A DNA stretch of 64,000 bases. Source: Sinohyriopsis cumingii. Taxonomy: Eukaryota > Mollusca > Bivalvia > Unionida > Unionidae. The number at the start of each line of letters is the position of its first letter. Position 1 is the stretch's first letter. The position numbers and the translations under genes are program-made. Shown in pieces: positions 1 to 64,000 of the stretch. Under the pieces are notes generated by a model that was not told the origin of the DNA, searched no databases, and saw only the letters and a program-made list of their open reading frames with translations. Location: the NCBI GenBank assembly GCA_028554795.2, contig CM068839.1, forward strand, positions 38,035,006 to 38,099,005, given 5' to 3'.

Positions 1-1085
1 ATAGGTATGGTACCGGTTTCCCATATTTTATTAATGAGGTTAAGTGCAATTGTGACAAGTTTTTTGGGTAGGTTCTTGTACATTTCATACCCCAAAGTAT
101 CCTCCCCGGGGGATGTGGTCTTTTTGCCGGCGAGGGCCTTTCTCCATTCGGCTTCTGTAAACGGAAGGTTTAGTGGGCCGTCATTATTTCCTGCTTCCTT
201 TATGTTGTCAGAGTTGCTTTCCTCAAATTGCCTTTTATGATTTTTAAACTTATCCTCTAAGTTGGTATTGCTACACATGTTGGCGAAATAGTTTGCGAAT
301 AATTCTGCCTTATGTTTGTTGTTTTGTCCAGGTATGTTGGGGGTTATTGATTTAGTTTTGCCTCTCATTTTTTTAATTCTTTGCCACACCTCCTTCGATT
401 TTGTGTTAATATCTAGTTTTGAGCAGAATTCTGTCCATGAGTTTTGTTTAGCTATCATAATAGTTTGTTTGGCAGTATTTTCCTTTTCCTTGTAGTAGTT
501 AAAGTCCCTATTATTTTTAGTTCTTTTGAATTTGTTTAGAGCTCTTTTTTTCTCTTCAATTGCTATTTTACATTCATTATTCCACCAGGGCACCGTGGGT
601 TTGGGTGCTACTCCTTTAGTTTTAGGAATTGTTTCTTGGGCCATTGTGTTAATGGTTTCTATTAATTTGTCATTAAAGGTGTCAATGTCCCGGTGATATA
701 TGGTTTCTGGGTCGATTGAGTCACCTATCTGTTTGAACCTAATCCAGTTGGCCTGTTCGTATTTCCATCTTGGTGTGAAGGACGCTTTATTTTGAGGTAT
801 TCTAATTTGTATTTCTATATTTATAAGGTAATGGTCACTTCCCATAGGGTCACTTTCATCAACTTGCCAATCAGAAATGCCTGTTAATCTTGGTGTGCAT
901 AGAGATAGGTCTATTGCTGATGTGTGGCCTGTTCTGTCATCTATCCGGGTGTGCATTCCGTTGTTTAGAAAAACTAAGTTGCATTTTTGTGCCCATTTTT
1001 CTACAATTTTTCCTTTAATGTCCGTCTTTTGACTCCCCCATAGTTCATTGTGCGCATTGAAGTCCCCGCATATTACCACCCATTC
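1..1085 (-). pseudogene. LINE ORF2, downstream part: endonuclease C-terminus, linker and RT start
   Basis: Read on the minus strand from 1085 to the window edge this is one open frame without a stop. It begins with the apurinic-like endonuclease core (VVICGDFNAHNELWG), passes the catalytic SDH triad (GSDHYLINIE, near 830), and ends in an RT amino-terminal signature (SPGEDTLGYEMYK, near 90). This is the layout of non-LTR retrotransposon ORF2. The upstream part of the same ORF lies at 16834-17255, and the two are separated only by the 15.7-kb element. The gene was therefore intact in frame when it was hit. The rest of the RT lies off the left edge. The clade is probably I/Jockey-like, judged from the gag-type ORF1 at 17343-18779. 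Confidence 0.88.
1081..1085. repeat. Left target-site duplication, cattc
   Basis: The five bases before the left terminal repeat are identical to the five bases after the right terminal repeat (16834-16838). They mark integrase-mediated insertion into the LINE. Polintons usually show 6 bp; a sixth base does not match here. Confidence 0.85.
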
Positions 1086-1343
1086 AGCAGCAGAGGGGGC
1101 GAATCGGACATTTTGTCCAATCGTTATTTTGCTTAATTATTACTTTCTGCACTCAACGATCTAGTGTCGTCAGCGCCTGGTAAAAAAAAAACGACGACGT
1201 CGTTGGGGGATCGTCGCGTCGTCATTTGGTTTAATTAACACCTTCTGCGCGCCGATCCCCAGTGTCGTCAGCGTCCGGTAAGCACATCGACGACCGCGTC
1301 GATGTCATCGCCCCCTCTGCTGCTAAGTGGTTATTTACAATGA
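1086..1343 (+). repeat. Left terminal inverted repeat (258 bp)
   Basis: This is the reverse complement of 16576-16833, with one difference seen by eye (t at 1263 against c). It starts AGCAGCAGAGGGGGCGA, and the inverse of that 17-mer lies inside it at 1309-1325, so each terminal repeat is framed by its own inverted ends. Two diverged direct copies about 98 bp apart share AGTGTCGTCAGCG (1163 and 1261). The segment is rich in CpG, unlike the flanks. Confidence 0.92.
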
Positions 1344-1356
1344 AAATTATTTACAA

Positions 1357-2031
1357 CTAACCGAATATTTGGTCAAGTCCGATACGATATCGTGTCCGAG
1401 GATCATGTAAATTTATCGTTACAAATCCATGTGGGGTCGACTGAGCATGACTAAAAAAGTTTCGAAAACCATTAAAGTCCATGTCACCGCCACACCAAGT
1501 TTGCCAGATATTTCGTAGCGTGTGTGTATCAACGCCGTTGAATACAGCAAGAATATTGCAGTTATCTCTGATTACTTTTGGAATCTGAGTGTATCGTTGA
1601 GTGACATATATCACGTCAGTGTTTTTATGCCTGCCTCTGGAAAATATCCTAGCTGGGTTCTTTTGATTGTCTAACATAACATCATCGTACACGACTAGAT
1701 TGTTAACGTCGCCATCAATATCATCAATACCCGGTGCATCATTGATATCCGTAATAAACTCAATAACATTCTTTTTAGCGATCGCTGATGCATTCTCGTT
1801 GAAATCTTTCAACACCTCGTAGCATCGTTGATCATCTACGCTAGGAGCAACCAAATACAACTTATCCCACTTCATCCATCTCATTATTAAATTGAGTAAC
1901 AATTGCGTCTTGCCGGATCCAGATGGTCCGATGATAATCATCCGGATCGAGTTTGGTAACGCTGCAACATGCTTAACTGGTTCTCTTGTTTTAGTCGCCG
2001 AAAAATCAATTATATTCATATCTCTATACAT
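1357..2031 (-). CDS. A32-like genome-packaging ATPase
   Basis: This 224-aa P-loop ATPase is of the FtsK/HerA-like A32 type that pumps viral DNA into capsids. Walker A is GPSGSGKT (residues 35-42). Walker B is NLVVYDDV with the acidic pair at 116-117, and a YVTQRY stretch follows in the sensor region. The length is normal for Polinton/adintovirus ATPases. It ends 14 bp inside the left terminal repeat boundary and starts 5 bp from the divergent gene at 2037. Met5 (2019, MNIIDF) is an equally plausible start. No frame damage is seen. Confidence 0.87.
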   Translation of the reverse strand: MYRDMNIIDFSATKTREPVKHVAALPNSIRMIIIGPSGSGKTQLLLNLIMRWMKWDKLYLVAPSVDDQRCYEVLKDFNENASAIAKKNVIEFITDINDAPGIDDIDGDVNNLVVYDDVMLDNQKNPARIFSRGRHKNTDVIYVTQRYTQIPKVIRDNCNILAVFNGVDTHTLRNIWQTWCGGDMDFNGFRNFFSHAQSTPHGFVTINLHDPRTRYRIGLDQIFG

Positions 2032-2036
2032 AAATT

Positions 2037-2315
2037 ATGGATCTATATTGTGTGAAGTGTAGAGTGCGTACTGGCACAAATGATATGACAACCGTTACGA
2101 CAAGAAATAACAGATCGGCGCTTACTGGTAAGTGTGTACAATGCGGTACAAAGAAATTTAGATTTATTTCTATTAGACCCGGAGATGTTTTTAAAAAAAG
2201 CGAGGAGGTGACATCGCAGCCAAATTGGCAAAACTCCCCGGAACACCGTGGGCAAAGTATCCAGGAGAAAAACACCTCCCAGGATATAACTACTGTGGCC
2301 CCGGAACACGATTAG
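2037..2315 (+). CDS. Zinc-ribbon protein (DUF5679-like), probably the front of a zinc-ribbon/PLA2 protein
   Basis: The ORF is 92 aa. Residues 1-55 form a Cys4 ribbon: YCVKC at the start and a CVQCGTK pair about 30 residues on. Ribbons of this kind are common in Polinton-like and other large DNA viruses. After an A7 run (2193-2199) the reading becomes low-complexity and polar. The -1 frame, by contrast, opens there and leads straight into the PLA2 domain. The last 35-40 residues are therefore probably out-of-frame tail. The function of the ribbon is unknown; nucleic-acid or protein binding is a guess. Confidence 0.7.
   Translation: MDLYCVKCRVRTGTNDMTTVTTRNNRSALTGKCVQCGTKKFRFISIRPGDVFKKSEEVTSQPNWQNSPEHRGQSIQEKNTSQDITTVAPEHD
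2190..2200 (+). other. Frameshift point: T-run and A7 between zinc ribbon and PLA2
   Basis: Frame 0 reads gtt ttt aaa aaa agc. The PLA2 frame is -1 relative to it and opens just after a TAA at 2192-2194. Either one A was lost from the run (mutation or assembly error) or a -1 slip occurs here. The run does not form a canonical X XXY YYZ heptamer in frame 0, which favours an indel. Confidence 0.6.
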
Positions 2316-2575
2316 ATATTAGACTCGATGATCAAAATCAGCCCAAACCCGGTGAGTATCCAATAAACGCTATCGATAAGGCGTGTCATGCTCATGATGT
2401 TGCTTACAAAAGTAGCGATCTGCAACAGCGTCATATCGCGGATGTAAAATTAATTCACGCGCTAAATGCTATTCCTGATAAATCCGTCAAAGAAAAATTG
2501 GCCTCATGGTTGGTAAAATCGGCTATGAAAGGTAAATTAATGATTGGAAGCGGAGCTTCTGGCGCTGGTAATTGA
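2225..2575 (+). CDS. Parvovirus-VP1-type phospholipase A2 domain
   Basis: This region carries the calcium-binding loop signature (YNYCGPGTRLD) and the catalytic His-Asp motif (CHAHDVAY) of the PLA2 domain known from parvovirus VP1 and reported in adintovirus-like elements. There it is thought to help virions escape endosomes. The frame is open from 2195, but no ATG lies before the active site and 2225 is a TTG. Expression as a fusion with the zinc ribbon is thus more likely than independent translation. The domain ends at a TGA lying inside the promoter-like motif of the integrase gene. Confidence 0.75.
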   Translation: MAKLPGTPWAKYPGEKHLPGYNYCGPGTRLDIRLDDQNQPKPGEYPINAIDKACHAHDVAYKSSDLQQRHIADVKLIHALNAIPDKSVKEKLASWLVKSAMKGKLMIGSGASGAGN

Positions 2576-2579
2576 AAAC
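2570..2579 (+). promoter_or_regulatory. AATTGAAAAC motif before integrase
   Basis: The motif starts 31 bp before the integrase ATG (2601), contains the TGA stop of the PLA2 frame, and is followed by TTTATAATAA at 2587-2596. Confidence 0.55.
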
Positions 2580-2600
2580 GATAGCGTTTATAATAACAAC

Positions 2601-3545
2601 ATGGAATCCATCTATTATTCTCCGAGAGGATACTGGAAGGGGAAGGCCGCAATTGGTAAGCTTGCAAGCGCTGCAAAGGTAACAAAGGCCACTGCGGCTA
2701 ATTGGTTATCCAAACAGGCTATATGGCAAATCTATCTACCACCGCCTAAACAAATCAACTTCTCGCGCTTTGATGTCAGCGTACCTAATGAAGTTCATCA
2801 GGCTGATATACTATTTCTGCCGCATGACAACGGTTACAAATACGCGCTAACCGTAGTTGATGTTGCGAGTCGATACAAACAAGCGGAACCATTGAAAACA
2901 AAGTCAGCAACTGAAGTAGCCGATGCGTTTGAGCGGATTTATCGAAGAGGTCCTCTGCGCTGGCCAAATCTATTACAAGTTGATCCTGGTAGTGAATTTC
3001 GCGGCGCTGTTTTATCAACGCTGAAACATCATAGCGTCGCGATACGACGAGGTCATACTGCGCTACATCGTGATCAGGCAATTGTTGAACGATTCAATCG
3101 GACTCTCGCTGAACGGTTATTTGGATATCAATACGCGAAGGAATTCATCCAAGAAAAACGATCTCGTGAATGGGTTAAAAGGTTGCCAGGTGTAATTGCA
3201 GCGTTAAATAACGAGATTACCCGAGTAATCAACATGAAGCCCAGCGACGCGATTAAATACGAGTATATACCCGGAAAATTAAAAATAAATAGCGTTTCTA
3301 AGCCGATTCTTGGCGATGTCACTGTTAGATATCTATATGAACCAGGAGAGCTTGAAGGCGGTAAAAAAAGGGCTACCGATCCTATTTGGAGTGTTACCAC
3401 ACATAACATATCAACGATAACACGATCAACTGGTAGACCACCGATCTATAGACTGGATTCAATTGCTCCTCAGCGCGGATTTACACGCGAGCAACTACAA
3501 GTGATACCTAACGATACTCAATTACCCCCGCGTGGTCTTAACTAG
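2601..3545 (+). CDS. Retroviral-type (Polinton) integrase, DDE
   Basis: This 314-aa rve-family integrase joins element ends to target DNA. Catalytic acids by my numbering are D69 (HQADILF), D128 (QVDPGSEF) and E163 (IVERFNRT), with 34 residues between the last two. The C-terminal YEPGELEGG region is typical of the SH3/chromo-like tail of Polinton integrases. The start at 2601 is chosen because it follows the conserved upstream motif at standard spacing; the frame extends 19 codons further up through that motif. It converges on and overlaps the PolB gene by 8 bp. The 5-bp target duplication fits this enzyme class. No lesion is seen. Confidence 0.9.
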   Translation: MESIYYSPRGYWKGKAAIGKLASAAKVTKATAANWLSKQAIWQIYLPPPKQINFSRFDVSVPNEVHQADILFLPHDNGYKYALTVVDVASRYKQAEPLKTKSATEVADAFERIYRRGPLRWPNLLQVDPGSEFRGAVLSTLKHHSVAIRRGHTALHRDQAIVERFNRTLAERLFGYQYAKEFIQEKRSREWVKRLPGVIAALNNEITRVINMKPSDAIKYEYIPGKLKINSVSKPILGDVTVRYLYEPGELEGGKKRATDPIWSVTTHNISTITRSTGRPPIYRLDSIAPQRGFTREQLQVIPNDTQLPPRGLN

Positions 3546-6500
3546 CGCCGTTGCGTCTATTACACTCAAGACAGGTCAACCTCACATTGTTTTTGACATG
3601 ACCGAGACTGTTATCGATCCTATCCACGGTAAATTGGCGAGTGTCTTTATCCGAATAACGCCAACTCATTATACAATTGCAACTCGCGCAGTGATTATTC
3701 TGTTGTTGTCGTAGCGAGATTATTAATTCGGCATCAATATCAAAACGCCGCTGTTTTTTTTTATCCTGTTGGCGGTAACCCGAGAGTTTTCTATCAATGA
3801 CGCTTGCATCGATGGTGACTTTGTCGCCGGCTTCGTCGGTGGCTTCGTCAATAACAATTCTTCGAAGCTGATTTATCCTTCGTACTCTGGACACTGCAAG
3901 ATAGACTAGATTCGACCATTCGATGCGATTATCAACTATCCAAACAATTGTGTCCGTGATGGTTAGTCCCTGCGAGGAATGTATTGTTGTTGCGTATCCT
4001 AGCGTCCACGGGGATTTATCAGCACGTAGCGCGTCCTCGACGACGCTGATATCAACGAGCACGATATCATTCAGCACGAGAATTTGTTTTTCTGTCCGGC
4101 CTGGAATTTCAACTTCAATGTTCTGCCGCCGTGTGTCCGCGGGTCTATAACATAACGGCACTGGACGCGTTGGAAACTTTTCCTTATGCAACGTAAACAA
4201 CTTCCGCTGAAGTGTGTCTCTGACTATCTTTCTACTCGCTACAATCAAATCGTTTGGTCTCCATGTTTCCCAAAATTCATTTAACGGCGTTTCCGGAATC
4301 ACCTCGCGAATTATTTCACATTGAATTCTATCCGGCTGTAATCTGATTAATTTCTTAACCTCGCGCAGTTGTTCATCAAGTGCTCGGTAATCAGTATCGG
4401 TTTCTTCATAATAGTCCACAAAACCCCTTAACCAATCATGTGGACCCTCGCCGACAAATGGTGGTGGTTGGCCATGGTCCCCACACATGATTACCGCTGT
4501 ATTCGCGCGCAGCAACCACTCAAGAAACATTTGTAAAGTATCTAACGAAACAGTACATATCTCATCCCAGATGATAATGTCGGGAATAAATTTTTCACCC
4601 ATTCGATCAGGAGTCCACTCACCGCCGCTGTATCGAAAGAAGCTGTGATAAGTAACGGCGTCAACATTTCGTTGTTTTATCTCTCGCGCTAGTCTATGAG
4701 TCGGTGTAAGCACGATTATACTTGCCCGCGTTCGAAATAATTCAATTGCCCGAGTCGTCTTTCCTGACCCGCCACAGCCGCTTAAATAAACCGTCTTGTG
4801 TCTACAAATTGGATCAGAACACGATGGTGCATTAGACCATTCTGACAATTTATCACCGCGTAAGTAGTTGTTCTCAACGGTGACATCTGCTGACGGGGAA
4901 TAATCGCGTCGTATTTCATTTTTAATTCTCCATGTACCCCAACTCTCGTCCGGACTAGTAAACTCGGCTACGTTTCCCTTATACGCTACGTCAACATAAA
5001 ACGAATCAACGGCTACTCTAACCGCGGTATCGGGGAATCTATTTATCATCGAGAATAAATTGATAGCGGCATATCCCAGCATAGACGCCCTCAAATGTGG
5101 ATACGCCGGGCTGTCTCCATCGCTGTAGGTAACAACTGTACCCAACCTCGTTCCATTGGACAAGAAAGCTGTTTTGCAGTTCACGTATCTATTTTTTGCC
5201 ACTGTGTCCTTGATTACGAAATCATATTCTGCGTCATCTATAATCAGCCGTGAGCAATATCGTTTGTAGTCGTGGTTTTTTCCACCTTGTGTGAACTTAC
5301 CAATTATTCTTCTACCGAGATCTTTTGCCTCGCGGTTTCGTTGGTTAAATATCCTCCTGGACCATTCGATGATATATTCCTCGTCGGCATCAATGTTTTT
5401 TCTGGACTCGTCAATTATGCTATCTAGACACTCCGGTTCTGGTAACCAGACTTCAGTCTGTGCCCGGTATGATATAATCGCGTCACTGACAATCAACGAA
5501 ACTAGCATGCTACAATCAATCATATACCGTAGCAGCGCTATTGGCAGCCATCTCTTTTCAGCCATGTGTCTACCGATCCAAATATAGCAACAGCGATGGA
5601 GTCCTGCCGCGAATTCAAATGATACTATGCGAGCGAATCCGGTTAAATCAAAATCAGGCAGTGGTCCATTAATAGCAACACGAGTCATTTCATGACTGGG
5701 GTGTCCAAATCGTCTAAAGTACTCAGCGGCGGATCCATACCCGAGAAAACTCGCTGGATAACAGGCAACCATATCAACCGAGATCATAGCGTCGCGGTTG
5801 TATTCAGTGTTCCATAGTCCACCGTGATAGTATTCCAAACAACTGGATTGTACATCCGGTAGAAATTCCCTGCGCGTTGGTCTCCACGCATTTTTCCTTG
5901 CTGCAACATGAGCTACAACCGATGGAATCGTAAAACAATTTGTTAGCAGTTGTTCATCATGCTCCTCAAATTCTATGGCGGTTTTTTTCATCCTGTTGTG
6001 AAATGCTTCAGTGCGATATAATTCACCGTTTGGTCTTACAAACTGATCAAAGGTATCCGCATCGTTTTCAGCGCTGCGAAGTAACCACATTGATACAGGG
6101 TCGTTTTTACACAAGTAGGCAATAGCATCAAATAGTTTCCTCTCCGCGAGAAAACCGTCCTTGGAGAATTGTTCTCCCAGGAATTCTTCGGGTATATACT
6201 TTACTGTTCTATCCCGTGGAAATATTGTGATCACGGGCGTCCATGCGTGTTCGTTATGATCAATAATTTTGATTGGGGCTCCCTTCGATTTATACTTCGA
6301 TTCGTATAATACTTCACCGGTTATCGTTGTAACGGTTATTGGAAATCTCAGCGATGTTTCTAATCTCGCTATGTCGCTGATGGTTGCTCCACGCTCTTTT
6401 ACGGTTAGTTCCCACTGGTTGATTTTGCTACGTCGTAAATCAGTCAATTTGTTTCCTCGACATGCATTTGTAAAATGCTCTATTATTCGTTCTGCTACAC

Positions 6501-7017
6501 AATTTATCCCAGTTGACTGTTTCATCGGTTTCAGTTTTCCGATATCAGGTTTCTTATTTAACGGGTATATTCCATAAACAACTGCTGTTTCAGGATACGC
6601 TCGTTCATAGTATGGTTTGTCAATTCCGGTTAACAACCCCGGCTTGGAGTCGCGGCTGACAGTGACTGTTTTCTTGTCGCTGAGAACTGGTTCAAATTTA
6701 TCACGCATGATCCAATCGCCTGATTCCACCCGGACAATGAATTTTACTCTGAAGAAATACTTTTTACCGTCAAGTTGTGATATTATCATTGCTGCGCGGT
6801 TGTCGTTCATGGTAGCATCAACAACACCATCAATTCGAAATGTTGACCAACTATGAGATGCACCATCACGTTTGAATTCATTGATACAATCGCGTATTTT
6901 ATTCAACAGGGTTTTATCGTTTATTAACGCTTTTGGTGTGTCCTTGAGGACTCTATCGAGATTGAACTTAATATTTTTCCAGGGCTTAATTACTGCTAAT
7001 CTCTCAAACTCATCCAT
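3538..7017 (-). CDS. PolB DNA polymerase fused to SF1 helicase and HNH/zinc tail
   Basis: This is a 1159-aa protein. Residues 1-390 are unassigned and could hold a diverged exonuclease. The polymerase palm has motif A SVDMVACYP (413-421), a motif-B-like KDLGRRIIGKF (565-575) and motif C VAVDSFYVD (668-676), where the usual DTDS is reduced. A superfamily 1 helicase follows: Walker A SGCGGSGKTT (746-755), Walker B IIWDE (815-819), GDHGQ (846-850), TIHSSQG (1011-1017) and YLAVSRVRR (1039-1047). Residues 1110-1152 form a four-Cys HNH-like module (CASCN, VDRIDN, CLECNRRNG). It presumably replicates the element. Met at 7017 is preferred over the ORF start at 7065 because the first 16 residues would lie in the divergent promoter region. 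The fusion is unusual for a Polinton. Confidence 0.83.
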   Translation of the reverse strand: MDEFERLAVIKPWKNIKFNLDRVLKDTPKALINDKTLLNKIRDCINEFKRDGASHSWSTFRIDGVVDATMNDNRAAMIISQLDGKKYFFRVKFIVRVESGDWIMRDKFEPVLSDKKTVTVSRDSKPGLLTGIDKPYYERAYPETAVVYGIYPLNKKPDIGKLKPMKQSTGINCVAERIIEHFTNACRGNKLTDLRRSKINQWELTVKERGATISDIARLETSLRFPITVTTITGEVLYESKYKSKGAPIKIIDHNEHAWTPVITIFPRDRTVKYIPEEFLGEQFSKDGFLAERKLFDAIAYLCKNDPVSMWLLRSAENDADTFDQFVRPNGELYRTEAFHNRMKKTAIEFEEHDEQLLTNCFTIPSVVAHVAARKNAWRPTRREFLPDVQSSCLEYYHGGLWNTEYNRDAMISVDMVACYPASFLGYGSAAEYFRRFGHPSHEMTRVAINGPLPDFDLTGFARIVSFEFAAGLHRCCYIWIGRHMAEKRWLPIALLRYMIDCSMLVSLIVSDAIISYRAQTEVWLPEPECLDSIIDESRKNIDADEEYIIEWSRRIFNQRNREAKDLGRRIIGKFTQGGKNHDYKRYCSRLIIDDAEYDFVIKDTVAKNRYVNCKTAFLSNGTRLGTVVTYSDGDSPAYPHLRASMLGYAAINLFSMINRFPDTAVRVAVDSFYVDVAYKGNVAEFTSPDESWGTWRIKNEIRRDYSPSADVTVENNYLRGDKLSEWSNAPSCSDPICRHKTVYLSGCGGSGKTTRAIELFRTRASIIVLTPTHRLAREIKQRNVDAVTYHSFFRYSGGEWTPDRMGEKFIPDIIIWDEICTVSLDTLQMFLEWLLRANTAVIMCGDHGQPPPFVGEGPHDWLRGFVDYYEETDTDYRALDEQLREVKKLIRLQPDRIQCEIIREVIPETPLNEFWETWRPNDLIVASRKIVRDTLQRKLFTLHKEKFPTRPVPLCYRPADTRRQNIEVEIPGRTEKQILVLNDIVLVDISVVEDALRADKSPWTLGYATTIHSSQGLTITDTIVWIVDNRIEWSNLVYLAVSRVRRINQLRRIVIDEATDEAGDKVTIDASVIDRKLSGYRQQDKKKQRRFDIDAELIISLRQQQNNHCASCNCIMSWRYSDKDTRQFTVDRIDNSLGHVKNNVRLTCLECNRRNGAS

Positions 7018-7019
7018 AT

Positions 7020-7029
7020 AATTAAAACA
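7020..7029 (+). promoter_or_regulatory. AATTAAAACA motif in the PolB/Cys-rich divergent gap
   Basis: It lies in the short divergent region between the PolB start (7017, minus) and the Cys-rich gene (ATG 7057, 37 bp on; alternative ATG 7039). It is the weakest spacing match of the set. Confidence 0.35.
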
Positions 7030-7056
7030 AGTATTTAAATGAAAGAATATAGTATA

Positions 7057-7380
7057 ATGAATCACTGCAAATGGTTGATGATTGGGTCGACAACCCCGTG
7101 CAATAAATCATGTAGAGGTGAATTCTGCGGGTATCATTTACAAAGCGTTCGTAATGGTTCTCTTGGCCCCCTCCCGTGCTTGGTTTGCCACGTCGGTGTA
7201 AGAGGAAAATCACAGTTGTGTATCAATTGTGGCGGAAAGCGATACAGGGAACTAAAACGCTATTATGACAAGCGAATTAAAAACGCCGTCATCAACCCCA
7301 CCGCCGACTTCGTCATCAAAACCCCCCAAGACTACGTTGAAAGATTCATAATTAAACCAAATAATAAATTAGACAAGTAG
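7057..7380 (+). CDS. Cys-rich zinc-binding protein, unknown role
   Basis: The product is 107 aa. The N-terminal 60 residues carry paired Cys/His motifs (HCKW, PCNKSCRGEFCGYH, PCLVCH, CINCGGKR), consistent with two or three zinc sites. The C-terminal half is basic. An in-frame ATG at 7039 would add six residues; 7057 is preferred because the Cys motif begins directly after it. It is encoded between PolB and the HNH gene in the replication half. DNA binding or regulation is plausible but not shown. Confidence 0.65.
   Translation: MNHCKWLMIGSTTPCNKSCRGEFCGYHLQSVRNGSLGPLPCLVCHVGVRGKSQLCINCGGKRYRELKRYYDKRIKNAVINPTADFVIKTPQDYVERFIIKPNNKLDK
7367..7376 (+). promoter_or_regulatory. AATTAGACAA motif before HNH gene
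   Basis: It starts 27 bp before ATG 7394 and lies across the end of the Cys-rich gene; TATTATTATACAA follows. Confidence 0.4.
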
Positions 7381-7393
7381 TATTATTATACAA

Positions 7394-7924
7394 ATGGACC
7401 AAGAATTTCAGCCGCATCCCCTGCTCGTCAATTACGAGGCATCTCGCGACGGTATTGTTAGAAATCGTAGACTGAAGAAGCCGGTTGGATGGAAAAACAA
7501 TCACGGGTATTTAATGTTTACTGCTGGAGGGAAAAAATATCTCTGTCACAGAATCATCTATGAATGTTTCCACGGATTGATCAAAGATAGTCTCGTTATT
7601 GATCACATTGATTCTAATTATCAAAATAATAGACTGTGTAATCTGCAAGCCATCTCTCAGAGTGAAAATAGTAAAAAAGGCCAAACTGGTAAATACTCAA
7701 AGAAAGCAAAACCCGTAAAGTCATTTGATACAACAACTCACGAGGAAAAAATATTTCAGTCGATGAATGAGGCAGGAAAATATTTTGACATTTGTATCGC
7801 CTCAATACAATTTGTTGCAGAACGAATATATCAAACAGCGATCTCAAAAAAGACGGGTCATAGAATTCGATTTTCATATATAACATCAAAGGGAGATAAC
7901 TCGTTTTGTGATAGCGTCGCATGA
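7394..7924 (+). CDS. NUMOD4/HNH homing-endonuclease-like protein
   Basis: The protein is 176 aa. Residues 10-40 resemble a NUMOD4 start (YEASRDGIVRNRR). An HNH core follows with HRIIYECFHG, the VIDHIDSNYQNNR segment and LQAISQSEN, as in phage and giant-virus HNH homing nucleases. A NUMOD1-like KSFD...F.S.NEAGKYFDI stretch near 115-140 could be a DNA-reading helix. It may be a parasite of the element or a replication nuclease. No equivalent is seen in block 2, but that block lacks the whole replication half. Confidence 0.78.
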   Translation: MDQEFQPHPLLVNYEASRDGIVRNRRLKKPVGWKNNHGYLMFTAGGKKYLCHRIIYECFHGLIKDSLVIDHIDSNYQNNRLCNLQAISQSENSKKGQTGKYSKKAKPVKSFDTTTHEEKIFQSMNEAGKYFDICIASIQFVAERIYQTAISKKTGHRIRFSYITSKGDNSFCDSVA

Positions 7925-7930
7925 CAAGAG

Positions 7931-7982
7931 TTACGTCCCTTGAAGTCTAATTAATGTTGCGTCCCTTGAAGTCCAATTAATG
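7931..7982. repeat. Two adjacent 26-bp direct repeats
   Basis: Copies at 7931-7956 and 7957-7982 share cgtcccttgaagtc and aattaatg and differ at two bases. A third partial unit starts at 7983. They lie just after the HNH stop. Confidence 0.75.
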
Positions 7983-8233
7983 TTGCGATTAATTAATCAT
8001 TTTACGATGAAAACTAATGAAATACACGCTATTATCTAACAGCTGTATTCTTTTTTTTAATGTTTTATTTGAGTATTTGGTTTCATTTAAATGCCGTGAA
8101 ACACCATTAATAAGTATTTAAGGATTCAAACGATTCAAGGGAATTCAAATTAACACACACCTTGTGACTGACGCCGCTGTATTAGTCACTTTATATATAA
8201 GATGACTCGTTATAAGCCTGGGGCTTTCGAAAG

Positions 8234-8351
8234 CCAATTCAACTAATCAAAACTAACCCACGCTCTTGACCCGGGCGTGTGGTTGTCTTTTGTTTACAAT
8301 CATGCAACCGGGTTAATTTAATTGGGTTGCTTTTGATTGGTTGAATTGGCC
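8234..8351. repeat. Long inverted repeat (cruciform-capable)
   Basis: Arms 8234-8260 and 8325-8351 pair at 24 of 27 positions. The 64-bp loop holds nested pairs (CCACGC with GCGTGTGG; CAACC with GGTTG). The 14-bp palindrome GGCTTTCGAAAGCC overlaps its left edge. Confidence 0.75.
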
Positions 8352-8684
8352 GTAGAGTTCCGCCCCGCCGTTTTATGTTTGTGCTGTCTTGTGCCGTCCC
8401 ATCATCCATCAATCATTTCATTATAAATATATTCATCCTTAATTAAGTACATGTAGTGATGTCCCCCAAGCATATCTTCTGGGCGGTCTACGATGACGTT
8501 TGTCACCCTAGGCCTCCCTCCCGGAGATGTATGCTTTGGGGTTCCAAGATGTGAATGTCCTTAATTAAGTATATGTATATGCCTGCAATCTGCCACAACA
8601 CTCGAGTGGAGATCTACGGCATTGTACTGTCCATACAAAAAACGGGGTCAAAAATGGCCCCAATAATTTTATTAAAATTTTTGA

Positions 8685-8694
8685 TATTAGAAAT
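8685..8694 (+). promoter_or_regulatory. TATTAGAAAT motif before the 126-aa gene
   Basis: It starts 29 bp before ATG 8714 and is followed by TTTTATAAGAATA. Confidence 0.4.
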
Positions 8695-8713
8695 AAGATG
8701 TTTTATAAGAATA

Positions 8714-9094
8714 ATGAATATCGAAGACATCAATAATATATTAACTGAGATTTCAAAATTAAAAAATCAAGGAATTGAATTATCTGATGGTCTCGACAGT
8801 GAAAAAATATTATCCGATTATGAGATTATTAACGAACAGTCGAAACGGGGGCGTTTTACCCTGGCCCGCGAGTATTTTTTTATAAAACGATTACAACATA
8901 CGATTAATGAGAACCTGTACCACAATGACGCAAATGCATTCATTGGACTATTTACTGCCGTTGAAATAATACGAAAAAAACTCGGACGTGTTTATGAACG
9001 ACGCCGGGAGATTTCTAGTAAGATCAAAAACATTAGAAGGATTATAGACGAAAACTCCGTGGAGCTCCCGATGGTACACTCGGTGGAAAATTAG
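8714..9094 (+). CDS. Small helical protein, first gene of virion cassette, unknown function
   Basis: The 126-aa product looks wholly helical and charged. Its homologue in block 2 (38390-38764) is collinear, with matching segments such as the N-terminal M-N-x-E-x-I-N, ELxxEKIxSDxE, and GRxxL-A-x-x-x-F-IKR-x-Q. That conservation fixes the start at 8714, not at the upstream alternatives. The C-terminus ends in PMVHSVEN, whose DNA copies the start of the neighbouring 313-aa gene as seen in block 2. The role is unknown. Confidence 0.75.
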   Translation: MNIEDINNILTEISKLKNQGIELSDGLDSEKILSDYEIINEQSKRGRFTLAREYFFIKRLQHTINENLYHNDANAFIGLFTAVEIIRKKLGRVYERRREISSKIKNIRRIIDENSVELPMVHSVEN

Positions 9095-9098
9095 AAAA
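9089..9098 (+). promoter_or_regulatory. AATTAGAAAA motif before the 313-aa gene
   Basis: It starts 30 bp before ATG 9119, contains the TAG stop of the 126-aa gene, and TTTACAATA precedes the ATG. Confidence 0.55.
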
Positions 9099-9118
9099 TT
9101 GCGGATCAATTTACAATA

Positions 9119-10060
9119 ATGGTAGGTGAATCACTTACTACTCGGCTAGCCAGAGAGCGGCTAGCAGCGCTTAAAAAGTTTATACCGTTACGAGACAGGG
9201 TGAGAGAGAAACTTCAAACGCGACAACAAATGCAAACCGATTTTACTGTTGGAAGCGAACAACTCTTTGCCCCGGTAACTAAAGCGACTAAGGATGTTAC
9301 AGCGGCAACTGTACCCGTTCTTGGTGCGCTTGAAAAGATAGCGGCAGAGACAAAACAAACAAAAAGGTCTTTAGAAACACTCCCTGCAAAAATAGCGGCT
9401 GCTACAACACGGAGGCCACCACCACTCGCTATAACCGAACCACAAGAACCTTATGTTACAATGGCCGACGAGGAAGAATTAGGTGCTACTGCGAAAGAAC
9501 CAGAAGAAGAAATACCCGAAGAAACACCCGAAGAAACATCGAAAGAAAAAAAGAAAGAGGGAAATATACCCCGTAATGTTCTTAAAAAGTCCGCAATAGA
9601 TCAAATTAGAGACATCGACGACGATGAAGAATTAGTTAATTTTGTTGCTACAACATCAACTAAGAGCATTCGAGATGAGTATATCAATGAAGGTTACAAG
9701 AAAAAAATAACCTCGACGGAGAACTGGGCAAGAATAGTGTATTTAGCGAGTAAACATAGAGAAGCATTACCACATCGTGGTGATCCCGATTACGATAAAT
9801 TCCTCGAGAAAGTTAAGAGTAGAACACCAAAAAAAGGAAAAGGATACCCTGTTGGTAAAGAATCCTACGGCGTTACCTGCCCTAATAGTGTTCTCAGTGA
9901 TATATCACGGCTGGAAGTACTAATTGGAGGAAAACGAGCCGGAAATAACTCTACGGAAATAATCAATGAGGCCGCTGATATTTGCAAGCGGTTATTTGCA
10001 GGCGGTATTATGGACATTAATGCATATCGAACGCTCATAGACGAACTCGTGGATGATTAA
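9119..10060 (+). CDS. 313-aa virion-cassette protein, unknown function
   Basis: A basic, helical N-terminus (TTRLARERLAALKKF) is followed by an Ala/Thr-rich middle and an acidic Glu/Pro linker (about residues 112-146). A conserved C-terminal domain follows (DISRLEVLIGGK, EIINEAADICKRLF, LIDELVDD). The block 2 counterpart (45357-46284) keeps the two ends best. The modular N-end, flexible acidic linker and helical C-end would suit a scaffold or core protein, but no family is recognised. Confidence 0.72.
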   Translation: MVGESLTTRLARERLAALKKFIPLRDRVREKLQTRQQMQTDFTVGSEQLFAPVTKATKDVTAATVPVLGALEKIAAETKQTKRSLETLPAKIAAATTRRPPPLAITEPQEPYVTMADEEELGATAKEPEEEIPEETPEETSKEKKKEGNIPRNVLKKSAIDQIRDIDDDEELVNFVATTSTKSIRDEYINEGYKKKITSTENWARIVYLASKHREALPHRGDPDYDKFLEKVKSRTPKKGKGYPVGKESYGVTCPNSVLSDISRLEVLIGGKRAGNNSTEIINEAADICKRLFAGGIMDINAYRTLIDELVDD

Positions 10061-10068
10061 TTGGAAAA
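10059..10068 (+). promoter_or_regulatory. AATTGGAAAA motif before the minor virion gene
   Basis: It starts 28 bp before ATG 10087 and overlaps the TAA of the 313-aa gene; TTTTTAATAA follows. Confidence 0.5.
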
Positions 10069-10086
10069 CTGGTGTTTTTAATAAGG

Positions 10087-10566
10087 ATGATCATACACTA
10101 CAACCATGATAAACCAGTACTCGTCTACTTGGTAAACTCGCGATTGCCTGTTTACCGCGCGTACTATGGAGATGGTCTCGGTAGCACCATTGCGGGGTTA
10201 TTTACAAGAATGGCTCCAAAAGTAGCGCCGTTAGCCAAACAATTAGGAATGAAGGCTATTGATGTTATTCGTGATAAGGGTATTAGTGCCATTGGAGATG
10301 TTGCCGGAAGGGCGTTTTCAGCCGCGCGGGACAAACTAATGTCATTGGTGAAATTCAGGAGAAAAAAACAGAAACCACCGGTAATGCCATCAACGACAGT
10401 GATGCCTGCAAATGTCAGTAAAGTAATAAATAACGCCGTGGAAGAAAAATTAGAGTCGTTGGCGACGACTTCGCCATCCGCCGATGCGGCAACCAACGCG
10501 CTCATGAACGCGATAGCGGGGAGTGGTTTAAATTCAAAGAATTTACGACGAAAAAATCGCAATTGA
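10087..10566 (+). CDS. Minor virion protein with GDGLG motif (pVI-like candidate)
   Basis: The product is 159 aa. The block 2 homologue (44878-45336) starts at the same Met and shares NSRLPxxRAxYGDGLG, a following hydrophobic/amphipathic stretch (AGLFTRMAPKVAPLAKQL) and a C-terminal KVINxAVxxKL helix. The central region is basic and proline-bearing (RRKKQKPP). Amphipathic, basic minor capsid proteins of this size occur in adenovirus-related lineages (pVI/pX types), so a capsid cement or membrane-active role is plausible. Start 10087 is preferred over a GTG at 10072. Confidence 0.68.
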   Translation: MIIHYNHDKPVLVYLVNSRLPVYRAYYGDGLGSTIAGLFTRMAPKVAPLAKQLGMKAIDVIRDKGISAIGDVAGRAFSAARDKLMSLVKFRRKKQKPPVMPSTTVMPANVSKVINNAVEEKLESLATTSPSADAATNALMNAIAGSGLNSKNLRRKNRN

Positions 10567-10570
10567 AAAC
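10561..10570 (+). promoter_or_regulatory. AATTGAAAAC motif before the capsid gene
   Basis: It starts 31 bp before the conserved capsid ATG at 10592 and contains the TGA of the previous gene. Confidence 0.55.
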
Positions 10571-10591
10571 ATCAACATGATAAATAATAGA

Positions 10592-12016
10592 ATGTTTGCG
10601 CGTACCGCTGATCCCGCGTTTGATATGGACGCCCCAGTACGCAGGGATGATTCTGTCCGTGATTATCAATATTATTCTTATTATGCAGCGCAACCTGACC
10701 TACGATCGCGAATTGAACTTCAAGTCCAAGATACCAGTAAATATTTTTTGCCGTGTGAAGCGTTTATCGAAATCGAGGGAGAACTCGTGACAAATGCCGC
10801 CGATAATGCACCATACGCAGATGACCATCGTGTTCGAGTTGGCTTCGTCAACAACGGTATCATGGCGTTATTTGAGAGCGCCAGATATCTTATTGACGGG
10901 CGAGAAATTGAATCAATAGAACGCGAGGTTGATGTTGCAACAACGATAATTGGGTTGGCGAGATACTCGGATGATTATACAAGATCGGCGGGCCCATCTA
11001 TGATGTTTTCGAAGGACACCACCAATAACGCTGACCATCTTCAGTACGTTAACGTGCTGACACCACGAAATACCGCAGCTGACCAGGATGAAGCAGCTAA
11101 CCCAGACCGCAGAGCAAAACCAGGTGACAATTTCACTGTTATAAAAAGCACCAACAATGATTTCAATCTAGGATTCGCAACACGAGTAGGAATGTTGCAA
11201 GGACCACGCCGAAAGTTTTCATGCGCGATTCCACTCCATCACATATTTGGATTCTGCAGAAATGTCAGAAAAGTTATCTATGGGGCTAAGCATACAATCG
11301 CGCTGACGCGAAGGGGCGATGATAACAATGCAATATGGCGTGCTGCTGGTGTCGCCGCCGGTAAAGTCATTTTAACTAAAATGGCATTGTGGATGCCGGT
11401 GCTGACTCCATCAGTTACCACGGAAGCACGATTGTTAGCATTTATGGAACAGGGAGGGAAATCGCTGTTGAGTTGGCTAGCGGTAACAACTGATGCTAAA
11501 GAGGATAACGTCGCCGATACGTTTACATGGCACCTGGCGTCAAAACAGGGTGTTTCAGCCCCGCGTCATATATTCATAGCGCTGCAGAATAGGGAACGAT
11601 TGGGCAGTCAAGAACGCAGCCATATGATATTTGATCGATTAGGAGTCATGGAGGTTTCGCTGAGAATAAACGGGCAACAGGAACCATCCGAGGATATACA
11701 GCTTAATTACGGCGACAACCATATCGCACGTGTGTATCATCGATTGCTGTCGTATATGGGTCGTGATCAAAACGTCGACACTGGTTTGCAAATATCACAA
11801 CTTGATTTTAAAAACCTGTATCCGATTTATTATTTTTCGCTGGAACATCTTGATTTAACGAGACAATCCGTCGTTGATATACACTTCCGAGCTCGTATAG
11901 CCCCGGGTGGTGTTAATTATAGAGCGGTTGCTGTCATTCTCAGCGATAAATCAATGCTGTTGGAAGGCGTTGGTGGACGAATGAGAATCGTTGATGCACC
12001 AGTGGAAAACATGTAA
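10592..12016 (+). CDS. Candidate major capsid protein (double jelly-roll type)
   Basis: This 474-aa, beta-rich protein is the longest conserved virion gene apart from the repetitive fibre. Conserved blocks shared with block 2 (43422-44845) include MFxxxxDPAFxxD at the start, YFLPxEAFIEIEGELV, VGFVNNGIMALF, FGFCRNVRKVI.GAKHT and a C-terminal VVDIHFRAR segment. Size, position before the core protein and protease, and two apparent beta domains fit a Polinton/adintovirus hexon-like MCP; this is inference without a structure. The start at 10592 (Met6 of the longer frame) is chosen because block 2 begins there and the upstream motif spacing fits. Confidence 0.65.
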   Translation: MFARTADPAFDMDAPVRRDDSVRDYQYYSYYAAQPDLRSRIELQVQDTSKYFLPCEAFIEIEGELVTNAADNAPYADDHRVRVGFVNNGIMALFESARYLIDGREIESIEREVDVATTIIGLARYSDDYTRSAGPSMMFSKDTTNNADHLQYVNVLTPRNTAADQDEAANPDRRAKPGDNFTVIKSTNNDFNLGFATRVGMLQGPRRKFSCAIPLHHIFGFCRNVRKVIYGAKHTIALTRRGDDNNAIWRAAGVAAGKVILTKMALWMPVLTPSVTTEARLLAFMEQGGKSLLSWLAVTTDAKEDNVADTFTWHLASKQGVSAPRHIFIALQNRERLGSQERSHMIFDRLGVMEVSLRINGQQEPSEDIQLNYGDNHIARVYHRLLSYMGRDQNVDTGLQISQLDFKNLYPIYYFSLEHLDLTRQSVVDIHFRARIAPGGVNYRAVAVILSDKSMLLEGVGGRMRIVDAPVENM

Positions 12017-12024
12017 TTGAAAAC
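12015..12024 (+). promoter_or_regulatory. AATTGAAAAC motif before the core-like gene
   Basis: It starts 30 bp before ATG 12045, with the capsid stop TAA overlapping its first bases; TTTACAATAAA abuts the ATG. Confidence 0.55.
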
Positions 12025-12044
12025 ACAAACGCGTTTACAATAAA

Positions 12045-12521
12045 ATGTCGTATAGTGTCGTCAGTGTAGAGTTGACTGATGGTCAAGTCAAGAAATTACG
12101 ATCAAAGTCGGCTAAACAATGCGGAACCACAATAACGCTGAAGCCGTCACAGATGGCGGGTGGTAATCATAAGATATCGTTGACGGCGCGTCAAATAAAA
12201 CATTTCAATGATGCGATGAAGAATAAAAAGGGTGTTCAAATAGATTTTTCCGCCGCAGCAATTAAAAACATGGAAAAGACCGGTGGGATATTTCCGCTGT
12301 TAGCTGCGATTCCAGCGTTGATTGCCGCGGCCGCACCAGCAGTGGCTAAGGCGGCGGCGTTGGGGGCCGTTGGTACCGCGGCGGGAATGGCATTAAAGAA
12401 GGCAACCGGGAAAGGCTACAAAAAAAAACGACCCGTGGCCGGAAAGGGTCTAAGACTACCGGGAACCCCGTATTCATGGTATTCGGGAAAGGGTCTAAGA
12501 CTACCGGGAACCGTTTATTGA
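12045..12521 (+). CDS. Membrane-active/core-like protein with hydrophobic helix
   Basis: The product is 158 aa. A basic beta-like N-terminal domain is followed by a strongly hydrophobic Ala/Ile stretch (about residues 80-122, GGIFPLLAAIPALIAAAAP onward) and a Lys/Arg-rich tail. The tail contains two 15-residue repeats (GKGLRLPGT), from a 45-bp tandem duplication at 12441-12530. The plan resembles the melittin-like or core (pX/mu) proteins proposed for adintoviruses. Block 2 holds a homologue (42975-43373) with the same hydrophobic block. Its last 46 bp overlap the protease gene in another frame. Confidence 0.7.
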   Translation: MSYSVVSVELTDGQVKKLRSKSAKQCGTTITLKPSQMAGGNHKISLTARQIKHFNDAMKNKKGVQIDFSAAAIKNMEKTGGIFPLLAAIPALIAAAAPAVAKAAALGAVGTAAGMALKKATGKGYKKKRPVAGKGLRLPGTPYSWYSGKGLRLPGTVY

Positions 12522-12988
12522 CTCGGGAGTCAATGACTCCTGAGTCTATGACTCCAATGTCTAATTTTGATTTAATAGACGCCGCAAACGCGCTAGCGAT
12601 AAAAAACTTCAGAGGTGTTTTTATGAGGGATCAATTACCGGCGGCACCAAGGAATATTGAAACCGGCATAATTAACCTCGATGGGTCCTCCGGAGCGGGG
12701 ACTCATTGGGTTGCATACGCGATCGATCCGCGTGCGATCGTCTATTTTGATTCATACGGGTTAGCTCCGCCGAAAGAGTTCATGCGGTATATCCGGGCGT
12801 GTTCAGCCCCGGCGTGTTCAGCCCGGGTTTTTTATTCCACGCTGCCAACACAGCAGTTAAGTGACCCACCGATATGCGGCCGTGAGGTATTGAACGTACT
12901 CGCGGCGATTTCATCATCGCGAAAACCACCTCATGTGGTTGTAAACGAATACACTAGTGGGGTCGTAGAGGCCCGGCGGGTTAATTAG
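12476..12988 (+). CDS. Adenain-like cysteine protease
   Basis: The 170-aa protein belongs to the C5/Ulp1-type protease family, which matures virion proteins. Proposed catalytic residues are H77 (GTHWVAYA), D92 (YFDSYG) and C134 (PPICGREVLNVL); Gln126-127 lie where the oxyanion Gln is expected. Its ATG is placed identically in block 2, inside the SWY codons of the upstream gene, so the overlap is conserved. The upstream gene is in another frame, so reinitiation, leaky scanning or its own promoter is required. A 15-bp tandem duplication (ACSAP, 12797-12828) is absent from block 2. This gene identifies the element as adenovirus/Polinton lineage. Confidence 0.87.
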   Translation: MVFGKGSKTTGNRLLTRESMTPESMTPMSNFDLIDAANALAIKNFRGVFMRDQLPAAPRNIETGIINLDGSSGAGTHWVAYAIDPRAIVYFDSYGLAPPKEFMRYIRACSAPACSARVFYSTLPTQQLSDPPICGREVLNVLAAISSSRKPPHVVVNEYTSGVVEARRVN

Positions 12989-12992
12989 AAAC
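12983..12992 (+). promoter_or_regulatory. AATTAGAAAC motif before the fibre gene
   Basis: It starts 32 bp before ATG 13015 and contains the protease TAG; TTTCTACAATAA follows. Confidence 0.5.
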
Positions 12993-13014
12993 ATCGTTTT
13001 TTTCTACAATAACG

Positions 13015-14694
13015 ATGATTGATATTTGGGGACGACCGGTTTCGGCGCTGAAAGAATCCACGGAAACGGCCGCCGCCGACATAAAAAAACTAATTGAGGA
13101 TGAAATCGCTGATATGTTAAATTTAATCAGTGTTGACCCAGGCGAAATAGTTGTATTTCAAGACCGCCAGGGTAAATTGAAATCCGGTAATGTGTCACTG
13201 AATGATGTTTTAACACGACAGCGTGATGCCGCCGAGGACACTATCGCGTTATATACCGGCGACGGACGACTCAAACCGGGTGAACATATATCGGCGGTAA
13301 CATTAGTCAAAGACGGTTTTATAAGGTTGGATAGATCGGTGACCGAACTTGACGCGCAGGTGAAAAAATCTGTCACCGAGGTGAAAAAATCTATCACCGA
13401 TATACAACTCACTACCGCTAGTTTTTTCGGGACCCCGGCGGTAACCGAACCAAATCTTGCAGCAATAATGGGTGCTATTTTGGATTTTGCAACGCTGTCG
13501 GGCCAATTTGTCTCGTTACGGAAAAATGTTAACAGGATCGATGACAACTTTGATAAATTCTTTGGTAAAAAAAATACCAGACCGGATGAGATTACAACAA
13601 CTATAAATGATATCACTGCGTATGGACAGGAAATAAAAACAATCAAACTTGATGTTGCAGAGAACAGAAATGGTGTAGTAGTACATGAGCGGGAAATAGA
13701 AATAATCGGCGCTAATGTTGCAAGGATCATAAATAATGTAGACTCGCATGGACGGAAAATAGAAACAATCAAAACTGATGTTACAACGATCATAAATAAT
13801 ATGGACACGCATACACAAGAAATAGGAATAATCAAAACTGATATTGAAGCGAACAAAAAGAGTGTAGACGCGCATACACAGGAAATAGGAACAATCAAAA
13901 CTGATGTTGAAGCGAACAAAAAGGGTGTGGACGCGCATACACAGGAAATAGGAACAATCAAAACCGATATTGAAGCGAACAAAAAAAATGTAGACGCGTA
14001 TTGGCGGGGAATAGGATTAATCAAAACTGATGTTGCAGCGAACAAAAAAGGTATAGACGTACATACATATGAAATAGGAACAATCAAACTTGATGTTGCA
14101 GCGAACAAAAAAAGTATGACCGAGAATACACGGGAAATAGAAACAATCAAAACTAATGTTGCAACGAACAAGAATAATATAGACGCGAATTTGCGTAGAA
14201 TAGAAATAATCAAAACTGATGTTGAAGCGATTAAAGACGGACTACCGAGAATAACAGAGCAACTCGAAACTAATATTGAAGCGAACAAAAAAAATGTAGA
14301 CGCGTATGGAGGGGAAATAAAAACAATCAAAACTGATGTTGAAGCGATTAAGGACAAACTACCTAGAATGACAGAGCAACTCGAAAAAATGAAAACACCT
14401 CATGGGATCATCGGCAGTGGCGTATACACGGTTCAATACGGATCATTCGATTGGACTCCTACGCGTAATGCAATAGATGTCACCGCAATTGTTAAGGGCA
14501 TTTATCGATTGACATTGATTTCGGCGATGCAGTTCAGTATATCATCGCCGAGTTCATCCGGGTTTAACAATACAATATCAACAATCATCGACAAGGATAC
14601 AATCGAACGGTTTATAATTAAAGCCGTTGATAGCAGTCTATTTAGGGCAAACATCACATGGTATGTGGAATTTGTAGCGAATCTAAGTAATTAA
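13015..14694 (+). CDS. Fibre-like protein with 21-residue coiled-coil repeats
   Basis: The protein is 559 aa. The N-terminal 170 residues (IDIWGRPVS, ISVDPGEIVVFQDRQGKL) are conserved with block 2 and should anchor to the capsid. Residues about 200-460 are repeats of a 21-residue unit (TQEIGTIKTDVEANKKGVDAH type), exactly three heptads, predicting a long trimeric coiled coil. The last 95 residues form a beta-rich head, also matched in block 2 (IVKGIYRLTLISA). The anchor-shaft-head order is that of adenovirus or phage fibres, so receptor binding is the likely role. The long minus-strand frame inside it is a shadow of the repeat. Confidence 0.72.
   Translation: MIDIWGRPVSALKESTETAAADIKKLIEDEIADMLNLISVDPGEIVVFQDRQGKLKSGNVSLNDVLTRQRDAAEDTIALYTGDGRLKPGEHISAVTLVKDGFIRLDRSVTELDAQVKKSVTEVKKSITDIQLTTASFFGTPAVTEPNLAAIMGAILDFATLSGQFVSLRKNVNRIDDNFDKFFGKKNTRPDEITTTINDITAYGQEIKTIKLDVAENRNGVVVHEREIEIIGANVARIINNVDSHGRKIETIKTDVTTIINNMDTHTQEIGIIKTDIEANKKSVDAHTQEIGTIKTDVEANKKGVDAHTQEIGTIKTDIEANKKNVDAYWRGIGLIKTDVAANKKGIDVHTYEIGTIKLDVAANKKSMTENTREIETIKTNVATNKNNIDANLRRIEIIKTDVEAIKDGLPRITEQLETNIEANKKNVDAYGGEIKTIKTDVEAIKDKLPRMTEQLEKMKTPHGIIGSGVYTVQYGSFDWTPTRNAIDVTAIVKGIYRLTLISAMQFSISSPSSSGFNNTISTIIDKDTIERFIIKAVDSSLFRANITWYVEFVANLSN
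13620..14390 (+). repeat. 63-bp repeats coding the fibre shaft
   Basis: About eleven diverged in-frame copies of a 63-bp unit (aaataggaacaatcaaaact core) are present. Units near 13830-13990 are nearly identical, which suggests recent expansion. Confidence 0.8.
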
Positions 14695-14698
14695 AAAC
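14689..14698 (+). promoter_or_regulatory. AATTAAAAAC motif before the membrane-protein gene
   Basis: It starts 31 bp before ATG 14720 and overlaps the fibre TAA; TTTTAAAATAAAA follows. Confidence 0.5.
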
Positions 14699-14719
14699 AC
14701 TAGCTCTTTTAAAATAAAA

Positions 14720-15256
14720 ATGACCACCAAGGAAATTGAATCAGAGGTATCACCGACGTCACATCAATATCGATTCGATACCGCAAAAGAATTCTCCGCG
14801 AACTTGAAAACGCTTTCCGAACAATACCGTGTAAAAATAAAAAAATACCGTCGTAAAATAACCACCATCGACGCGGTCGTGTACTCGGTGTCGGGTATAG
14901 TAGCTGGCGCCGGTGTTATTTTATCCACGGTGACCACGATAACCCCGATCGCTGTTCCAATCGCTGTCTCCGCAATGACAACAGTTGCTGGAGTTGCCAA
15001 CGCAATCACTAGGAAGATATCATCGTGTTTTCAGAAAAAACTCAACGAGTATACAGTAAAACATCAAATAGTATCCGACGCATACTCGAAATTATCCGGG
15101 TTGATCTCGTTATCGATTGATAATTTGTTCGTATCCGATGTTGAATTCTCCACGATGGTCCAGTTGTATAGCTCCGCGATGTCAAAAATCGAGGATTTTC
15201 AACTGGAAGCCGAAACCACCTGGTTGTTGAAATTAGACACTAAAGACAACAAATAA
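14720..15256 (+). CDS. Two-helix membrane protein, unknown function
   Basis: The product is 178 aa. A basic segment (KIKKYRRK, about residue 40) precedes two hydrophobic stretches (about residues 50-72 and 75-95, rich in Val/Ala/Thr). A cytosolic-looking helical tail follows. Block 2 keeps the same plan (40960-41459, frameshifted). A virion membrane or host-membrane-perturbing protein is plausible; no family is recognised. It is separated from the penton-like gene by only 5 bp. Confidence 0.7.
   Translation: MTTKEIESEVSPTSHQYRFDTAKEFSANLKTLSEQYRVKIKKYRRKITTIDAVVYSVSGIVAGAGVILSTVTTITPIAVPIAVSAMTTVAGVANAITRKISSCFQKKLNEYTVKHQIVSDAYSKLSGLISLSIDNLFVSDVEFSTMVQLYSSAMSKIEDFQLEAETTWLLKLDTKDNK
15231..15240 (+). 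promoter_or_regulatory. AATTAGACAC motif before the penton-like gene
   Basis: It lies inside the coding end of the membrane-protein gene, 31 bp before ATG 15262, keeping the standard spacing although there is no intergenic room. Confidence 0.45.
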
Positions 15257-15261
15257 TAATA

Positions 15262-16584
15262 ATGTCGCTGAACCCCGAAGGGTTTCAATTACTTCAGCGG
15301 ATCGCGGAGAACACCACTCCGGTACAAACAAATATGATATCAATAACGTCAACGAAACCCGAATTCAGTGTGAACTTCCCATCACCGGTTCCAGTAAAGG
15401 AAATAGCGCTGGCAAAATTGCGAGTATATCACAGTTGGCCTAATATCCGAGCGGACGCATTTAACGGACAACAACCTAATAACTCGCTGGTTTTTGCACG
15501 GACAAATAAACCCGATGGGACCCCAAACTGGGAGGAGGTTACAATACCAACTGGGTCATACCAAATAGAGCAAATCAATAAAGAATTTCAACGCAGGATA
15601 AAATCGATCACAGGAAAGGAATCAAAAATCGCTATTACGGTTCATGAACCGACGTTATCGTCGACGATTGAAATAAGCACACCGGGGTATATGGTTGATA
15701 TTTATAACAGTTCAATAAGAACCATACTAGGATGGCCTGAGAATCCACCTCATGAAAGTCCGCCGGAATCTTACACGAATGCGCGATCGTATCATGAGAT
15801 TAATCCCAGTTATCGAGATAATTTGTCTATTATGAAAAACACGTTATTACTCAGTCAGTTTGCATTTCAAAACAGGAATACCATGCAATGGTATTTTTTG
15901 TATGAGGACACTCCTGAATCACACGTCCAGCTCGCAGTTAGTTTAGATGATATCATTAATACGTTTGCTGAGATTAATCGTATTTGCCAATCACAACTAG
16001 AACAACTACGGAAAACAAAAGCACAAAAACACATCGAGGTGTTAAATCAACTTATATCAGACATGGAATATATTAATAAACGAATCGTCGGGATAATATC
16101 TGCTAACAGCGATGATAATAAGCAAAAATTCCTAACCGAGTATAATATCACAGAAGCCGATTTACCCGATTTTAGGTTTCCAGAATACAACGCGCCAGAA
16201 CTAAGAAAGTCTCTTAATGATTTTTTCGCCCCATCAACTATCCTCAGACACGATAACGGAGATGGTGGTAGGCATATTGCTCCATACAACGTAAATATCG
16301 CATCGGTGATAGCGATCAATCTAGTGTGTGATGTTATCGAAGGGAGTTATCAGGTGGATACCAAGCAATCAAATCAAGCTCAACAGGGGTATATCCTTTA
16401 TTCGTTTTCACCAACAGCCCCTCCGGGATTTTTAATCGTTGAGAGTCCGATTAATCCGGTCTATATGCGATGCCATGATCGGTTTTTAACGAGAATTAAT
16501 TTTAAACTCACCGATCAGTCAAATAACCTAATTGATCTACAGGAGGAGGAGTTAGTGATCACTCTGTTTGTAAGATCATTGTAA
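15262..16584 (+). CDS. Penton-like / minor capsid protein
   Basis: The protein is 440 aa. A conserved N-terminal block (MISITSTKPEFSVNF, VPVKEIALAKLRVYHSWPNI, IPTGSYQIEQIN) and a C-terminal block (INLVCDVIEGSYQV, PPGFLIVESPINPVYMRCH, RINFKLTDQSNNLIDL) flank a variable middle. Both blocks recur in block 2 (39512-40959). The two beta-rich blocks and partnership with a hexon-like capsid suggest the penton or a capsid-vertex protein, but I cannot exclude another spike-associated role. The stop lies within the right terminal repeat. Confidence 0.62.
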   Translation: MSLNPEGFQLLQRIAENTTPVQTNMISITSTKPEFSVNFPSPVPVKEIALAKLRVYHSWPNIRADAFNGQQPNNSLVFARTNKPDGTPNWEEVTIPTGSYQIEQINKEFQRRIKSITGKESKIAITVHEPTLSSTIEISTPGYMVDIYNSSIRTILGWPENPPHESPPESYTNARSYHEINPSYRDNLSIMKNTLLLSQFAFQNRNTMQWYFLYEDTPESHVQLAVSLDDIINTFAEINRICQSQLEQLRKTKAQKHIEVLNQLISDMEYINKRIVGIISANSDDNKQKFLTEYNITEADLPDFRFPEYNAPELRKSLNDFFAPSTILRHDNGDGGRHIAPYNVNIASVIAINLVCDVIEGSYQVDTKQSNQAQQGYILYSFSPTAPPGFLIVESPINPVYMRCHDRFLTRINFKLTDQSNNLIDLQEEELVITLFVRSL

Positions 16585-16833
16585 ATAACCACTTAGCAGC
16601 AGAGGGGGCGATGACATCGACGCGGTCGTCGATGTGCTTACCGGACGCTGACGACGCTGGGGATCGGCGCGCAGAAGGTGTTAATTAAACCAAATGACGA
16701 CGCGACGATCCCCCAACGACGTCGTCGTTTTTTTTTTACCAGGCGCTGACGACACTAGATCGTTGAGTGCAGAAAGTAATAATTAAGCAAAATAACGATT
16801 GGACAAAATGTCCGATTCGCCCCCTCTGCTGCT
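16576..16833 (-). repeat. Right terminal inverted repeat (258 bp)
   Basis: This is the partner of 1086-1343. Its inner boundary contains the last codons and stop of the penton-like gene. Inner (16597-16613) and outer (16817-16833) ends carry the 17-mer AGCAGCAGAGGGGGCGA in opposite senses. Confidence 0.92.
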
Positions 16834-16838
16834 CATTC
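16834..16838. repeat. Right target-site duplication, cattc
   Basis: Identical to 1081-1085. Removal of the element and one copy leaves the LINE ORF2 in frame. Confidence 0.85.
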
Positions 16839-17255
16839 TCCACAGTCTTTAATCACTTTGATTGTTTCGTCTGCACTTAAATTGCGCTGCTCATTTGTTT
16901 CATAGAGGTTAACGATTAGTACCTGCTTAGTTTGAGCGGTTATTTTGACTATCTGTATTTCGAAGTCATTGGGCGGTCTACTATCTGTTAATTTATGCAT
17001 TTCTGATGTAATTCCATCTCTAACAAAGGTTGCTAACCCCCCTCCTCTTGCTGTGGGGGATCGATGCTTTAGGTATTTGGTGTTGTAGCCTATGATGTTT
17101 GGGATACGTGAGGTATCATTTAGGTGGGTTTCCTGTATGCATATAACATCTGGTTTTCTTTCCTGTTCAAGTATTTTGTTATTTAGTTGGTCAGCGTGGG
17201 CCCTAAGGCCGCGTGCATTCCATTGCCATATTTTGATTTCTGCTCTGGAATCCAT
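16834..17255 (-). pseudogene. LINE ORF2, upstream part: endonuclease N-terminus
   Basis: The fragment is 140 aa from a Met at 17255. It carries the LINE apurinic-like endonuclease start (IKIWQWNARGL), the catalytic IQETHL and a GGLATFVRDG block. It stops two codons into the inserted element. Its continuation is 1-1085. ORF1 lies just upstream at 17343, the normal two-ORF order. Confidence 0.88.
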
Positions 17256-17342
17256 CTCTAGTGCAAAAAGTCTTAATAGTTTGTTTAATTTACTGTTGTT
17301 TTCGTTTTATGCGTGTTTCCTACCAGTGAGGGTGCTACCTAT

Positions 17343-18779
17343 TTATTTTGTTTTTGGTATCCTGATTTTTGTTTTGGCCTGCTTATAGTTTACCCCATGG
17401 GAGATCATATATTCGACTATTAGGGCTTCTCTAAGAGCCCTGGGGCATTCTGCGTGGTTTGGTTTGTGGTTACCACTACAGTTAGCGCAGTGCTGATTGG
17501 TGGCGCTACATGTTTTCCGGTCTGGGTGGTGAAGACCACATTGATTGCACCGGAATAGGTTTCCGCAATTCTTAGAGTAATGCCCCCAATTTTTGCAGTT
17601 GCCACAGAACCGTGGTTTGTTTTTGAAAGCAAAAATTTTTTTAGCCTCGAGTTTTTCGGCTAATTTGATAGTTTCTGGGGTGGCGCCCTTAAAAAAGAGT
17701 ACCACTGCAGTGCTATCCTTTCCCCTTCTTGTTTTTAGGCAGATTGCTTTCTCTACTTCCTGTCCTTTACTCCTTATGTAGTCTACTATTTCATTGGTTT
17801 TATTTTGAGTTGATACGTATATGACTCCTTTGTTGTGTGTTTTTGGGGGGTTTGGGTCTATGTGTTGTTTTGTTCTGTTGTGTCTAGTGACCTGAACATT
17901 TATTTGGCCTATTCTTTCAATTTCCATATATTTGGCAATCTGTTGTTCAGTGGTGCATTTGATTATCAGCAAGTCGTCTCTAGTGCTTTTAAGCGTGAAT
18001 TCTCCTTGGTGATGTTTGTTCAATTGCCATGCTATGGTTTTAAAGGCTAACTTCGTTATTTTGGAATTTACTCCCTTGACGAAGAGAGTCAGTTCAGCGG
18101 GGTATTTCTTGTTTTGGATATTTTGCAGACTGGTCTTTTTTCCCCTGGTGTTTGTCTCTTTAGCTGACTTTGTTTCGTTGTCCATAACCGGCTTGCTGGG
18201 TCTTGTATTCTGACAGTTAGTGTGTTCCTTATTCTTTCTAACTGGTATTTGGGATTTGGTTTTCCTATTATTCTTACCTTTTGTTGAGTCGTGTGTGACT
18301 GCTTTATTTGTGGTAGGGTGAGGGCGTTCTGTTTCATCTAGTAGGTTCTCAGTTTGAGTCCCCTGGCTGCTAGTGTTTTTAACCAGCGTGGTCTGGGTTG
18401 TTTTTGTGCTTGTTGAGTATTGTTCCTCAGTTTGGGTACTCATGTCGGATGTAGTTTTGCGGTTACTCGGTAGATTGTCCACATTCTCGTTTACGCTTGG
18501 TGACAGGTAGAGTCTACTCATCGAGTCAGTTGGGGTCGAGTTGAAAATTGGCGTTAAGAACTGTATCTGTCGTTTTTCTCTTAGGGGGGATGAGACTGCT
18601 TCGGAGTAAGTTTGCCTTAGTTTATCTGCCTTTAGGTTGACCAGGCAGCTGAGATAACTATTTGATGATGTGACATTAATTTTGTTGTTATCCATCTTGA
18701 GTTTCTTTATTTGATGTAAGGTATATATGACGGGATATTTCTTTAGTTTTAATCCTGGGTTTGTTTTGATTTCTTGCAA
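17343..18779 (-). CDS. LINE ORF1, gag-like with three CCHC zinc knuckles
   Basis: The protein is up to 478 aa; Met at 18695 (MDNNKINV) is an alternative start. The N-terminal half is polar and Thr/Ser/Lys-rich. A central RNA-binding gag fold is suggested around 260-340 (residues such as LTLFVKGVN and IRSKGQEVEKAICLKTRRG). It ends in zinc knuckles CGNCKNWGHYSKNC, CNQCGLHHPDRKTC and CANCSGNHKPNHAEC. This is typical of I/Jockey-like LINEs: ORF1 coats the RNA and ORF2 copies it. The frame is fully open, so the host LINE was young when struck. Confidence 0.85.
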   Translation of the reverse strand: MQEIKTNPGLKLKKYPVIYTLHQIKKLKMDNNKINVTSSNSYLSCLVNLKADKLRQTYSEAVSSPLREKRQIQFLTPIFNSTPTDSMSRLYLSPSVNENVDNLPSNRKTTSDMSTQTEEQYSTSTKTTQTTLVKNTSSQGTQTENLLDETERPHPTTNKAVTHDSTKGKNNRKTKSQIPVRKNKEHTNCQNTRPSKPVMDNETKSAKETNTRGKKTSLQNIQNKKYPAELTLFVKGVNSKITKLAFKTIAWQLNKHHQGEFTLKSTRDDLLIIKCTTEQQIAKYMEIERIGQINVQVTRHNRTKQHIDPNPPKTHNKGVIYVSTQNKTNEIVDYIRSKGQEVEKAICLKTRRGKDSTAVVLFFKGATPETIKLAEKLEAKKIFAFKNKPRFCGNCKNWGHYSKNCGNLFRCNQCGLHHPDRKTCSATNQHCANCSGNHKPNHAECPRALREALIVEYMISHGVNYKQAKTKIRIPKTK

Positions 18780-20458
18780 TTTATTTGAGTTTAATTCTAG
18801 CTTAAAGCTATCTGTCTTAACTATACTTTATTCTACTTAGTACTATGAAAAAGCAACAGCTGTAAGGGGATATGCAAATAGCTTTTATTCTGATTTGTGT
18901 AATTAATTATTATATTACTATTATCCAATTTAAACTTATTGAAAATTATTTTCTAGCCAAATGGTCAAAGTAAAAGGTTTTACTTACCCCGATCCAATTT
19001 TCTTTTTAAGGTCTTTAGAGTTTTTAAATACAGCCTTCTAATTATACAAGTTTCATTACATTGGTCAATAATTAGTCACATGTGATGACACTTGTAACTA
19101 ATCAAACCACAGCAACTGAGAGCAGACTAAGCACTGATATTTATATGGTACAGTGGCAATATACAGTCTGTCTGCCGCAACACATGAAACAAACTGGACA
19201 AATCTGAAAGCCTTGAATTTGACTTTATTTATCTGTATGGTAGAACAGAACCTGAGTTGAAAAGCTTTTAAAGAAAGACCTTGATATCAAACCTAATAAT
19301 AACTGCAGGAGTTATATTATGGATAATTAACCATTCTCTCAGTTTCAAACTGGGCATTCCATCCCATGGGGTTCTAAATGTAAACCAAGTGTAACTGATA
19401 TCCTAATGAACTGTAAAGACCATAGCAGCACAACAGCAGGGGACCAGGTATGTCCAGATCCAGAAATCACAGACCAGTTTCAAACTGATGATGAACCACA
19501 TAAAAATTACACATCTGCTAGAACTTATGTTATGAAGATAACTTAAATTGCATTATTATTAATCCTCCTCCTCACATTCATCATAATTGAGATGCATCAT
19601 ATATGTTTTATTGTAAAATAGTTTATGCAACATAATTCAGTGAAGACCTTTGCTGCCAATTTACCAGTGAACCATTTGTTTCAATGAACATATTTTATGT
19701 TGTAACAAGGAGCATCATTTAAACATTATGATACACTTATCATGCCTGTATATGAAATCTTAATACTAACACTTATACTTGCAATACTACTACTAATAAA
19801 AACACCTGCATTGATAATTTGATTATGTTCAATTGGACTTGTATCTAAATGATCACCAGCTGTATGAAAAGACATATTTTAATATATAGATATTGGATGG
19901 AATACTAGTTACCACAATTGAATAGTCATATGATAAATGATATATTATTTTAAACAATTTATATTTGCAGTGAAACATACTTTTACATTATTTTCACTTA
20001 GATTTCATTTATAGAGCAGTATACTCTGCATTCATTAAATTACTGAAATGGTTATAATACAACAACAAATACTGCAACTTCCAGAATCACAAAAATCAAA
20101 AGATATAAACAAAAACTTCCCTACATGTATCAACAGTTGTCACTTAATAGACAGAACTCTGAAGATTTAGAATAGGATGTTAACAAATTAGGTATTCAAG
20201 TTAAAAAGAAAAAAATACCAAGTAAGCTTACTACCAAAAAATCAAACAATAACAGTGAATTTTAGTACATTCCCAGGAAACAGAATATATGATTTTTCTT
20301 AACTTGATCTGATACATCTTAAATCTATAGAAAATGATTCATATTGTATGACTAAAATATTATGTAAACAAAAATTCCATCACTTTTTTCAGATGCAACA
20401 TGCATACCCCAACCCATCCTTCTTGATCATAAAGTATACCAGCATTCCACTATAAGAT
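18780..20458. other. No gene seen
   Basis: AT-rich sequence follows the LINE. The first about 60 bp may be LINE 5' UTR. No credible exon, RNA gene or repeat is recognised. Confidence 0.5.
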
Positions 20459-20645
20459 GGGGAGCTGTAGTGGCTCAGTGGTTAGCTTTCTGGACCTGTG
20501 AAATAAGGTAGGTTCAAATTCTACCATCAGACCAACCTGGGTTAGCTACCATGGTGTGTCCTTGGGCAAGGCACTATACTTAAAGTGTCTTGGCACTAAA
20601 TAACTTACTTGTGTTGGTTTACCATAAAAGGCCAAACCAAACAAA
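20459..20645 (+). mobile_element. tRNA-derived SINE
   Basis: An A-box-like GTGGCTCAGTGGTTAGC (20471) and a B-box-like GGTTCAAATTC (20512) are spaced as in a tRNA head. A body with GTCCTTGGGCAAGGCACT and an A-rich end (about 20640) follow. The head does not fold as an intact tRNA. Confidence 0.65.
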
Positions 20646-21444
20646 AAAACAACAACTTTAAAATATGAGTTTTGTCAATACTAAGTAATTGAAAATCATA
20701 CTGAAGAAATGTTTTTGTTAATACAGATTAATGGATCTAAAAAATCTCTTTCTTCTGCAGGAGTTTAAAATGTTAAATTAAAAAGGTCATGGTACACATT
20801 GCTTTGTTCGTACACATCAGGCTCCGTAACCCATATCCAACTAAAAATTTTAGTAGAGTCTGAATAAAACATATTTTAATCTGGATGATAATATTCTTTC
20901 TCCATTCATATATTACACCACCAAGATTGATCCAAATAAGATTACATTTTACTATAACACTGAGGATGAGTATGCCTCTTAACAACTTACAAATGTGGAG
21001 AGAATGGAGTTAAACTGAACTTTGATTTCTTTTCAACCATAGCACAAGATGATCATTTATTATGAAAAAACCTGAATAAAGTTGGAGTTCATAACCATGA
21101 CAGTCTTGATACAATATAAATTCAATATATTATTGTTGTCTTGAGGTATAGTTCTGTATATTACAATCTCACACAAGATCAGAGTATATTTTAGTACCAT
21201 ACAGTTAATTCGGGATTGTATTAATACCTATTCTGGTGAATGAACATTAAATAAGATTTACTATTTTGGAACCAGTTGCAATAAAGTTTACTAAACAAGA
21301 GAAAATATGACTTTACTATAATATCTAAAATGTAAAATCTGCAAACAGAATACTTGCTTGACTTTACACTTCAACTATATCATAATATTTATTTGAAATG
21401 AATTTATACAAATGGCATTAAATTGGGTTTCAGGCTGGTAATGA
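20646..21444. other. No gene seen
   Basis: AT-rich sequence with scattered stops in all frames. Confidence 0.45.
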
Positions 21445-21720
21445 CAATGGTAGTAGTGAATAGGGACGGTCTAGGGACTAGGGAACTTCCATGTTAAAAA
21501 GGGTATATCCACTCTGGGGACTATGTAATTTAACATGGGAGAAAAAAAAAAAATATCCATTCTAGGGACAAGGGGAATTTAACATGGGAGAAAGAAAAAA
21601 AACTATTCACTCTAGGGACAAGGGAAATTGAACATGGGGAATAAATCGTGGGACTGTCTTGGGACTAGGGGAAATGGAACAGGGTCGGGACCCTATTTTA
21701 ATAAGGTCCCGACCTGATGG
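21445..21720. repeat. Tandem repeat of about 60 bp
   Basis: Three diverged units (from about 21509, 21554 and 21611) share CTAGGGACAAGGG and TTTAACATGGG with A-rich spacers. Shorter echoes lie on both sides, and a hairpin with GGTCGGGACC lies near 21683-21714. Confidence 0.6.
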
Positions 21721-21849
21721 GTCTATGAAAATGGAACAGGCGAAAATTGAAACAGGGAGGGGTCTCTATTTTTTTATTATTTTTTTAAACAAAAAAATAA
21801 AAAAAGGGGTAGGCAATTGAAAGTCAAGATCTTTTCGAGAGATAGGAAT

Positions 21850-21865
21850 GGCCCTGAAAAGGGCC
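21850..21865 (-). terminator. Histone-type 3' stem-loop, minus strand
   Basis: On the minus strand this reads GGCCCTTTTCAGGGCC: a six-pair stem with TTTC loop, identical to the metazoan histone mRNA 3' consensus. A purine-rich TCTCGAAAAGA lies about 15 bp downstream, in the place of a histone downstream element. It follows a gene that is not a histone. Confidence 0.6.
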
Positions 21866-21949
21866 TTTGGTTTTATGTTAATATACATAAAGGGCATCTG
21901 TGACATCTTCTTCTTGACCTTAGGCTGTGCCTGACTGCAGGACCATAGA

Positions 21950-22116
21950 TTAAGACTCTTTTGAGGCATCCTTGATGCCCCACATAAGATTCTTCGCATC
22001 CACAGGCTGGTGTCTGTCCTGTGGATAACTGTCCAGTTGGATCGGACATACATTGATATGTCCGTCCGGAACATCATCGAAGACACAAGCGTTGAAGATT
22101 GTACATCGGTCCACAT
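21950..22116 (-). pseudogene. Small minus-strand gene of the divergent pair, unknown, probably frameshifted
   Basis: Met at 22116 (MWTDVQSS) lies about 45 bp downstream of a TATA box (22162-22169). The Met frame runs through the stem-loop to 21766 with odd composition. The neighbouring frame, reading FNACVFDDVPDGHINV and ending in a TAA at 21950, looks more protein-like and stops 84 bp before the stem-loop. A frameshift early in the gene is likely. No family is recognised and it is not a histone. Confidence 0.4.
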
Positions 22117-22161
22117 GTTGGGGTGCTGAGTAACAGGTGAAGGAATGCAGTGAACTGTACT

Positions 22162-22169
22162 TATTTATA
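22162..22169 (-). promoter_or_regulatory. TATA box, TATAAATA, minus strand
   Basis: It lies about 45 bp before the Met at 22116 and shares a roughly 120-bp divergent promoter with the plus gene. Confidence 0.5.
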
Positions 22170-22267
22170 GGGGGAGGAAGGATTGAAACGGATTGAGTTT
22201 GTTGACCAATCCAAACACGCGTTACAAAATTCAGTCAGCCCACGTCCAATCCGAAGAGAGCAGTCTG

Positions 22268-22275
22268 TGACGTCA
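22268..22275. promoter_or_regulatory. CRE/ATF palindrome TGACGTCA
   Basis: A perfect 8-bp CRE just upstream of the plus-strand TATA. Confidence 0.5.
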
Positions 22276-22282
22276 CATAGTC

Positions 22283-22289
22283 TATATAG
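22283..22289 (+). promoter_or_regulatory. TATA box, TATATAG
   Basis: It lies about 48 bp before ATG 22337. Confidence 0.45.
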
Positions 22290-22336
22290 ATTCGCTAGCG
22301 CCTGTGCGTAGTCAATCTAAGCGACAGTTTTTCAAC

Positions 22337-22901
22337 ATGACGGAAACTCAGAAAACGATCAGTTTGGGTGCACTGATGGTGGAGACTACCCAAGGGAACC
22401 CAGACTTACTTTCAGAAGAGGTGAATTGGGATTTTGTGGATTTTTTTACCTTGCAAGAATTTGTTCCTGAACCTTCGTCACCTTCTCCTTCATTACCGCA
22501 CATGGAAAATTTTAGACAGAGACAGAAAGAAGAATTGGAGAAATTTATACAACAGCAAAAGGAAGCGGAACAAGCTTTTCTCCTACAGCAACAGCAGCAA
22601 GAAGAAGAGGTAAGAAAAAAACAAGAAGAAGAAGACGCAGCAGCAAAGAAACAAGGGTGTCAAAATCAAACGGTCACGGTACTGTTAGACATTTTAGTTA
22701 AGAAGTCTGAAACAGATGTATCAGACTTCTTTATTACGGCCGAAGAGAATACGACCTTCCCAAGCTAAACACTCCAACCCTGTGACTACGCCTACTGCAC
22801 CATCCTTAGTGATTTCAACGAAATCATCATCAACAGTACGCAGTCCAGAAGTAGGCCTTGGCCATGGCAAAGGCTTAAGACAGTTAAAGTTGATTGTTTA
22901 A
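22337..22901 (+). pseudogene. Plus-strand gene of the divergent pair: Glu/Gln-rich coiled-coil protein
   Basis: From Met 22337 the frame gives 143 aa. An acidic start (SEEVNWDFVDFF) is followed by a Gln/Glu/Lys coiled coil (about residues 55-105). The frame ends at 22768, while an overlapping frame (22716-22901) continues with a basic Ser/Thr/Pro tail and stops 23 bp before the stem-loop at 22924. A single frameshift would join them, so the gene is either broken or spliced. The family is unknown. Confidence 0.45.
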
Positions 22902-22923
22902 ACTCACCCCTTACACCAAAAAA

Positions 22924-22939
22924 GGCCCTTTTCAGGGCC
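22924..22939 (+). terminator. Histone-type 3' stem-loop, plus strand
   Basis: GGCCCTTTTCAGGGCC is followed by ATCCA and, 12 bp later, TCTCGAAAAGAGATAGG. The whole 3' module matches the minus-strand copy (21815-21872) well beyond the stem, through CTTTCAATTGCC. Confidence 0.62.
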
Positions 22940-23165
22940 ATCCACGTCTCTCGAAAAGAGATAGGCTTTCAATTGCCAATAACTAAAAAAAACCATTTTA
23001 CCCAATAGTACCTGTCTGTGTATGAGTGTGCGTGAGTGTAGGTTCTTATTTTAAAATCAAAACCCAAAGACACTTACCTTTTATAATTAATTTATTCTTT
23101 TATAAATATTTACAATTCACAATTCACAACAGAGCACTTTAAAAAGTTCATAGACTTATTCTGTC

Positions 23166-23660
23166 TCATTGTTCACTCTCTGTTTTTTTAATATCTTCAC
23201 CGTCATAGTCTTTTCCTCCTCTTCCTCCTCACTTTCTTCCCTTCTTTTCTTCTCCTGTTTCTTTTTCTTCACCTGTCTGTTTTCTTCCTCTTCTTCTTCC
23301 TCTTCCTCTGAAGAATCCCTCTCTTCTTCTGACTCCTCTTGTTTCTTTTTTGGGCAGTCTGGTGACCAATGTCCTTTTTCTTGACAATAATAACAGGTAT
23401 CTTGACTTTTGTCTCTTCTAACCCCTTTTTTTTCTTTTTTGACGGTCTGGACACTCTGAAGACCAATGCCCTTTCTTCTGACAGATATAGCAAGTATCTT
23501 GACTTTTATCTTGAAAGGAAGGAGAGTAGTCCCTCGGCTGGTCTGAAGAGAATTTTCTAATGACCCCTCGCAAAGCTCTGATGAAACGTTCGATCTTGGT
23601 AGTCTCTTCCATTGTTGTGCTCAGTTTGAGAGTGAAATGAATAGTGAAAGGACAAGACAC
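23166..23660 (-). pseudogene. Two-zinc-knuckle acidic protein, frameshifted
   Basis: From Met 23660 (or MEET at 23612) the frame contains knuckle CYICQKKGHWSSEC and then stops after a poly-A run (about 23421-23440). The next frame carries a near-duplicate knuckle CYYCQEKGHWSPDC followed by a long Glu/Lys tract to 23166. The repeated SQDTCYxCQxKGHWS points to tandem duplication of the finger. It resembles a retroelement gag or a nucleic-acid chaperone, but the setting between Polinton-type genes suggests an accessory viral gene. Confidence 0.5.
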
Positions 23661-23769
23661 ATACCCTTTATATACGCTGGTCTGCTATGACTATAAATTA
23701 ATCCATGGTGTTTAAACTTTAGTCATTTGACTTTTTGCTATCGAGATGAAATGATCCAATTCATTTGAG

Positions 23770-26700
23770 AAGAAAGAAGAAGAAAGTAAGAGGCAGAAAC
23801 GTGATCTATCGCCTCGTACTAGGGCTGAAGTCTTGGCACAAATTCATGCCAGTGATTTTGAAGAGGACATGAGTGAACCAGAATCCAAACCCTCTAAACA
23901 AAGTTTACCACCCTTAGTCAACCCTGAAAAGTACTATGACATTCGAGAGACGGAAAAGCGTCCCTCTAGAAAATTTAGAACTACGGCTTACAAATACACA
24001 GTGAAGTTTAAAGATTTCAAGACTGAAGTACTGTTAGAGAAAGCAAAAGGGTTCATCACCGACATGTGGGATTCTTTGCTCACCACACTCAAGCGACAAT
24101 GTCAACCCAAAGAAGATGATCGCTTGAGACTTTCCATACAACATGACGGCTTGAAATCCCCTGTTTGGATCGAGTTTAGCAGCCCTGCAGAATTGACCAC
24201 TTCCAAAGTCATGGACAAGATTCAACACGTGCAACAATCTAATGACCAGTTTGACATCACCGATGGAAAAGCCACACTGGACATGACCCACGTCTCTCCT
24301 CCTCAAGGGACCGGACAATGCAGAAAGACCTTATTGGTCAACAACCTTCGCATTACCAAAACAAGTCTTGTCCAAATTAACAATTTTCAAGACCACATGT
24401 GTTTAGCCCGAGCCATCGTGGTGGGATGAACCTATGCCGACAAGAACGACACGGTAGAATGGAAAAGAGCCTGGGAGAACATTCGAAAATCGAACCAAGC
24501 CAAACAACGAAATGAAGCAGAACTTCTGTTACAACAAGCATGCCTGTCCAAAGACACATCCTGTGGCATTCCTGAGATGCAAAAATTGCAAGATGCCCTA
24601 GCTCCACGATACAACTTGAAAGTGCACCCTCAAGAAGTGCGCGGGTCTCTGTTGTTTCAAGGGAAAGACTTTAAGGATGGAAAATACATTCACCTCTATC
24701 ATCACGATGACCATTTCGATACCATTACCACTATCACTGGATTCCTGGGATACAAATATTACTGTGAGAAATGTGACTTATGATGGTTATAATAATCGAG
24801 AGCAACACAAACACTGTGGATCGAAATGCTCAGGATGTTTGGCCTCTCAACCCTGTCTGAGCGAAGGGCAAGAACCAGTGCATTGTCCTGCTTGTCTGCG
24901 CACATTTGTCAGCCCTGCCTGTTACCAACAACATCTGAAGATGCAAGGTTCACAGAAGAAATGTGCTTGTCAACTCCTGAGATTGTGCCCAATGTGTGGA
25001 CAAGGTCTATGTATCAACAGTACCAAGGCACACGTATGTTCAGGAAAGAAAAAATGTCACATTTTCACTGCATTGTGGACTTGGAACACCAATGCTACAT
25101 ACAAAAATACCAATCCCAACCAGAGAAAGAGGATGGTCACAAGAAGAAGAAAGGCAATTTCATCTTTTTCGATTTCGAATGCATGCAAGAGACCAGTATT
25201 CACATTCCTAATTTCTGCGTGGCTCATCGAGCGTGCGAGAAGTGATTCAAGAACCTATCTTGAGTTATTGCCCTCACTGCAGTAAGATTCCTGGAGGGCG
25301 TGAAAAAATCTTTCAAGGACCGAACACACTAGCCGATTTCACACAATGGGTCTTAGACCCCATCGACAAGACGTGGAGCCAAGAGGACATCAAACATTAT
25401 TATGGAGATTGTCATTGTCATGCCACGGTGATGGCTCACAATTTCTCCGGATACGATGGACAGTTTCTTTTGAGATGTTATACGGAACGTGGCATCGAGC
25501 GTCCTAAAATCACTTTGAACAGAGCCAAAATCATTTTCATGCAAGTGGGACAAGTGCAGTTTAAAGATTCGATGAGCTACTTAGCCATGCCTTTGAGTCG
25601 AATGCCTAAAATGTTTGGAATGACAGAAATGGCTAAAGGGTACTTTCCACACTTTTTCAATACAGAAGCCAATCAACACGCCGTTCTACCCCATTTGCCT
25701 CAGGCTCACTATTACGACCCTGACAACATGCGTACCGAACGAGAAACTTTCTATGCTTGGTACCAGGCTCACGCCTCCGACCCTTTCGACTTTCAGGAAG
25801 AAATGCTAAAGTATCGTCGTTCCGACATGGACATTTTACGGCGATGCTGTGGAAAATTTTGAGAACTGTTCATGGAACATAGAGGGGTTGATCATTTAAA
25901 AGAGGCTTGCACCATTGCCAAAGCGTGTTCCTTAGTCTACCGACAACGATTCATGCTTGAAAACACTGTGGCTGTCATCAGTCCTCAAACGACCAACTAT
26001 GTCAAACGTCAATACTCGATCAAAGCCCCATGCTGGTTGCATTACTTGTGCGACAAGGAAGACAAATGGATTCAGCATGCCCGCAACGGACAGGACGAAA
26101 GATCATCGGAATGCATTCGGTCAATGGCTGGGACTTAGAAAACCCCAAGATCATGTACGAGTTTAACGGTTGCTTATTTCACGGATGTCCCGTCTGTTAC
26201 CCTGACCGCGGCACTAAAAATCAGTTCTTACAACGAACCATGGAAGACTTGTACCAGGCCATTTATCAGCCACGCCTAAAGTTAGAACAGGAAGGATACC
26301 AAGTGGTGGAAATGTGGGAACACAAATACAATCACCGTTTGAACACCGATCCCGAGTTTAAACGCCTCATGGAAAGTTACCAGTTCATGGACCCCCTGAA
26401 CCCAAGTAATAGTTTGTACGGAGGAAGGACCAATGCCACCTGTTTGCTGTACCAAGCTGACGAAGAGAAAGGAGAAGAAATCAAATACTTGGACGTGTGT
26501 TCACTGTATCCCTACGTGTGCAAATATTGTTGCTTTCCTGCAGGGCACCCACAATTGTTCACCGAACACATCGACCTAAAAAACATTCGACAATACGAAG
26601 GCTTGATCAAGTGCAAAGTTTTGCCTCCCACGAACCTATACCATCCCGTCTTACCTCGCCATTGCCAAGGCAAACTTATGTTTCCTTTGTGCCGTACTTG

Positions 26701-27650
26701 TGCTGAAACGTGCAACCAAGATCAACCTTGTCATCACACCCAGGAAGAATGGGCCTTGACGGGGACATGGGTCAGCGTAGAATTGTTCAAAGCTCTGAAC
26801 ATGGGATACCAACTGTTAGAAGTGTACGAAATTTGCCACTTTCCCAAGACACAATAATTCCACAAGGGTGACCCCACGCAGAAAGGCATTTTCGCAGACT
26901 ACGTGGATGCCTTTTTGAAACTGATCAAGAAGCCAGTGGCTATCTGTCCTGGTGTCACACTCCCGAAGACCAAAAGACATTCAGAGAGAAATTCTGGGCA
27001 CAAGAAGGCATTACTTTAGATCACATTGAGAAAAACGAAGGCAGGCGATCGTTTGCCAAAGTGATGTTAAATTGCTTGTGGGGTAAAATGGCACAATGAC
27101 CGTGTTTACCCAAGACGGAGTATTTGACCGAACCTTCCCGCTACTTTCAGATGATTCACGACAAAGCCAAATTCATGAAACACGTGGACGTCATTCGTGA
27201 GGATTTGATCTTGGTGAATTACGAAGAAGATCTGAACTTTGTAGAAGATGACCCCTTTGGAAATGTCATCATTGCAGCTTACATGACAGCTCATGCTCGC
27301 TTAAAATTGTACGAAGCTTTAGAACTGTTAGGGGAACGTGTCTTGTACTTTGACATGGACAGTTGCATTTATATCGATCACCCGAGTCAACAGCACCCTG
27401 ACATCGAAGGAGACCGTTTAGGAGCCTGGACAGACAAGCACCCCGATGACAAGATTCTAAGTTTCGTTAGTGGTGGTCCCAAAAATTACGGCTACGAATA
27501 CTGGGCCAAACAAGGAGAAGTGCACACGAAGTGTAAAGTGAAAGGACTTACTCTGAATTATCGTACCAGTCGAGTGGTCAACTTTGGCATATTGAAAGAA
27601 GCCTTGCAGTCTAGAGAAAGTGACCACCTATCAACCCAACAAGATTGTAC
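23770..27650 (+). pseudogene. Polinton-type protein-primed DNA polymerase B, decayed
   Basis: Collinear fragments in shifting frames cover the family. An N-terminal domain (23833-24429) is followed by a Cys-rich finger region (KYYCEKC, near 24760) and exonuclease motifs (AHNFSGYDGQFLL near 25435; FKDSMSYLAMPLSRMPKMFG near 25570). Then come palm motif A (LDVCSLYPYV near 26493), motif B (KVMLNCLWGKM near 27061) and motif C (YFDMDSCIYI near 27350). At least four in-frame TGA stops (24427, 25242, 25860, 27098) plus a TAA (26856) and frame changes inactivate it. It is a different polymerase lineage from block 1. Confidence 0.85.
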
Positions 27651-27804
27651 GTTTACCCACACACCACATCGTCAGTCGACCCTTGGAAAAAGTCTATCAA
27701 ATCGTGTAGCAGAAGCGAGTGCGGCTTCCCACCCACTTTACTTTGCCGTATGGACATGTCGGTATAAAACATTGGTTGTAAGAGGATAGCCACCCACCAG
27801 AAGG

Positions 27805-28275
27805 ATGACTTCGCCGCAGCAAGAATCGAGTGAGAAATCCAGTGAGAACTCCAAGTTCAAACCCTACCATTTTCCAGTCTTCTTACCTGACTATTGTGAT
27901 TGTGCCCGTCGATTGGACACGTTTCAAAAATGGCCTACGGATAGGGAAGGATTACCTTCTTCGTATGTTTTAGCTAGAACAGGATTTGTCTACTTCGGAC
28001 CTGAGTCAGGATTGGGATACGAAGTACAGTGTTTCGCTTGCGGACTGAAGTTACGAATGGATCTATGTATCTACAAAGATTCAGCTATTCTGGAACATAC
28101 TCGATGGTCTCCGCACTGCCCTTACCTTTCAATGGCCTTTCCACCCATTAAACTACGGTACAATTATGACGGTACCTTAGAGACGGTACCTTCCAAAACT
28201 AGACGTAAACACATTGCATCCTATTTCATTGTTGTTTCTTTTCCACATAATAGCTTATTTTTTATAAAATGTTAA
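27805..28275 (+). CDS. BIR-domain (IAP-like) protein
   Basis: The product is 156 aa. Residues about 35-108 form a single BIR: RRLDTFQKWP, LARTGFVYFG, then zinc ligands C76, C79, H98 and C105 (CFACG and EHTRWSPHC). The gap between the second Cys and His is 18 residues, two more than typical, and the conserved Trp of that loop is missing. No RING or CARD is seen, and the last 40 residues are unremarkable. BIR proteins block caspases or act in division. The ORF is open although PolB next door is broken, and it starts about 150 bp after the last recognisable PolB segment. Capture from a host IAP is likely. Confidence 0.75.
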   Translation: MTSPQQESSEKSSENSKFKPYHFPVFLPDYCDCARRLDTFQKWPTDREGLPSSYVLARTGFVYFGPESGLGYEVQCFACGLKLRMDLCIYKDSAILEHTRWSPHCPYLSMAFPPIKLRYNYDGTLETVPSKTRRKHIASYFIVVSFPHNSLFFIKC

Positions 28276-28796
28276 ACTTTACTAATCTTTTTTCAAGATC
28301 ACTTTAGTTTGCAAAAATATATCTTGTCATTTATTGGCATTCTACATTGAATTTTGTAAACTAGCTATAAACCTGACCTAATTACTCAACTTAACTGCTG
28401 ACAGAAACAGTCTACAGTAAATGTATTTCATTTCTATAGCTCGATGGATAAACATTACATTTTTAAAGCTGTGCACAGAATAGGCCGACATATCACGAGT
28501 CAGGAAAACATGGGGGTGGTATCCCCTGTGTCCAAAATTAATATCATTTTGAATAGAATATTCTAGTGACAATTGCCTCTTTTCAAATGGTAAGCATTGC
28601 TTTTTTTTATTTTCATCAATCTGTCAAATTCGGTATGCATTTTGCTTTAATATTTGAGATGGAAACCTTAGGTGCATAGAAATGTCAGACAGCATTGTAC
28701 ATCATGGATGGTGTCCAACATACTTTTATGATCATAAAACAAAATCCCATTTTTTAGTTATGGCCACGGATTTAAAAAATATTCATCCAAGCTAAA
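28276..28796. other. No gene seen
   Basis: AT-rich flank; the right edge of block 3 was not found as a terminal repeat. Confidence 0.45.
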
Positions 28797-29765
28797 TATA
28801 ATAATAATAATAATGAGGACTTTGTATAGCGCCTAATCTTTAGAAGCTCTAAGCGCTTTGCAACATTAGACAACATAAAAACATACACAATGATATGATT
28901 ACAAAAACAAACACCATGAAATTAGAAAACATAAAAAACATGCTGAGAATATTTAAGGTAGTTAACATTATTAAGTCATTAAGTTTGTTTTTGTAGTCAG
29001 AATAAGTAGTTTTGAGAGCACTCTTGAATGGGATCACTGCGTCTTTGTGTCTAAGTTCAGTGGGCAATTCATTCCATGTTGCTGGGCCCTGGTATGCAAA
29101 AGAATGCTGTCCATGTGACTTTGTTTTCATAGTGAGAATAATGAGTATATGATTGTCGGAAGAGGAGTGTAAGTATCTTGCTTGTGTGTACACATAGGTG
29201 AGGTCGGATAGGTATGTTGGACTAGAGTCTGTCAGTGAAACGTAGCACAGAGAACTAATGTTGTGTTTGATTCTGGATCGAATGGATAGCCAGTGTTGGG
29301 TACAGAGCAGCGGGGAGGTGTGCTCTGATTGTGGTACTCTAAGTATGATCCAAGCAGCTATGTTTTGAACTTTTTGAAGTCTCTGCAGTAGATATTAAGA
29401 TGAACCAGACAGAATTGAGTTACCATAGTCCAGTCTTGAAAGCAGTAATGAACACACAAGTGTTTTAGTGGCATCAACTGAAAGATATCTGAGAATGGAG
29501 CTGATGCGTCTCAGCTCAAGATACGCAGCCTTGCATATGTTCATGACATGTTGGTGCAATGTGAGAGTACTGTCCAGAGTAACACCTAGGTTTTGTACTG
29601 ATTGTGTGAATTTAATGTTGGTGTTGCTGATATTTATTGTGTGAGGTAAAGGATGTGAATGAGAAAGTCTTTGATAAGTAAGTATGGCTTGATTTAAATT
29701 GTGTTTTTCATGTGACTTGCCAGAGATTTTTAAATGAATTGATAAAGTAACTTGAGACACATTTC
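28797..29765 (-). mobile_element. 5'-truncated LINE 3' end (CR1/L2-like)
   Basis: The minus strand encodes the C-terminus of a LINE RT. Frames are 29395-29760 (LGVTLDSTLTLHQHV, LLLSRLDYGNS) and 28849-29193 (SFAYQGPATWNELPTELR), with damage between. The 3' end carries AGCGCTTAGAGCTTC, then GCGCTATACAAAGTCC, and a TTA/ATT microsatellite tail, as in L2/CR1-type LINEs. Confidence 0.8.
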
Positions 29766-29872
29766 AAAGTACATGTTTTAAAAATATTCCATTGATTATT
29801 GCTGGCATTTAGAAAAATGCAATGCATCCTTTGTTGTGAAACTTATTTTAAAACATTGTATTACTCATGCAG

Positions 29873-29979
29873 AAGCCTGCTTGAAAACTAATGGCAAAGC
29901 AAAGGCAAATGGAATGGAAGAGACCATATCAGAGACCCTCAAATATGCACCCAACCAACGCAGAATGATAAAAAACAAG
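29873..29979 (+). CDS. Candidate host exon, penultimate
   Basis: The stretch of 107 nt is open in one frame (KTNGKAKANGMEETISETL) with an AG acceptor (ttactcatgcag) and GT donor (aacaag/gtaatc). Phase at the 3' end is 0, matching the next candidate exon. The domain is not recognised. Confidence 0.35.
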
Positions 29980-30431
29980 GTAATCCAAATGACTCTTATT
30001 TCATCAATATTGGATTCAGTTTCGTCTTTTAAAGCATAGTATTTGCAAAGCGGATGCATTTCTAAACTGATAACAAAATCAGCTTATCCTATTGCCCAGG
30101 ACTATCAGAGCTAGAGTCCAGCTAACTACAATATGCATATATCTTGTCTGATCGGACAAGTGCCTCCATTTGGAATTTTTATTCACATGGAATATTTGGA
30201 TGAAATAAATTCATCTTTGTGCAAATTGATTGCACCATCCACTTGCCAGAAATGACAAGTAAGTGCAAAGTTATCTTGTATCATGGCTTAACGATAGTAA
30301 GGGAAGCACAAGTGCAGTGAAGAAAATTTCATACATTTTTATAATGCTGATTAACATGACTTCTGCATATGTAACTAGTGCTGAGATGATATGAATTTAT
30401 TTAAGCATTACAATTTTGTTTTAATTTGCAG

Positions 30432-30521
30432 GTGCCTGAGCAGAAGAAGTAATAGATAAACTTTACAGTGGAGTTGGAGACTGATTCTGAATCATAATCT
30501 TAATTAAATCTAGAAAATAAA
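30432..30521 (+). CDS. Candidate terminal exon with poly(A) signal
   Basis: After a pyrimidine-rich acceptor (ttttaatttgcag), seven codons end in TAA at 30452 (VPEQKK). AATAAA lies at 30516-30521. Together with 29873-29979 it would form the tail of a host gene. Confidence 0.35.
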
Positions 30522-30529
30522 CATTAAAG

Positions 30530-31160
30530 TCATATTAAAATATCTGTTGTATTGTTTCCTTCTTTCATTTTTCTCTTAAAAACAAATGTCTGAACCTTTA
30601 GTCTGTAAATTCAGTGGATTCCTTATCAGCCCATCTACTTTTACTTTACACCATGCTACTTTAAAAAAAAAATGAATTATCCCCATTGGGGTAGGTCCCC
30701 CCAACCCCCCACCCTACTTTGTCAACTTACCTGCCACATTTAAATCTAATGGAAGGCCCTGCTGTAAAGCCTGTTAGTAAAACTACCCAACAAGAGGATT
30801 TCATACATTTGCAACTCCTAGATGGATGGTAATGTTTTCATTTTTGTAATGTAGATTTGGACATTCTTGCCACCAGTATGGAATATGTGTTTCAGAAACA
30901 CAAGCAGCTTTCATCAGATTTGCATATAGGTTTTATATGTTGTGAGTATGTTGTAGGAAGTTTTTTTAAATAACATCATATGAGATGATGCCAGTGGAAA
31001 TGGCAGAAAAGTGTCTGTATTGTTCACCAACTACACCTTGTTCTTACAAAATGTGGCTGTTACACATTCCCATGATGATGTCACTGACAGCCATCAGTGA
31101 GGAATGCCCCAACAAGCATAATACAAATTGCTTCCATTGTAATTGTTACAATTCCATTCT
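30530..31160. other. No gene seen
   Basis: AT-rich; short C/G runs near 30660-30720 only. Confidence 0.4.
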
Positions 31161-31162
31161 GA

Positions 31163-31480
31163 CCACTCCGGTGTCCTAGTGGTTAGAGCGTCCGCCTCAG
31201 AAGCGGGAGGTCATGGGTTCAAACCCCAGCCAAGTCATACCAAAGACTTACAAAAATGGTATTAACAGCTACCTCGCTAGACACTCAGCATTAAGAGGTT
31301 AGTGTTAGGACTGATCGGCCTGGTGTCAGGATAATGTGACTGGGTGCAACATCATACTACATGTTTGCAGCATGATGCCCCAGTGCTATACATCACTATA
31401 AACTGCCACACTGCAGACATCGTAGCAATATGACTGAAAAATTATTCAAGCTACGTTAAAAATCCAATCACACACACACA
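31163..31480 (+). mobile_element. tRNA-derived SINE
   Basis: The tRNA-like head has TCCTAGTGGTTAGAGCGTC (A box) and GGTTCAAACCCC (B box) with anticodon-arm-like symmetry. A conserved body follows (CTACCTCGCTAGACACTCAGC, TGTCAGGATAATGTGACTGG), with a CA-repeat tail near 31475. I recognise the style from mollusc genomes; the head is not a functional tRNA gene. Confidence 0.75.
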
Positions 31481-32805
31481 ATTCCATTCTACGATCCAGA
31501 ACCAACACTAATTCCGTACTACAGTTCTTGCATTTCAATCCAATTTTGCTTTTGAAATGTAGTGCCACTCAATTCATAATGAACCCATTCATTTCAAACA
31601 CTCGCAAATACTTATTATTCCTGTCTACAACTGAAAAATATCTATATAAAAAAACGTGTAACTGTGTTTTATGCAAGGGCATGGAGATGCACAAAAACTT
31701 GCACCTGAAGCTTGAATAAAACCCCGACTGTGGATAAGACTTTACCCATCGATTACCCCAGCTTGGGGATAAATTCCGACCGTGGCGATTTATTATATAT
31801 CCTATGACTGCTCCAGCTTGAGGGCAAAATCCAAGCACATCCCTAAAAAGATAACAAGTATAGCGGCTCTTTACCTTCTGTAAATGCCACTTGAGCTTCC
31901 TGATGCTGTTGTATCTGCCATTTGACAGAATCACGAATGTGGATATATTTCTTAATTGCCTCTAGTTGTTGAGCTAGTTTAGCTGTATGAAATTCCTTTG
32001 TGCAGACTCACTCATTATTAATATTACAACAGTGATTTAATTACACATCACCTGTCAGCACACCGATGATAAGTCAGTTATTTTATAACACACCAACAAG
32101 CTTGCCCCTTGCACCCCCCCCCTTTTTTTTTTTATTTGGGCACCTGTGGACATGAATCTGCAAGGCTCAAATTGTCATTTTTAATATAAGATCTCAACAT
32201 TTTTAAGGCCTTAATTTTAAAGACATCCTTAAAACCCCCAAAAGGTTATCAACTGGATCACCAGCCTTCGTTTAGAGTAACAGCAAGTATATATATATAT
32301 TTAGGTCTAAGGAAACACAATAAAAATGTTTGATTTAACAATGACATATTTGCCTCAGGTCTGTGATCCTGAAGTGAATATTAACTGTCCATTTATTTTC
32401 TTGGCTTTTCTTTACTAGGAAATTGATTATAGAGATTTCTGCAATGGTGAAGGCAATGTAAAAATTGGTTACTATAACATACTTTTTACGCCATGTTTGA
32501 AAAAATAAATCCAATGGAAAGGTTATAGTTTGAAAATCTTCATTAAATTAAGTTAATATAGGGGAAAAAACTTTAAGAGTTCATAAATATTTTTCAGTGC
32601 TGAATAAAGATATAACATAACACTTTCTGCTGTGATTTTAATAGTTTCTGAGAGCATGAAAAATTTCTAGAACTATAATGTATAAATGTTTTCAAAAGAT
32701 TATATTAATATGAGGGAAAAATCTGTTATGAAATAAACTGACAAGATCTTGTATGAATTCATGTTATCTTTAAATATGATATTTGTGTGAAAATATCTGG
32801 AAGAA
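31481..32805. other. No gene seen
   Basis: AT-rich, intron-like; a C-run and T-run at 32118-32138 and a short TA tract near 32290. Confidence 0.4.
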
Positions 32806-32809
32806 AAAA

Positions 32810-33290
32810 CAAGATGGTGCCACTCACACATACAATGTGGTTGCCACAGTAGCCATATTAAGAAACTTTTTATCGCTACTTCTGAATGGATAATTGTGTC
32901 AGCGTGTCAACATGTGTACAAAATACTTATGTTGATGTCTAGCAGGTCCTGAATGAGAATTATGGTGCTGTACAGACATCCTATAAGGCCACCAATGTGG
33001 CCATCCTGAAAATCTTGGTATAACTACTTCTCCTGAATGAATCGTCATATCAGTGAAAGACTTCTTATGTCTAGTTGGACGTAAATGAAAATAGTGCCAA
33101 TCTAACCTCCAATATGGCTGTTTTAATGGGCATCTGGAAAACCCCTTCCTTGCTACTTCTCCTAGATGGCTGGTCATTTTGACATTGTGCTTTCACTAGA
33201 TGACCTATTTGATGTCTGGTTGGCCGTAAATGGAACTATGCATATGGTTTTGATGTCTAGTTGGTCCTAAATGTGGTTTTTGCTGCTCAT
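32810..33290. repeat. Diverged minisatellite, about 130-bp unit
   Basis: The phrase GATGTCTAGTTGGTCCTAAATG recurs in diverged form at 32934, 33067, 33213 and 33251. GCTACTTCTCCTGAATG and CCAATATGGCTG-like phrases lie between. A 92-aa minus frame inside is a by-product. Confidence 0.65.
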
Positions 33291-33299
33291 AAACTTCTA

Positions 33300-36200
33300 A
33301 TGGTATTATAGTTGGTTCCTTAATGAAACTGCTGTACAAAATTAAAAGGCCTTCTCACTTTCTGTCAAGTTGGATACAATTATCTTTACCAGCTAGGATT
33401 TCTTGATCCTCTTTTTTATACATCAACCCTTCGCATATGTAGTTAGCTAAAACAGTATTTTGAACAATTAATTGCCCTCTTGCAAATACAATCCCAATTG
33501 CATGCTTTTACCAGTGTGAGAGCTCCTTATATAAGTAGCTAAGTATTCAGTAACTGAATTTCCACATCCACATGCATCAACTCAGAATTAAAAGTTGCAA
33601 AACATATACAAATTTGAAAATCTTGAGACATGTGTCACTTTGCATGGTGGGTGTTATGATTTAAATGCAACAAGGAAATTGAATTAGGGTTAATTTCTTT
33701 AAGCTGTATTCAATCATGGGGCCCTGGATTATAGAATGGTCTAGGCATACACATCACTAATCAACTCTCTCTAGTCCAACCAATGTGTGTATATGAGAAA
33801 GCTTGCCAGTAGCGTTATGTGTGTTGATTTCTTCCAATAAATATGTTGGCTGCCATGTAAAGTCTATGATGTCCTGAAAAATGGTGTTAAGCTCCATACA
33901 AGCAAGCTAAACAATCAATGATATAATGGAACAGTAGACACCATTTTAGCTAAATATGCCAAGAATTGATTTAGAGACTTGGTTAGTGATGATGACTTAA
34001 AATTGGCAAGGGATTAAAAAGATAAAAGAAATGACCTTTCATGGCACTGTAATATAACAAATGAGGAAAAACAAAAGTTTATTGCATTTGAACCTTTTGT
34101 TTTTTCACAGTTTCAATTTAAGTCATAAGGCCCCTTATTTTGCCTTACCAAACATATAGCAAGTTATTACCTCAAGCCCTAGCACTAATAATGCCTCACA
34201 AGTAAGCAGTCTTTTATGAAGTCTCAGGTCTGAGTATATGTCTAGCAATACTTATGTCCAGTTTGTTTTTAAAATTCTTTCTCACATGGTACAGTTTTCA
34301 GAGAGACACGATAAATTCAACAAGTGTGGTAATGAAGGGACAGGCATTCTTTATTTATGCACACATCCCAAAGGGACATTGCTATGTTTGAATCAACACT
34401 GAACTGAAGAATGGAGCATCAGCTGCATCAATTAAAATATTGTGGCCCACACAAAATACTGCAAGGACTATAATCAATTTATGAGTGCAATGGGCATGAA
34501 TTACTGTAGCAGACTGGAGGAAGTAATCCGAATTTATTAATATCTTGAAGCTAAATATAGTAAAGTTTTCATCTATAATCTGTGGAATCATTTTTGCACA
34601 CAGTTTGCAGGATTTGTCTTTGGGTCATCGTTTTTCTTTTTCTTCATCTTTCTAGCTTATGGTATCTTGATAAGTCTTATGGTGCCGTGCAACTGCACTT
34701 GATGATTACCACAGCCAGTGACATTGTATCAAATCTTCTGGGATCAGATGATTCAATGCAAATTCCACATAACCTATCACCATCCTCATGTTTGCCATCT
34801 GACTTACTAAGTTATTTTGCCTAAATAATAATAAAAACAATCTGGTCTGATGTATTGATAGCGTTCTGAATGACCATAATATATTCTCTGTATCTATCCT
34901 AGAAAATCCTGAGTGGATTGCTGTTTGGTTTTAATAAACCAAAGTAATCCAATGAAAGGCATTTTACAGACACAAGTGTCTGTTTCCTGTATGCAGTGAT
35001 TAAATGATAGTATTATGTCTTTATTTTTTTTAAACTGATGATACATATGATCACCTTCAATGTGCAATATTATAGTTATGTTAATTAACGAGTGGGCAAT
35101 ATTTGAATTTCAAAGATAAAAGTGTATGCCATGATCACTTTAGTAGGATGATTTGTCAAGCGAGGTTATCTTTTCTGTTTGAATAAATATTGTTAACTAA
35201 ACTATTTTCGCAAGTTATGACATAAGAATGATTCAAAGAAAGAAAATTCATTAAATTGAACATATAAAATGTAATACTGCAACAGAGTCTAGATGAACTA
35301 TTTCTTCAGAGACACAATCCAGACTCTGTGGCAGCAAAATTATCAAATAGGACACAACTAAGAGACAATCACATTTTCAGTCACAGTGGTTTGACAATTA
35401 TCAATGGCTTGAATTCATTGACTGTGAAGGCAAAGTGATTTGCAGTTACTGCAAAAAAAGTTCCCAAACTGTCACAGATTTTAAATTCTACCAGTGGACT
35501 TGTAAGTGTAACTGACAAATTCAGGATTTAATCAAGCAAGTCTCATGATAGTATTATACCTAATAAAGCAAAATGTAGCACAGTATATTCATGACACTTA
35601 GGCCAGCATGTACAAAATATTCCTCAAGTTACAGTTGCTAGCACTCCACTAAGAAATGTCATTTTATAATAAATAAAAATGTAATGGAAAAAAAAATCGA
35701 TAAAGTGATTGCACTCTTTAACATAGCCTACTACCTAACTCAATAATGAAAATGATTTGGTTCATTATATCTTTGTGTTTTATGGAATAAATGCATACAT
35801 CTGATTGAATTTTAGGCAAGAAACTGAACTTTTGGGTTAAGTTAAAATGTATGTGGAACAAATGCATTTTCTAAAACTACTTGTATCAGTGTGCATTGTG
35901 ACTTTTCTTTAAGAACTCTAAATGGTACTGGGTATATATCATTTTCTTCAACTGCACACTGTTGTCTTCCATTTGATTTGATGACTTACAGCTATACTGT
36001 CTACACAGTAGGCCTCAATGTCAGGAAAAATTCTGTATACTTCAGTTACAGCTGAAATAAGTTTTGCATTAGTACCTGAATCAGACAAAAAAGGTTGTGT
36101 TCTGGTGTGTGAATAGAAATGGCTAAAAGTAATATAGACAAAAGCCATAAGAGTACACAAGTTACATATGAAAACCACCAATTCACTTGCATGTGTGGCA

Positions 36201-37950
36201 TACAAGTTCAAAGATTTGCTTCATGTTTATTTGTGTACACACATTGTTCAACTCATAAGATATTTTAAGAGCTATTTCTCTATTGTATGCATAATTCATT
36301 TACAAATGTGATTAGTGGGCCACACCGAAGGCCATACTATTAGTTCACTTGGCAATATGGTAACGTCAGCTGAAAAGCATAATCATCCATTAAAAGAGCA
36401 TTATGATATGAACATTAGGTATTTAGGACATATAGATTTTTCTTTTCCAAATGGAGTCCAAGTAATTATTGCCCAATCCAGGTATAATTTTGTACACAAG
36501 TAAAGAACAAAATAAGATAAATCTTCATTTATTTGCAATTGACAATACACTTCTTAATGAATATACACTTTTGCATTTATTTTGTATCACTTGAATAAAC
36601 AATATTTCTTTCAGTTCATTTTAAACTTTTATTTTATATCACTTGAGTAAACAATATCTCTTTCGTTTCATTTAACACTTAGAAACAGGTTCTTCCAGTT
36701 ACAATAATCAACTCTGGAAACAATAAACAAACTGGAACTTTTGACCTAATTATATTACATTTACTAGGGTTAAAACAATAAATTCCTTAACATAATAAAT
36801 TAACAGTTCCAGTTAATCAAACACAAAATCACCTTTTATACAGGGTGTGAACTGTTAATATTTACAGGATAAAGCTTATAGTTTCCAAATTGATTGAAGC
36901 TTACATGTTGCAGTTGCTGGCACATATCTATTTCCAGCATGGTTTGCATACATTCCACCTTTAATAATTTTGTTACTTCCCTACCCCACCCCATTCAGTA
37001 ACAAGTATCAAAAATCAGGCTCATTCTAAGGCAAAGCCTGTAACTTGTGTACCACAGTCATCAGAGAGACAAAGATGCAAAACTTTATGATGCCTGTCAA
37101 AGGAAGAAAACAGTTTGTTGTTTACCCAAGTTTTGAACCAGTTAACTTGAATTCTCAGACCATCAATTGCTACAGCCCCACTAATTACAATTGTTAGGGA
37201 ATAATGAGAACTCACCTTCAGTTATCTGTGTATATATATAATTTTAATAACCAAGAATACCGGATGTCTGGGAACATTATAGCATTCAATGGTAACGTCA
37301 GAACTGAGATGAGAGAATTAAACAAGCATAGTACATGACATAATATATCCATAAACTATTGACTGGGAAAAATACTACAGAACACCATTTCTGCTGGCAG
37401 TAAGATGTTGAACCTATATGTCATAAATATCAGGTTGGACATCTAGGACCAGTAATATTCATAATGGGCAGTACCCACCCCCCACCCCCCCAAGTGAGAA
37501 GGGCCTGATTTGTAATCTAAGCCACCCAACCTATCACAGCCTTTATAGTACTTCAAACAAATATTGAGTAATAGTAAAACAAACTCTGAAAGTTATTAAA
37601 ACCAATTTGTTATATTTCCATAACTCTGCATAGTTAACTGTGCAAGCAGACTTAAACATATCAGTGTATGACAGTTAAATTGAGCTATAGCATCGATTAA
37701 CAGAAGCTACGAATTCATCAACAAGCAGTGAACAATCATCTTCACAATAAATGTCAAACATTAGCATCCATAAGCTGTCAAGACAAGTTGTTACACTGGA
37801 TATATAATCATCCATTTATTTCAAACAAGCTGTGAAAAACGAACCTCACGTCCGCTATATGTACGCTGGCCATTGCAAAGGATGCTTTAATAGATTAATG
37901 TTTATCGTCGTGTCTTGACAACCATTTTGCGCGCGCACACCGGAAAGTCA
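33300..37950. other. Host intergenic or intronic DNA, no gene seen
   Basis: AT-rich with only short chance frames. Two similar pieces (ATTTTATATCACTTGARTAAACAATAT) lie near 36580 and 36630. Confidence 0.45.
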
Positions 37951-38070
37951 TGCTATATATTTGTTACTTGTGAACGTATTCGTGGGCAGTACGCTATATA
38001 TTGTTCCCGTGGCCTTATTCACGGGCAGAATGCTATATGTTTGTTCTTCGTGAACGTATTTTTGGGCAGT
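37951..38070. repeat. Three 40-bp tandem repeats
   Basis: Copies at 37951, 37991 and 38031 share CTATATATTTGTTC, GTGAACGTATT and GGGCAG. CTGCCCACG-type inverse copies follow at 38099 and 38123. They lie just left of block 2 and could belong to its lost end. Confidence 0.7.
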
Positions 38071-38306
38071 TACTTTGTCATCTTCAACCTAAAGGTCAAA
38101 ACTGCCCATGAAATATATATATCTGCCCACGAACCGAAAACATGAATAGGACTATAACATAAGTGTATATACTTATTTTCAACATATACATAATTACTAT
38201 GTAAGAAATACAACCTATGTATATGTATTTTGATTTGAAATGTAAACTATATCATGTCCTTCCCGTAAACCCACTTTCGGGATGACTGCCCACAACGCAC
38301 CTAAAA

Positions 38307-38314
<8 letters not shown>

Positions 38315-38390
<76 letters not shown>
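38315..38390. repeat. (TA)n microsatellite abutting the 126-aa homologue
   Basis: About 38 TA units end exactly at the ATG of the next gene, replacing its expected upstream region. Confidence 0.9.
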
Positions 38391-38394
<4 letters not shown>

Positions 38395-38764
38395 TTACGA
38401 AAATATCAATGATGTGATTGTTGCTATTAAAAAATTAGAAGAGCGCGGATTTAATATGTCCAATGAACTAAATCCTGAAAAAATTATGTCTGATTTTGAA
38501 TCACTACATGAAGCTAAATGCGCAGGGCGTTATATTTTGCCTGCTCAGTACAGATTTATAAAGCGTATCCAGACGAATTTATATAAATCGCTGGTTACAG
38601 TAGAAGAAGCACAAATAAATGAATTTGTTTCGTTGTCTCATGCAATTGAAAAAATTAGGTTGGAATTAGGCCAAGAATATCAAACAAGGAAGGTGATAAA
38701 TACTGGTGTAAGACAACTAAAAAATTGTATGTCCCTTGACGAAGTCAAGGAAGTAAATACCTAG
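38390..38764 (+). CDS. Block 2 homologue of the 126-aa helical protein
   Basis: The 124-aa product aligns over its whole length with the gene at 8714, apart from the C-terminus. Its Met directly follows the TA tract; the upstream Tyr/Ile run in the same frame is microsatellite translation and not protein. The orientation is opposite to the rest of the cassette, unlike block 1. The stop follows a palindrome (38734-38750) inside the coding end. Confidence 0.7.
38734..38750. repeat. Palindrome CCTTGACGAAGTCAAGG
   Basis: Stem of 7, loop GAA. Compared with the copies at 38776 and 39426, the T-A pair has become C-G on both sides, a compensatory change. Confidence 0.7.
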
Positions 38765-38775
38765 AAATGAAGTCA

Positions 38776-38791
38776 CCTTGATGAAATCAAG
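38776..38791. repeat. Palindrome CCTTGATGAAATCAAG
   Basis: It lies 12 bp past the stop of the 38390 gene. Confidence 0.7.
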
Positions 38792-38844
38792 TACTTGGAA
38801 ATGAAATTGAAAGTAAAAAAAAGTGATATATTTTTGTTTTACTT

Positions 38845-38860
38845 CCTTGATAAAATCAAG
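38845..38860. repeat. Palindrome CCTTGATAAAATCAAG
   Basis: It lies 10 bp past the stop of the minus gene 38871-39137, preceded by TTTTACTT. Confidence 0.7.
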
Positions 38861-38870
38861 ATGACTTGTA

Positions 38871-39137
38871 TCAGTCCGAGTTAGATAATATTTCCCTTAG
38901 TCGATCGGATTTAATGCAAGAGTGCGCATAATTGAGAATTTGATCTCGGTCACATACAACTGAAATAATATGCTCGCGTCTGAGACTATCTAACTGTTGC
39001 TGTGTTAGTAAGAAATCTTCGTCTCCGCATTCGTCAATAATGAATTTAACGTTAATTTCTTCTTGGGTAAATGCAGCCTTAACTGCTTGCTCGAGCGCTT
39101 GTTTGTCATACACGAAAACATTTATGTGGTGGTACAT
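38871..39137 (-). CDS. Small paralogue A, unknown family
   Basis: The 88-aa product starts MYHHINVFVYDKQ. It shares with the next gene the order MYHxxxxFxxxK, then an IxDExGxxDFxLTxxQLxxL core, and a C-terminal QILxYxx helix. Fold prediction by eye is alpha/beta. It has no counterpart in block 1. The frame is open although virion neighbours are broken. Confidence 0.6.
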   Translation of the reverse strand: MYHHINVFVYDKQALEQAVKAAFTQEEINVKFIIDECGDEDFLLTQQQLDSLRREHIISVVCDRDQILNYAHSCIKSDRLREILSNSD

Positions 39138-39146
39138 ATTTAAGAT

Positions 39147-39368
39147 CTAAGATCTAAATATACGTACATATTCTAAAATTTGAGGTATACTGCAATGCGC
39201 GATCACAATATGATCTTTTTTTAGTCTTTTTAGTTGCGTATCAGTTAATATAAAATCGTCAGTGCCGTATTCGTCAACAATTATTTTTTCCGGGGTAACT
39301 TTTCCGGTTTTGACAGCTTCATCAAGAAGTTCTTTGTTATGTATGAAACATTTTACGCGGTGGTACAT
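39147..39368 (-). CDS. Small paralogue B, unknown family
   Basis: The 73-aa product is a paralogue of the gene 9 bp downstream, with the matching core DEYGTDDFILTDTQLKRL. It is shorter at the C-terminus (ends near a repeated AAGATCTAAGATCTAA). The upstream start is MYHRVKCFIHNK. The pair arose by tandem duplication. Confidence 0.6.
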   Translation of the reverse strand: MYHRVKCFIHNKELLDEAVKTGKVTPEKIIVDEYGTDDFILTDTQLKRLKKDHIVIAHCSIPQILEYVRIFRS

Positions 39369-39425
39369 TATATAATACTCACTTGATTAATTGTCAGTGT
39401 GTGTGTATATATATTTTTTTTACTT

Positions 39426-39442
39426 CCTTGATGAAATCAAGG
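39426..39442. repeat. Palindrome CCTTGATGAAATCAAGG
   Basis: It lies 70 bp past the end of the minus-strand penton-like gene and before the small paralogues. Confidence 0.7.
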
Positions 39443-39511
39443 CGAATTGAAAGTCTTTAAGACTGAAAATCTTACGAGTTGGAAGTGGAAATCTTACAAT
39501 TTCTATGACTT

Positions 39512-40959
39512 CTAGGATTTCACAAGTAAATTAATATGTATTATTTCACCTCGAAAATCAAGAAGGTGACCAGACTGGTCTGTTAGTTTGAAATTTATTC
39601 TGGTCAGCCACGGGTTATGACATCGTAGATAGACTGGATTGATCGGCTCTTGCACGATTAGAAATCTAGGTGGTACATCTTTCGGGGTGAATGAATAAAG
39701 AACAAATCCTTGCTGCGCTTGATTTGATACTGTCGTGTCCGTGCTGTAACTGCCATCGATTACATCACACACAAGATTGACCGCGACCACTTCGGTTATA
39801 TTTACGATATCCGGAGATACATGTCGTCCGTCTCCGATTTGACTATTATTGTGTCTGAGGATAGTTTGGTGGTGGTAGTGTTTTTCTGTACTGTGCGAGT
39901 ATGTCATCGAAGAACTCATCAATGAGGTCATTGACTGATTTTTTCAGCTCAGTTACGTTATACCCGGGAAATTTAAAATTCGGCAGGGTGGCTTCTGTTA
40001 GCGAATATGTAGTTAAAAATTGTTGTTTAAAGCGATTTAAATCGTCAGTATAATCAATTGTTGCCTGAATTACTCGCTGGTTAATATATTCCATGTCGGA
40101 TACAAGCTGATTTAATATTTCAATCCGCGTGATGATTTCGCTGCGTGAACTTATTATATCAAAAAGATGTTCTTGGAAAAGTTGTCGTAGTTGCTCTAGT
40201 TGTGTTTTATGTTCTTAATTAATTTCTTTAAAATAACCAATAATATCTCTTAGGTCAAGAATAAAAGAGCTAATTCCTCCTCCCGGAAGTCGTTCATAAA
40301 TAAAAAAACACCGAATATGGTCCTTACTGTAGAAGCCAAAATAACTACCCAACGTTGAATTTTTTTATATCGTGTAGACGTTGTTTGTATGACGAGGCAA
40401 CTTCGTGGTATGATTGTTTGTCAGTGACATAGTCAGACATTTTAGGTTCTGGTGGTATCGGTGGTACTTCGGGTGGAGTTTTAGGCCATCCTAACACTTT
40501 TCTGATCGAACTATTATATATATCCACGGCGTAGTCATGAGAGTTTATTTCGATTGCAGAAGACAGTGTTGGCTCATGAACAGTTATTGTTACTTTGGAT
40601 TCTTTTCCTGGGATATTTTTTATTCGACGTTGTAATTCCTCATTGATTTCTTCGATTTGATAAGACCCGGTTGGTAACCCAATGACATTCCAGTCGGGAG
40701 TGCCATCGGGTTTATTTTTATTTGCAAACATAAACGAGTTATTCGCTGGCAATCCACCAAATGATTTTGATCTGATATTGGGCCAACTGTGATATACTCG
40801 TAATTGTGCTAACGCGATCTCATTTACTGGAATCGCAGTTGGAAAATTAATACTAAATTCTGGTTTAGTCGAAATTATTTTTATCATTGAAGTCTTCACC
40901 GGATTTGTATTTGCGATTATATCGAGCAGAGCTCGATGAAGTAATTCCGTCGATGACAT
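39512..40959 (-). pseudogene. Penton-like protein, frameshifted (block 2)
   Basis: The N-terminal part (40345-40959, MIKIISTKPEFSINF and LPTGSYQIEEIN), the middle (39846-40094) and the C-terminal part (39512-39931, CDVIDGSYSTDT, FRGEIIHINLLVKS) lie in different frames. At least two lesions separate them. Conserved blocks match 15262-16584. Confidence 0.82.
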
Positions 40960-41459
40960 TATTATTTATCTTTTGTCTTTTTAAATGACTGGTGTAGTCT
41001 TCGTATATCCTTACCATTTGCGCGAATTCGGAATCTGATATTGCTGTATCGTCGAGACTTGATGATATCAGCGACGATAATTTCGAGTAGGCGCTCGTGG
41101 CCGCATTGTTTAACTTTTCATATTCGCGCAATTTTGTTAGCGCGCATGAAGATATTTTTTTTGGCGATAATATTAGCAACGCCTGCAATTGTCGTTGATG
41201 TTGAAACTGTAACTGTGATTGCGATTGCAGTTGTCACTGGTGTTAGTGCTGATAATAACACGCCCGTGGATGCAACTAACGCGCATACCGAGTATACTAT
41301 TGTGTCTAGGATGATTACACGCCGCTTGTATTTTTTTACTTTTATTGTACATTCGTTAATGGTATTTTTTAACCCTGACTGCCATTTGCGTACTTGATCG
41401 TATCTATATTGCTGCGCATCTAATGTTGTCGTTGATGCTGACTTATTTTTTAACGCCAT
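40960..41459 (-). pseudogene. Two-helix membrane protein, frameshifted (block 2)
   Basis: MALKNKSAST starts at 41459; the hydrophobic pair (IVYSVCALVASTGVLLSAL) aligns with 14720-15256. A frameshift near 41150 moves the tail (YSKLSSLISSSLDD) to another frame, and a second shift alters the last residues. Confidence 0.78.
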
Positions 41460-41513
41460 TTTATTATTTTACGCAGTAACCAATTGAGGTGTTTCAGCTA
41501 CAAATTCCAAACA

Positions 41514-42465
41514 CTACCAGTAAGATGTTGCGGTTAATTTCTTGTCGGCGGATTCCAGTATAAATGTTTCTTCGGTTCCCTTGTTTAATATGATAGTTAC
41601 AACCCCGGAAAACTTGTCGGTGGAATGTCGCCAGGGATATGTTGTGAACATTTCAAATTTTGCAGCACTGAACACAGACAGCCTGTACACTCCAATGACT
41701 GTTGCTGTATATTTGATAGTATTATTTTGTTTAGACCATGTTGCAAATATAGATGATACCGTGTATACTATGTTGGTAATATGCCCGGGGGTAACTCCAG
41801 GTGGAATTTTAATCAAACTGGTTTTGTTAACGATCTCAGGAATCCCACTTACGATATCTTGCTGTGTTTGTTTGAACGTGTCAATGTTAGTTTTGATATC
41901 AGAAAGTTTTATGTCAACGGTGTGCGGAGTATCAAAGAATTCCTCTGCGGTTTCATTAATGTTTCTAAAGTTTCAACGCATTTACGTGAACGTCATACTC
42001 GACCCGCAACGTGGATAATTTACCGTCAACGGTGTCAACATAATTTTTCGTCGCGGCATCTTCCGGGGATGTTGGATCTCTTAAAACCACTATTTTGTTA
42101 CCGTTCATGCTGAGTTCACCTGTCATTGTATCGCCGGTCTTTTTTACGCGTTCCCCTGCAGCTTTTTGCGTATCATCTCTTAACGCCGCAATTGATATCA
42201 GCGAATCTTTGATTTTTCCGCTGTCAGTGAACACAGGGATGTTACCCGGAGCAGCTCCAATAACCCTACGAATTATTTCATGCCATTTGATATCGCTGGT
42301 TTTTAGTTTTCCGTGTCGGTCCTGAAAAATAACAACCTCATCTGGGGTTATCCTGGTCAGGCTTAAAATATTATCGATTTCATCTTTGGTCGCATATTTT
42401 GATAAATCTATATCGGTGCGCTTCACTTTTCTGTTGAGAATAGATCTTCCGTAAATATCAACCAT
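41514..42465 (-). pseudogene. Fibre-like protein with phage-type tail-fibre repeat, broken (block 2)
   Basis: The anchor (MVDIYGRS, ITPDEVVIFQDRHGKL) and head (VYTVSSIFATWSK, VIGVYRLSVFSAAKF) match block 1, but the shaft is short. Instead of 21-residue repeats it has GDTMTGELSMNGNK followed by PTSPEDAATKNYVDT, the repeat typical of phage tail fibres. The frame breaks between 41816 and 41965. Confidence 0.75.
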
Positions 42466-42952
42466 TATTCTTTAACGATTGTTTAAATGTATACTCATGC
42501 ACGACTTTGTGAGGTAGTTTGGTTGACGCTGATATCGCATCGAGGACATTTAATACTTCACGACCACATATCGGAGGATCGGTCAGTGTTTGTGTTGGTA
42601 GCGTTGAGTACCAAACTTTCGATGGGATGTCTTTTGTATATTTTAGAAATTCAACTGGTGGTGCTAACCCATACGAATCGAAATAGATAATTCCACGTGG
42701 ATGTATCGCGTAAGCAACCCAGTGAGTTCCTGGACCGTTACTGTTATCGAGATTAATAATTCTGGTTTCTGGATTGTTTGGTTGTGCTGGTAGCCGATCT
42801 AGCATAAAGACGCCTCTGAAATTCTTTATTCGCAATTGTTTAACAGCATCGAGCAAATCAAAATTCGACATCGGTGTGAAAACACTTGTGTTTTTAAGAC
42901 CGTTGGTTTTCAAAACACCTTGTGTGATGTCTAAAACCGTCTTGGGTACCAT
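42458..42952 (-). CDS. Adenain-like cysteine protease (block 2)
   Basis: The 164-aa frame is open and keeps the His (GTHWVAYA), Asp (YFDSYG) and Cys (PPICGREVLNVL) motifs. It lacks the ACSAP duplication of block 1. It overlaps the fibre start by 8 bp, and its own start overlaps the end of the core-like gene, as in block 1. Retention of an open frame among broken neighbours may be chance or selection. Confidence 0.84.
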   Translation of the reverse strand: MVPKTVLDITQGVLKTNGLKNTSVFTPMSNFDLLDAVKQLRIKNFRGVFMLDRLPAQPNNPETRIINLDNSNGPGTHWVAYAIHPRGIIYFDSYGLAPPVEFLKYTKDIPSKVWYSTLPTQTLTDPPICGREVLNVLDAISASTKLPHKVVHEYTFKQSLKNNG

Positions 42953-42974
42953 GAAGGCGGAGTTCCTGGAAGTC

Positions 42975-43373
42975 TTAGGCCGCGTCCCTTTTTTTGTATC
43001 CTTTTCCAGTCGCCCTTTTTAATGCCATTCCAGCAGCGGTTCCAACAGCTCCTAACGCGGCGGCCTTAGCGACAGCTGGGGCGGCGGCAGCTATCGGTGC
43101 TGGTATCGCGGCGAGAAGAGGAAATATACCGCCGGTTTTAACCATATCTTTGATTGCTTTTGGAGCGAAATCAAGTTGAGTTCCAATTTTCGCTTGCTTC
43201 GCTTTATTGAAATGTTTTAGTTGGGTTTTAGTCAGCGATAACTTGTTTGGACCACCATTAGCGATTTGATCATTTTTTAGTGTTATCCTTGCCCCACATA
43301 CGCTCGCGTTTTTCGATTGTAATTTTTTCATCTGACCAGGAGTCAGAGTGACATTAACGTGATCATATGACAT
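42975..43373 (-). CDS. Membrane-active/core-like protein (block 2)
   Basis: MSYDHVNVTL start; the hydrophobic stretch GGIFPLLAAIPAPIAAAAP matches block 1. The C-terminal tail with LRLPGTP is present in the next frame, so a single indel in an A-run (about 43010) truncates this copy after GYKKR. Confidence 0.72.
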   Translation of the reverse strand: MSYDHVNVTLTPGQMKKLQSKNASVCGARITLKNDQIANGGPNKLSLTKTQLKHFNKAKQAKIGTQLDFAPKAIKDMVKTGGIFPLLAAIPAPIAAAAPAVAKAAALGAVGTAAGMALKRATGKGYKKRDAA

Positions 43374-43421
43374 TTTTATAATTAACATGATTGATCTAAT
43401 TGTCTACATGTTTTCGGAAAA

Positions 43422-44845
43422 CTACATGTTTTCTACTGGTGCATCAACGATTCTCATTCGACCACTAATACTTCAAGCAACATTGCTTTGTCACTGAGGA
43501 TGACCGCGATTGCTCTATAGGGACTATAAACAATTGGAGGACCATCTGCAATTTTGGGTAATGCACCTACGCGAGCTCGGAAGTGTATATCAACAACAGA
43601 CTGCTTGGATAAATCAAGATGCTCCAGCGAAAAGTAATAAATCGTGTACAACTTTGTAAAATCAAACTGTGATATTTGCGTTCCAGTATCTATATTTGTG
43701 TTACGTGACAAGAATGTCAGCCAACGATGATATGCACGCGCCACATGATTATTTGTAAAGCTTACGGATGGTTCTTGTTGTCCATTTATTCTCAAAGAAA
43801 CCTCGGTAACGTCAAGTTTGTCAAATATCATATGAGACCATTCCTGATTATTTACCCGACGAATATCTTGCAACGCAATAAAAATATGTCGTGGCGCAGA
43901 AACACCTTGTTGTGATGCTATATGCCAAGTAAATACATCTTTGACGGAACTTTGAATGGCGTCTGTGGTTACTGTAAATCACAATAACAATGATTTACCA
44001 CCTTGATTCATAAAAGAAAGTAATCGTGGCTCTTCTGTGATCGATGGAGTTAATACCGGCATCCACAGTGAGAGTTTTGTTATGTTTACTTTGCCGGCAT
44101 GGCCAGCTCTTCGCCAAATCGCATCATTGTCATCATTTTTTCTTACGAGCACAACTGTGTGTTTAGCTCCAAAGATGACCTTTCTAACATTTCTGCAAAA
44201 TCCAAACATGTGATCTAGTGGAATCGCGCATGAAAAACTTTATTACCTCCTAACAACATTGCTCGGCGTGTTGCAAATCCTAAGTTTGAAGTCGCGCTAG
44301 CATCTTTTATAATATCAAAATCAGCACCTAGTCTAGTTTCATGTTCAAAATCAGCTGGTTGTGGATTGCTTGCAGTATTTTGTGGTGTTCGCAACTTAAT
44401 ATACTGAATATGGTCGGCGTTGTCGGTAATATCTTTAGCAAACACCCATTGATGGACCAGCCGATCTTGTAAAGTCGTCAGAATATCTTGCTAGACCAGT
44501 TATTGTTGTAGCAACATCGACATCATTCTGAATCGATTCAATATTTTTTCCATCAATCATGTAGGTGGCGCTACTAAACAATGCCATGATCCCGTTGTTG
44601 ACAAAACCAACTCGGTCATTGGCACCGTATGCAGTATTATCCACCTTTACAAGTTCACCTTCTACTTCAATAAACGCCTCAGATGGCAAGAAATATCTAC
44701 TTGTATCATGAACTTGAAGTTCGATACGCCCTCGTTGATTTGGTTCTCGTGCGTCATAGGAATGAAATTGATAATCACGCACTGAGTTATCTTTTTGAAC
44801 CGGCTCATCTATATTAAATGCTGGGTCGGATATGTATTTGAACAT
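43422..44845 (-). pseudogene. Candidate major capsid protein, frameshifted (block 2)
   Basis: Four collinear fragments (44435-44845, 44215-44445, 43979-44209, 43454-43873) cover the whole of 10592-12016, from MFKYISDPAFNID to a C-terminal VENM that is readable only in another frame and ends at 43422. At least four lesions are needed. Confidence 0.83.
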
Positions 44846-44877
44846 TTTATACTATTGCGTATTTTTCCAAATGGTAA

Positions 44878-45336
44878 TTATCTTCGTCGCACACGAAGTC
44901 CACTTCCTGCTATCAAATTTGCTGTGATATTTCTTTGTGCGTCATATTCCTGATCTATCAACGCTGCTAGTTTCTGATTTACAGCCTGATTTATCACCTT
45001 ACTAACATCCGCGGACATAATTTCGGTGCTTGGTAATTTCACCGGTGGTGGTGAACCTCTTTGAGGTTTACGCATTAGTCGCGCTAGTCTTTCTTTGATT
45101 GCCGAGAGTGCCTTACCAGCAGCACTAACAAGTGCACCAGGAGCTTTTTCACCAACAACATTAATGGCTTTCACTGATAACTGTTTTGCAAGAGGGCCAA
45201 TTTTTGGTGTTAACCCTGCAAATAAACCCTGAACCACATCGCCGAGTCCATCTCCGTAAGTTGCTCTACATATTGGTAATCGTGAGTTTATTGCTCTGAC
45301 CTGCACAGGTGTATAGTGTCTGTCGTATATGACCAT
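44878..45336 (-). CDS. Minor virion protein with GDGLG motif (block 2)
   Basis: The 152-aa frame is open. Shared motifs are NSRLPICRATYGDGLG, LTPKIGPLAKQLSVKAINV and SKVINQAVNQKL. It confirms the start chosen at 10087. Confidence 0.75.
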   Translation of the reverse strand: MVIYDRHYTPVQVRAINSRLPICRATYGDGLGDVVQGLFAGLTPKIGPLAKQLSVKAINVVGEKAPGALVSAAGKALSAIKERLARLMRKPQRGSPPPVKLPSTEIMSADVSKVINQAVNQKLAALIDQEYDAQRNITANLIAGSGLRVRRR

Positions 45337-45356
45337 GTTATGTTATTTACTATTGT

Positions 45357-46284
45357 TTAATCGCTGTGACTTTGGTCACTATAATCGTCAACGAGTTCAT
45401 CAATGAGTTCATGGTAAATACTAGCATCCATGACACCACCTTGAAATAATCGCCGACAAATATCAGCGGCTTCATTAATTATTTCTGGTGAGTTATTCTC
45501 AGCTAGTTTTCCTCCTATGAGAACTTCTAACCGCGAAACGTCATTGAAAATATTATCAGGGCAGGGAATAAAACCACTTCCCAAACCTTTGCCGGATGTT
45601 TTTTTTTATGCTAGTCGGCTGTGTTATTATCGGGGGTGTTTTTAATGGTGTTGACAAATCTGCGGTCACAATAGGGTTTGCAACGATTCTTGCTTTAACA
45701 TCTTTCTTAAATTGTTCAAACTCATTTTCGTATTTATCCGTGACCCGCTAATTACCTTTATGGGTAGCAAATACCAACCGTTGCCATTTGTCATAAGTTA
45801 ACGGTGGTGAACCCGGCTCCAGGTGGTTTTCATGATCATTAAATTCACCTACGAGATCAACCGCGTTATCGTAATTTTTCATCTTAATATTTTTTGCCAC
45901 ACTCTTCTTGATTGTTGGTTTACCAGATTTGTATTCCGGCGGAGCTTCGGCTCCAGGTAGCGTTTCTGACGCATCTACAAAAACCTCTTCCGGTGGTCTT
46001 GCTGAAACTCCCCTGATAACAGTGACCGCCTTAGCGGCTGCTAAGGCGGATCGTTCAGCTGCGGCTGCTAGCCGTCTTGTCGCAACATTTTGTTGTTGAG
46101 CAGTACGCGATAATGATGTAGTAACAGGCTTAAACAATAGTTCAGCTGATTCTGTAAAACCTTCCTTAGCTTCTTGCTGTAATTGTAAATTTTTTTTTGA
46201 AATCGTCCTTTACAGGGATATATTTTTAAGTGCTTCTTCTCGCTCTCTGGCTAGTCTAGCTGTGTAAGATTCCGAGTGTACCAT
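45357..46284 (-). pseudogene. 313-aa protein homologue, broken (block 2)
   Basis: The start at 46284 (MVHSESYTARLARER) matches block 1. The middle (45748-46137) and C-terminus (45357-45584, VSRLEVLIGGK, EIINEAADICRRLF) are in separate frames. T- and A-runs at about 46190 and 45605 are likely indel sites. Confidence 0.78.
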
Positions 46285-46382
46285 ATTATTATATAACAAT
46301 TTTTTAATTTATGACAACAGACACGCGAATGTTTTTTTTCGTACATCGATAGAGATCTTAGGTTTCAAAAAGGGACGCAGGA

Positions 46383-46525
46383 AGCAGCAGGGAGGGCAAC
46401 GACAACAAAGGGCAGCAACGACGTCGACAATTGCGTTTAGATAAAGCGTCATCGCGGTTTTATAAAGGGTTTATTTCGGCATTTGGAACCTTCTAAAAGT
46501 TGTAGGATTCGCCCTCCCTGCTGCT
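46383..46525. repeat. 143-bp terminal-repeat-like segment of block 2
   Basis: It begins AGCAGCAGGGAGGGC and ends in the inverse, like the 240-bp framed segments within the block 1 terminal repeats, and includes ACGACGTCGAC. It lies 99 bp upstream of the 313-aa homologue, so it sits at a cassette end different from block 1. Confidence 0.7.
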
Positions 46526-46829
46526 ACATAATTAAAAAATTATTTATCTTTTTGCAAAATAGTTGTATTTATCACAAATTAAGTTTAATTGTTACAAATA
46601 TAATGATCCCTATGATCCATTAAACAGATGTTTGAGGTATAACATAGGGGTCAAATTTGTAAAGTTTTCTTATTAAAAAATGTCTTTTTTGAGTTATTTA
46701 CTGGCGTATGTTAAAGTGCAAAGTACACATATTCCTTTGTATTCTTCAGATTTAAAGGACAGCAGCTGCTTTCTGTCTGAATTTTACACAGGCTCAAGTC
46801 CCAAAAATATTTTCTCGTTTGCGAATAAG

Positions 46830-46921
<92 letters not shown>

Positions 46922-48160
46922 CCCGGGCGTTGGCATCCTGCTCAGTAGTGTAGTTAGTAAATTAAAAGCTTCAAAGCTTCAATGTCACACAATATATTTA
47001 CCAACAAGCTCTCTAGTGTCGGCACAATGTCGTTCACAGGGTGTCATTTATAGTGTAAACTTTATCACCCCTCTTTAACTACTGTATTGTATTACAACTT
47101 GTACAATAATTAATACATACATAGCAAATTCATGTGCCATAAGGTACTGACCGTATAATTATCGGAGATGGGAGTGGGTGTTTTATTTTTTCCTAATTTT
47201 AGTTTTAAGATTTTTTTAACAATCACAAGATAAGTAATAATTTTTTAAATAATATAATGACTATACTATGTTGTTATTGACCTATCAGAGCAAAATTGTC
47301 TTTATTTCCAGCTATAGATAGACATATTTTTTTAAAAACAAAGAGTATTACGTATATATGTGTAGGATATATGTAATGGGTTGTATTACCTCTGCCTCAG
47401 AATATTAATTACATTGTTGGTCCCTAATATAAATGCAGTATACCGTGGTACGGATCGCGGTATGATCAGAAATACCGCGGTACAAACTTTTCACAGTAAC
47501 AGCTCTAGCAAAATCTGTCTGGTAATTCATATAAAGTACTTTTTGTGAACTACTGAAATATAGAACAATTTTTTTTTTTAAAACTGCTGAACAAAGTTGT
47601 AAAAATTATACATGCGTATTGAAAATGAAGTCTGTTCATAATTACCAGGACGTTTAAAATTTGAAGACAATTTAAATTTATGTCCGTTATGGGACAAAAG
47701 AAAAAAAAAAGAACTGGGCCGTTATGGGACAAAAAAGAACTGCTTTATCTTATCATTTTGAAGATATTCTGTCTCTTTGTACATTGCGTCTTAATATGGT
47801 TATTAGTTATATGTTTGAATTAGTTTCTTTAAATGCATCGCCTAGCTCATGGTGTTTTGTGAATGCTTGTGCATGTGTGGTGAGAGTAGATGTAAGAACC
47901 CACGGAAATACCATCACCTTTGAAAAGGAAGTTGCTACTCCTTTTGTTTTTATATGTAGTGTCCTGCATAAATATTACAAGCAACGAAAATACTCCCTGA
48001 AATCCTCGTGTCTATCTTATCTTGTATGCCTCACACTTTGCCACGAGGACAATATTGAAATTAGGTGAGCAATGGAGACAACGCCTCGGGTTTTGAGTTG
48101 TAAGTTTTTGATTTTGATAACCCTAGGCCGACTAGTGCAATGTTTTATTACATTTTTTCT
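46526..48160. other. No gene seen; (AT)n at 46832-46912
   Basis: AT-rich host DNA. The Tyr/Ile-run frame at 46680-47078 is microsatellite translation. Confidence 0.5.
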
Positions 48161-48164
48161 CATA

Positions 48165-51100
48165 GTTCCACTTTTTACATTTGATCAAAGCATATTATTT
48201 GAGGAACTTATTTCAAGTCTACCATATGAAAACAATTTATTTAATATTCCGGTATAATGTAGCATGTATTTGTACGTTAAAGAGGTGGTGGCATTGTGTA
48301 AAATGCCATATGTTGCTCTGGAAAACTATTGTAACTGCCTAGATTGCATGGAAAGCTAACAGAGACAGAGATTGTTTTATTTCATATGTATGCAAAGTCT
48401 TTTGTAATACACAGGACCGGTCGTTCTAGAAAAAATATTATAATAATTGTGTTTTTTAATGGGATTGCATACCTTCTGCTCACCCCAGACATGTACTAAA
48501 GTAGATTTTAAACAGAAGAAAACGTAGTGGAGGAACAAAACTAGCATGTAAGGAAGGAGAAAACGATTTAAGTTTAATAGGAATTGATATATTGTAATCG
48601 AAGTTAAAAAGAATACCAGCAGTGAATTCAAGAGGAACCATCTAATCAGCATTACATATAGAGATACCCTCAAATAGATAAAACTTGTTCTAATGTTCTT
48701 TGCGTGACCACAAAAATGCCCACAACTGACATATTTGTATAACTCCGTTATTATTATTATTATTATTGTCATTATTATTTGGTCTTTACTCAATAGACCT
48801 GTACTAATAAAGGGGGCGGGGCGAATCAGTGTCATGTGTGTTCGCTAAATTAGGGGATAACATTATTGTATTTGTGGTCTGAGGTAGAAGAGTTTCTTTT
48901 ATGGTGGTAAAGTTTTGCTTTTCTTAACATGTTTATGTCAAATGTAAAATCAACAACTAAGTAACTTTGACAATTTGCAAATAATACCAGGACAGATTGC
49001 AAGTTTGTTAATAAATATTTGGAATGGGATGTAAAATATAATGAAAATGGATCGGACACTGATTTGATTTTAAAAATTCTTAGACGTTCCACTTTTTACT
49101 TTCGATCATAACCTCGTATTACGTATCTGAGGATCTTATTTCAAATTGCCCATATGAGGATCTTATTTCAAATCCACCGTATGCAATCAATTTATTTCAG
49201 ATTCTGGTGCAACATGGCATGCATATACATTGCTTTGGAGAATTATTGTAACTGTCTACATTGCACATAAAGAAGAAAAATAGACAAAGATTCTTCTGGT
49301 TCATTTGCATGCAAATTCTTTTGTAACACACAAGGCCGGTCGTTCTAGAACAAACACTATAATAGTTGGAGTTCTAATGGGATTGCATACCTTCTGTTCA
49401 CCTCAGACATGTACTAAAGCAGATTTTGAACAGACGAAAACTTAGCGGAGGAGCAAAAATACGACGTAGGAAGGAGAGGAAGCTTAAATTTTATAGGACA
49501 CGCTATCGAAGTTAAAAAGAATAAAACAATATATTCAAGAGGAACCATCGATGCAGCGTAATATTTGGAGAGACCTTCAAGTAGACAAAATCTGTTCTGC
49601 TTTATATCTTAGTTTGGAAAAAAAATGCCCATAAATGATATATTTGTATGTTTCCGCTATTACTATTATTTAGTCTTTAATAAATATTCCTGTGCTCGCA
49701 AAGGTGGGTGGGGTGGCAAGTAATCATGTCCTAGGTGTCCACTAAGTGTTAGGGAATACCACTTTTGTATTTGTGAGTTGGGGGTTGTTAAGGTTAATTT
49801 TACCAGTGATTCGTTCATGGCATTCACAGGATTGATTATGACGGAGAAGATTTTCTTGGTGGTAAAGTTTTGTTTTCTTAATAGGTCTATGTTAAATATA
49901 AATTCAACAACTAAATGACTTTGACAATTAGTAAATAATACCAGGACAGATTTCAAACTTTTTGATAATTATGTTGAATAGAAAATGGAAAATAAACAAA
50001 AAGGGTCCGGACTCTGGTTTAAACTTCATGGCAATCTTGTGTGAGGATGCATCTTACATAACCAAATGGTTGATAACTGAAGACTTACAATTATGCATGT
50101 TTTTATATGTATGTATAGAGATCAACGGCACTTCAGTATATAAAGCAAGGGTATTAAAATGATGTAAAAGTCTAAAGAAGAGAAAGGTAAAATTAATCCA
50201 TAACATATAGGGATAATGTCTGTTATAAAAACCAAATTCCTTCAAATAGCTTCATAACTGAGTTCACATAAATAAAATAAATTTGTTTCCATACAGTGCG
50301 AGTCCAGACATTCAAGAAGAACGAGTTTTAGTGTCAATGCACTGTAGCAACGTATGCACTCTGGTGGTATGGATACGAAAACACTTCATGAAATCCGTGT
50401 GACTTATTTATTACTCTCCAAGCTATTTTGCTTAGTGAGCAATGGAGATTGTACAGTTGTCTTTACATTTATGGCATAAGTAAATAAAAATTATGTTGGA
50501 ACGCTGAATAGTGAAATGTTTCATTAGACAAAGTTGCCCCACCCCCATGATCCTCTAAGAATATAAAATATATGATATTTGCTAGATCTTGTTTAAATCC
50601 CACGTTGTTATGTACAATTGCATGCGAATGCGTCTAAAGTGGTGATGACATTATGTGACATTCGCTAAAATATATTTTGTATTTGTTGATCTGGAAAACT
50701 TTTATAGATACAACTGCTTAGATATAGAGAAGACAGAAACAGAGATTCATTAATTTCATATCCATGCAAAATCTCCGGTAACACTCAAGCTGAGTGACAA
50801 GTACATTATTGAAACACATATACCATATTAATTATGTATGTAATGGAAATGTATCAAATTTACGCAATAAGCATGCCTTTTAAAATTTACTGCAACAGAA
50901 TCTGAACATAAGAAATTAGAAATCTTAGAAAAGGGACAACATCTATGCTGTAAAAAGCAACAAAAACCTACCCTTAAGTATATTAAATCTGTCTAATGGA
51001 CCTGCAATTTACAGGGGGAAAAAAACTGTCAATAACAGACGTATTTTTGTATTGTACTGTTTTTAATATTAGTGCACTAATTTAGTTTTGAATCATTAGA

Positions 51101-51370
51101 ACCCATGCTAATAAGGGTTAGAATGAATCAGTCTCTATGGTGTCCGCTAAATTAGGGGATATAAATATTGTGCTTTAGGATTTGAGGACGGTTATCGAGA
51201 TTTTATGGAGGAAATAGCCACAACAGTGAAAAGCTTGACTGATGGAGAATACGGTGGTAATTTTGTTCTTAATATATGCATGTTAATTGTAAAATTAACC
51301 ACCAGATGAATGTACTGATTAATAAATTATACCAAAATAGAATATAAACTTATTTATAAATATTTCGAAA
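48165..51370. repeat. Triplicated host segment, about 0.9 kb and longer
   Basis: GTTCCACTTTTTAC starts copies at 48165 and 49086. Both continue collinearly through GGTCGTTCTAGAA, ACCTTCTGYTCACC and AAGAGGAACCATC. A more diverged third copy includes GCTAAATTAGGGGATA near 51145 (48846 in the first). No coding content is seen. Confidence 0.65.
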
Positions 51371-52977
51371 AAAAAGAAAAAATAATTGAAATGTGTTCCT
51401 CTCTCAGTCGCCACCGACATGATATGCGTTCTGATCGACTTTTAACGTCAGGACGCATGCACGAGTCAGTTATGTGTGCATTATACACAATAGACGCAGT
51501 GCCACCTCATCTGTGATTTTTCTTTTTGTGGGCCACCCTTCACTTATAATGGGTGCTCTTCTCCGAAAGCTTGTATGTGGAGTTTTCATTACATGTACAG
51601 AACAGGCCGGTTCATATAATATTTTAAGCCAGGATATGGGAGATCTTCAGTTAAGAAACTGGTGACAGCAGGTCACCTTTGAATGCTTTATCATTCATTA
51701 TAGTTAATAACCAATATGAAAAGGTAGCCATAGTATACACTACTTTTGCCAGATTGTTTGAGCAAATCACATTTCGGTTATTAAATGGAAGATTCTGCAA
51801 GACTTTCAGTGTGGAAAGGGATATAAAGTTGTTTTTGGAGAGGTTTAAAATTATTTCAAACAGTTGGAAGTCGCTTTAGTTTCTGCAGTAAAAATTTAGC
51901 CTTTGTGTCAGCGACAAAACCCGAGATCGTTCCAAGTAATGTTGCAGCGGCACATACAACCATGTATCTGTCTTTCGAACTACCTATACACATGGACGTG
52001 TAGGCACGATAGGAGACTGATTTCACTGAAATTAATCTGAAAAATGAAAGGATTTGTTTTACAAGTGTGTGGAAACGGAGTCCCTATATCTTGATTAAAG
52101 GGCGTATGTGGCAGAGAAAACTAATTTGAGAGAAAATATTTCTCCATTTTCCTCCTTTTCTGCAGATTCTGAGAAGCGTCGTTATTTTAATGTTAATCTC
52201 TCATGGGGAAAACTCCTGCCCCTTCACCCCTCTTTCTAATATATTAGTAACAGCATACTAAACAAACCAGTGTAGCTTGTTAGTTGATTAAGTATTTATA
52301 ACATTAGTTTAATTTTCATCTGAAACTTGCATTGTTTTCAGATTCCTCGTTAATATTTATTACTCTGACCAGTTTGGACGGATGCTGTAAGTATAAATAT
52401 TGGTTTCGTCTTCAATATCTTAACGAAGAAATTTATATTAGTAGACCTGAAACTGATAACTTATTAATGAACGTATTTATTAGCGAAATCGCTTGAAGTG
52501 GACAACAGTTATAGTTTATCATCTACCCATTTAATCTTACATGGCTGATCTTGCATCTGATACGGATTTTCAATATGTGATTCCGTATCGCACATCTAAA
52601 ATTTCCATATTGCACACCCAGCCTGGAACTACAACTTGAAATATTAAGTAATACATACTCCACTTGTAATATATCCGGACTGATTTATTGCAATACTTTT
52701 TAAATCATTCAGGAATGCCAACACACGTTTGTGATTTAAGAAACTCAATCATGTTTTGGTGAAAATGACCTCTTTTGCCGCTCAGGATAATGGGAAAGTA
52801 CCGTTTGTAGCTACGAGAAGGTTATGTACATTTCACGGTATCTAAGTCCGAGAAATTAGAGTTAGTGGAAGTGTTTGACAGTGAGTTCTCAGATGAAGCT
52901 AGGGTGCAAATAGACCAGCAAGTTGTTCTCCACCTTTTTTTTTTTTTTGTTTGACTGGCGGCGAGAGAGAGAGAGAG

Positions 52978-53034
<57 letters not shown>

Positions 53035-54861
53035 ATTTAGCTGCTGAAATCTTGTATTGAAATTTTTTAAAATCCGAAGAAAGTAAGAAAAACTCGGGGA
53101 ATCATAACAAGATTTAAAGCATGGTTAGAAATGCCCCACGTTTTGAGAAACCTTTACCCCACGTTAAGTTCCCAAGAGACATTCTACAATGTAAATCATC
53201 TAAAAATACTAAACTTAGCTGAAATTTATTTGAGCTTCCAAATTTCAACAATATGGTCGGCGGAATTATATTTTTTACGGAGCAAGTTAAAGTGGAGGGA
53301 TTTAGAATTTGTTTATTAAAATTAGGCCTACAGAGGAATCAAATTTGTTTAGTAAATCTAATGATAAAATGATACATATTTGCAGGATAAAGGTAGACGT
53401 ATCACAGAGAGCAGCGGCTGTTTTGATTGTGACGCGAATTTAGAAGAATTACATCTTGTTAGACTGTTGCTGAGACTTTTTATCACTGGGGCACATTGAT
53501 GGAACTCTACGTTTAGATTAAAATTATTGCGACTGCACAAGTACCAAATATAGTGAAGAAAACAGAACAATACTGTAATATTGTTTAAAATGTCTTGTTA
53601 AAATATATCCAAATGAATATTATAAATCGAGTCTGTATATTAGAAAGAGATAGAATCTTAGATTTCATACAAAATATATATGCTTAAATTATCATTTTAA
53701 GTTCAATGCATCAACAATTTCTTGCATTAAATGAAAACACAAGAATAAAGAGCTTGACTGTGTTATAAATTAATGAGATTTCTGTAGAAAATTAAATGTA
53801 TTTAATTACTGTTAGTCTGTGGAATTTTCCCCAGAAATTTACTAAAAAAGTAGAGTGTCTATTCAGTTAGTAGAGTGTACGAAAAATGGCAACTTAACTG
53901 GTCCAAAACCTATGCTCCATTTTAGAAAATAATCAAAAACTCCACTTGTAGATTAGATGTGTTTATATGTCCCATGCAACATATTTAAAAATTCTAATCT
54001 AAGAGCAAAGTTCATATCTGCAACGCAGACAGACCGACGACGCCAAATTCATATTTGAAAATTATACATTAAAATTTAAAAGAATGTGTGAATAAAATGG
54101 GGATATGTAATAAATACAAAAACACAATCGTGTTTTGTTTTGAGTTAATGGCAAAAGTTTGGTTGATATGGCGTAGAAACATAGTTTGGCCTGAAATTAC
54201 TACGCCGTCGACATATTAACCAGACAGTACATTTTGGAATCATTTTACACAATTCTAACTATTTTTATATGCGACACAAATAGCTACACAGTTCACTGGA
54301 GTTATTTTTAATCTAGTGGAACATCTTGGCGGTTACTTTCAGCAAGAAGAGAAAATATTTTGATTAGTCAAATACCGATTGCACTGTGAAAGCTTATTAC
54401 ACATATTGATACGCACGAGCATGCGCAGCAGTTAGATTAGTTATATAAATTTCACAGTATCCATATACTGATATTGGAATCTTCTCTGTTACTGACAGGT
54501 TAGTCAGAGGTTCTGTTTTCATGGTCATACTATTTGGTTATACGTGCACACTTTACCTGCTTCGAAACTCCAAGAGATGGCACTTGGGGTTGAATTTCGC
54601 ATCCCACATTAATTAGCTGAAAGACTGCGACAATGTTGTGTTGTCCAGTGGTCCTGAAAGAAAGATACCTTACGAAACTTTTTCATTTATCTGATTCTCT
54701 CATAATAGAGATATATTACGGACAAGGAGATTTGTTAGCTCCTCTGATGCATGAAAAGAGAACGATGTGAAAATTCTAAGTGAATGTTATTCACGATACC
54801 ATTGATAATCAGTGTAACTTCACATAACTATTTCTAAATTAATAATAATAATAATAATAAC

Positions 54862-54909
<48 letters not shown>

Positions 54910-55186
54910 TAACTTGATTTTTATTTTGTTATTTTTTGGGTAGGTGGTCTTTGCGCTTAAAAATTAGGATTTAGCTAACGATTAGTTAAGGATGGCTATC
55001 GTAAGTTATCTGTTTCTGTGTGTAACTATAGCTGATTATTGGGAGATAGCGCCTCTCTCTCGCTCTATTTTAATAATATCTATGATAGTTTTATGTAAGT
55101 ATTAAGTAAATGAGTCTTGGAACGTTTATACCAGAAAAAAAGGTATGATTTTGTGTATGCACATGCAGATTATATTTATTTTCCAG
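51371..55186. other. No gene seen; simple repeats
   Basis: GA/GT tract at 52962-53033 and (TAA/ATA)n at 54839-54909. GTTAGTAGAGTGTACGAAAA recurs at 53868 and 56844. Confidence 0.45.
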
Positions 55187-55269
55187 TTGGAAATCTACAT
55201 TGTTTTGACTGTGCGAATATTACGAATCTTAAATCATGTGATAACGTCCGTCAGTGTAAAATGGGTGAG
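55187..55269 (+). CDS. Host exon: first half of a Ly6/uPAR-like Cys domain
   Basis: It has an acceptor (ttattttccag) and donor (ggtgag/gtatgt). The 83-nt exon codes HCFDCANITNLKSC and VRQCKMGE, the spaced-Cys start of an LU-like extracellular domain. The 3' phase is 0 and fits the next exon. Confidence 0.6.
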
Positions 55270-55447
55270 GTATGTATAATTTATTCTAATATGTCAAAAT
55301 GGAAAAGCAATCGTAATGTATTTTTATTTTACCTACAGAATATAATTGCAGAATACGTAACATATGGTACAGTTACAGTTACTCGCATGATGCTTGTAAT
55401 TATAATTAATAATTCTTGTAATATACGTATTGTGATTTTTTTTCTTT

Positions 55448-55450
<3 letters not shown>

Positions 55451-55515
<65 letters not shown>
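55451..55515. repeat. (TA)n microsatellite
   Basis: It lies in the intron between the two Cys-domain exons. Confidence 0.9.
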
Positions 55516-55518
<3 letters not shown>

Positions 55519-55587
55519 GTCAAGGGCACACGTATTAATTTTAACGAAACCAATAATTCCTAAATAGCCGCTCTTTTACAATTTTAG

Positions 55588-55656
55588 GTCTGCTATGTTC
55601 AGCGGACACACAAAGCATACGGAACAAGTTATACCCTAGGATGTGAGAGAAACGAG
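55588..55656 (+). CDS. Host exon: second piece of the Ly6/uPAR-like domain
   Basis: This 69-nt exon (acceptor attttag, donor gag/gtaacg) codes 23 residues, VCYVQRTHK to LGCERNE, continuing the Cys pattern of 55187-55269 in phase. The later exon with the usual CC..DLCN end was not found. Confidence 0.58.
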
Positions 55657-56323
55657 GTAACGAATATTAGCAAGAATACTTACGCTTAAACTGATTCATG
55701 CACATTATTAAGTTACGTAAACTTAACTTTGCAAATATTCTTTCCATTTTTTTAAAGACAATAAATTAATTTTTAAGAAACCAAATCAGAAATCGAATGT
55801 ATGCAATCATCAATATTCTCTTTTTTCTTGTTTATCTAACTTTAATCATAATATTGTTCATGACATTCATAATAATACGAATCGAATTAGATGAAATCAT
55901 AATGACAAAAGTATGATGACGTCAGAATGTTCATTCTTGTTTATGACATATACCATTTGTAATCGGAAAGCTGTTGTCCTTTCCATTGCATGCTTACAAA
56001 GCATCGGAAACAAATAATGGCCATTTTGAACTTCCCTCAATCCAGTGGTTGTTATTATTACGTCATAATAATTTCATACAGTCACAATGAATATATTACG
56101 TGCTATTTTTAAAAATTAAGTTGCAGGAATAACTTTTAAAAATAAATGTACAGGTATTTAATTGAATGTTGAAACGTTATCGACTGTTATTTTCAAGACC
56201 TACCAGTTTATAAGATTCTGTTCTTCTCGCATCTATCAGGCTGTTCGTCAGTCAAAAACTTCCCAAACTGGCAAGCATCACTAAGAATACATAAAAGTCA
56301 CATTCAGAGAGTCGAACTGATTA

Positions 56324-56404
<81 letters not shown>

Positions 56405-57006
56405 TACGTACATAAAACACACGGCTTTTTAAAGTGTTGGGATAAAGCAATTTGATATACCAAATTGTTATCCGTCCATGGCGCAATAATACACACATAT
56501 ACACATTCTCGCGATCGTCTGTAGTTAACTGGAGAACAATGATGAGTATCAACACATTAATCATTAGTGACGTATGAAAATAACGATAAAAAGTATTAAT
56601 AATCCCCGTTTTCTAAATGAATTTAATATAGTACACATTTACTTCTCAATCCTTTCTGCTCTCTGTCCACCTCCCCTCGCATGCATAACGGACAACTACG
56701 CAGAAATGTGGAGTGAGAGAGAAAATGAATTTGGGCTGGATTAAAACCTTGAAATAGAAATTGCACCAAGTAGCCTACAAGAATATGGTTCCTAATAACG
56801 ATATGTGTGGACTTTCCTTGGGATTTATCAACAGTGTTAATTAAGTTAGTAGAGTGTACGAAAAGGCTCTCTCTCTCTGGACCATCATAGCAAGATACGG
56901 GCTAAAATCTATGAAATGACGAGCATAGAGGATTTTCGTTTGTGTCATCCCACGATGTCTCTAGACTTATGAATGATGGTAAAAGTTACGTCAAAACCGA
57001 CTAAAG

Positions 57007-57047
<41 letters not shown>

Positions 57048-57744
57048 AGAATAATGACAGATCAACTGTAAATATATTAAAATATTTTAATTACCTCTTC
57101 TTGGTTCGTCTTTTTGCTTAGTTTCTATTCCACGTTAATTTCCACACGCCGGTACGTGATGGCTAAGCGTTCACGTGAAGGGCGTAGCTAACCAAGCGTT
57201 TGTAGTGCATACTATACATATATTTTTTATTTATATCACATACAAATACATATATTTGCCCTTCGAACGGAGTTAAGATTTACTACAGGCATCTGTGTAC
57301 TGACCGAGTGATTGAACTCTTCACATCACCCGAGTGTGTCCGCTACAAATGTAGTTTTGTCTTTTGTGGCTATTCACAGCCACCTTTGCATACTGATAAG
57401 TTGATTGGTTTCTTGTTTGAGTTTCTATTTTTATTCACGGTGATGAAATAAATATAAGACACGCTTATGATATAAACATGAAAGATGGTTTTAATGAAGA
57501 AAGTAGAGCACTATAAACACATCTATAGCTTCTTGAACAATGAACGCTCAACCATTTACGTAGGGGCGCATGAAAATTAGTGTGGAGTAGAAACTAAGCG
57601 AAATGACGAACCAACAAGAGGTAAATACATAATTTTAAAATATTTACAATTGATATAAGATATTCTTCTTCTTTAATTAACATTACTGGCGGCAGTAAAC
57701 TGTCTCTCCTTCATTTGGTCTGCTTGAATGTGTTTGCATTGATA

Positions 57745-57784
<40 letters not shown>

Positions 57785-60700
57785 CACTAGCATGTACGGA
57801 TCTTACAGTGCATCAACTGTAAGCCTTCTGTCGTACATTTATGTAGTCAATGACGTGTCATCAAGAAATGCCTAGAAACGAACTAAAAACAGCAAAAAGT
57901 AGATTTAAAGTATTCAACTGTGTTATAATTAGTATCCTACATGAACCCTAATTGAACACAGTAATACATTTTTTGTAGCAATGTTTACTCGCATCACAAT
58001 TGTTTGAAAACGATGGATAAAAACAGGTGTCGATTAGTGTTGACTGCAAACCAAAATTAAGTGACAATAGAAACCTGGATGCAGCTTCTGCAAGCGAGCT
58101 AGACTGCAAACATGCCAAGGTCACACAAAAGCTTATGTTTTGAATATAGAAATAAGCAAAAATGAAGATTTATTATCCTAATAAATAAATTCACTTTCAT
58201 TAAAATCTTTGATTTAAAGATGTAACTCTGATGTCCGTCAGATACAACCGTTGTGTTTCTAGTTAACCCACTCCAACATTACCAATCCGCGTATGAAATG
58301 TGTTTAAAAATACAAATATCTTCATTTTGGTACGAATAAATCATTATTTTGACAAAATACACAGGTTGAACCATGACAAGTATAAGATAATTTTATTAAA
58401 CGTCGCTGTTCTCAAATTATTGTAATAGGAATTATTTATGGTCGATGTAGTAATGCAACTGTCAATCTCATTAACACAGAATGAAGAAAACCCATGCTTT
58501 CACACAGTATATAATGAAAACAAAATCCACGTATTTTGAGCAGATATACGAAAATATTTCAATTATGAAGCAGAAACATTGTATTGTCTCAAGTGGCGAA
58601 GTGGAAACATTTTGTGTTGGCACTCGTGGCTTGGCCACTCCTAAGAGTACCACTTTACGAGTGAAATATTTTCATATATTAATTTGAAAAAAGCCCCACG
58701 TAGATACCATCTATTTATTCGATTCGAGTCGAATAGAGATGAAATGTTCCGAAATATACCATTTGCGACCGGAATAAATTATGCCTTCTCCATCGCATGC
58801 CGAAAACACCTCAGATCTAAATAAGTAGTTATAGGTTACTGCATTTGTATAGGAAAATATGAAAGAGTTTTTCGGATGGAAATACTGCACGACCTTGGGA
58901 GTGAAGTATATCCATGCGTCAAAACGAGTAACCTTTTTATTATATGCTCATTTTCTTATTCTACTTAAGGCTTAATTATATAAACAAAAATACACTACAA
59001 GAAAAGAAAGTAACTAAATGTATGCCGTATTCCAAACTAAATACACAAGCGCAGATTCATCATTACACAAAAACAACATTTTTGATGCGCACATAACTCC
59101 GCCCAGATAAATTTGAACTTAGTCGCGCGCTAGACATAACTTTTGAAAGAAAATGGCTTTTGGTCTACTTAAAATTGAAGTTTGGAGTCATATTGTCAAT
59201 GAATGTACATTGCAACAACTTTTCATTTGATCTGGAATGAATATATTTTGGTAGTTTTGTCGATTCTACAAAATTTCGTGATCATGGAATGGATTTATTT
59301 TTGCCAATTCTACATGAAGTACATCAGATTTCAGCAGCGTGTTGACATCTGCAAGTGTATAAAGTCTTTCAATTGCAAATATCAAAAAGACGTTATGGAA
59401 TATACTGTTTATTTTATTTTGATAGTCGAAATTACAGTACAATTTCGAGATGTGTAATCAAGCTTGAGAACCCATGACATGGCTGATGTAATTCGGATTT
59501 GCAGAACTAAGAAAGTACATTTTGAGGAAATTCCGGATTTAAAACTAAGTATATTTTTTGCCATTCTTATTATTAGCTAAAGAAGACAGTTTATGCCTTG
59601 TCACTTGCATGTTATTTGTAAGGAACCTGTCTGGCGTCTATAGCTAGCTTAAATCTGAAACATAAATAAAAAAGTTAACTCTGAATGTGGCAAATCAGCT
59701 TGTATGTGACAGTACACGAAACATCTGCTTTGGTTCATTCAGAAACAAATTTAATCAATCAAAACGTAAAGCGCCTACTACGTGAGTGTACATGATTTGT
59801 TTACAAAGTAGTTCGCAATACACTATTGGGTACACGTGAGTACAATATGACGTGTACGTGAGTGCACTATCGTAAAATATTGCATGATTCTGACAATTTA
59901 AAGTTAACAAAGAAAAAAATGAGCATATAATAATTGTTGTTACGTCATAATAAATTAAATGACGTCACCATTCTTAGATGACGTGTGCTTACTAACAGGA
60001 ACCTAATCGATTGTTTAAGATTATTGAAACCGAATGATTTGTTCAATTTGTCGCCATAAATATGTACAGGTATTTCACTGACTATAGAAACGTCTTCCAG
60101 TGTCATTTTCAACACATATCATTTGGGAAGACTCTAGTCGGATGTTCAACCGCCAATGATTCCAACAGGAATAACTAACATCTTCACTTTGAACTGGTTG
60201 TATTCTGATGTAGAAATTGCACTTTGGAAAGAAGGTATTAAATTGTTAGTCTCCAAGTACCAAATAGGCGTTGCATTTTATCATTCGCTCCATCGTTTAA
60301 CAGACAAAGCTCGTGTAGACAATATGACTGTAGTTGGTAGGATCTGTGCGATCCTTCCATGGGTGGGAACAGATATTACCGTAACCTTCTTTCAAGTTGT
60401 TTTTGTATATTGCCAGTGATCGATGAATCATTGAAAATTTGCAAATGAGCTATTAATGATGGTTCCGGTTGATGTTTCAAACATTCGCAATGTATTTCGT
60501 CAGGCCCGGCCCGGTCCGGCCCGGCCGATCCTGAGCCTTATTCAAGGCTTCCATAAGTTCCAAAGTGAAAACGGTTGATTATACATTTCCGAATTATTTA
60601 ATATCAATTTTGTGCGTATCTTCTTATTTTGACTTTTAAGCTTTCGAAATTTTTTTGAATAATTAGATAATGATGCACTTTTAGAAAAAAACTATCAGCA

Positions 60701-61330
60701 AGTATATTTGCTCTGTTTGGAGTTGAAGTTTTTAGTTTTTAAGTTTATATATCCGAAAGAGTTGTTCTTTCCCTTAACATTTATTTTGTGGATCTTGTCC
60801 CATGCATTCTTCATAGAAGAATGAAAGTTTAAAATAAAAGCATATTTTTCCACGATTCTGTCTTACATTCTGTAGTTGTTCGGCGAGCTTTAGCCTGGAA
60901 CTTGTGGTACCTACTTAAATCTTCGTGCGTCATTGATGTAAAGGACATAAGCGTCTTCCCAATCATAATCCAAAAGCAGAGAAGGAGAACAACTTGTCAA
61001 ATCGCTGCACGTATATGTACCCGTTCCTGTATGTAAAAATGTCGCCGTCTGGTGTTATATGGATCCACATAAAATGTTATGGACATTGAATTTCCTGAGT
61101 GGAACAAATGGGGAAGACGGCTGTTGGACGAGGGTGTTTAAGTCATTTGGCAGTAATTTGGTGTTCGGTGGTGGAAAAATGGGTGAGAATAATCACTCGA
61201 TGAAGAGCGACGCTTACAGCAACGGCTTGTAAGTTTATGTTTAAAGGAATGGCATTGTGAGGGCCCTATTATTCACAATAACGGAAGTTCCTCCTCAGGC
61301 CGTGTCAATATCTTTAGATGTTAGAAAAAG
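55657..61330. other. No further gene seen; dispersed and simple repeats
   Basis: (TA)n 56332-56402, (GA)n 57010-57047, (CT)n 57750-57781. Similar pieces (TATGTACAGGTATTT with TTATTTTCAA) lie near 56147 and 60060, and near 55947 and 58762. A GGCCCGGCCC run lies at 60503-60530. Confidence 0.45.
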
Positions 61331-61599
61331 AGCAATGCTTAAGGGTGATGTTGTCCGTGTCTTTGAAATAGGTTTCTGGCAGGATCATGTACACTTAATA
61401 GCAGAAGAATATCACCGGAGTTAGTTTTAAGTCCTTGACACAATTTCATTATACGATGGTGTTCTTCATTATGAATTAAAAGTAGAGATGAAGTAATTAA
61501 GTTAGAGGATGTAGGTTTCGAGCCACATTGAGTACACGTAACAGGTTCTTCTCCATCCATGTCCTCAAAGTCGCCAAACCCATTATGCAGTTTTATAGA

Positions 61600-63100
61600 G
61601 TCATCAGACCCCTTGAGCTGCATGTTAGGTTTCTGTTTCATTTTGCTTGGTGATTTGTGGGTCCTTGCTGCAAGTCGTAACAACCAACTGAGTGGCGGCA
61701 ACCTGTTGGCCGTGGGTTGCGACCCCGTCGAGGGAGGAAAGGAACATTGTAGTTGAGTAAACGGGAGACCCATCAGTGGCTTGCCGATGCAACACACTAC
61801 GTTGGCCTCTACAACTTACTAGGCAGGTACCGTGGTAGGGATGGGCCTGGTTTTGATAAATCGGCTTGTCACTTCGAGCCCTAGGAAGTCTTATGAACAA
61901 GTTTTTCTCACTTTCTCTCTGTATCTCTTTTGATACCACCGTTGTCCCTACGGCTGACTAGTTTGTTTTCCCTCTCAGAAGATATCATAGCAGGCGGTAT
62001 CTTAAAGGGTCAATCGGGAGGTAATTTTACCGACTGAGTATACTAATAACTTAACTTTGGCGCTTTAAAACTATCCCCTAATTGGACTCCTGGTGGGCGG
62101 GTGAACACGAGTGATGAATATACAACAAAAGCATAATAGAAGATCAAAACAAAATAACTGAAAAGAACCAAACTACTGTCAGGCTCGGACAAAACCATGT
62201 GGCGTGGATTCATTTCCAATCATCATGGTCATTCGATCCAGAAATTCATCATGACCGCTTGGCATACTGTCTCCAATTATAGTCGAAAAGACAATACTTG
62301 GTTTAGTCTGACCTCCAAAAAGCGTGAAAAAATTAAAACTGGCGAGCTTGACTGTGGAGTGTGAGCGAAGAGGAATAACGGATAGATCCAGAAAATTAAG
62401 ATTTTCGTTGACATTCGAGTAACCTCTTTTGCTCATTCTTCACTGAATTCTTCCAAGGATGTGATTCGTTTTCGCGACTTTGCGGGAGTCATTGACACTG
62501 AAATCATCAAAGGCATGAATAACCAAGGTGTCGCTGCTTTTCCTTGAAACCATATCAAACGTGGCGGAACTTTGCAGGACACAAACACCACCATACTTAC
62601 CTTGAACACTCGAACACTATCTAGGGGAGTAAAAGTTGGACGTTTGCAGGTCAACGTTGAGGTATATATGCCAAATCCACTTCGTTGTTTAAAGTGTCTG
62701 AAGTACGGTCACAATGAAGACAAATACTCCAAAATCTCCGTGTGTGGAAGATGCGGCGACTTTTTCCATCGGGAACCTGGGTGTGTAAAGCCACCCCACA
62801 TTGTGTAAACTGCTGAAAAGATCACCATGACAAATATAAGGACTGCGAGACCTGGAAATTTAAAGCACACATCAAACATCTCATTTACAGAGGCAAGAAA
62901 GATGGTAAAACCTAGAACCCCCATTCATAACCCAACCTTATCAACTATTGAAAAGAACAGCCCAAAGATAACAAATGATTCACACAGACCCAAACAAGTC
63001 TACCCAATGCAACAACACTTTCAAATATCCGACATTTCAAATCTAGGAAAAGCACGATCTCCACACAGACAGCATTCAATAATGGTATTTTATCAACTCT
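61600..63100 (+). mobile_element. Decayed LINE: 5' UTR and ORF1 gag remnant
   Basis: A GC-richer leader (61700-62100, GGGTTGCGACCCCGTCG) precedes gag-like coding in changing frames. A PNPLRCLKCLKYGHNEDK knuckle lies at about 62670, CGRCGDFFHREPGC follows, then KDCETWKFKAHIK near 62850. Stops and shifts make it non-functional. ORF2 is not seen to the right. Confidence 0.65.
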
Positions 63101-64000
63101 GAGATAGGGGTCTACATAAGAGATTTTACTCTTTTTGAGATTTAAGGGCTATTGGTAACGCACAATTCAGTATAGATGGATGGGTGATGGTACTCGATGA
63201 AGAAATAGCTACAATTTATGGTACTAGTGATGTCTCGTTCGTTAAGTGTCCTGCGACATTTAGCAGCGAGCATGTTAAAGAATAACTTATAATGAAAAAG
63301 TTCTATACCTTTTTATTCACAAACATTGATGCAATGTGCAGCAACACTTTGTATGTAGTTAAAATGAAATACCATTGACCCGTATAAATACTCCAGTTAG
63401 TGGCAAGAAGAATTGGTTTCCGTATAAAACTTGGAGAAACTGTACCTGAGCTGTCCTTCTGCACATGCTGTTATGGTCTGTATTGGCCACGAGCAGCATT
63501 TTATGATGAAGACAATAACACAAGTATGTATTTTGGTAATAATAAAAATAACACAAGTTTTAGTCCCAAACGCTATGGTGATGACCAAATAAAAAGTCTG
63601 GAATATGTTCATATTCTCTGCTTGCATCTCTTTCTGTAAATGATGCACACTTTCTATCTACTCTAACACAATTGTTAATTCAGTTTCTATACTTTATTAA
63701 TTAATAAGTCTTGAGTTTAAATCTCTAACCACTTTCTTGGCATCCTAGTAATGAGTTCAAGGCAAACCGTACCAAATCTAACACATTGGTGTAATATTTC
63801 CCCTTTATGAAGACTACCAGTCACATTAAGTTGCCTCCTTGTTTCCTGGTTTCTTAAGCATTCCGTCTTTGCAAATGAATATACTGTGCAACGATAACAG
63901 CTAATTTACCCAGTGTTCAAGTGTCATACACAAAACAACATAAATATATAATTATCACAATTACAGAAAAATGTCACTAAATCATCACTAAAATGTATGT
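63101..64000. other. No gene seen
   Basis: AT-rich; short chance frames only. Confidence 0.4.

What the first reader, a model, noticed from the sequence alone, without database searches (positions are those of the whole stretch)
1086..16833. Complete, apparently recent 15.7-kb virus-like integrating element with its own packaging, capsid, fibre and replication genes
Inverted repeats of 258 bp with a single seen mismatch, a clean 5-bp duplication and almost all genes open mean this could still be mobile or produce particles. The gene set is Polinton/adintovirus-like, but the polymerase is not the usual one. It may represent a distinct lineage.
Basis: partly seen in the sequence, partly recalled or inferred. 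Interest (0 to 1): 0.9.

Follow-up and report, generated by a model that had tools for sequence, protein, structure and literature searches.

The report
Mollusc virus-like element with Tlr1-type replicase
A largely intact, recently inserted 15.7-kb virus-like element sits in what is probably a freshwater-mussel genome; it has a double-jelly-roll capsid set but seems to copy itself with a helicase-polymerase type described mainly from single-celled eukaryotes, so it looks like a separate branch of polinton-like viruses in animals.

The parts
1081..1085 (.). left target-site duplication CATTC
1086..1343 (+). left terminal inverted repeat, 258 bp; its first 239 nt (1086-1324) form a foldback with 17-bp perfectly inverted tips
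   Evidence: DNA fold z -6.55, 0 of 200 shuffles fold as well; tip copies at 1086, 1309, 16595, 16818
1357..2034 (-). A32/FtsK-like genome-packaging ATPase, 224 aa from first ATG
   Evidence: PF04665 5.9e-12; PHROG terminase large subunit 8.3e-10; ATG
2037..2575 (+). zinc-ribbon-like start (ATG 2037) followed in another frame by a PLA2-like domain ORF (2195-2575): gene split by a frame change
   Evidence: PF08398 1.6e-12; frames; zinc-ribbon reading is by eye
2544..3545 (+). retroviral-type (rve) integrase, 314 aa from ATG 2601
   Evidence: PF00665 6e-9; IS481 transposase model 4.1e-17, below its cut-off; ATG
3538..7017 (-). replicase, 1159 aa: N-terminal region with invariant C173 and H254 and near-invariant H257 (candidate vOTU), PolB-like palm motifs, SF1 helicase, C-terminal HNH
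7039..7380 (+). small Cys-rich, probably zinc-binding protein beside the replicase
   Evidence: ORF, sequence; Cys pattern by eye; only weak Pfam hits
7373..7924 (+). free-standing HNH (homing-type) endonuclease
   Evidence: HNH_3 4.1e-12, NUMOD1 0.04
8555..9094 (+). protein of unknown function; homologue at 38390-38749
   Evidence: 34% over 120 aa, E 2e-19
9095..10060 (+). late protein of unknown function
   Evidence: homologue in decayed copy, 64% over 74 aa and 44% over 55 aa
10057..10566 (+). small late protein next to MCP; a like segment lies ahead of the capsid part in the Potamilus protein P0023 (by eye)
   Evidence: 48% over 149 aa to decayed copy
10532..12016 (+). [quoted passage not shown]
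12021..12521 (+). small late protein with hydrophobic stretch and Lys-rich tail (by eye), unknown function
   Evidence: 68% over 144 aa to decayed copy
12350..12988 (+). adenain/Ulp1-type cysteine protease candidate (His, Asp, Cys pattern by eye)
   Evidence: PF00770 0.0091, below cut-off; 60% over 181 aa to decayed copy
12985..14694 (+). fibre-like protein with in-frame 63-bp (21-aa) coiled-coil-type repeats
   Evidence: repeat families; coiled-coil-type Pfam hits, all below cut-off
14687..15256 (+). late protein with hydrophobic stretch (by eye), unknown
   Evidence: 35% over 127 aa to decayed copy
15244..16584 (+). candidate penton / minor capsid protein (440 aa)
   Evidence: inferred from position and appearance only; 59%, 42% and 64% to decayed copy in three stretches
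16576..16833 (-). right terminal inverted repeat
16834..16838 (.). right target-site duplication CATTC
16833..17306 (-). LINE endonuclease ORF interrupted by the element (continues from 1085 down to 1, minus strand)
   Evidence: PF03372 3.1e-9
38390..46525 (-). decayed relative: late cassette in the same order (46284 to 39515), one 143-bp TIR-like foldback (46383-46525), and an ORF-8555 homologue (38390-38749) on the + strand

Best explanation
This is a recently integrated polinton-like virus (double-jelly-roll capsid, Preplasmiviricota type) in a mollusc genome, most likely a freshwater mussel. It carries a Tlr1-type replicase instead of the usual exonuclease-bearing polinton polymerase. Likely cycle: (1) the linear dsDNA genome with inverted repeats is inserted by the rve integrase with a 5-bp staggered cut (insertion product shown; enzyme inferred). 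(2) The palm-helicase protein copies it, probably protein-primed, with the helicase opening the strand ahead (inferred from architecture and literature). (3) The ATPase packages it into a capsid of the double-jelly-roll protein plus penton, matured by the protease (capsid fold supported by a model, the rest inferred). (4) The fibre attaches to a new host cell and the PLA2 protein would help entry (inferred); in this copy the PLA2 gene is split, so this copy may be unable to complete that step.
Against: The palm is motif-based only: PF03175 matched 0 of 17 replicases at E up to 10, the model there has low confidence, and the fold comparison tested only residues 727-1058. Penton and protease rest on position and a sub-threshold hit. 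Structural neighbours do not favour animal polintons: the best BFVD hit of the MCP is an ascovirus, and the one adintovirus protein is rank 11. Host is inferred from relatives. PLA2 gene is split. dS of 1.2-2.3 is near saturation, so the ratios are rough. No related locus was confirmed in the IMG/VR and GTDB scans.
Confidence: 0.76

Rival explanations
1. It is an ordinary animal polinton/Maverick/adintovirus whose polymerase merely looks odd.
For: rve integrase, packaging ATPase, DJR capsid, ends beginning AG and a PLA2 domain fit; the protease candidate fits weakly.
Against: The replicase is a helicase fusion with 55 related proteins found, and 0 of the 17 checked match the polinton polymerase Pfam model, whereas two ORFs of a decayed conventional polymerase in the same window do. 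TSD is 5 bp, not the 6 bp reported for vertebrate Mavericks (PMC8097293, passages).
Confidence: 0.15
2. The window or its relatives come from a protist or parasite living in molluscs, so the element is an ordinary protist polinton-like virus.
For: Tlr1-type replicases are described from a ciliate element, PLVs and transpovirons (PMC11071308 section 10; PMC12721341 passages). PMC10120064 (passages) warns of the reverse mix-up between animal hosts and their parasites.
Against: MCP relatives on a 164.8-Mb contig of Sinanodonta woodiana and a 1.77-Mb contig of Potamilus streckersoni; replicase relatives on 340-967 kb contigs of Elysia crispata; the window holds a LINE ORF, a BIR-domain ORF and many microsatellites, which is weak support.
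Confidence: 0.08
3. It is a fixed, dead relic or a co-opted locus (for example antiviral defence) rather than a copy of a virus lineage still spreading. This can be true of this copy even if the best explanation holds for its origin.
For: PLA2 gene split; a decayed relative lies about 22 kb away. In one lake study contigs with animal-polinton MCPs were enriched in the microbial, not the virus-size, fraction (PMC7805220, passages).
Against: One TIR mismatch in 258 and open core genes; at 2e-9 per site per year one mismatch means about 1 My (0.02-5.4 My; the rate is assumed). Co-option was not tested.
Confidence: 0.3

Closest known systems
Tlr1 element of Tetrahymena thermophila
   Same: rve integrase, packaging ATPase, capsid proteins, and a replicase with PolB palm and SF1 helicase (PMC11071308 introduction passage and section 10; PMC4642659 passages)
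   Different: Tlr1 replicase carries GIY-YIG, here HNH; ciliate host there, probable mollusc here
Polinton-like viruses and transpovirons with Tlr1-like helicases (pPolB-S1H)
   Same: same domain order, motif C lacking first Asp, C-terminal HNH reported in some (PMC11071308 section 10)
   Different: PLVs mostly lack the rve integrase (same paper, introduction passage); no animal host of such a replicase in the passages I read
Animal polintons / Mavericks / adintoviruses
   Same: integrase, ATPase, DJR capsid, inverted repeats beginning AG
   Different: they carry a full protein-primed PolB; vertebrate Mavericks have 6-bp TSDs (PMC8097293 passages); here 5 bp and a helicase fusion
Chimeric meldviruses and adomaviruses of PMC11071296
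   Same: adintovirus-type virion genes joined to another replication gene (Meld19810: primase-SF2 helicase and tyrosine recombinase; a Tegillarca clam adomavirus: RepE1) (passages)
   Different: other replicases (SF2 or SF3 helicase), no PolB-SF1 fusion in the passages I read
OmPLV of Oxyrrhis marina
   Same: PolB and SF1 helicase in one protein
   Different: opposite order (helicase first) with exonuclease kept; tyrosine recombinase, no rve integrase found (PMC12721341 passages)

Membership tests
Tlr1-type polinton-like virus (pPolB-S1H) | SF1 helicase in the C-terminal part of a large multidomain replicase | tested here: met
   Pfam, PHROG, fold; AAA_19 and AAA_30 in 17 of 17
Tlr1-type polinton-like virus (pPolB-S1H) | PolB-type palm domain before the helicase | tested here: inconclusive
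   motifs kept in 17 of 17, assigned by eye; no Pfam PolB hit in 17; low model confidence and palm not tested by fold
Tlr1-type polinton-like virus (pPolB-S1H) | motif C lacks the first Asp | tested here: met
   A-(V/I/T)-D in 17 of 17, if the motif is assigned rightly; feature as in PMC11071308 section 10
Tlr1-type polinton-like virus (pPolB-S1H) | C-terminal HNH or GIY-YIG nuclease | tested here: met
   PHROG endonuclease VII 1.4e-10 and HNH models; Pfam HNH in 8 of 17 members, weak, best 0.033
Tlr1-type polinton-like virus (pPolB-S1H) | vOTU protease domain before the palm | tested here: inconclusive
   Cys173 and His254 in 17 of 17, His257 in 16 of 17; model weak there and not searched alone
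Tlr1-type polinton-like virus (pPolB-S1H) | terminal-protein-like domain upstream | not tested
   only the helicase part (727-1058) was really tested by fold
Tlr1-type polinton-like virus (pPolB-S1H) | DJR major capsid protein | tested here: met
Tlr1-type polinton-like virus (pPolB-S1H) | MCP inside a named PLV group by sequence | not testable with these tools
   no named reference MCP sequences reachable; the profile search returned the same 20 proteins, from a capped list of 7998 candidates
Polinton / Maverick / adintovirus | rve integrase | tested here: met
   PF00665 6e-9
Polinton / Maverick / adintovirus | replicase is a stand-alone polinton-type PolB recognised by PF03175 | tested here: not met
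   0 of 17 family members match PF03175 at E up to 10; the protein is a helicase fusion. A missing profile hit does not prove that no exonuclease remnant exists
Polinton / Maverick / adintovirus | 6-bp target-site duplication (as in vertebrate Mavericks) | tested here: not met
   5 bp CATTC
Polinton / Maverick / adintovirus | minor capsid/penton and adenovirus-type protease | tested here: inconclusive
   protease PF00770 0.0091, below cut-off; penton by position only

The most novel reading that the evidence does not exclude
Molluscs host a living, still transmitting family of integrating viruses in which a polinton/adintovirus-like capsid set works with a Tlr1-type helicase-polymerase. Replication modules were swapped on a shared capsid chassis in animal hosts, and released particles account for some of the near relatives (78-83% identity) on short unnamed contigs.
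Probability: 0.35. Interest if true: 0.8.

Novelty: new variant of a known kind. Interest (0 to 1): 0.6.

Why it matters
In the passages I read, helicase-fused PolB replicases of the Tlr1 type are described from a ciliate element, other PLVs and transpovirons, and animal polintons with the full polinton polymerase; other replicase-capsid chimeras in animal data are reported (PMC11071296). A near-intact copy in a probable mollusc, with an integrase and beside a decayed relative, makes the order of polymerase change and host switch testable. It also gives a young insertion that can be checked for polymorphism, expression and particles in a multicellular host.

Tried and rejected
Tried without result: scans of viral contigs with the MCP profile, the replicase profile, one conventional-polymerase piece and the integrase, and of genome contigs with the replicase profile: no relative confirmed. 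tblastn in the phage collection: only helicase-domain matches in 5 phages and no MCP match. Sequence search of solved structures with the MCP profile gave one nanobody hit at E 0.38, taken as chance; integrase hits were at E 0.12 or worse, most of them retroviral integrases. The profile search with the MCP alignment added no protein. PMC5499653, msad274 and PMC8502044 are not held.

Considered and rejected or left open: misassembly or contamination at the insertion (the flanks make one LINE ORF); that the decayed cassette at 39.5-46.3 kb and the conventional polymerase at 23.8-27.8 kb are one element (no matching second end found; not excluded); the role of the 143-bp unit at 46383-46525 (open).

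The best BFVD hit of the replicase, H6WBE3 (1100 columns), has no name in the tables; I did not use my recollection of what it is. TvV-S1, a cultured PLV, appears at rank 48. dN/dS was computed for 6 of the 9 genes that matched the decayed copy (ORF 8555, fibre and ORF 14687 were not given).

Mended since: foldback 239 nt instead of 240; 'metagenome' replaced by 'unnamed contigs' for the relatives; eleven papers instead of ten; palm set to inconclusive; results against my reading added (BFVD ranking, chimeras of PMC11071296, lake fractions of PMC7805220). Confidence went from 0.78 to 0.76 and the protist rival from 0.07 to 0.08 for these reasons.
Full report
What is there. The element runs from 1086 to 16833. 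Its ends are inverted repeats of 258 bp with one mismatch at 1263, flanked on both sides by CATTC. When one CATTC copy and the element are left out, the flanks read as one open 517-aa frame from LINE endonuclease into reverse transcriptase, up to the window edge. Pfam finds the endonuclease family on the right-hand piece (PF03372 3.1e-9); the reverse-transcriptase reading of the left piece is by eye. This is direct evidence of a precise insertion with a 5-bp duplication. Fifteen ORFs cover 14,434 of 15,748 bases; 15 stop-to-stop ORFs reach 150 aa against a mean of 0.27 in 100 shuffles.

Age. One mismatch in 258 bp fits about 1 My at 2e-9 substitutions per site per year, with a range of 0.02-5.4 My from counting error alone. 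The rate is assumed, not measured.

Ends. Each repeat is itself a foldback of 239 nt with 17-bp inverted tips; the 16-bp tip occurs at 1086 and, inverted, at 1309, and likewise at 16595 and 16818. As single-stranded DNA the repeat folds better than all 200 shuffles (z -6.55).

Relatives. The capsid search gave 20 proteins among 7998 scored candidates (a capped list): 2 bear an organism name, Sinanodonta woodiana (68% over 60% of the query) and Potamilus streckersoni (49% over 44%). The replicase search gave 55 among 7683: 4 Elysia crispata, 1 Thiodiazotropha MAG, 50 without organism name. The nearest are unnamed (MCP 83%, replicase 78-79%); whether they are host DNA, virions or genome assemblies is not known. 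In a quick tree of 52 rows (window plus 51 of 55; 4 under 700 aa dropped) the window protein groups with P0024-P0027 (SH-aLRT 100); the program warns of long branches there and of unlike letter make-up. The host is therefore probably a mollusc, likely a unionid mussel, by inference.

A decayed relative. tblastn of the element's proteins against the rest of the window finds the late cassette in the same order on the minus strand from 46284 to 39515: MCP 57% over 479 aa with stops, protease 60%, ORF 12021 68%, penton 59%, 42% and 64% in three stretches. dN/dS was 0.10-0.40 in 7 of 10 aligned stretches of 6 genes and not computable in 3 because dS was saturated; dS in the others was 1.2-2.3, so the values are rough. 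They point to selection on these proteins along the two lineages. In the rest of the window no integrase or replicase relative was found at E below 0.5, and the only ATPase match is at 0.44.

What is broken. The PLA2 domain ORF has no ATG ahead of the domain; a zinc-ribbon-like start sits upstream in another frame. Real mutation, sequencing error and programmed frameshift cannot be told apart here.

Literature. I searched the paper library eight times and saw passages of eleven papers, plus the outline and one section of one of them. None of those passages describes a Tlr1-type replicase in an animal element. Against a claim of broad novelty: PMC11071296 (passages) reports other chimeras of adintovirus virion genes with foreign replication genes, one in a clam dataset; PMC12220804 (passages) mentions PLV-like elements with insect poxviruses and separate histories of replication and capsid genes. 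PMC10120064 (passages) says metazoan MCPs fall in one main cluster apart from cnidarian ones; PMC10294476 (passages) says Mavericks occur in all mollusc genomes it analysed. PMC5499653, the paper most likely to bear on this, was not held.

Verdict. A real, recent, nearly intact integrated virus-like element. By replicase it works like, and matches the features that could be decided for, the Tlr1-type polinton-like viruses; palm, vOTU and MCP placement stay open. By integrase and capsid set it resembles animal polintons, but it fails two polinton tests (replicase type, TSD length). I call it a new variant of a known kind.

Noticed in passing
window 38390-46525: Decayed relative of the element's late cassette, with its ORF-8555 homologue inverted on the far side of the penton end: a different gene layout from the intact element.
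   Followed up: partly
window 46383-46525: 143-bp foldback with tips AGCAGCAGGGAGGGC, like a short version of the element's terminal repeat, lying about 100 bp from the decayed cassette's start.
   Followed up: partly
window 23755-28275: Decayed conventional polinton-type polymerase (PF03175 hits in two ORFs) in several frames, followed by an ORF with a BIR (inhibitor-of-apoptosis) domain.
   Followed up: partly
window 38874-39386: Two small tandem ORFs on the minus strand that look by eye like diverged copies of each other, next to the decayed penton gene and short ACTTCCTTGAT repeats.
   Followed up: no
window 31858-32007: A further fragment (about 50 aa, 39%) similar to the ORF-9095 protein, a possible third trace of this family.
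   Followed up: no
window 17343-18827: 494-aa open ORF with Cys-rich knuckles (by eye) next to the LINE endonuclease, probably ORF1 of the LINE that the element interrupts.
   Followed up: no
window 22919-22964: Histone 3' stem-loop match just above threshold (35.2 bits against 34), with an inverted partner at 21812-21868.
   Followed up: no
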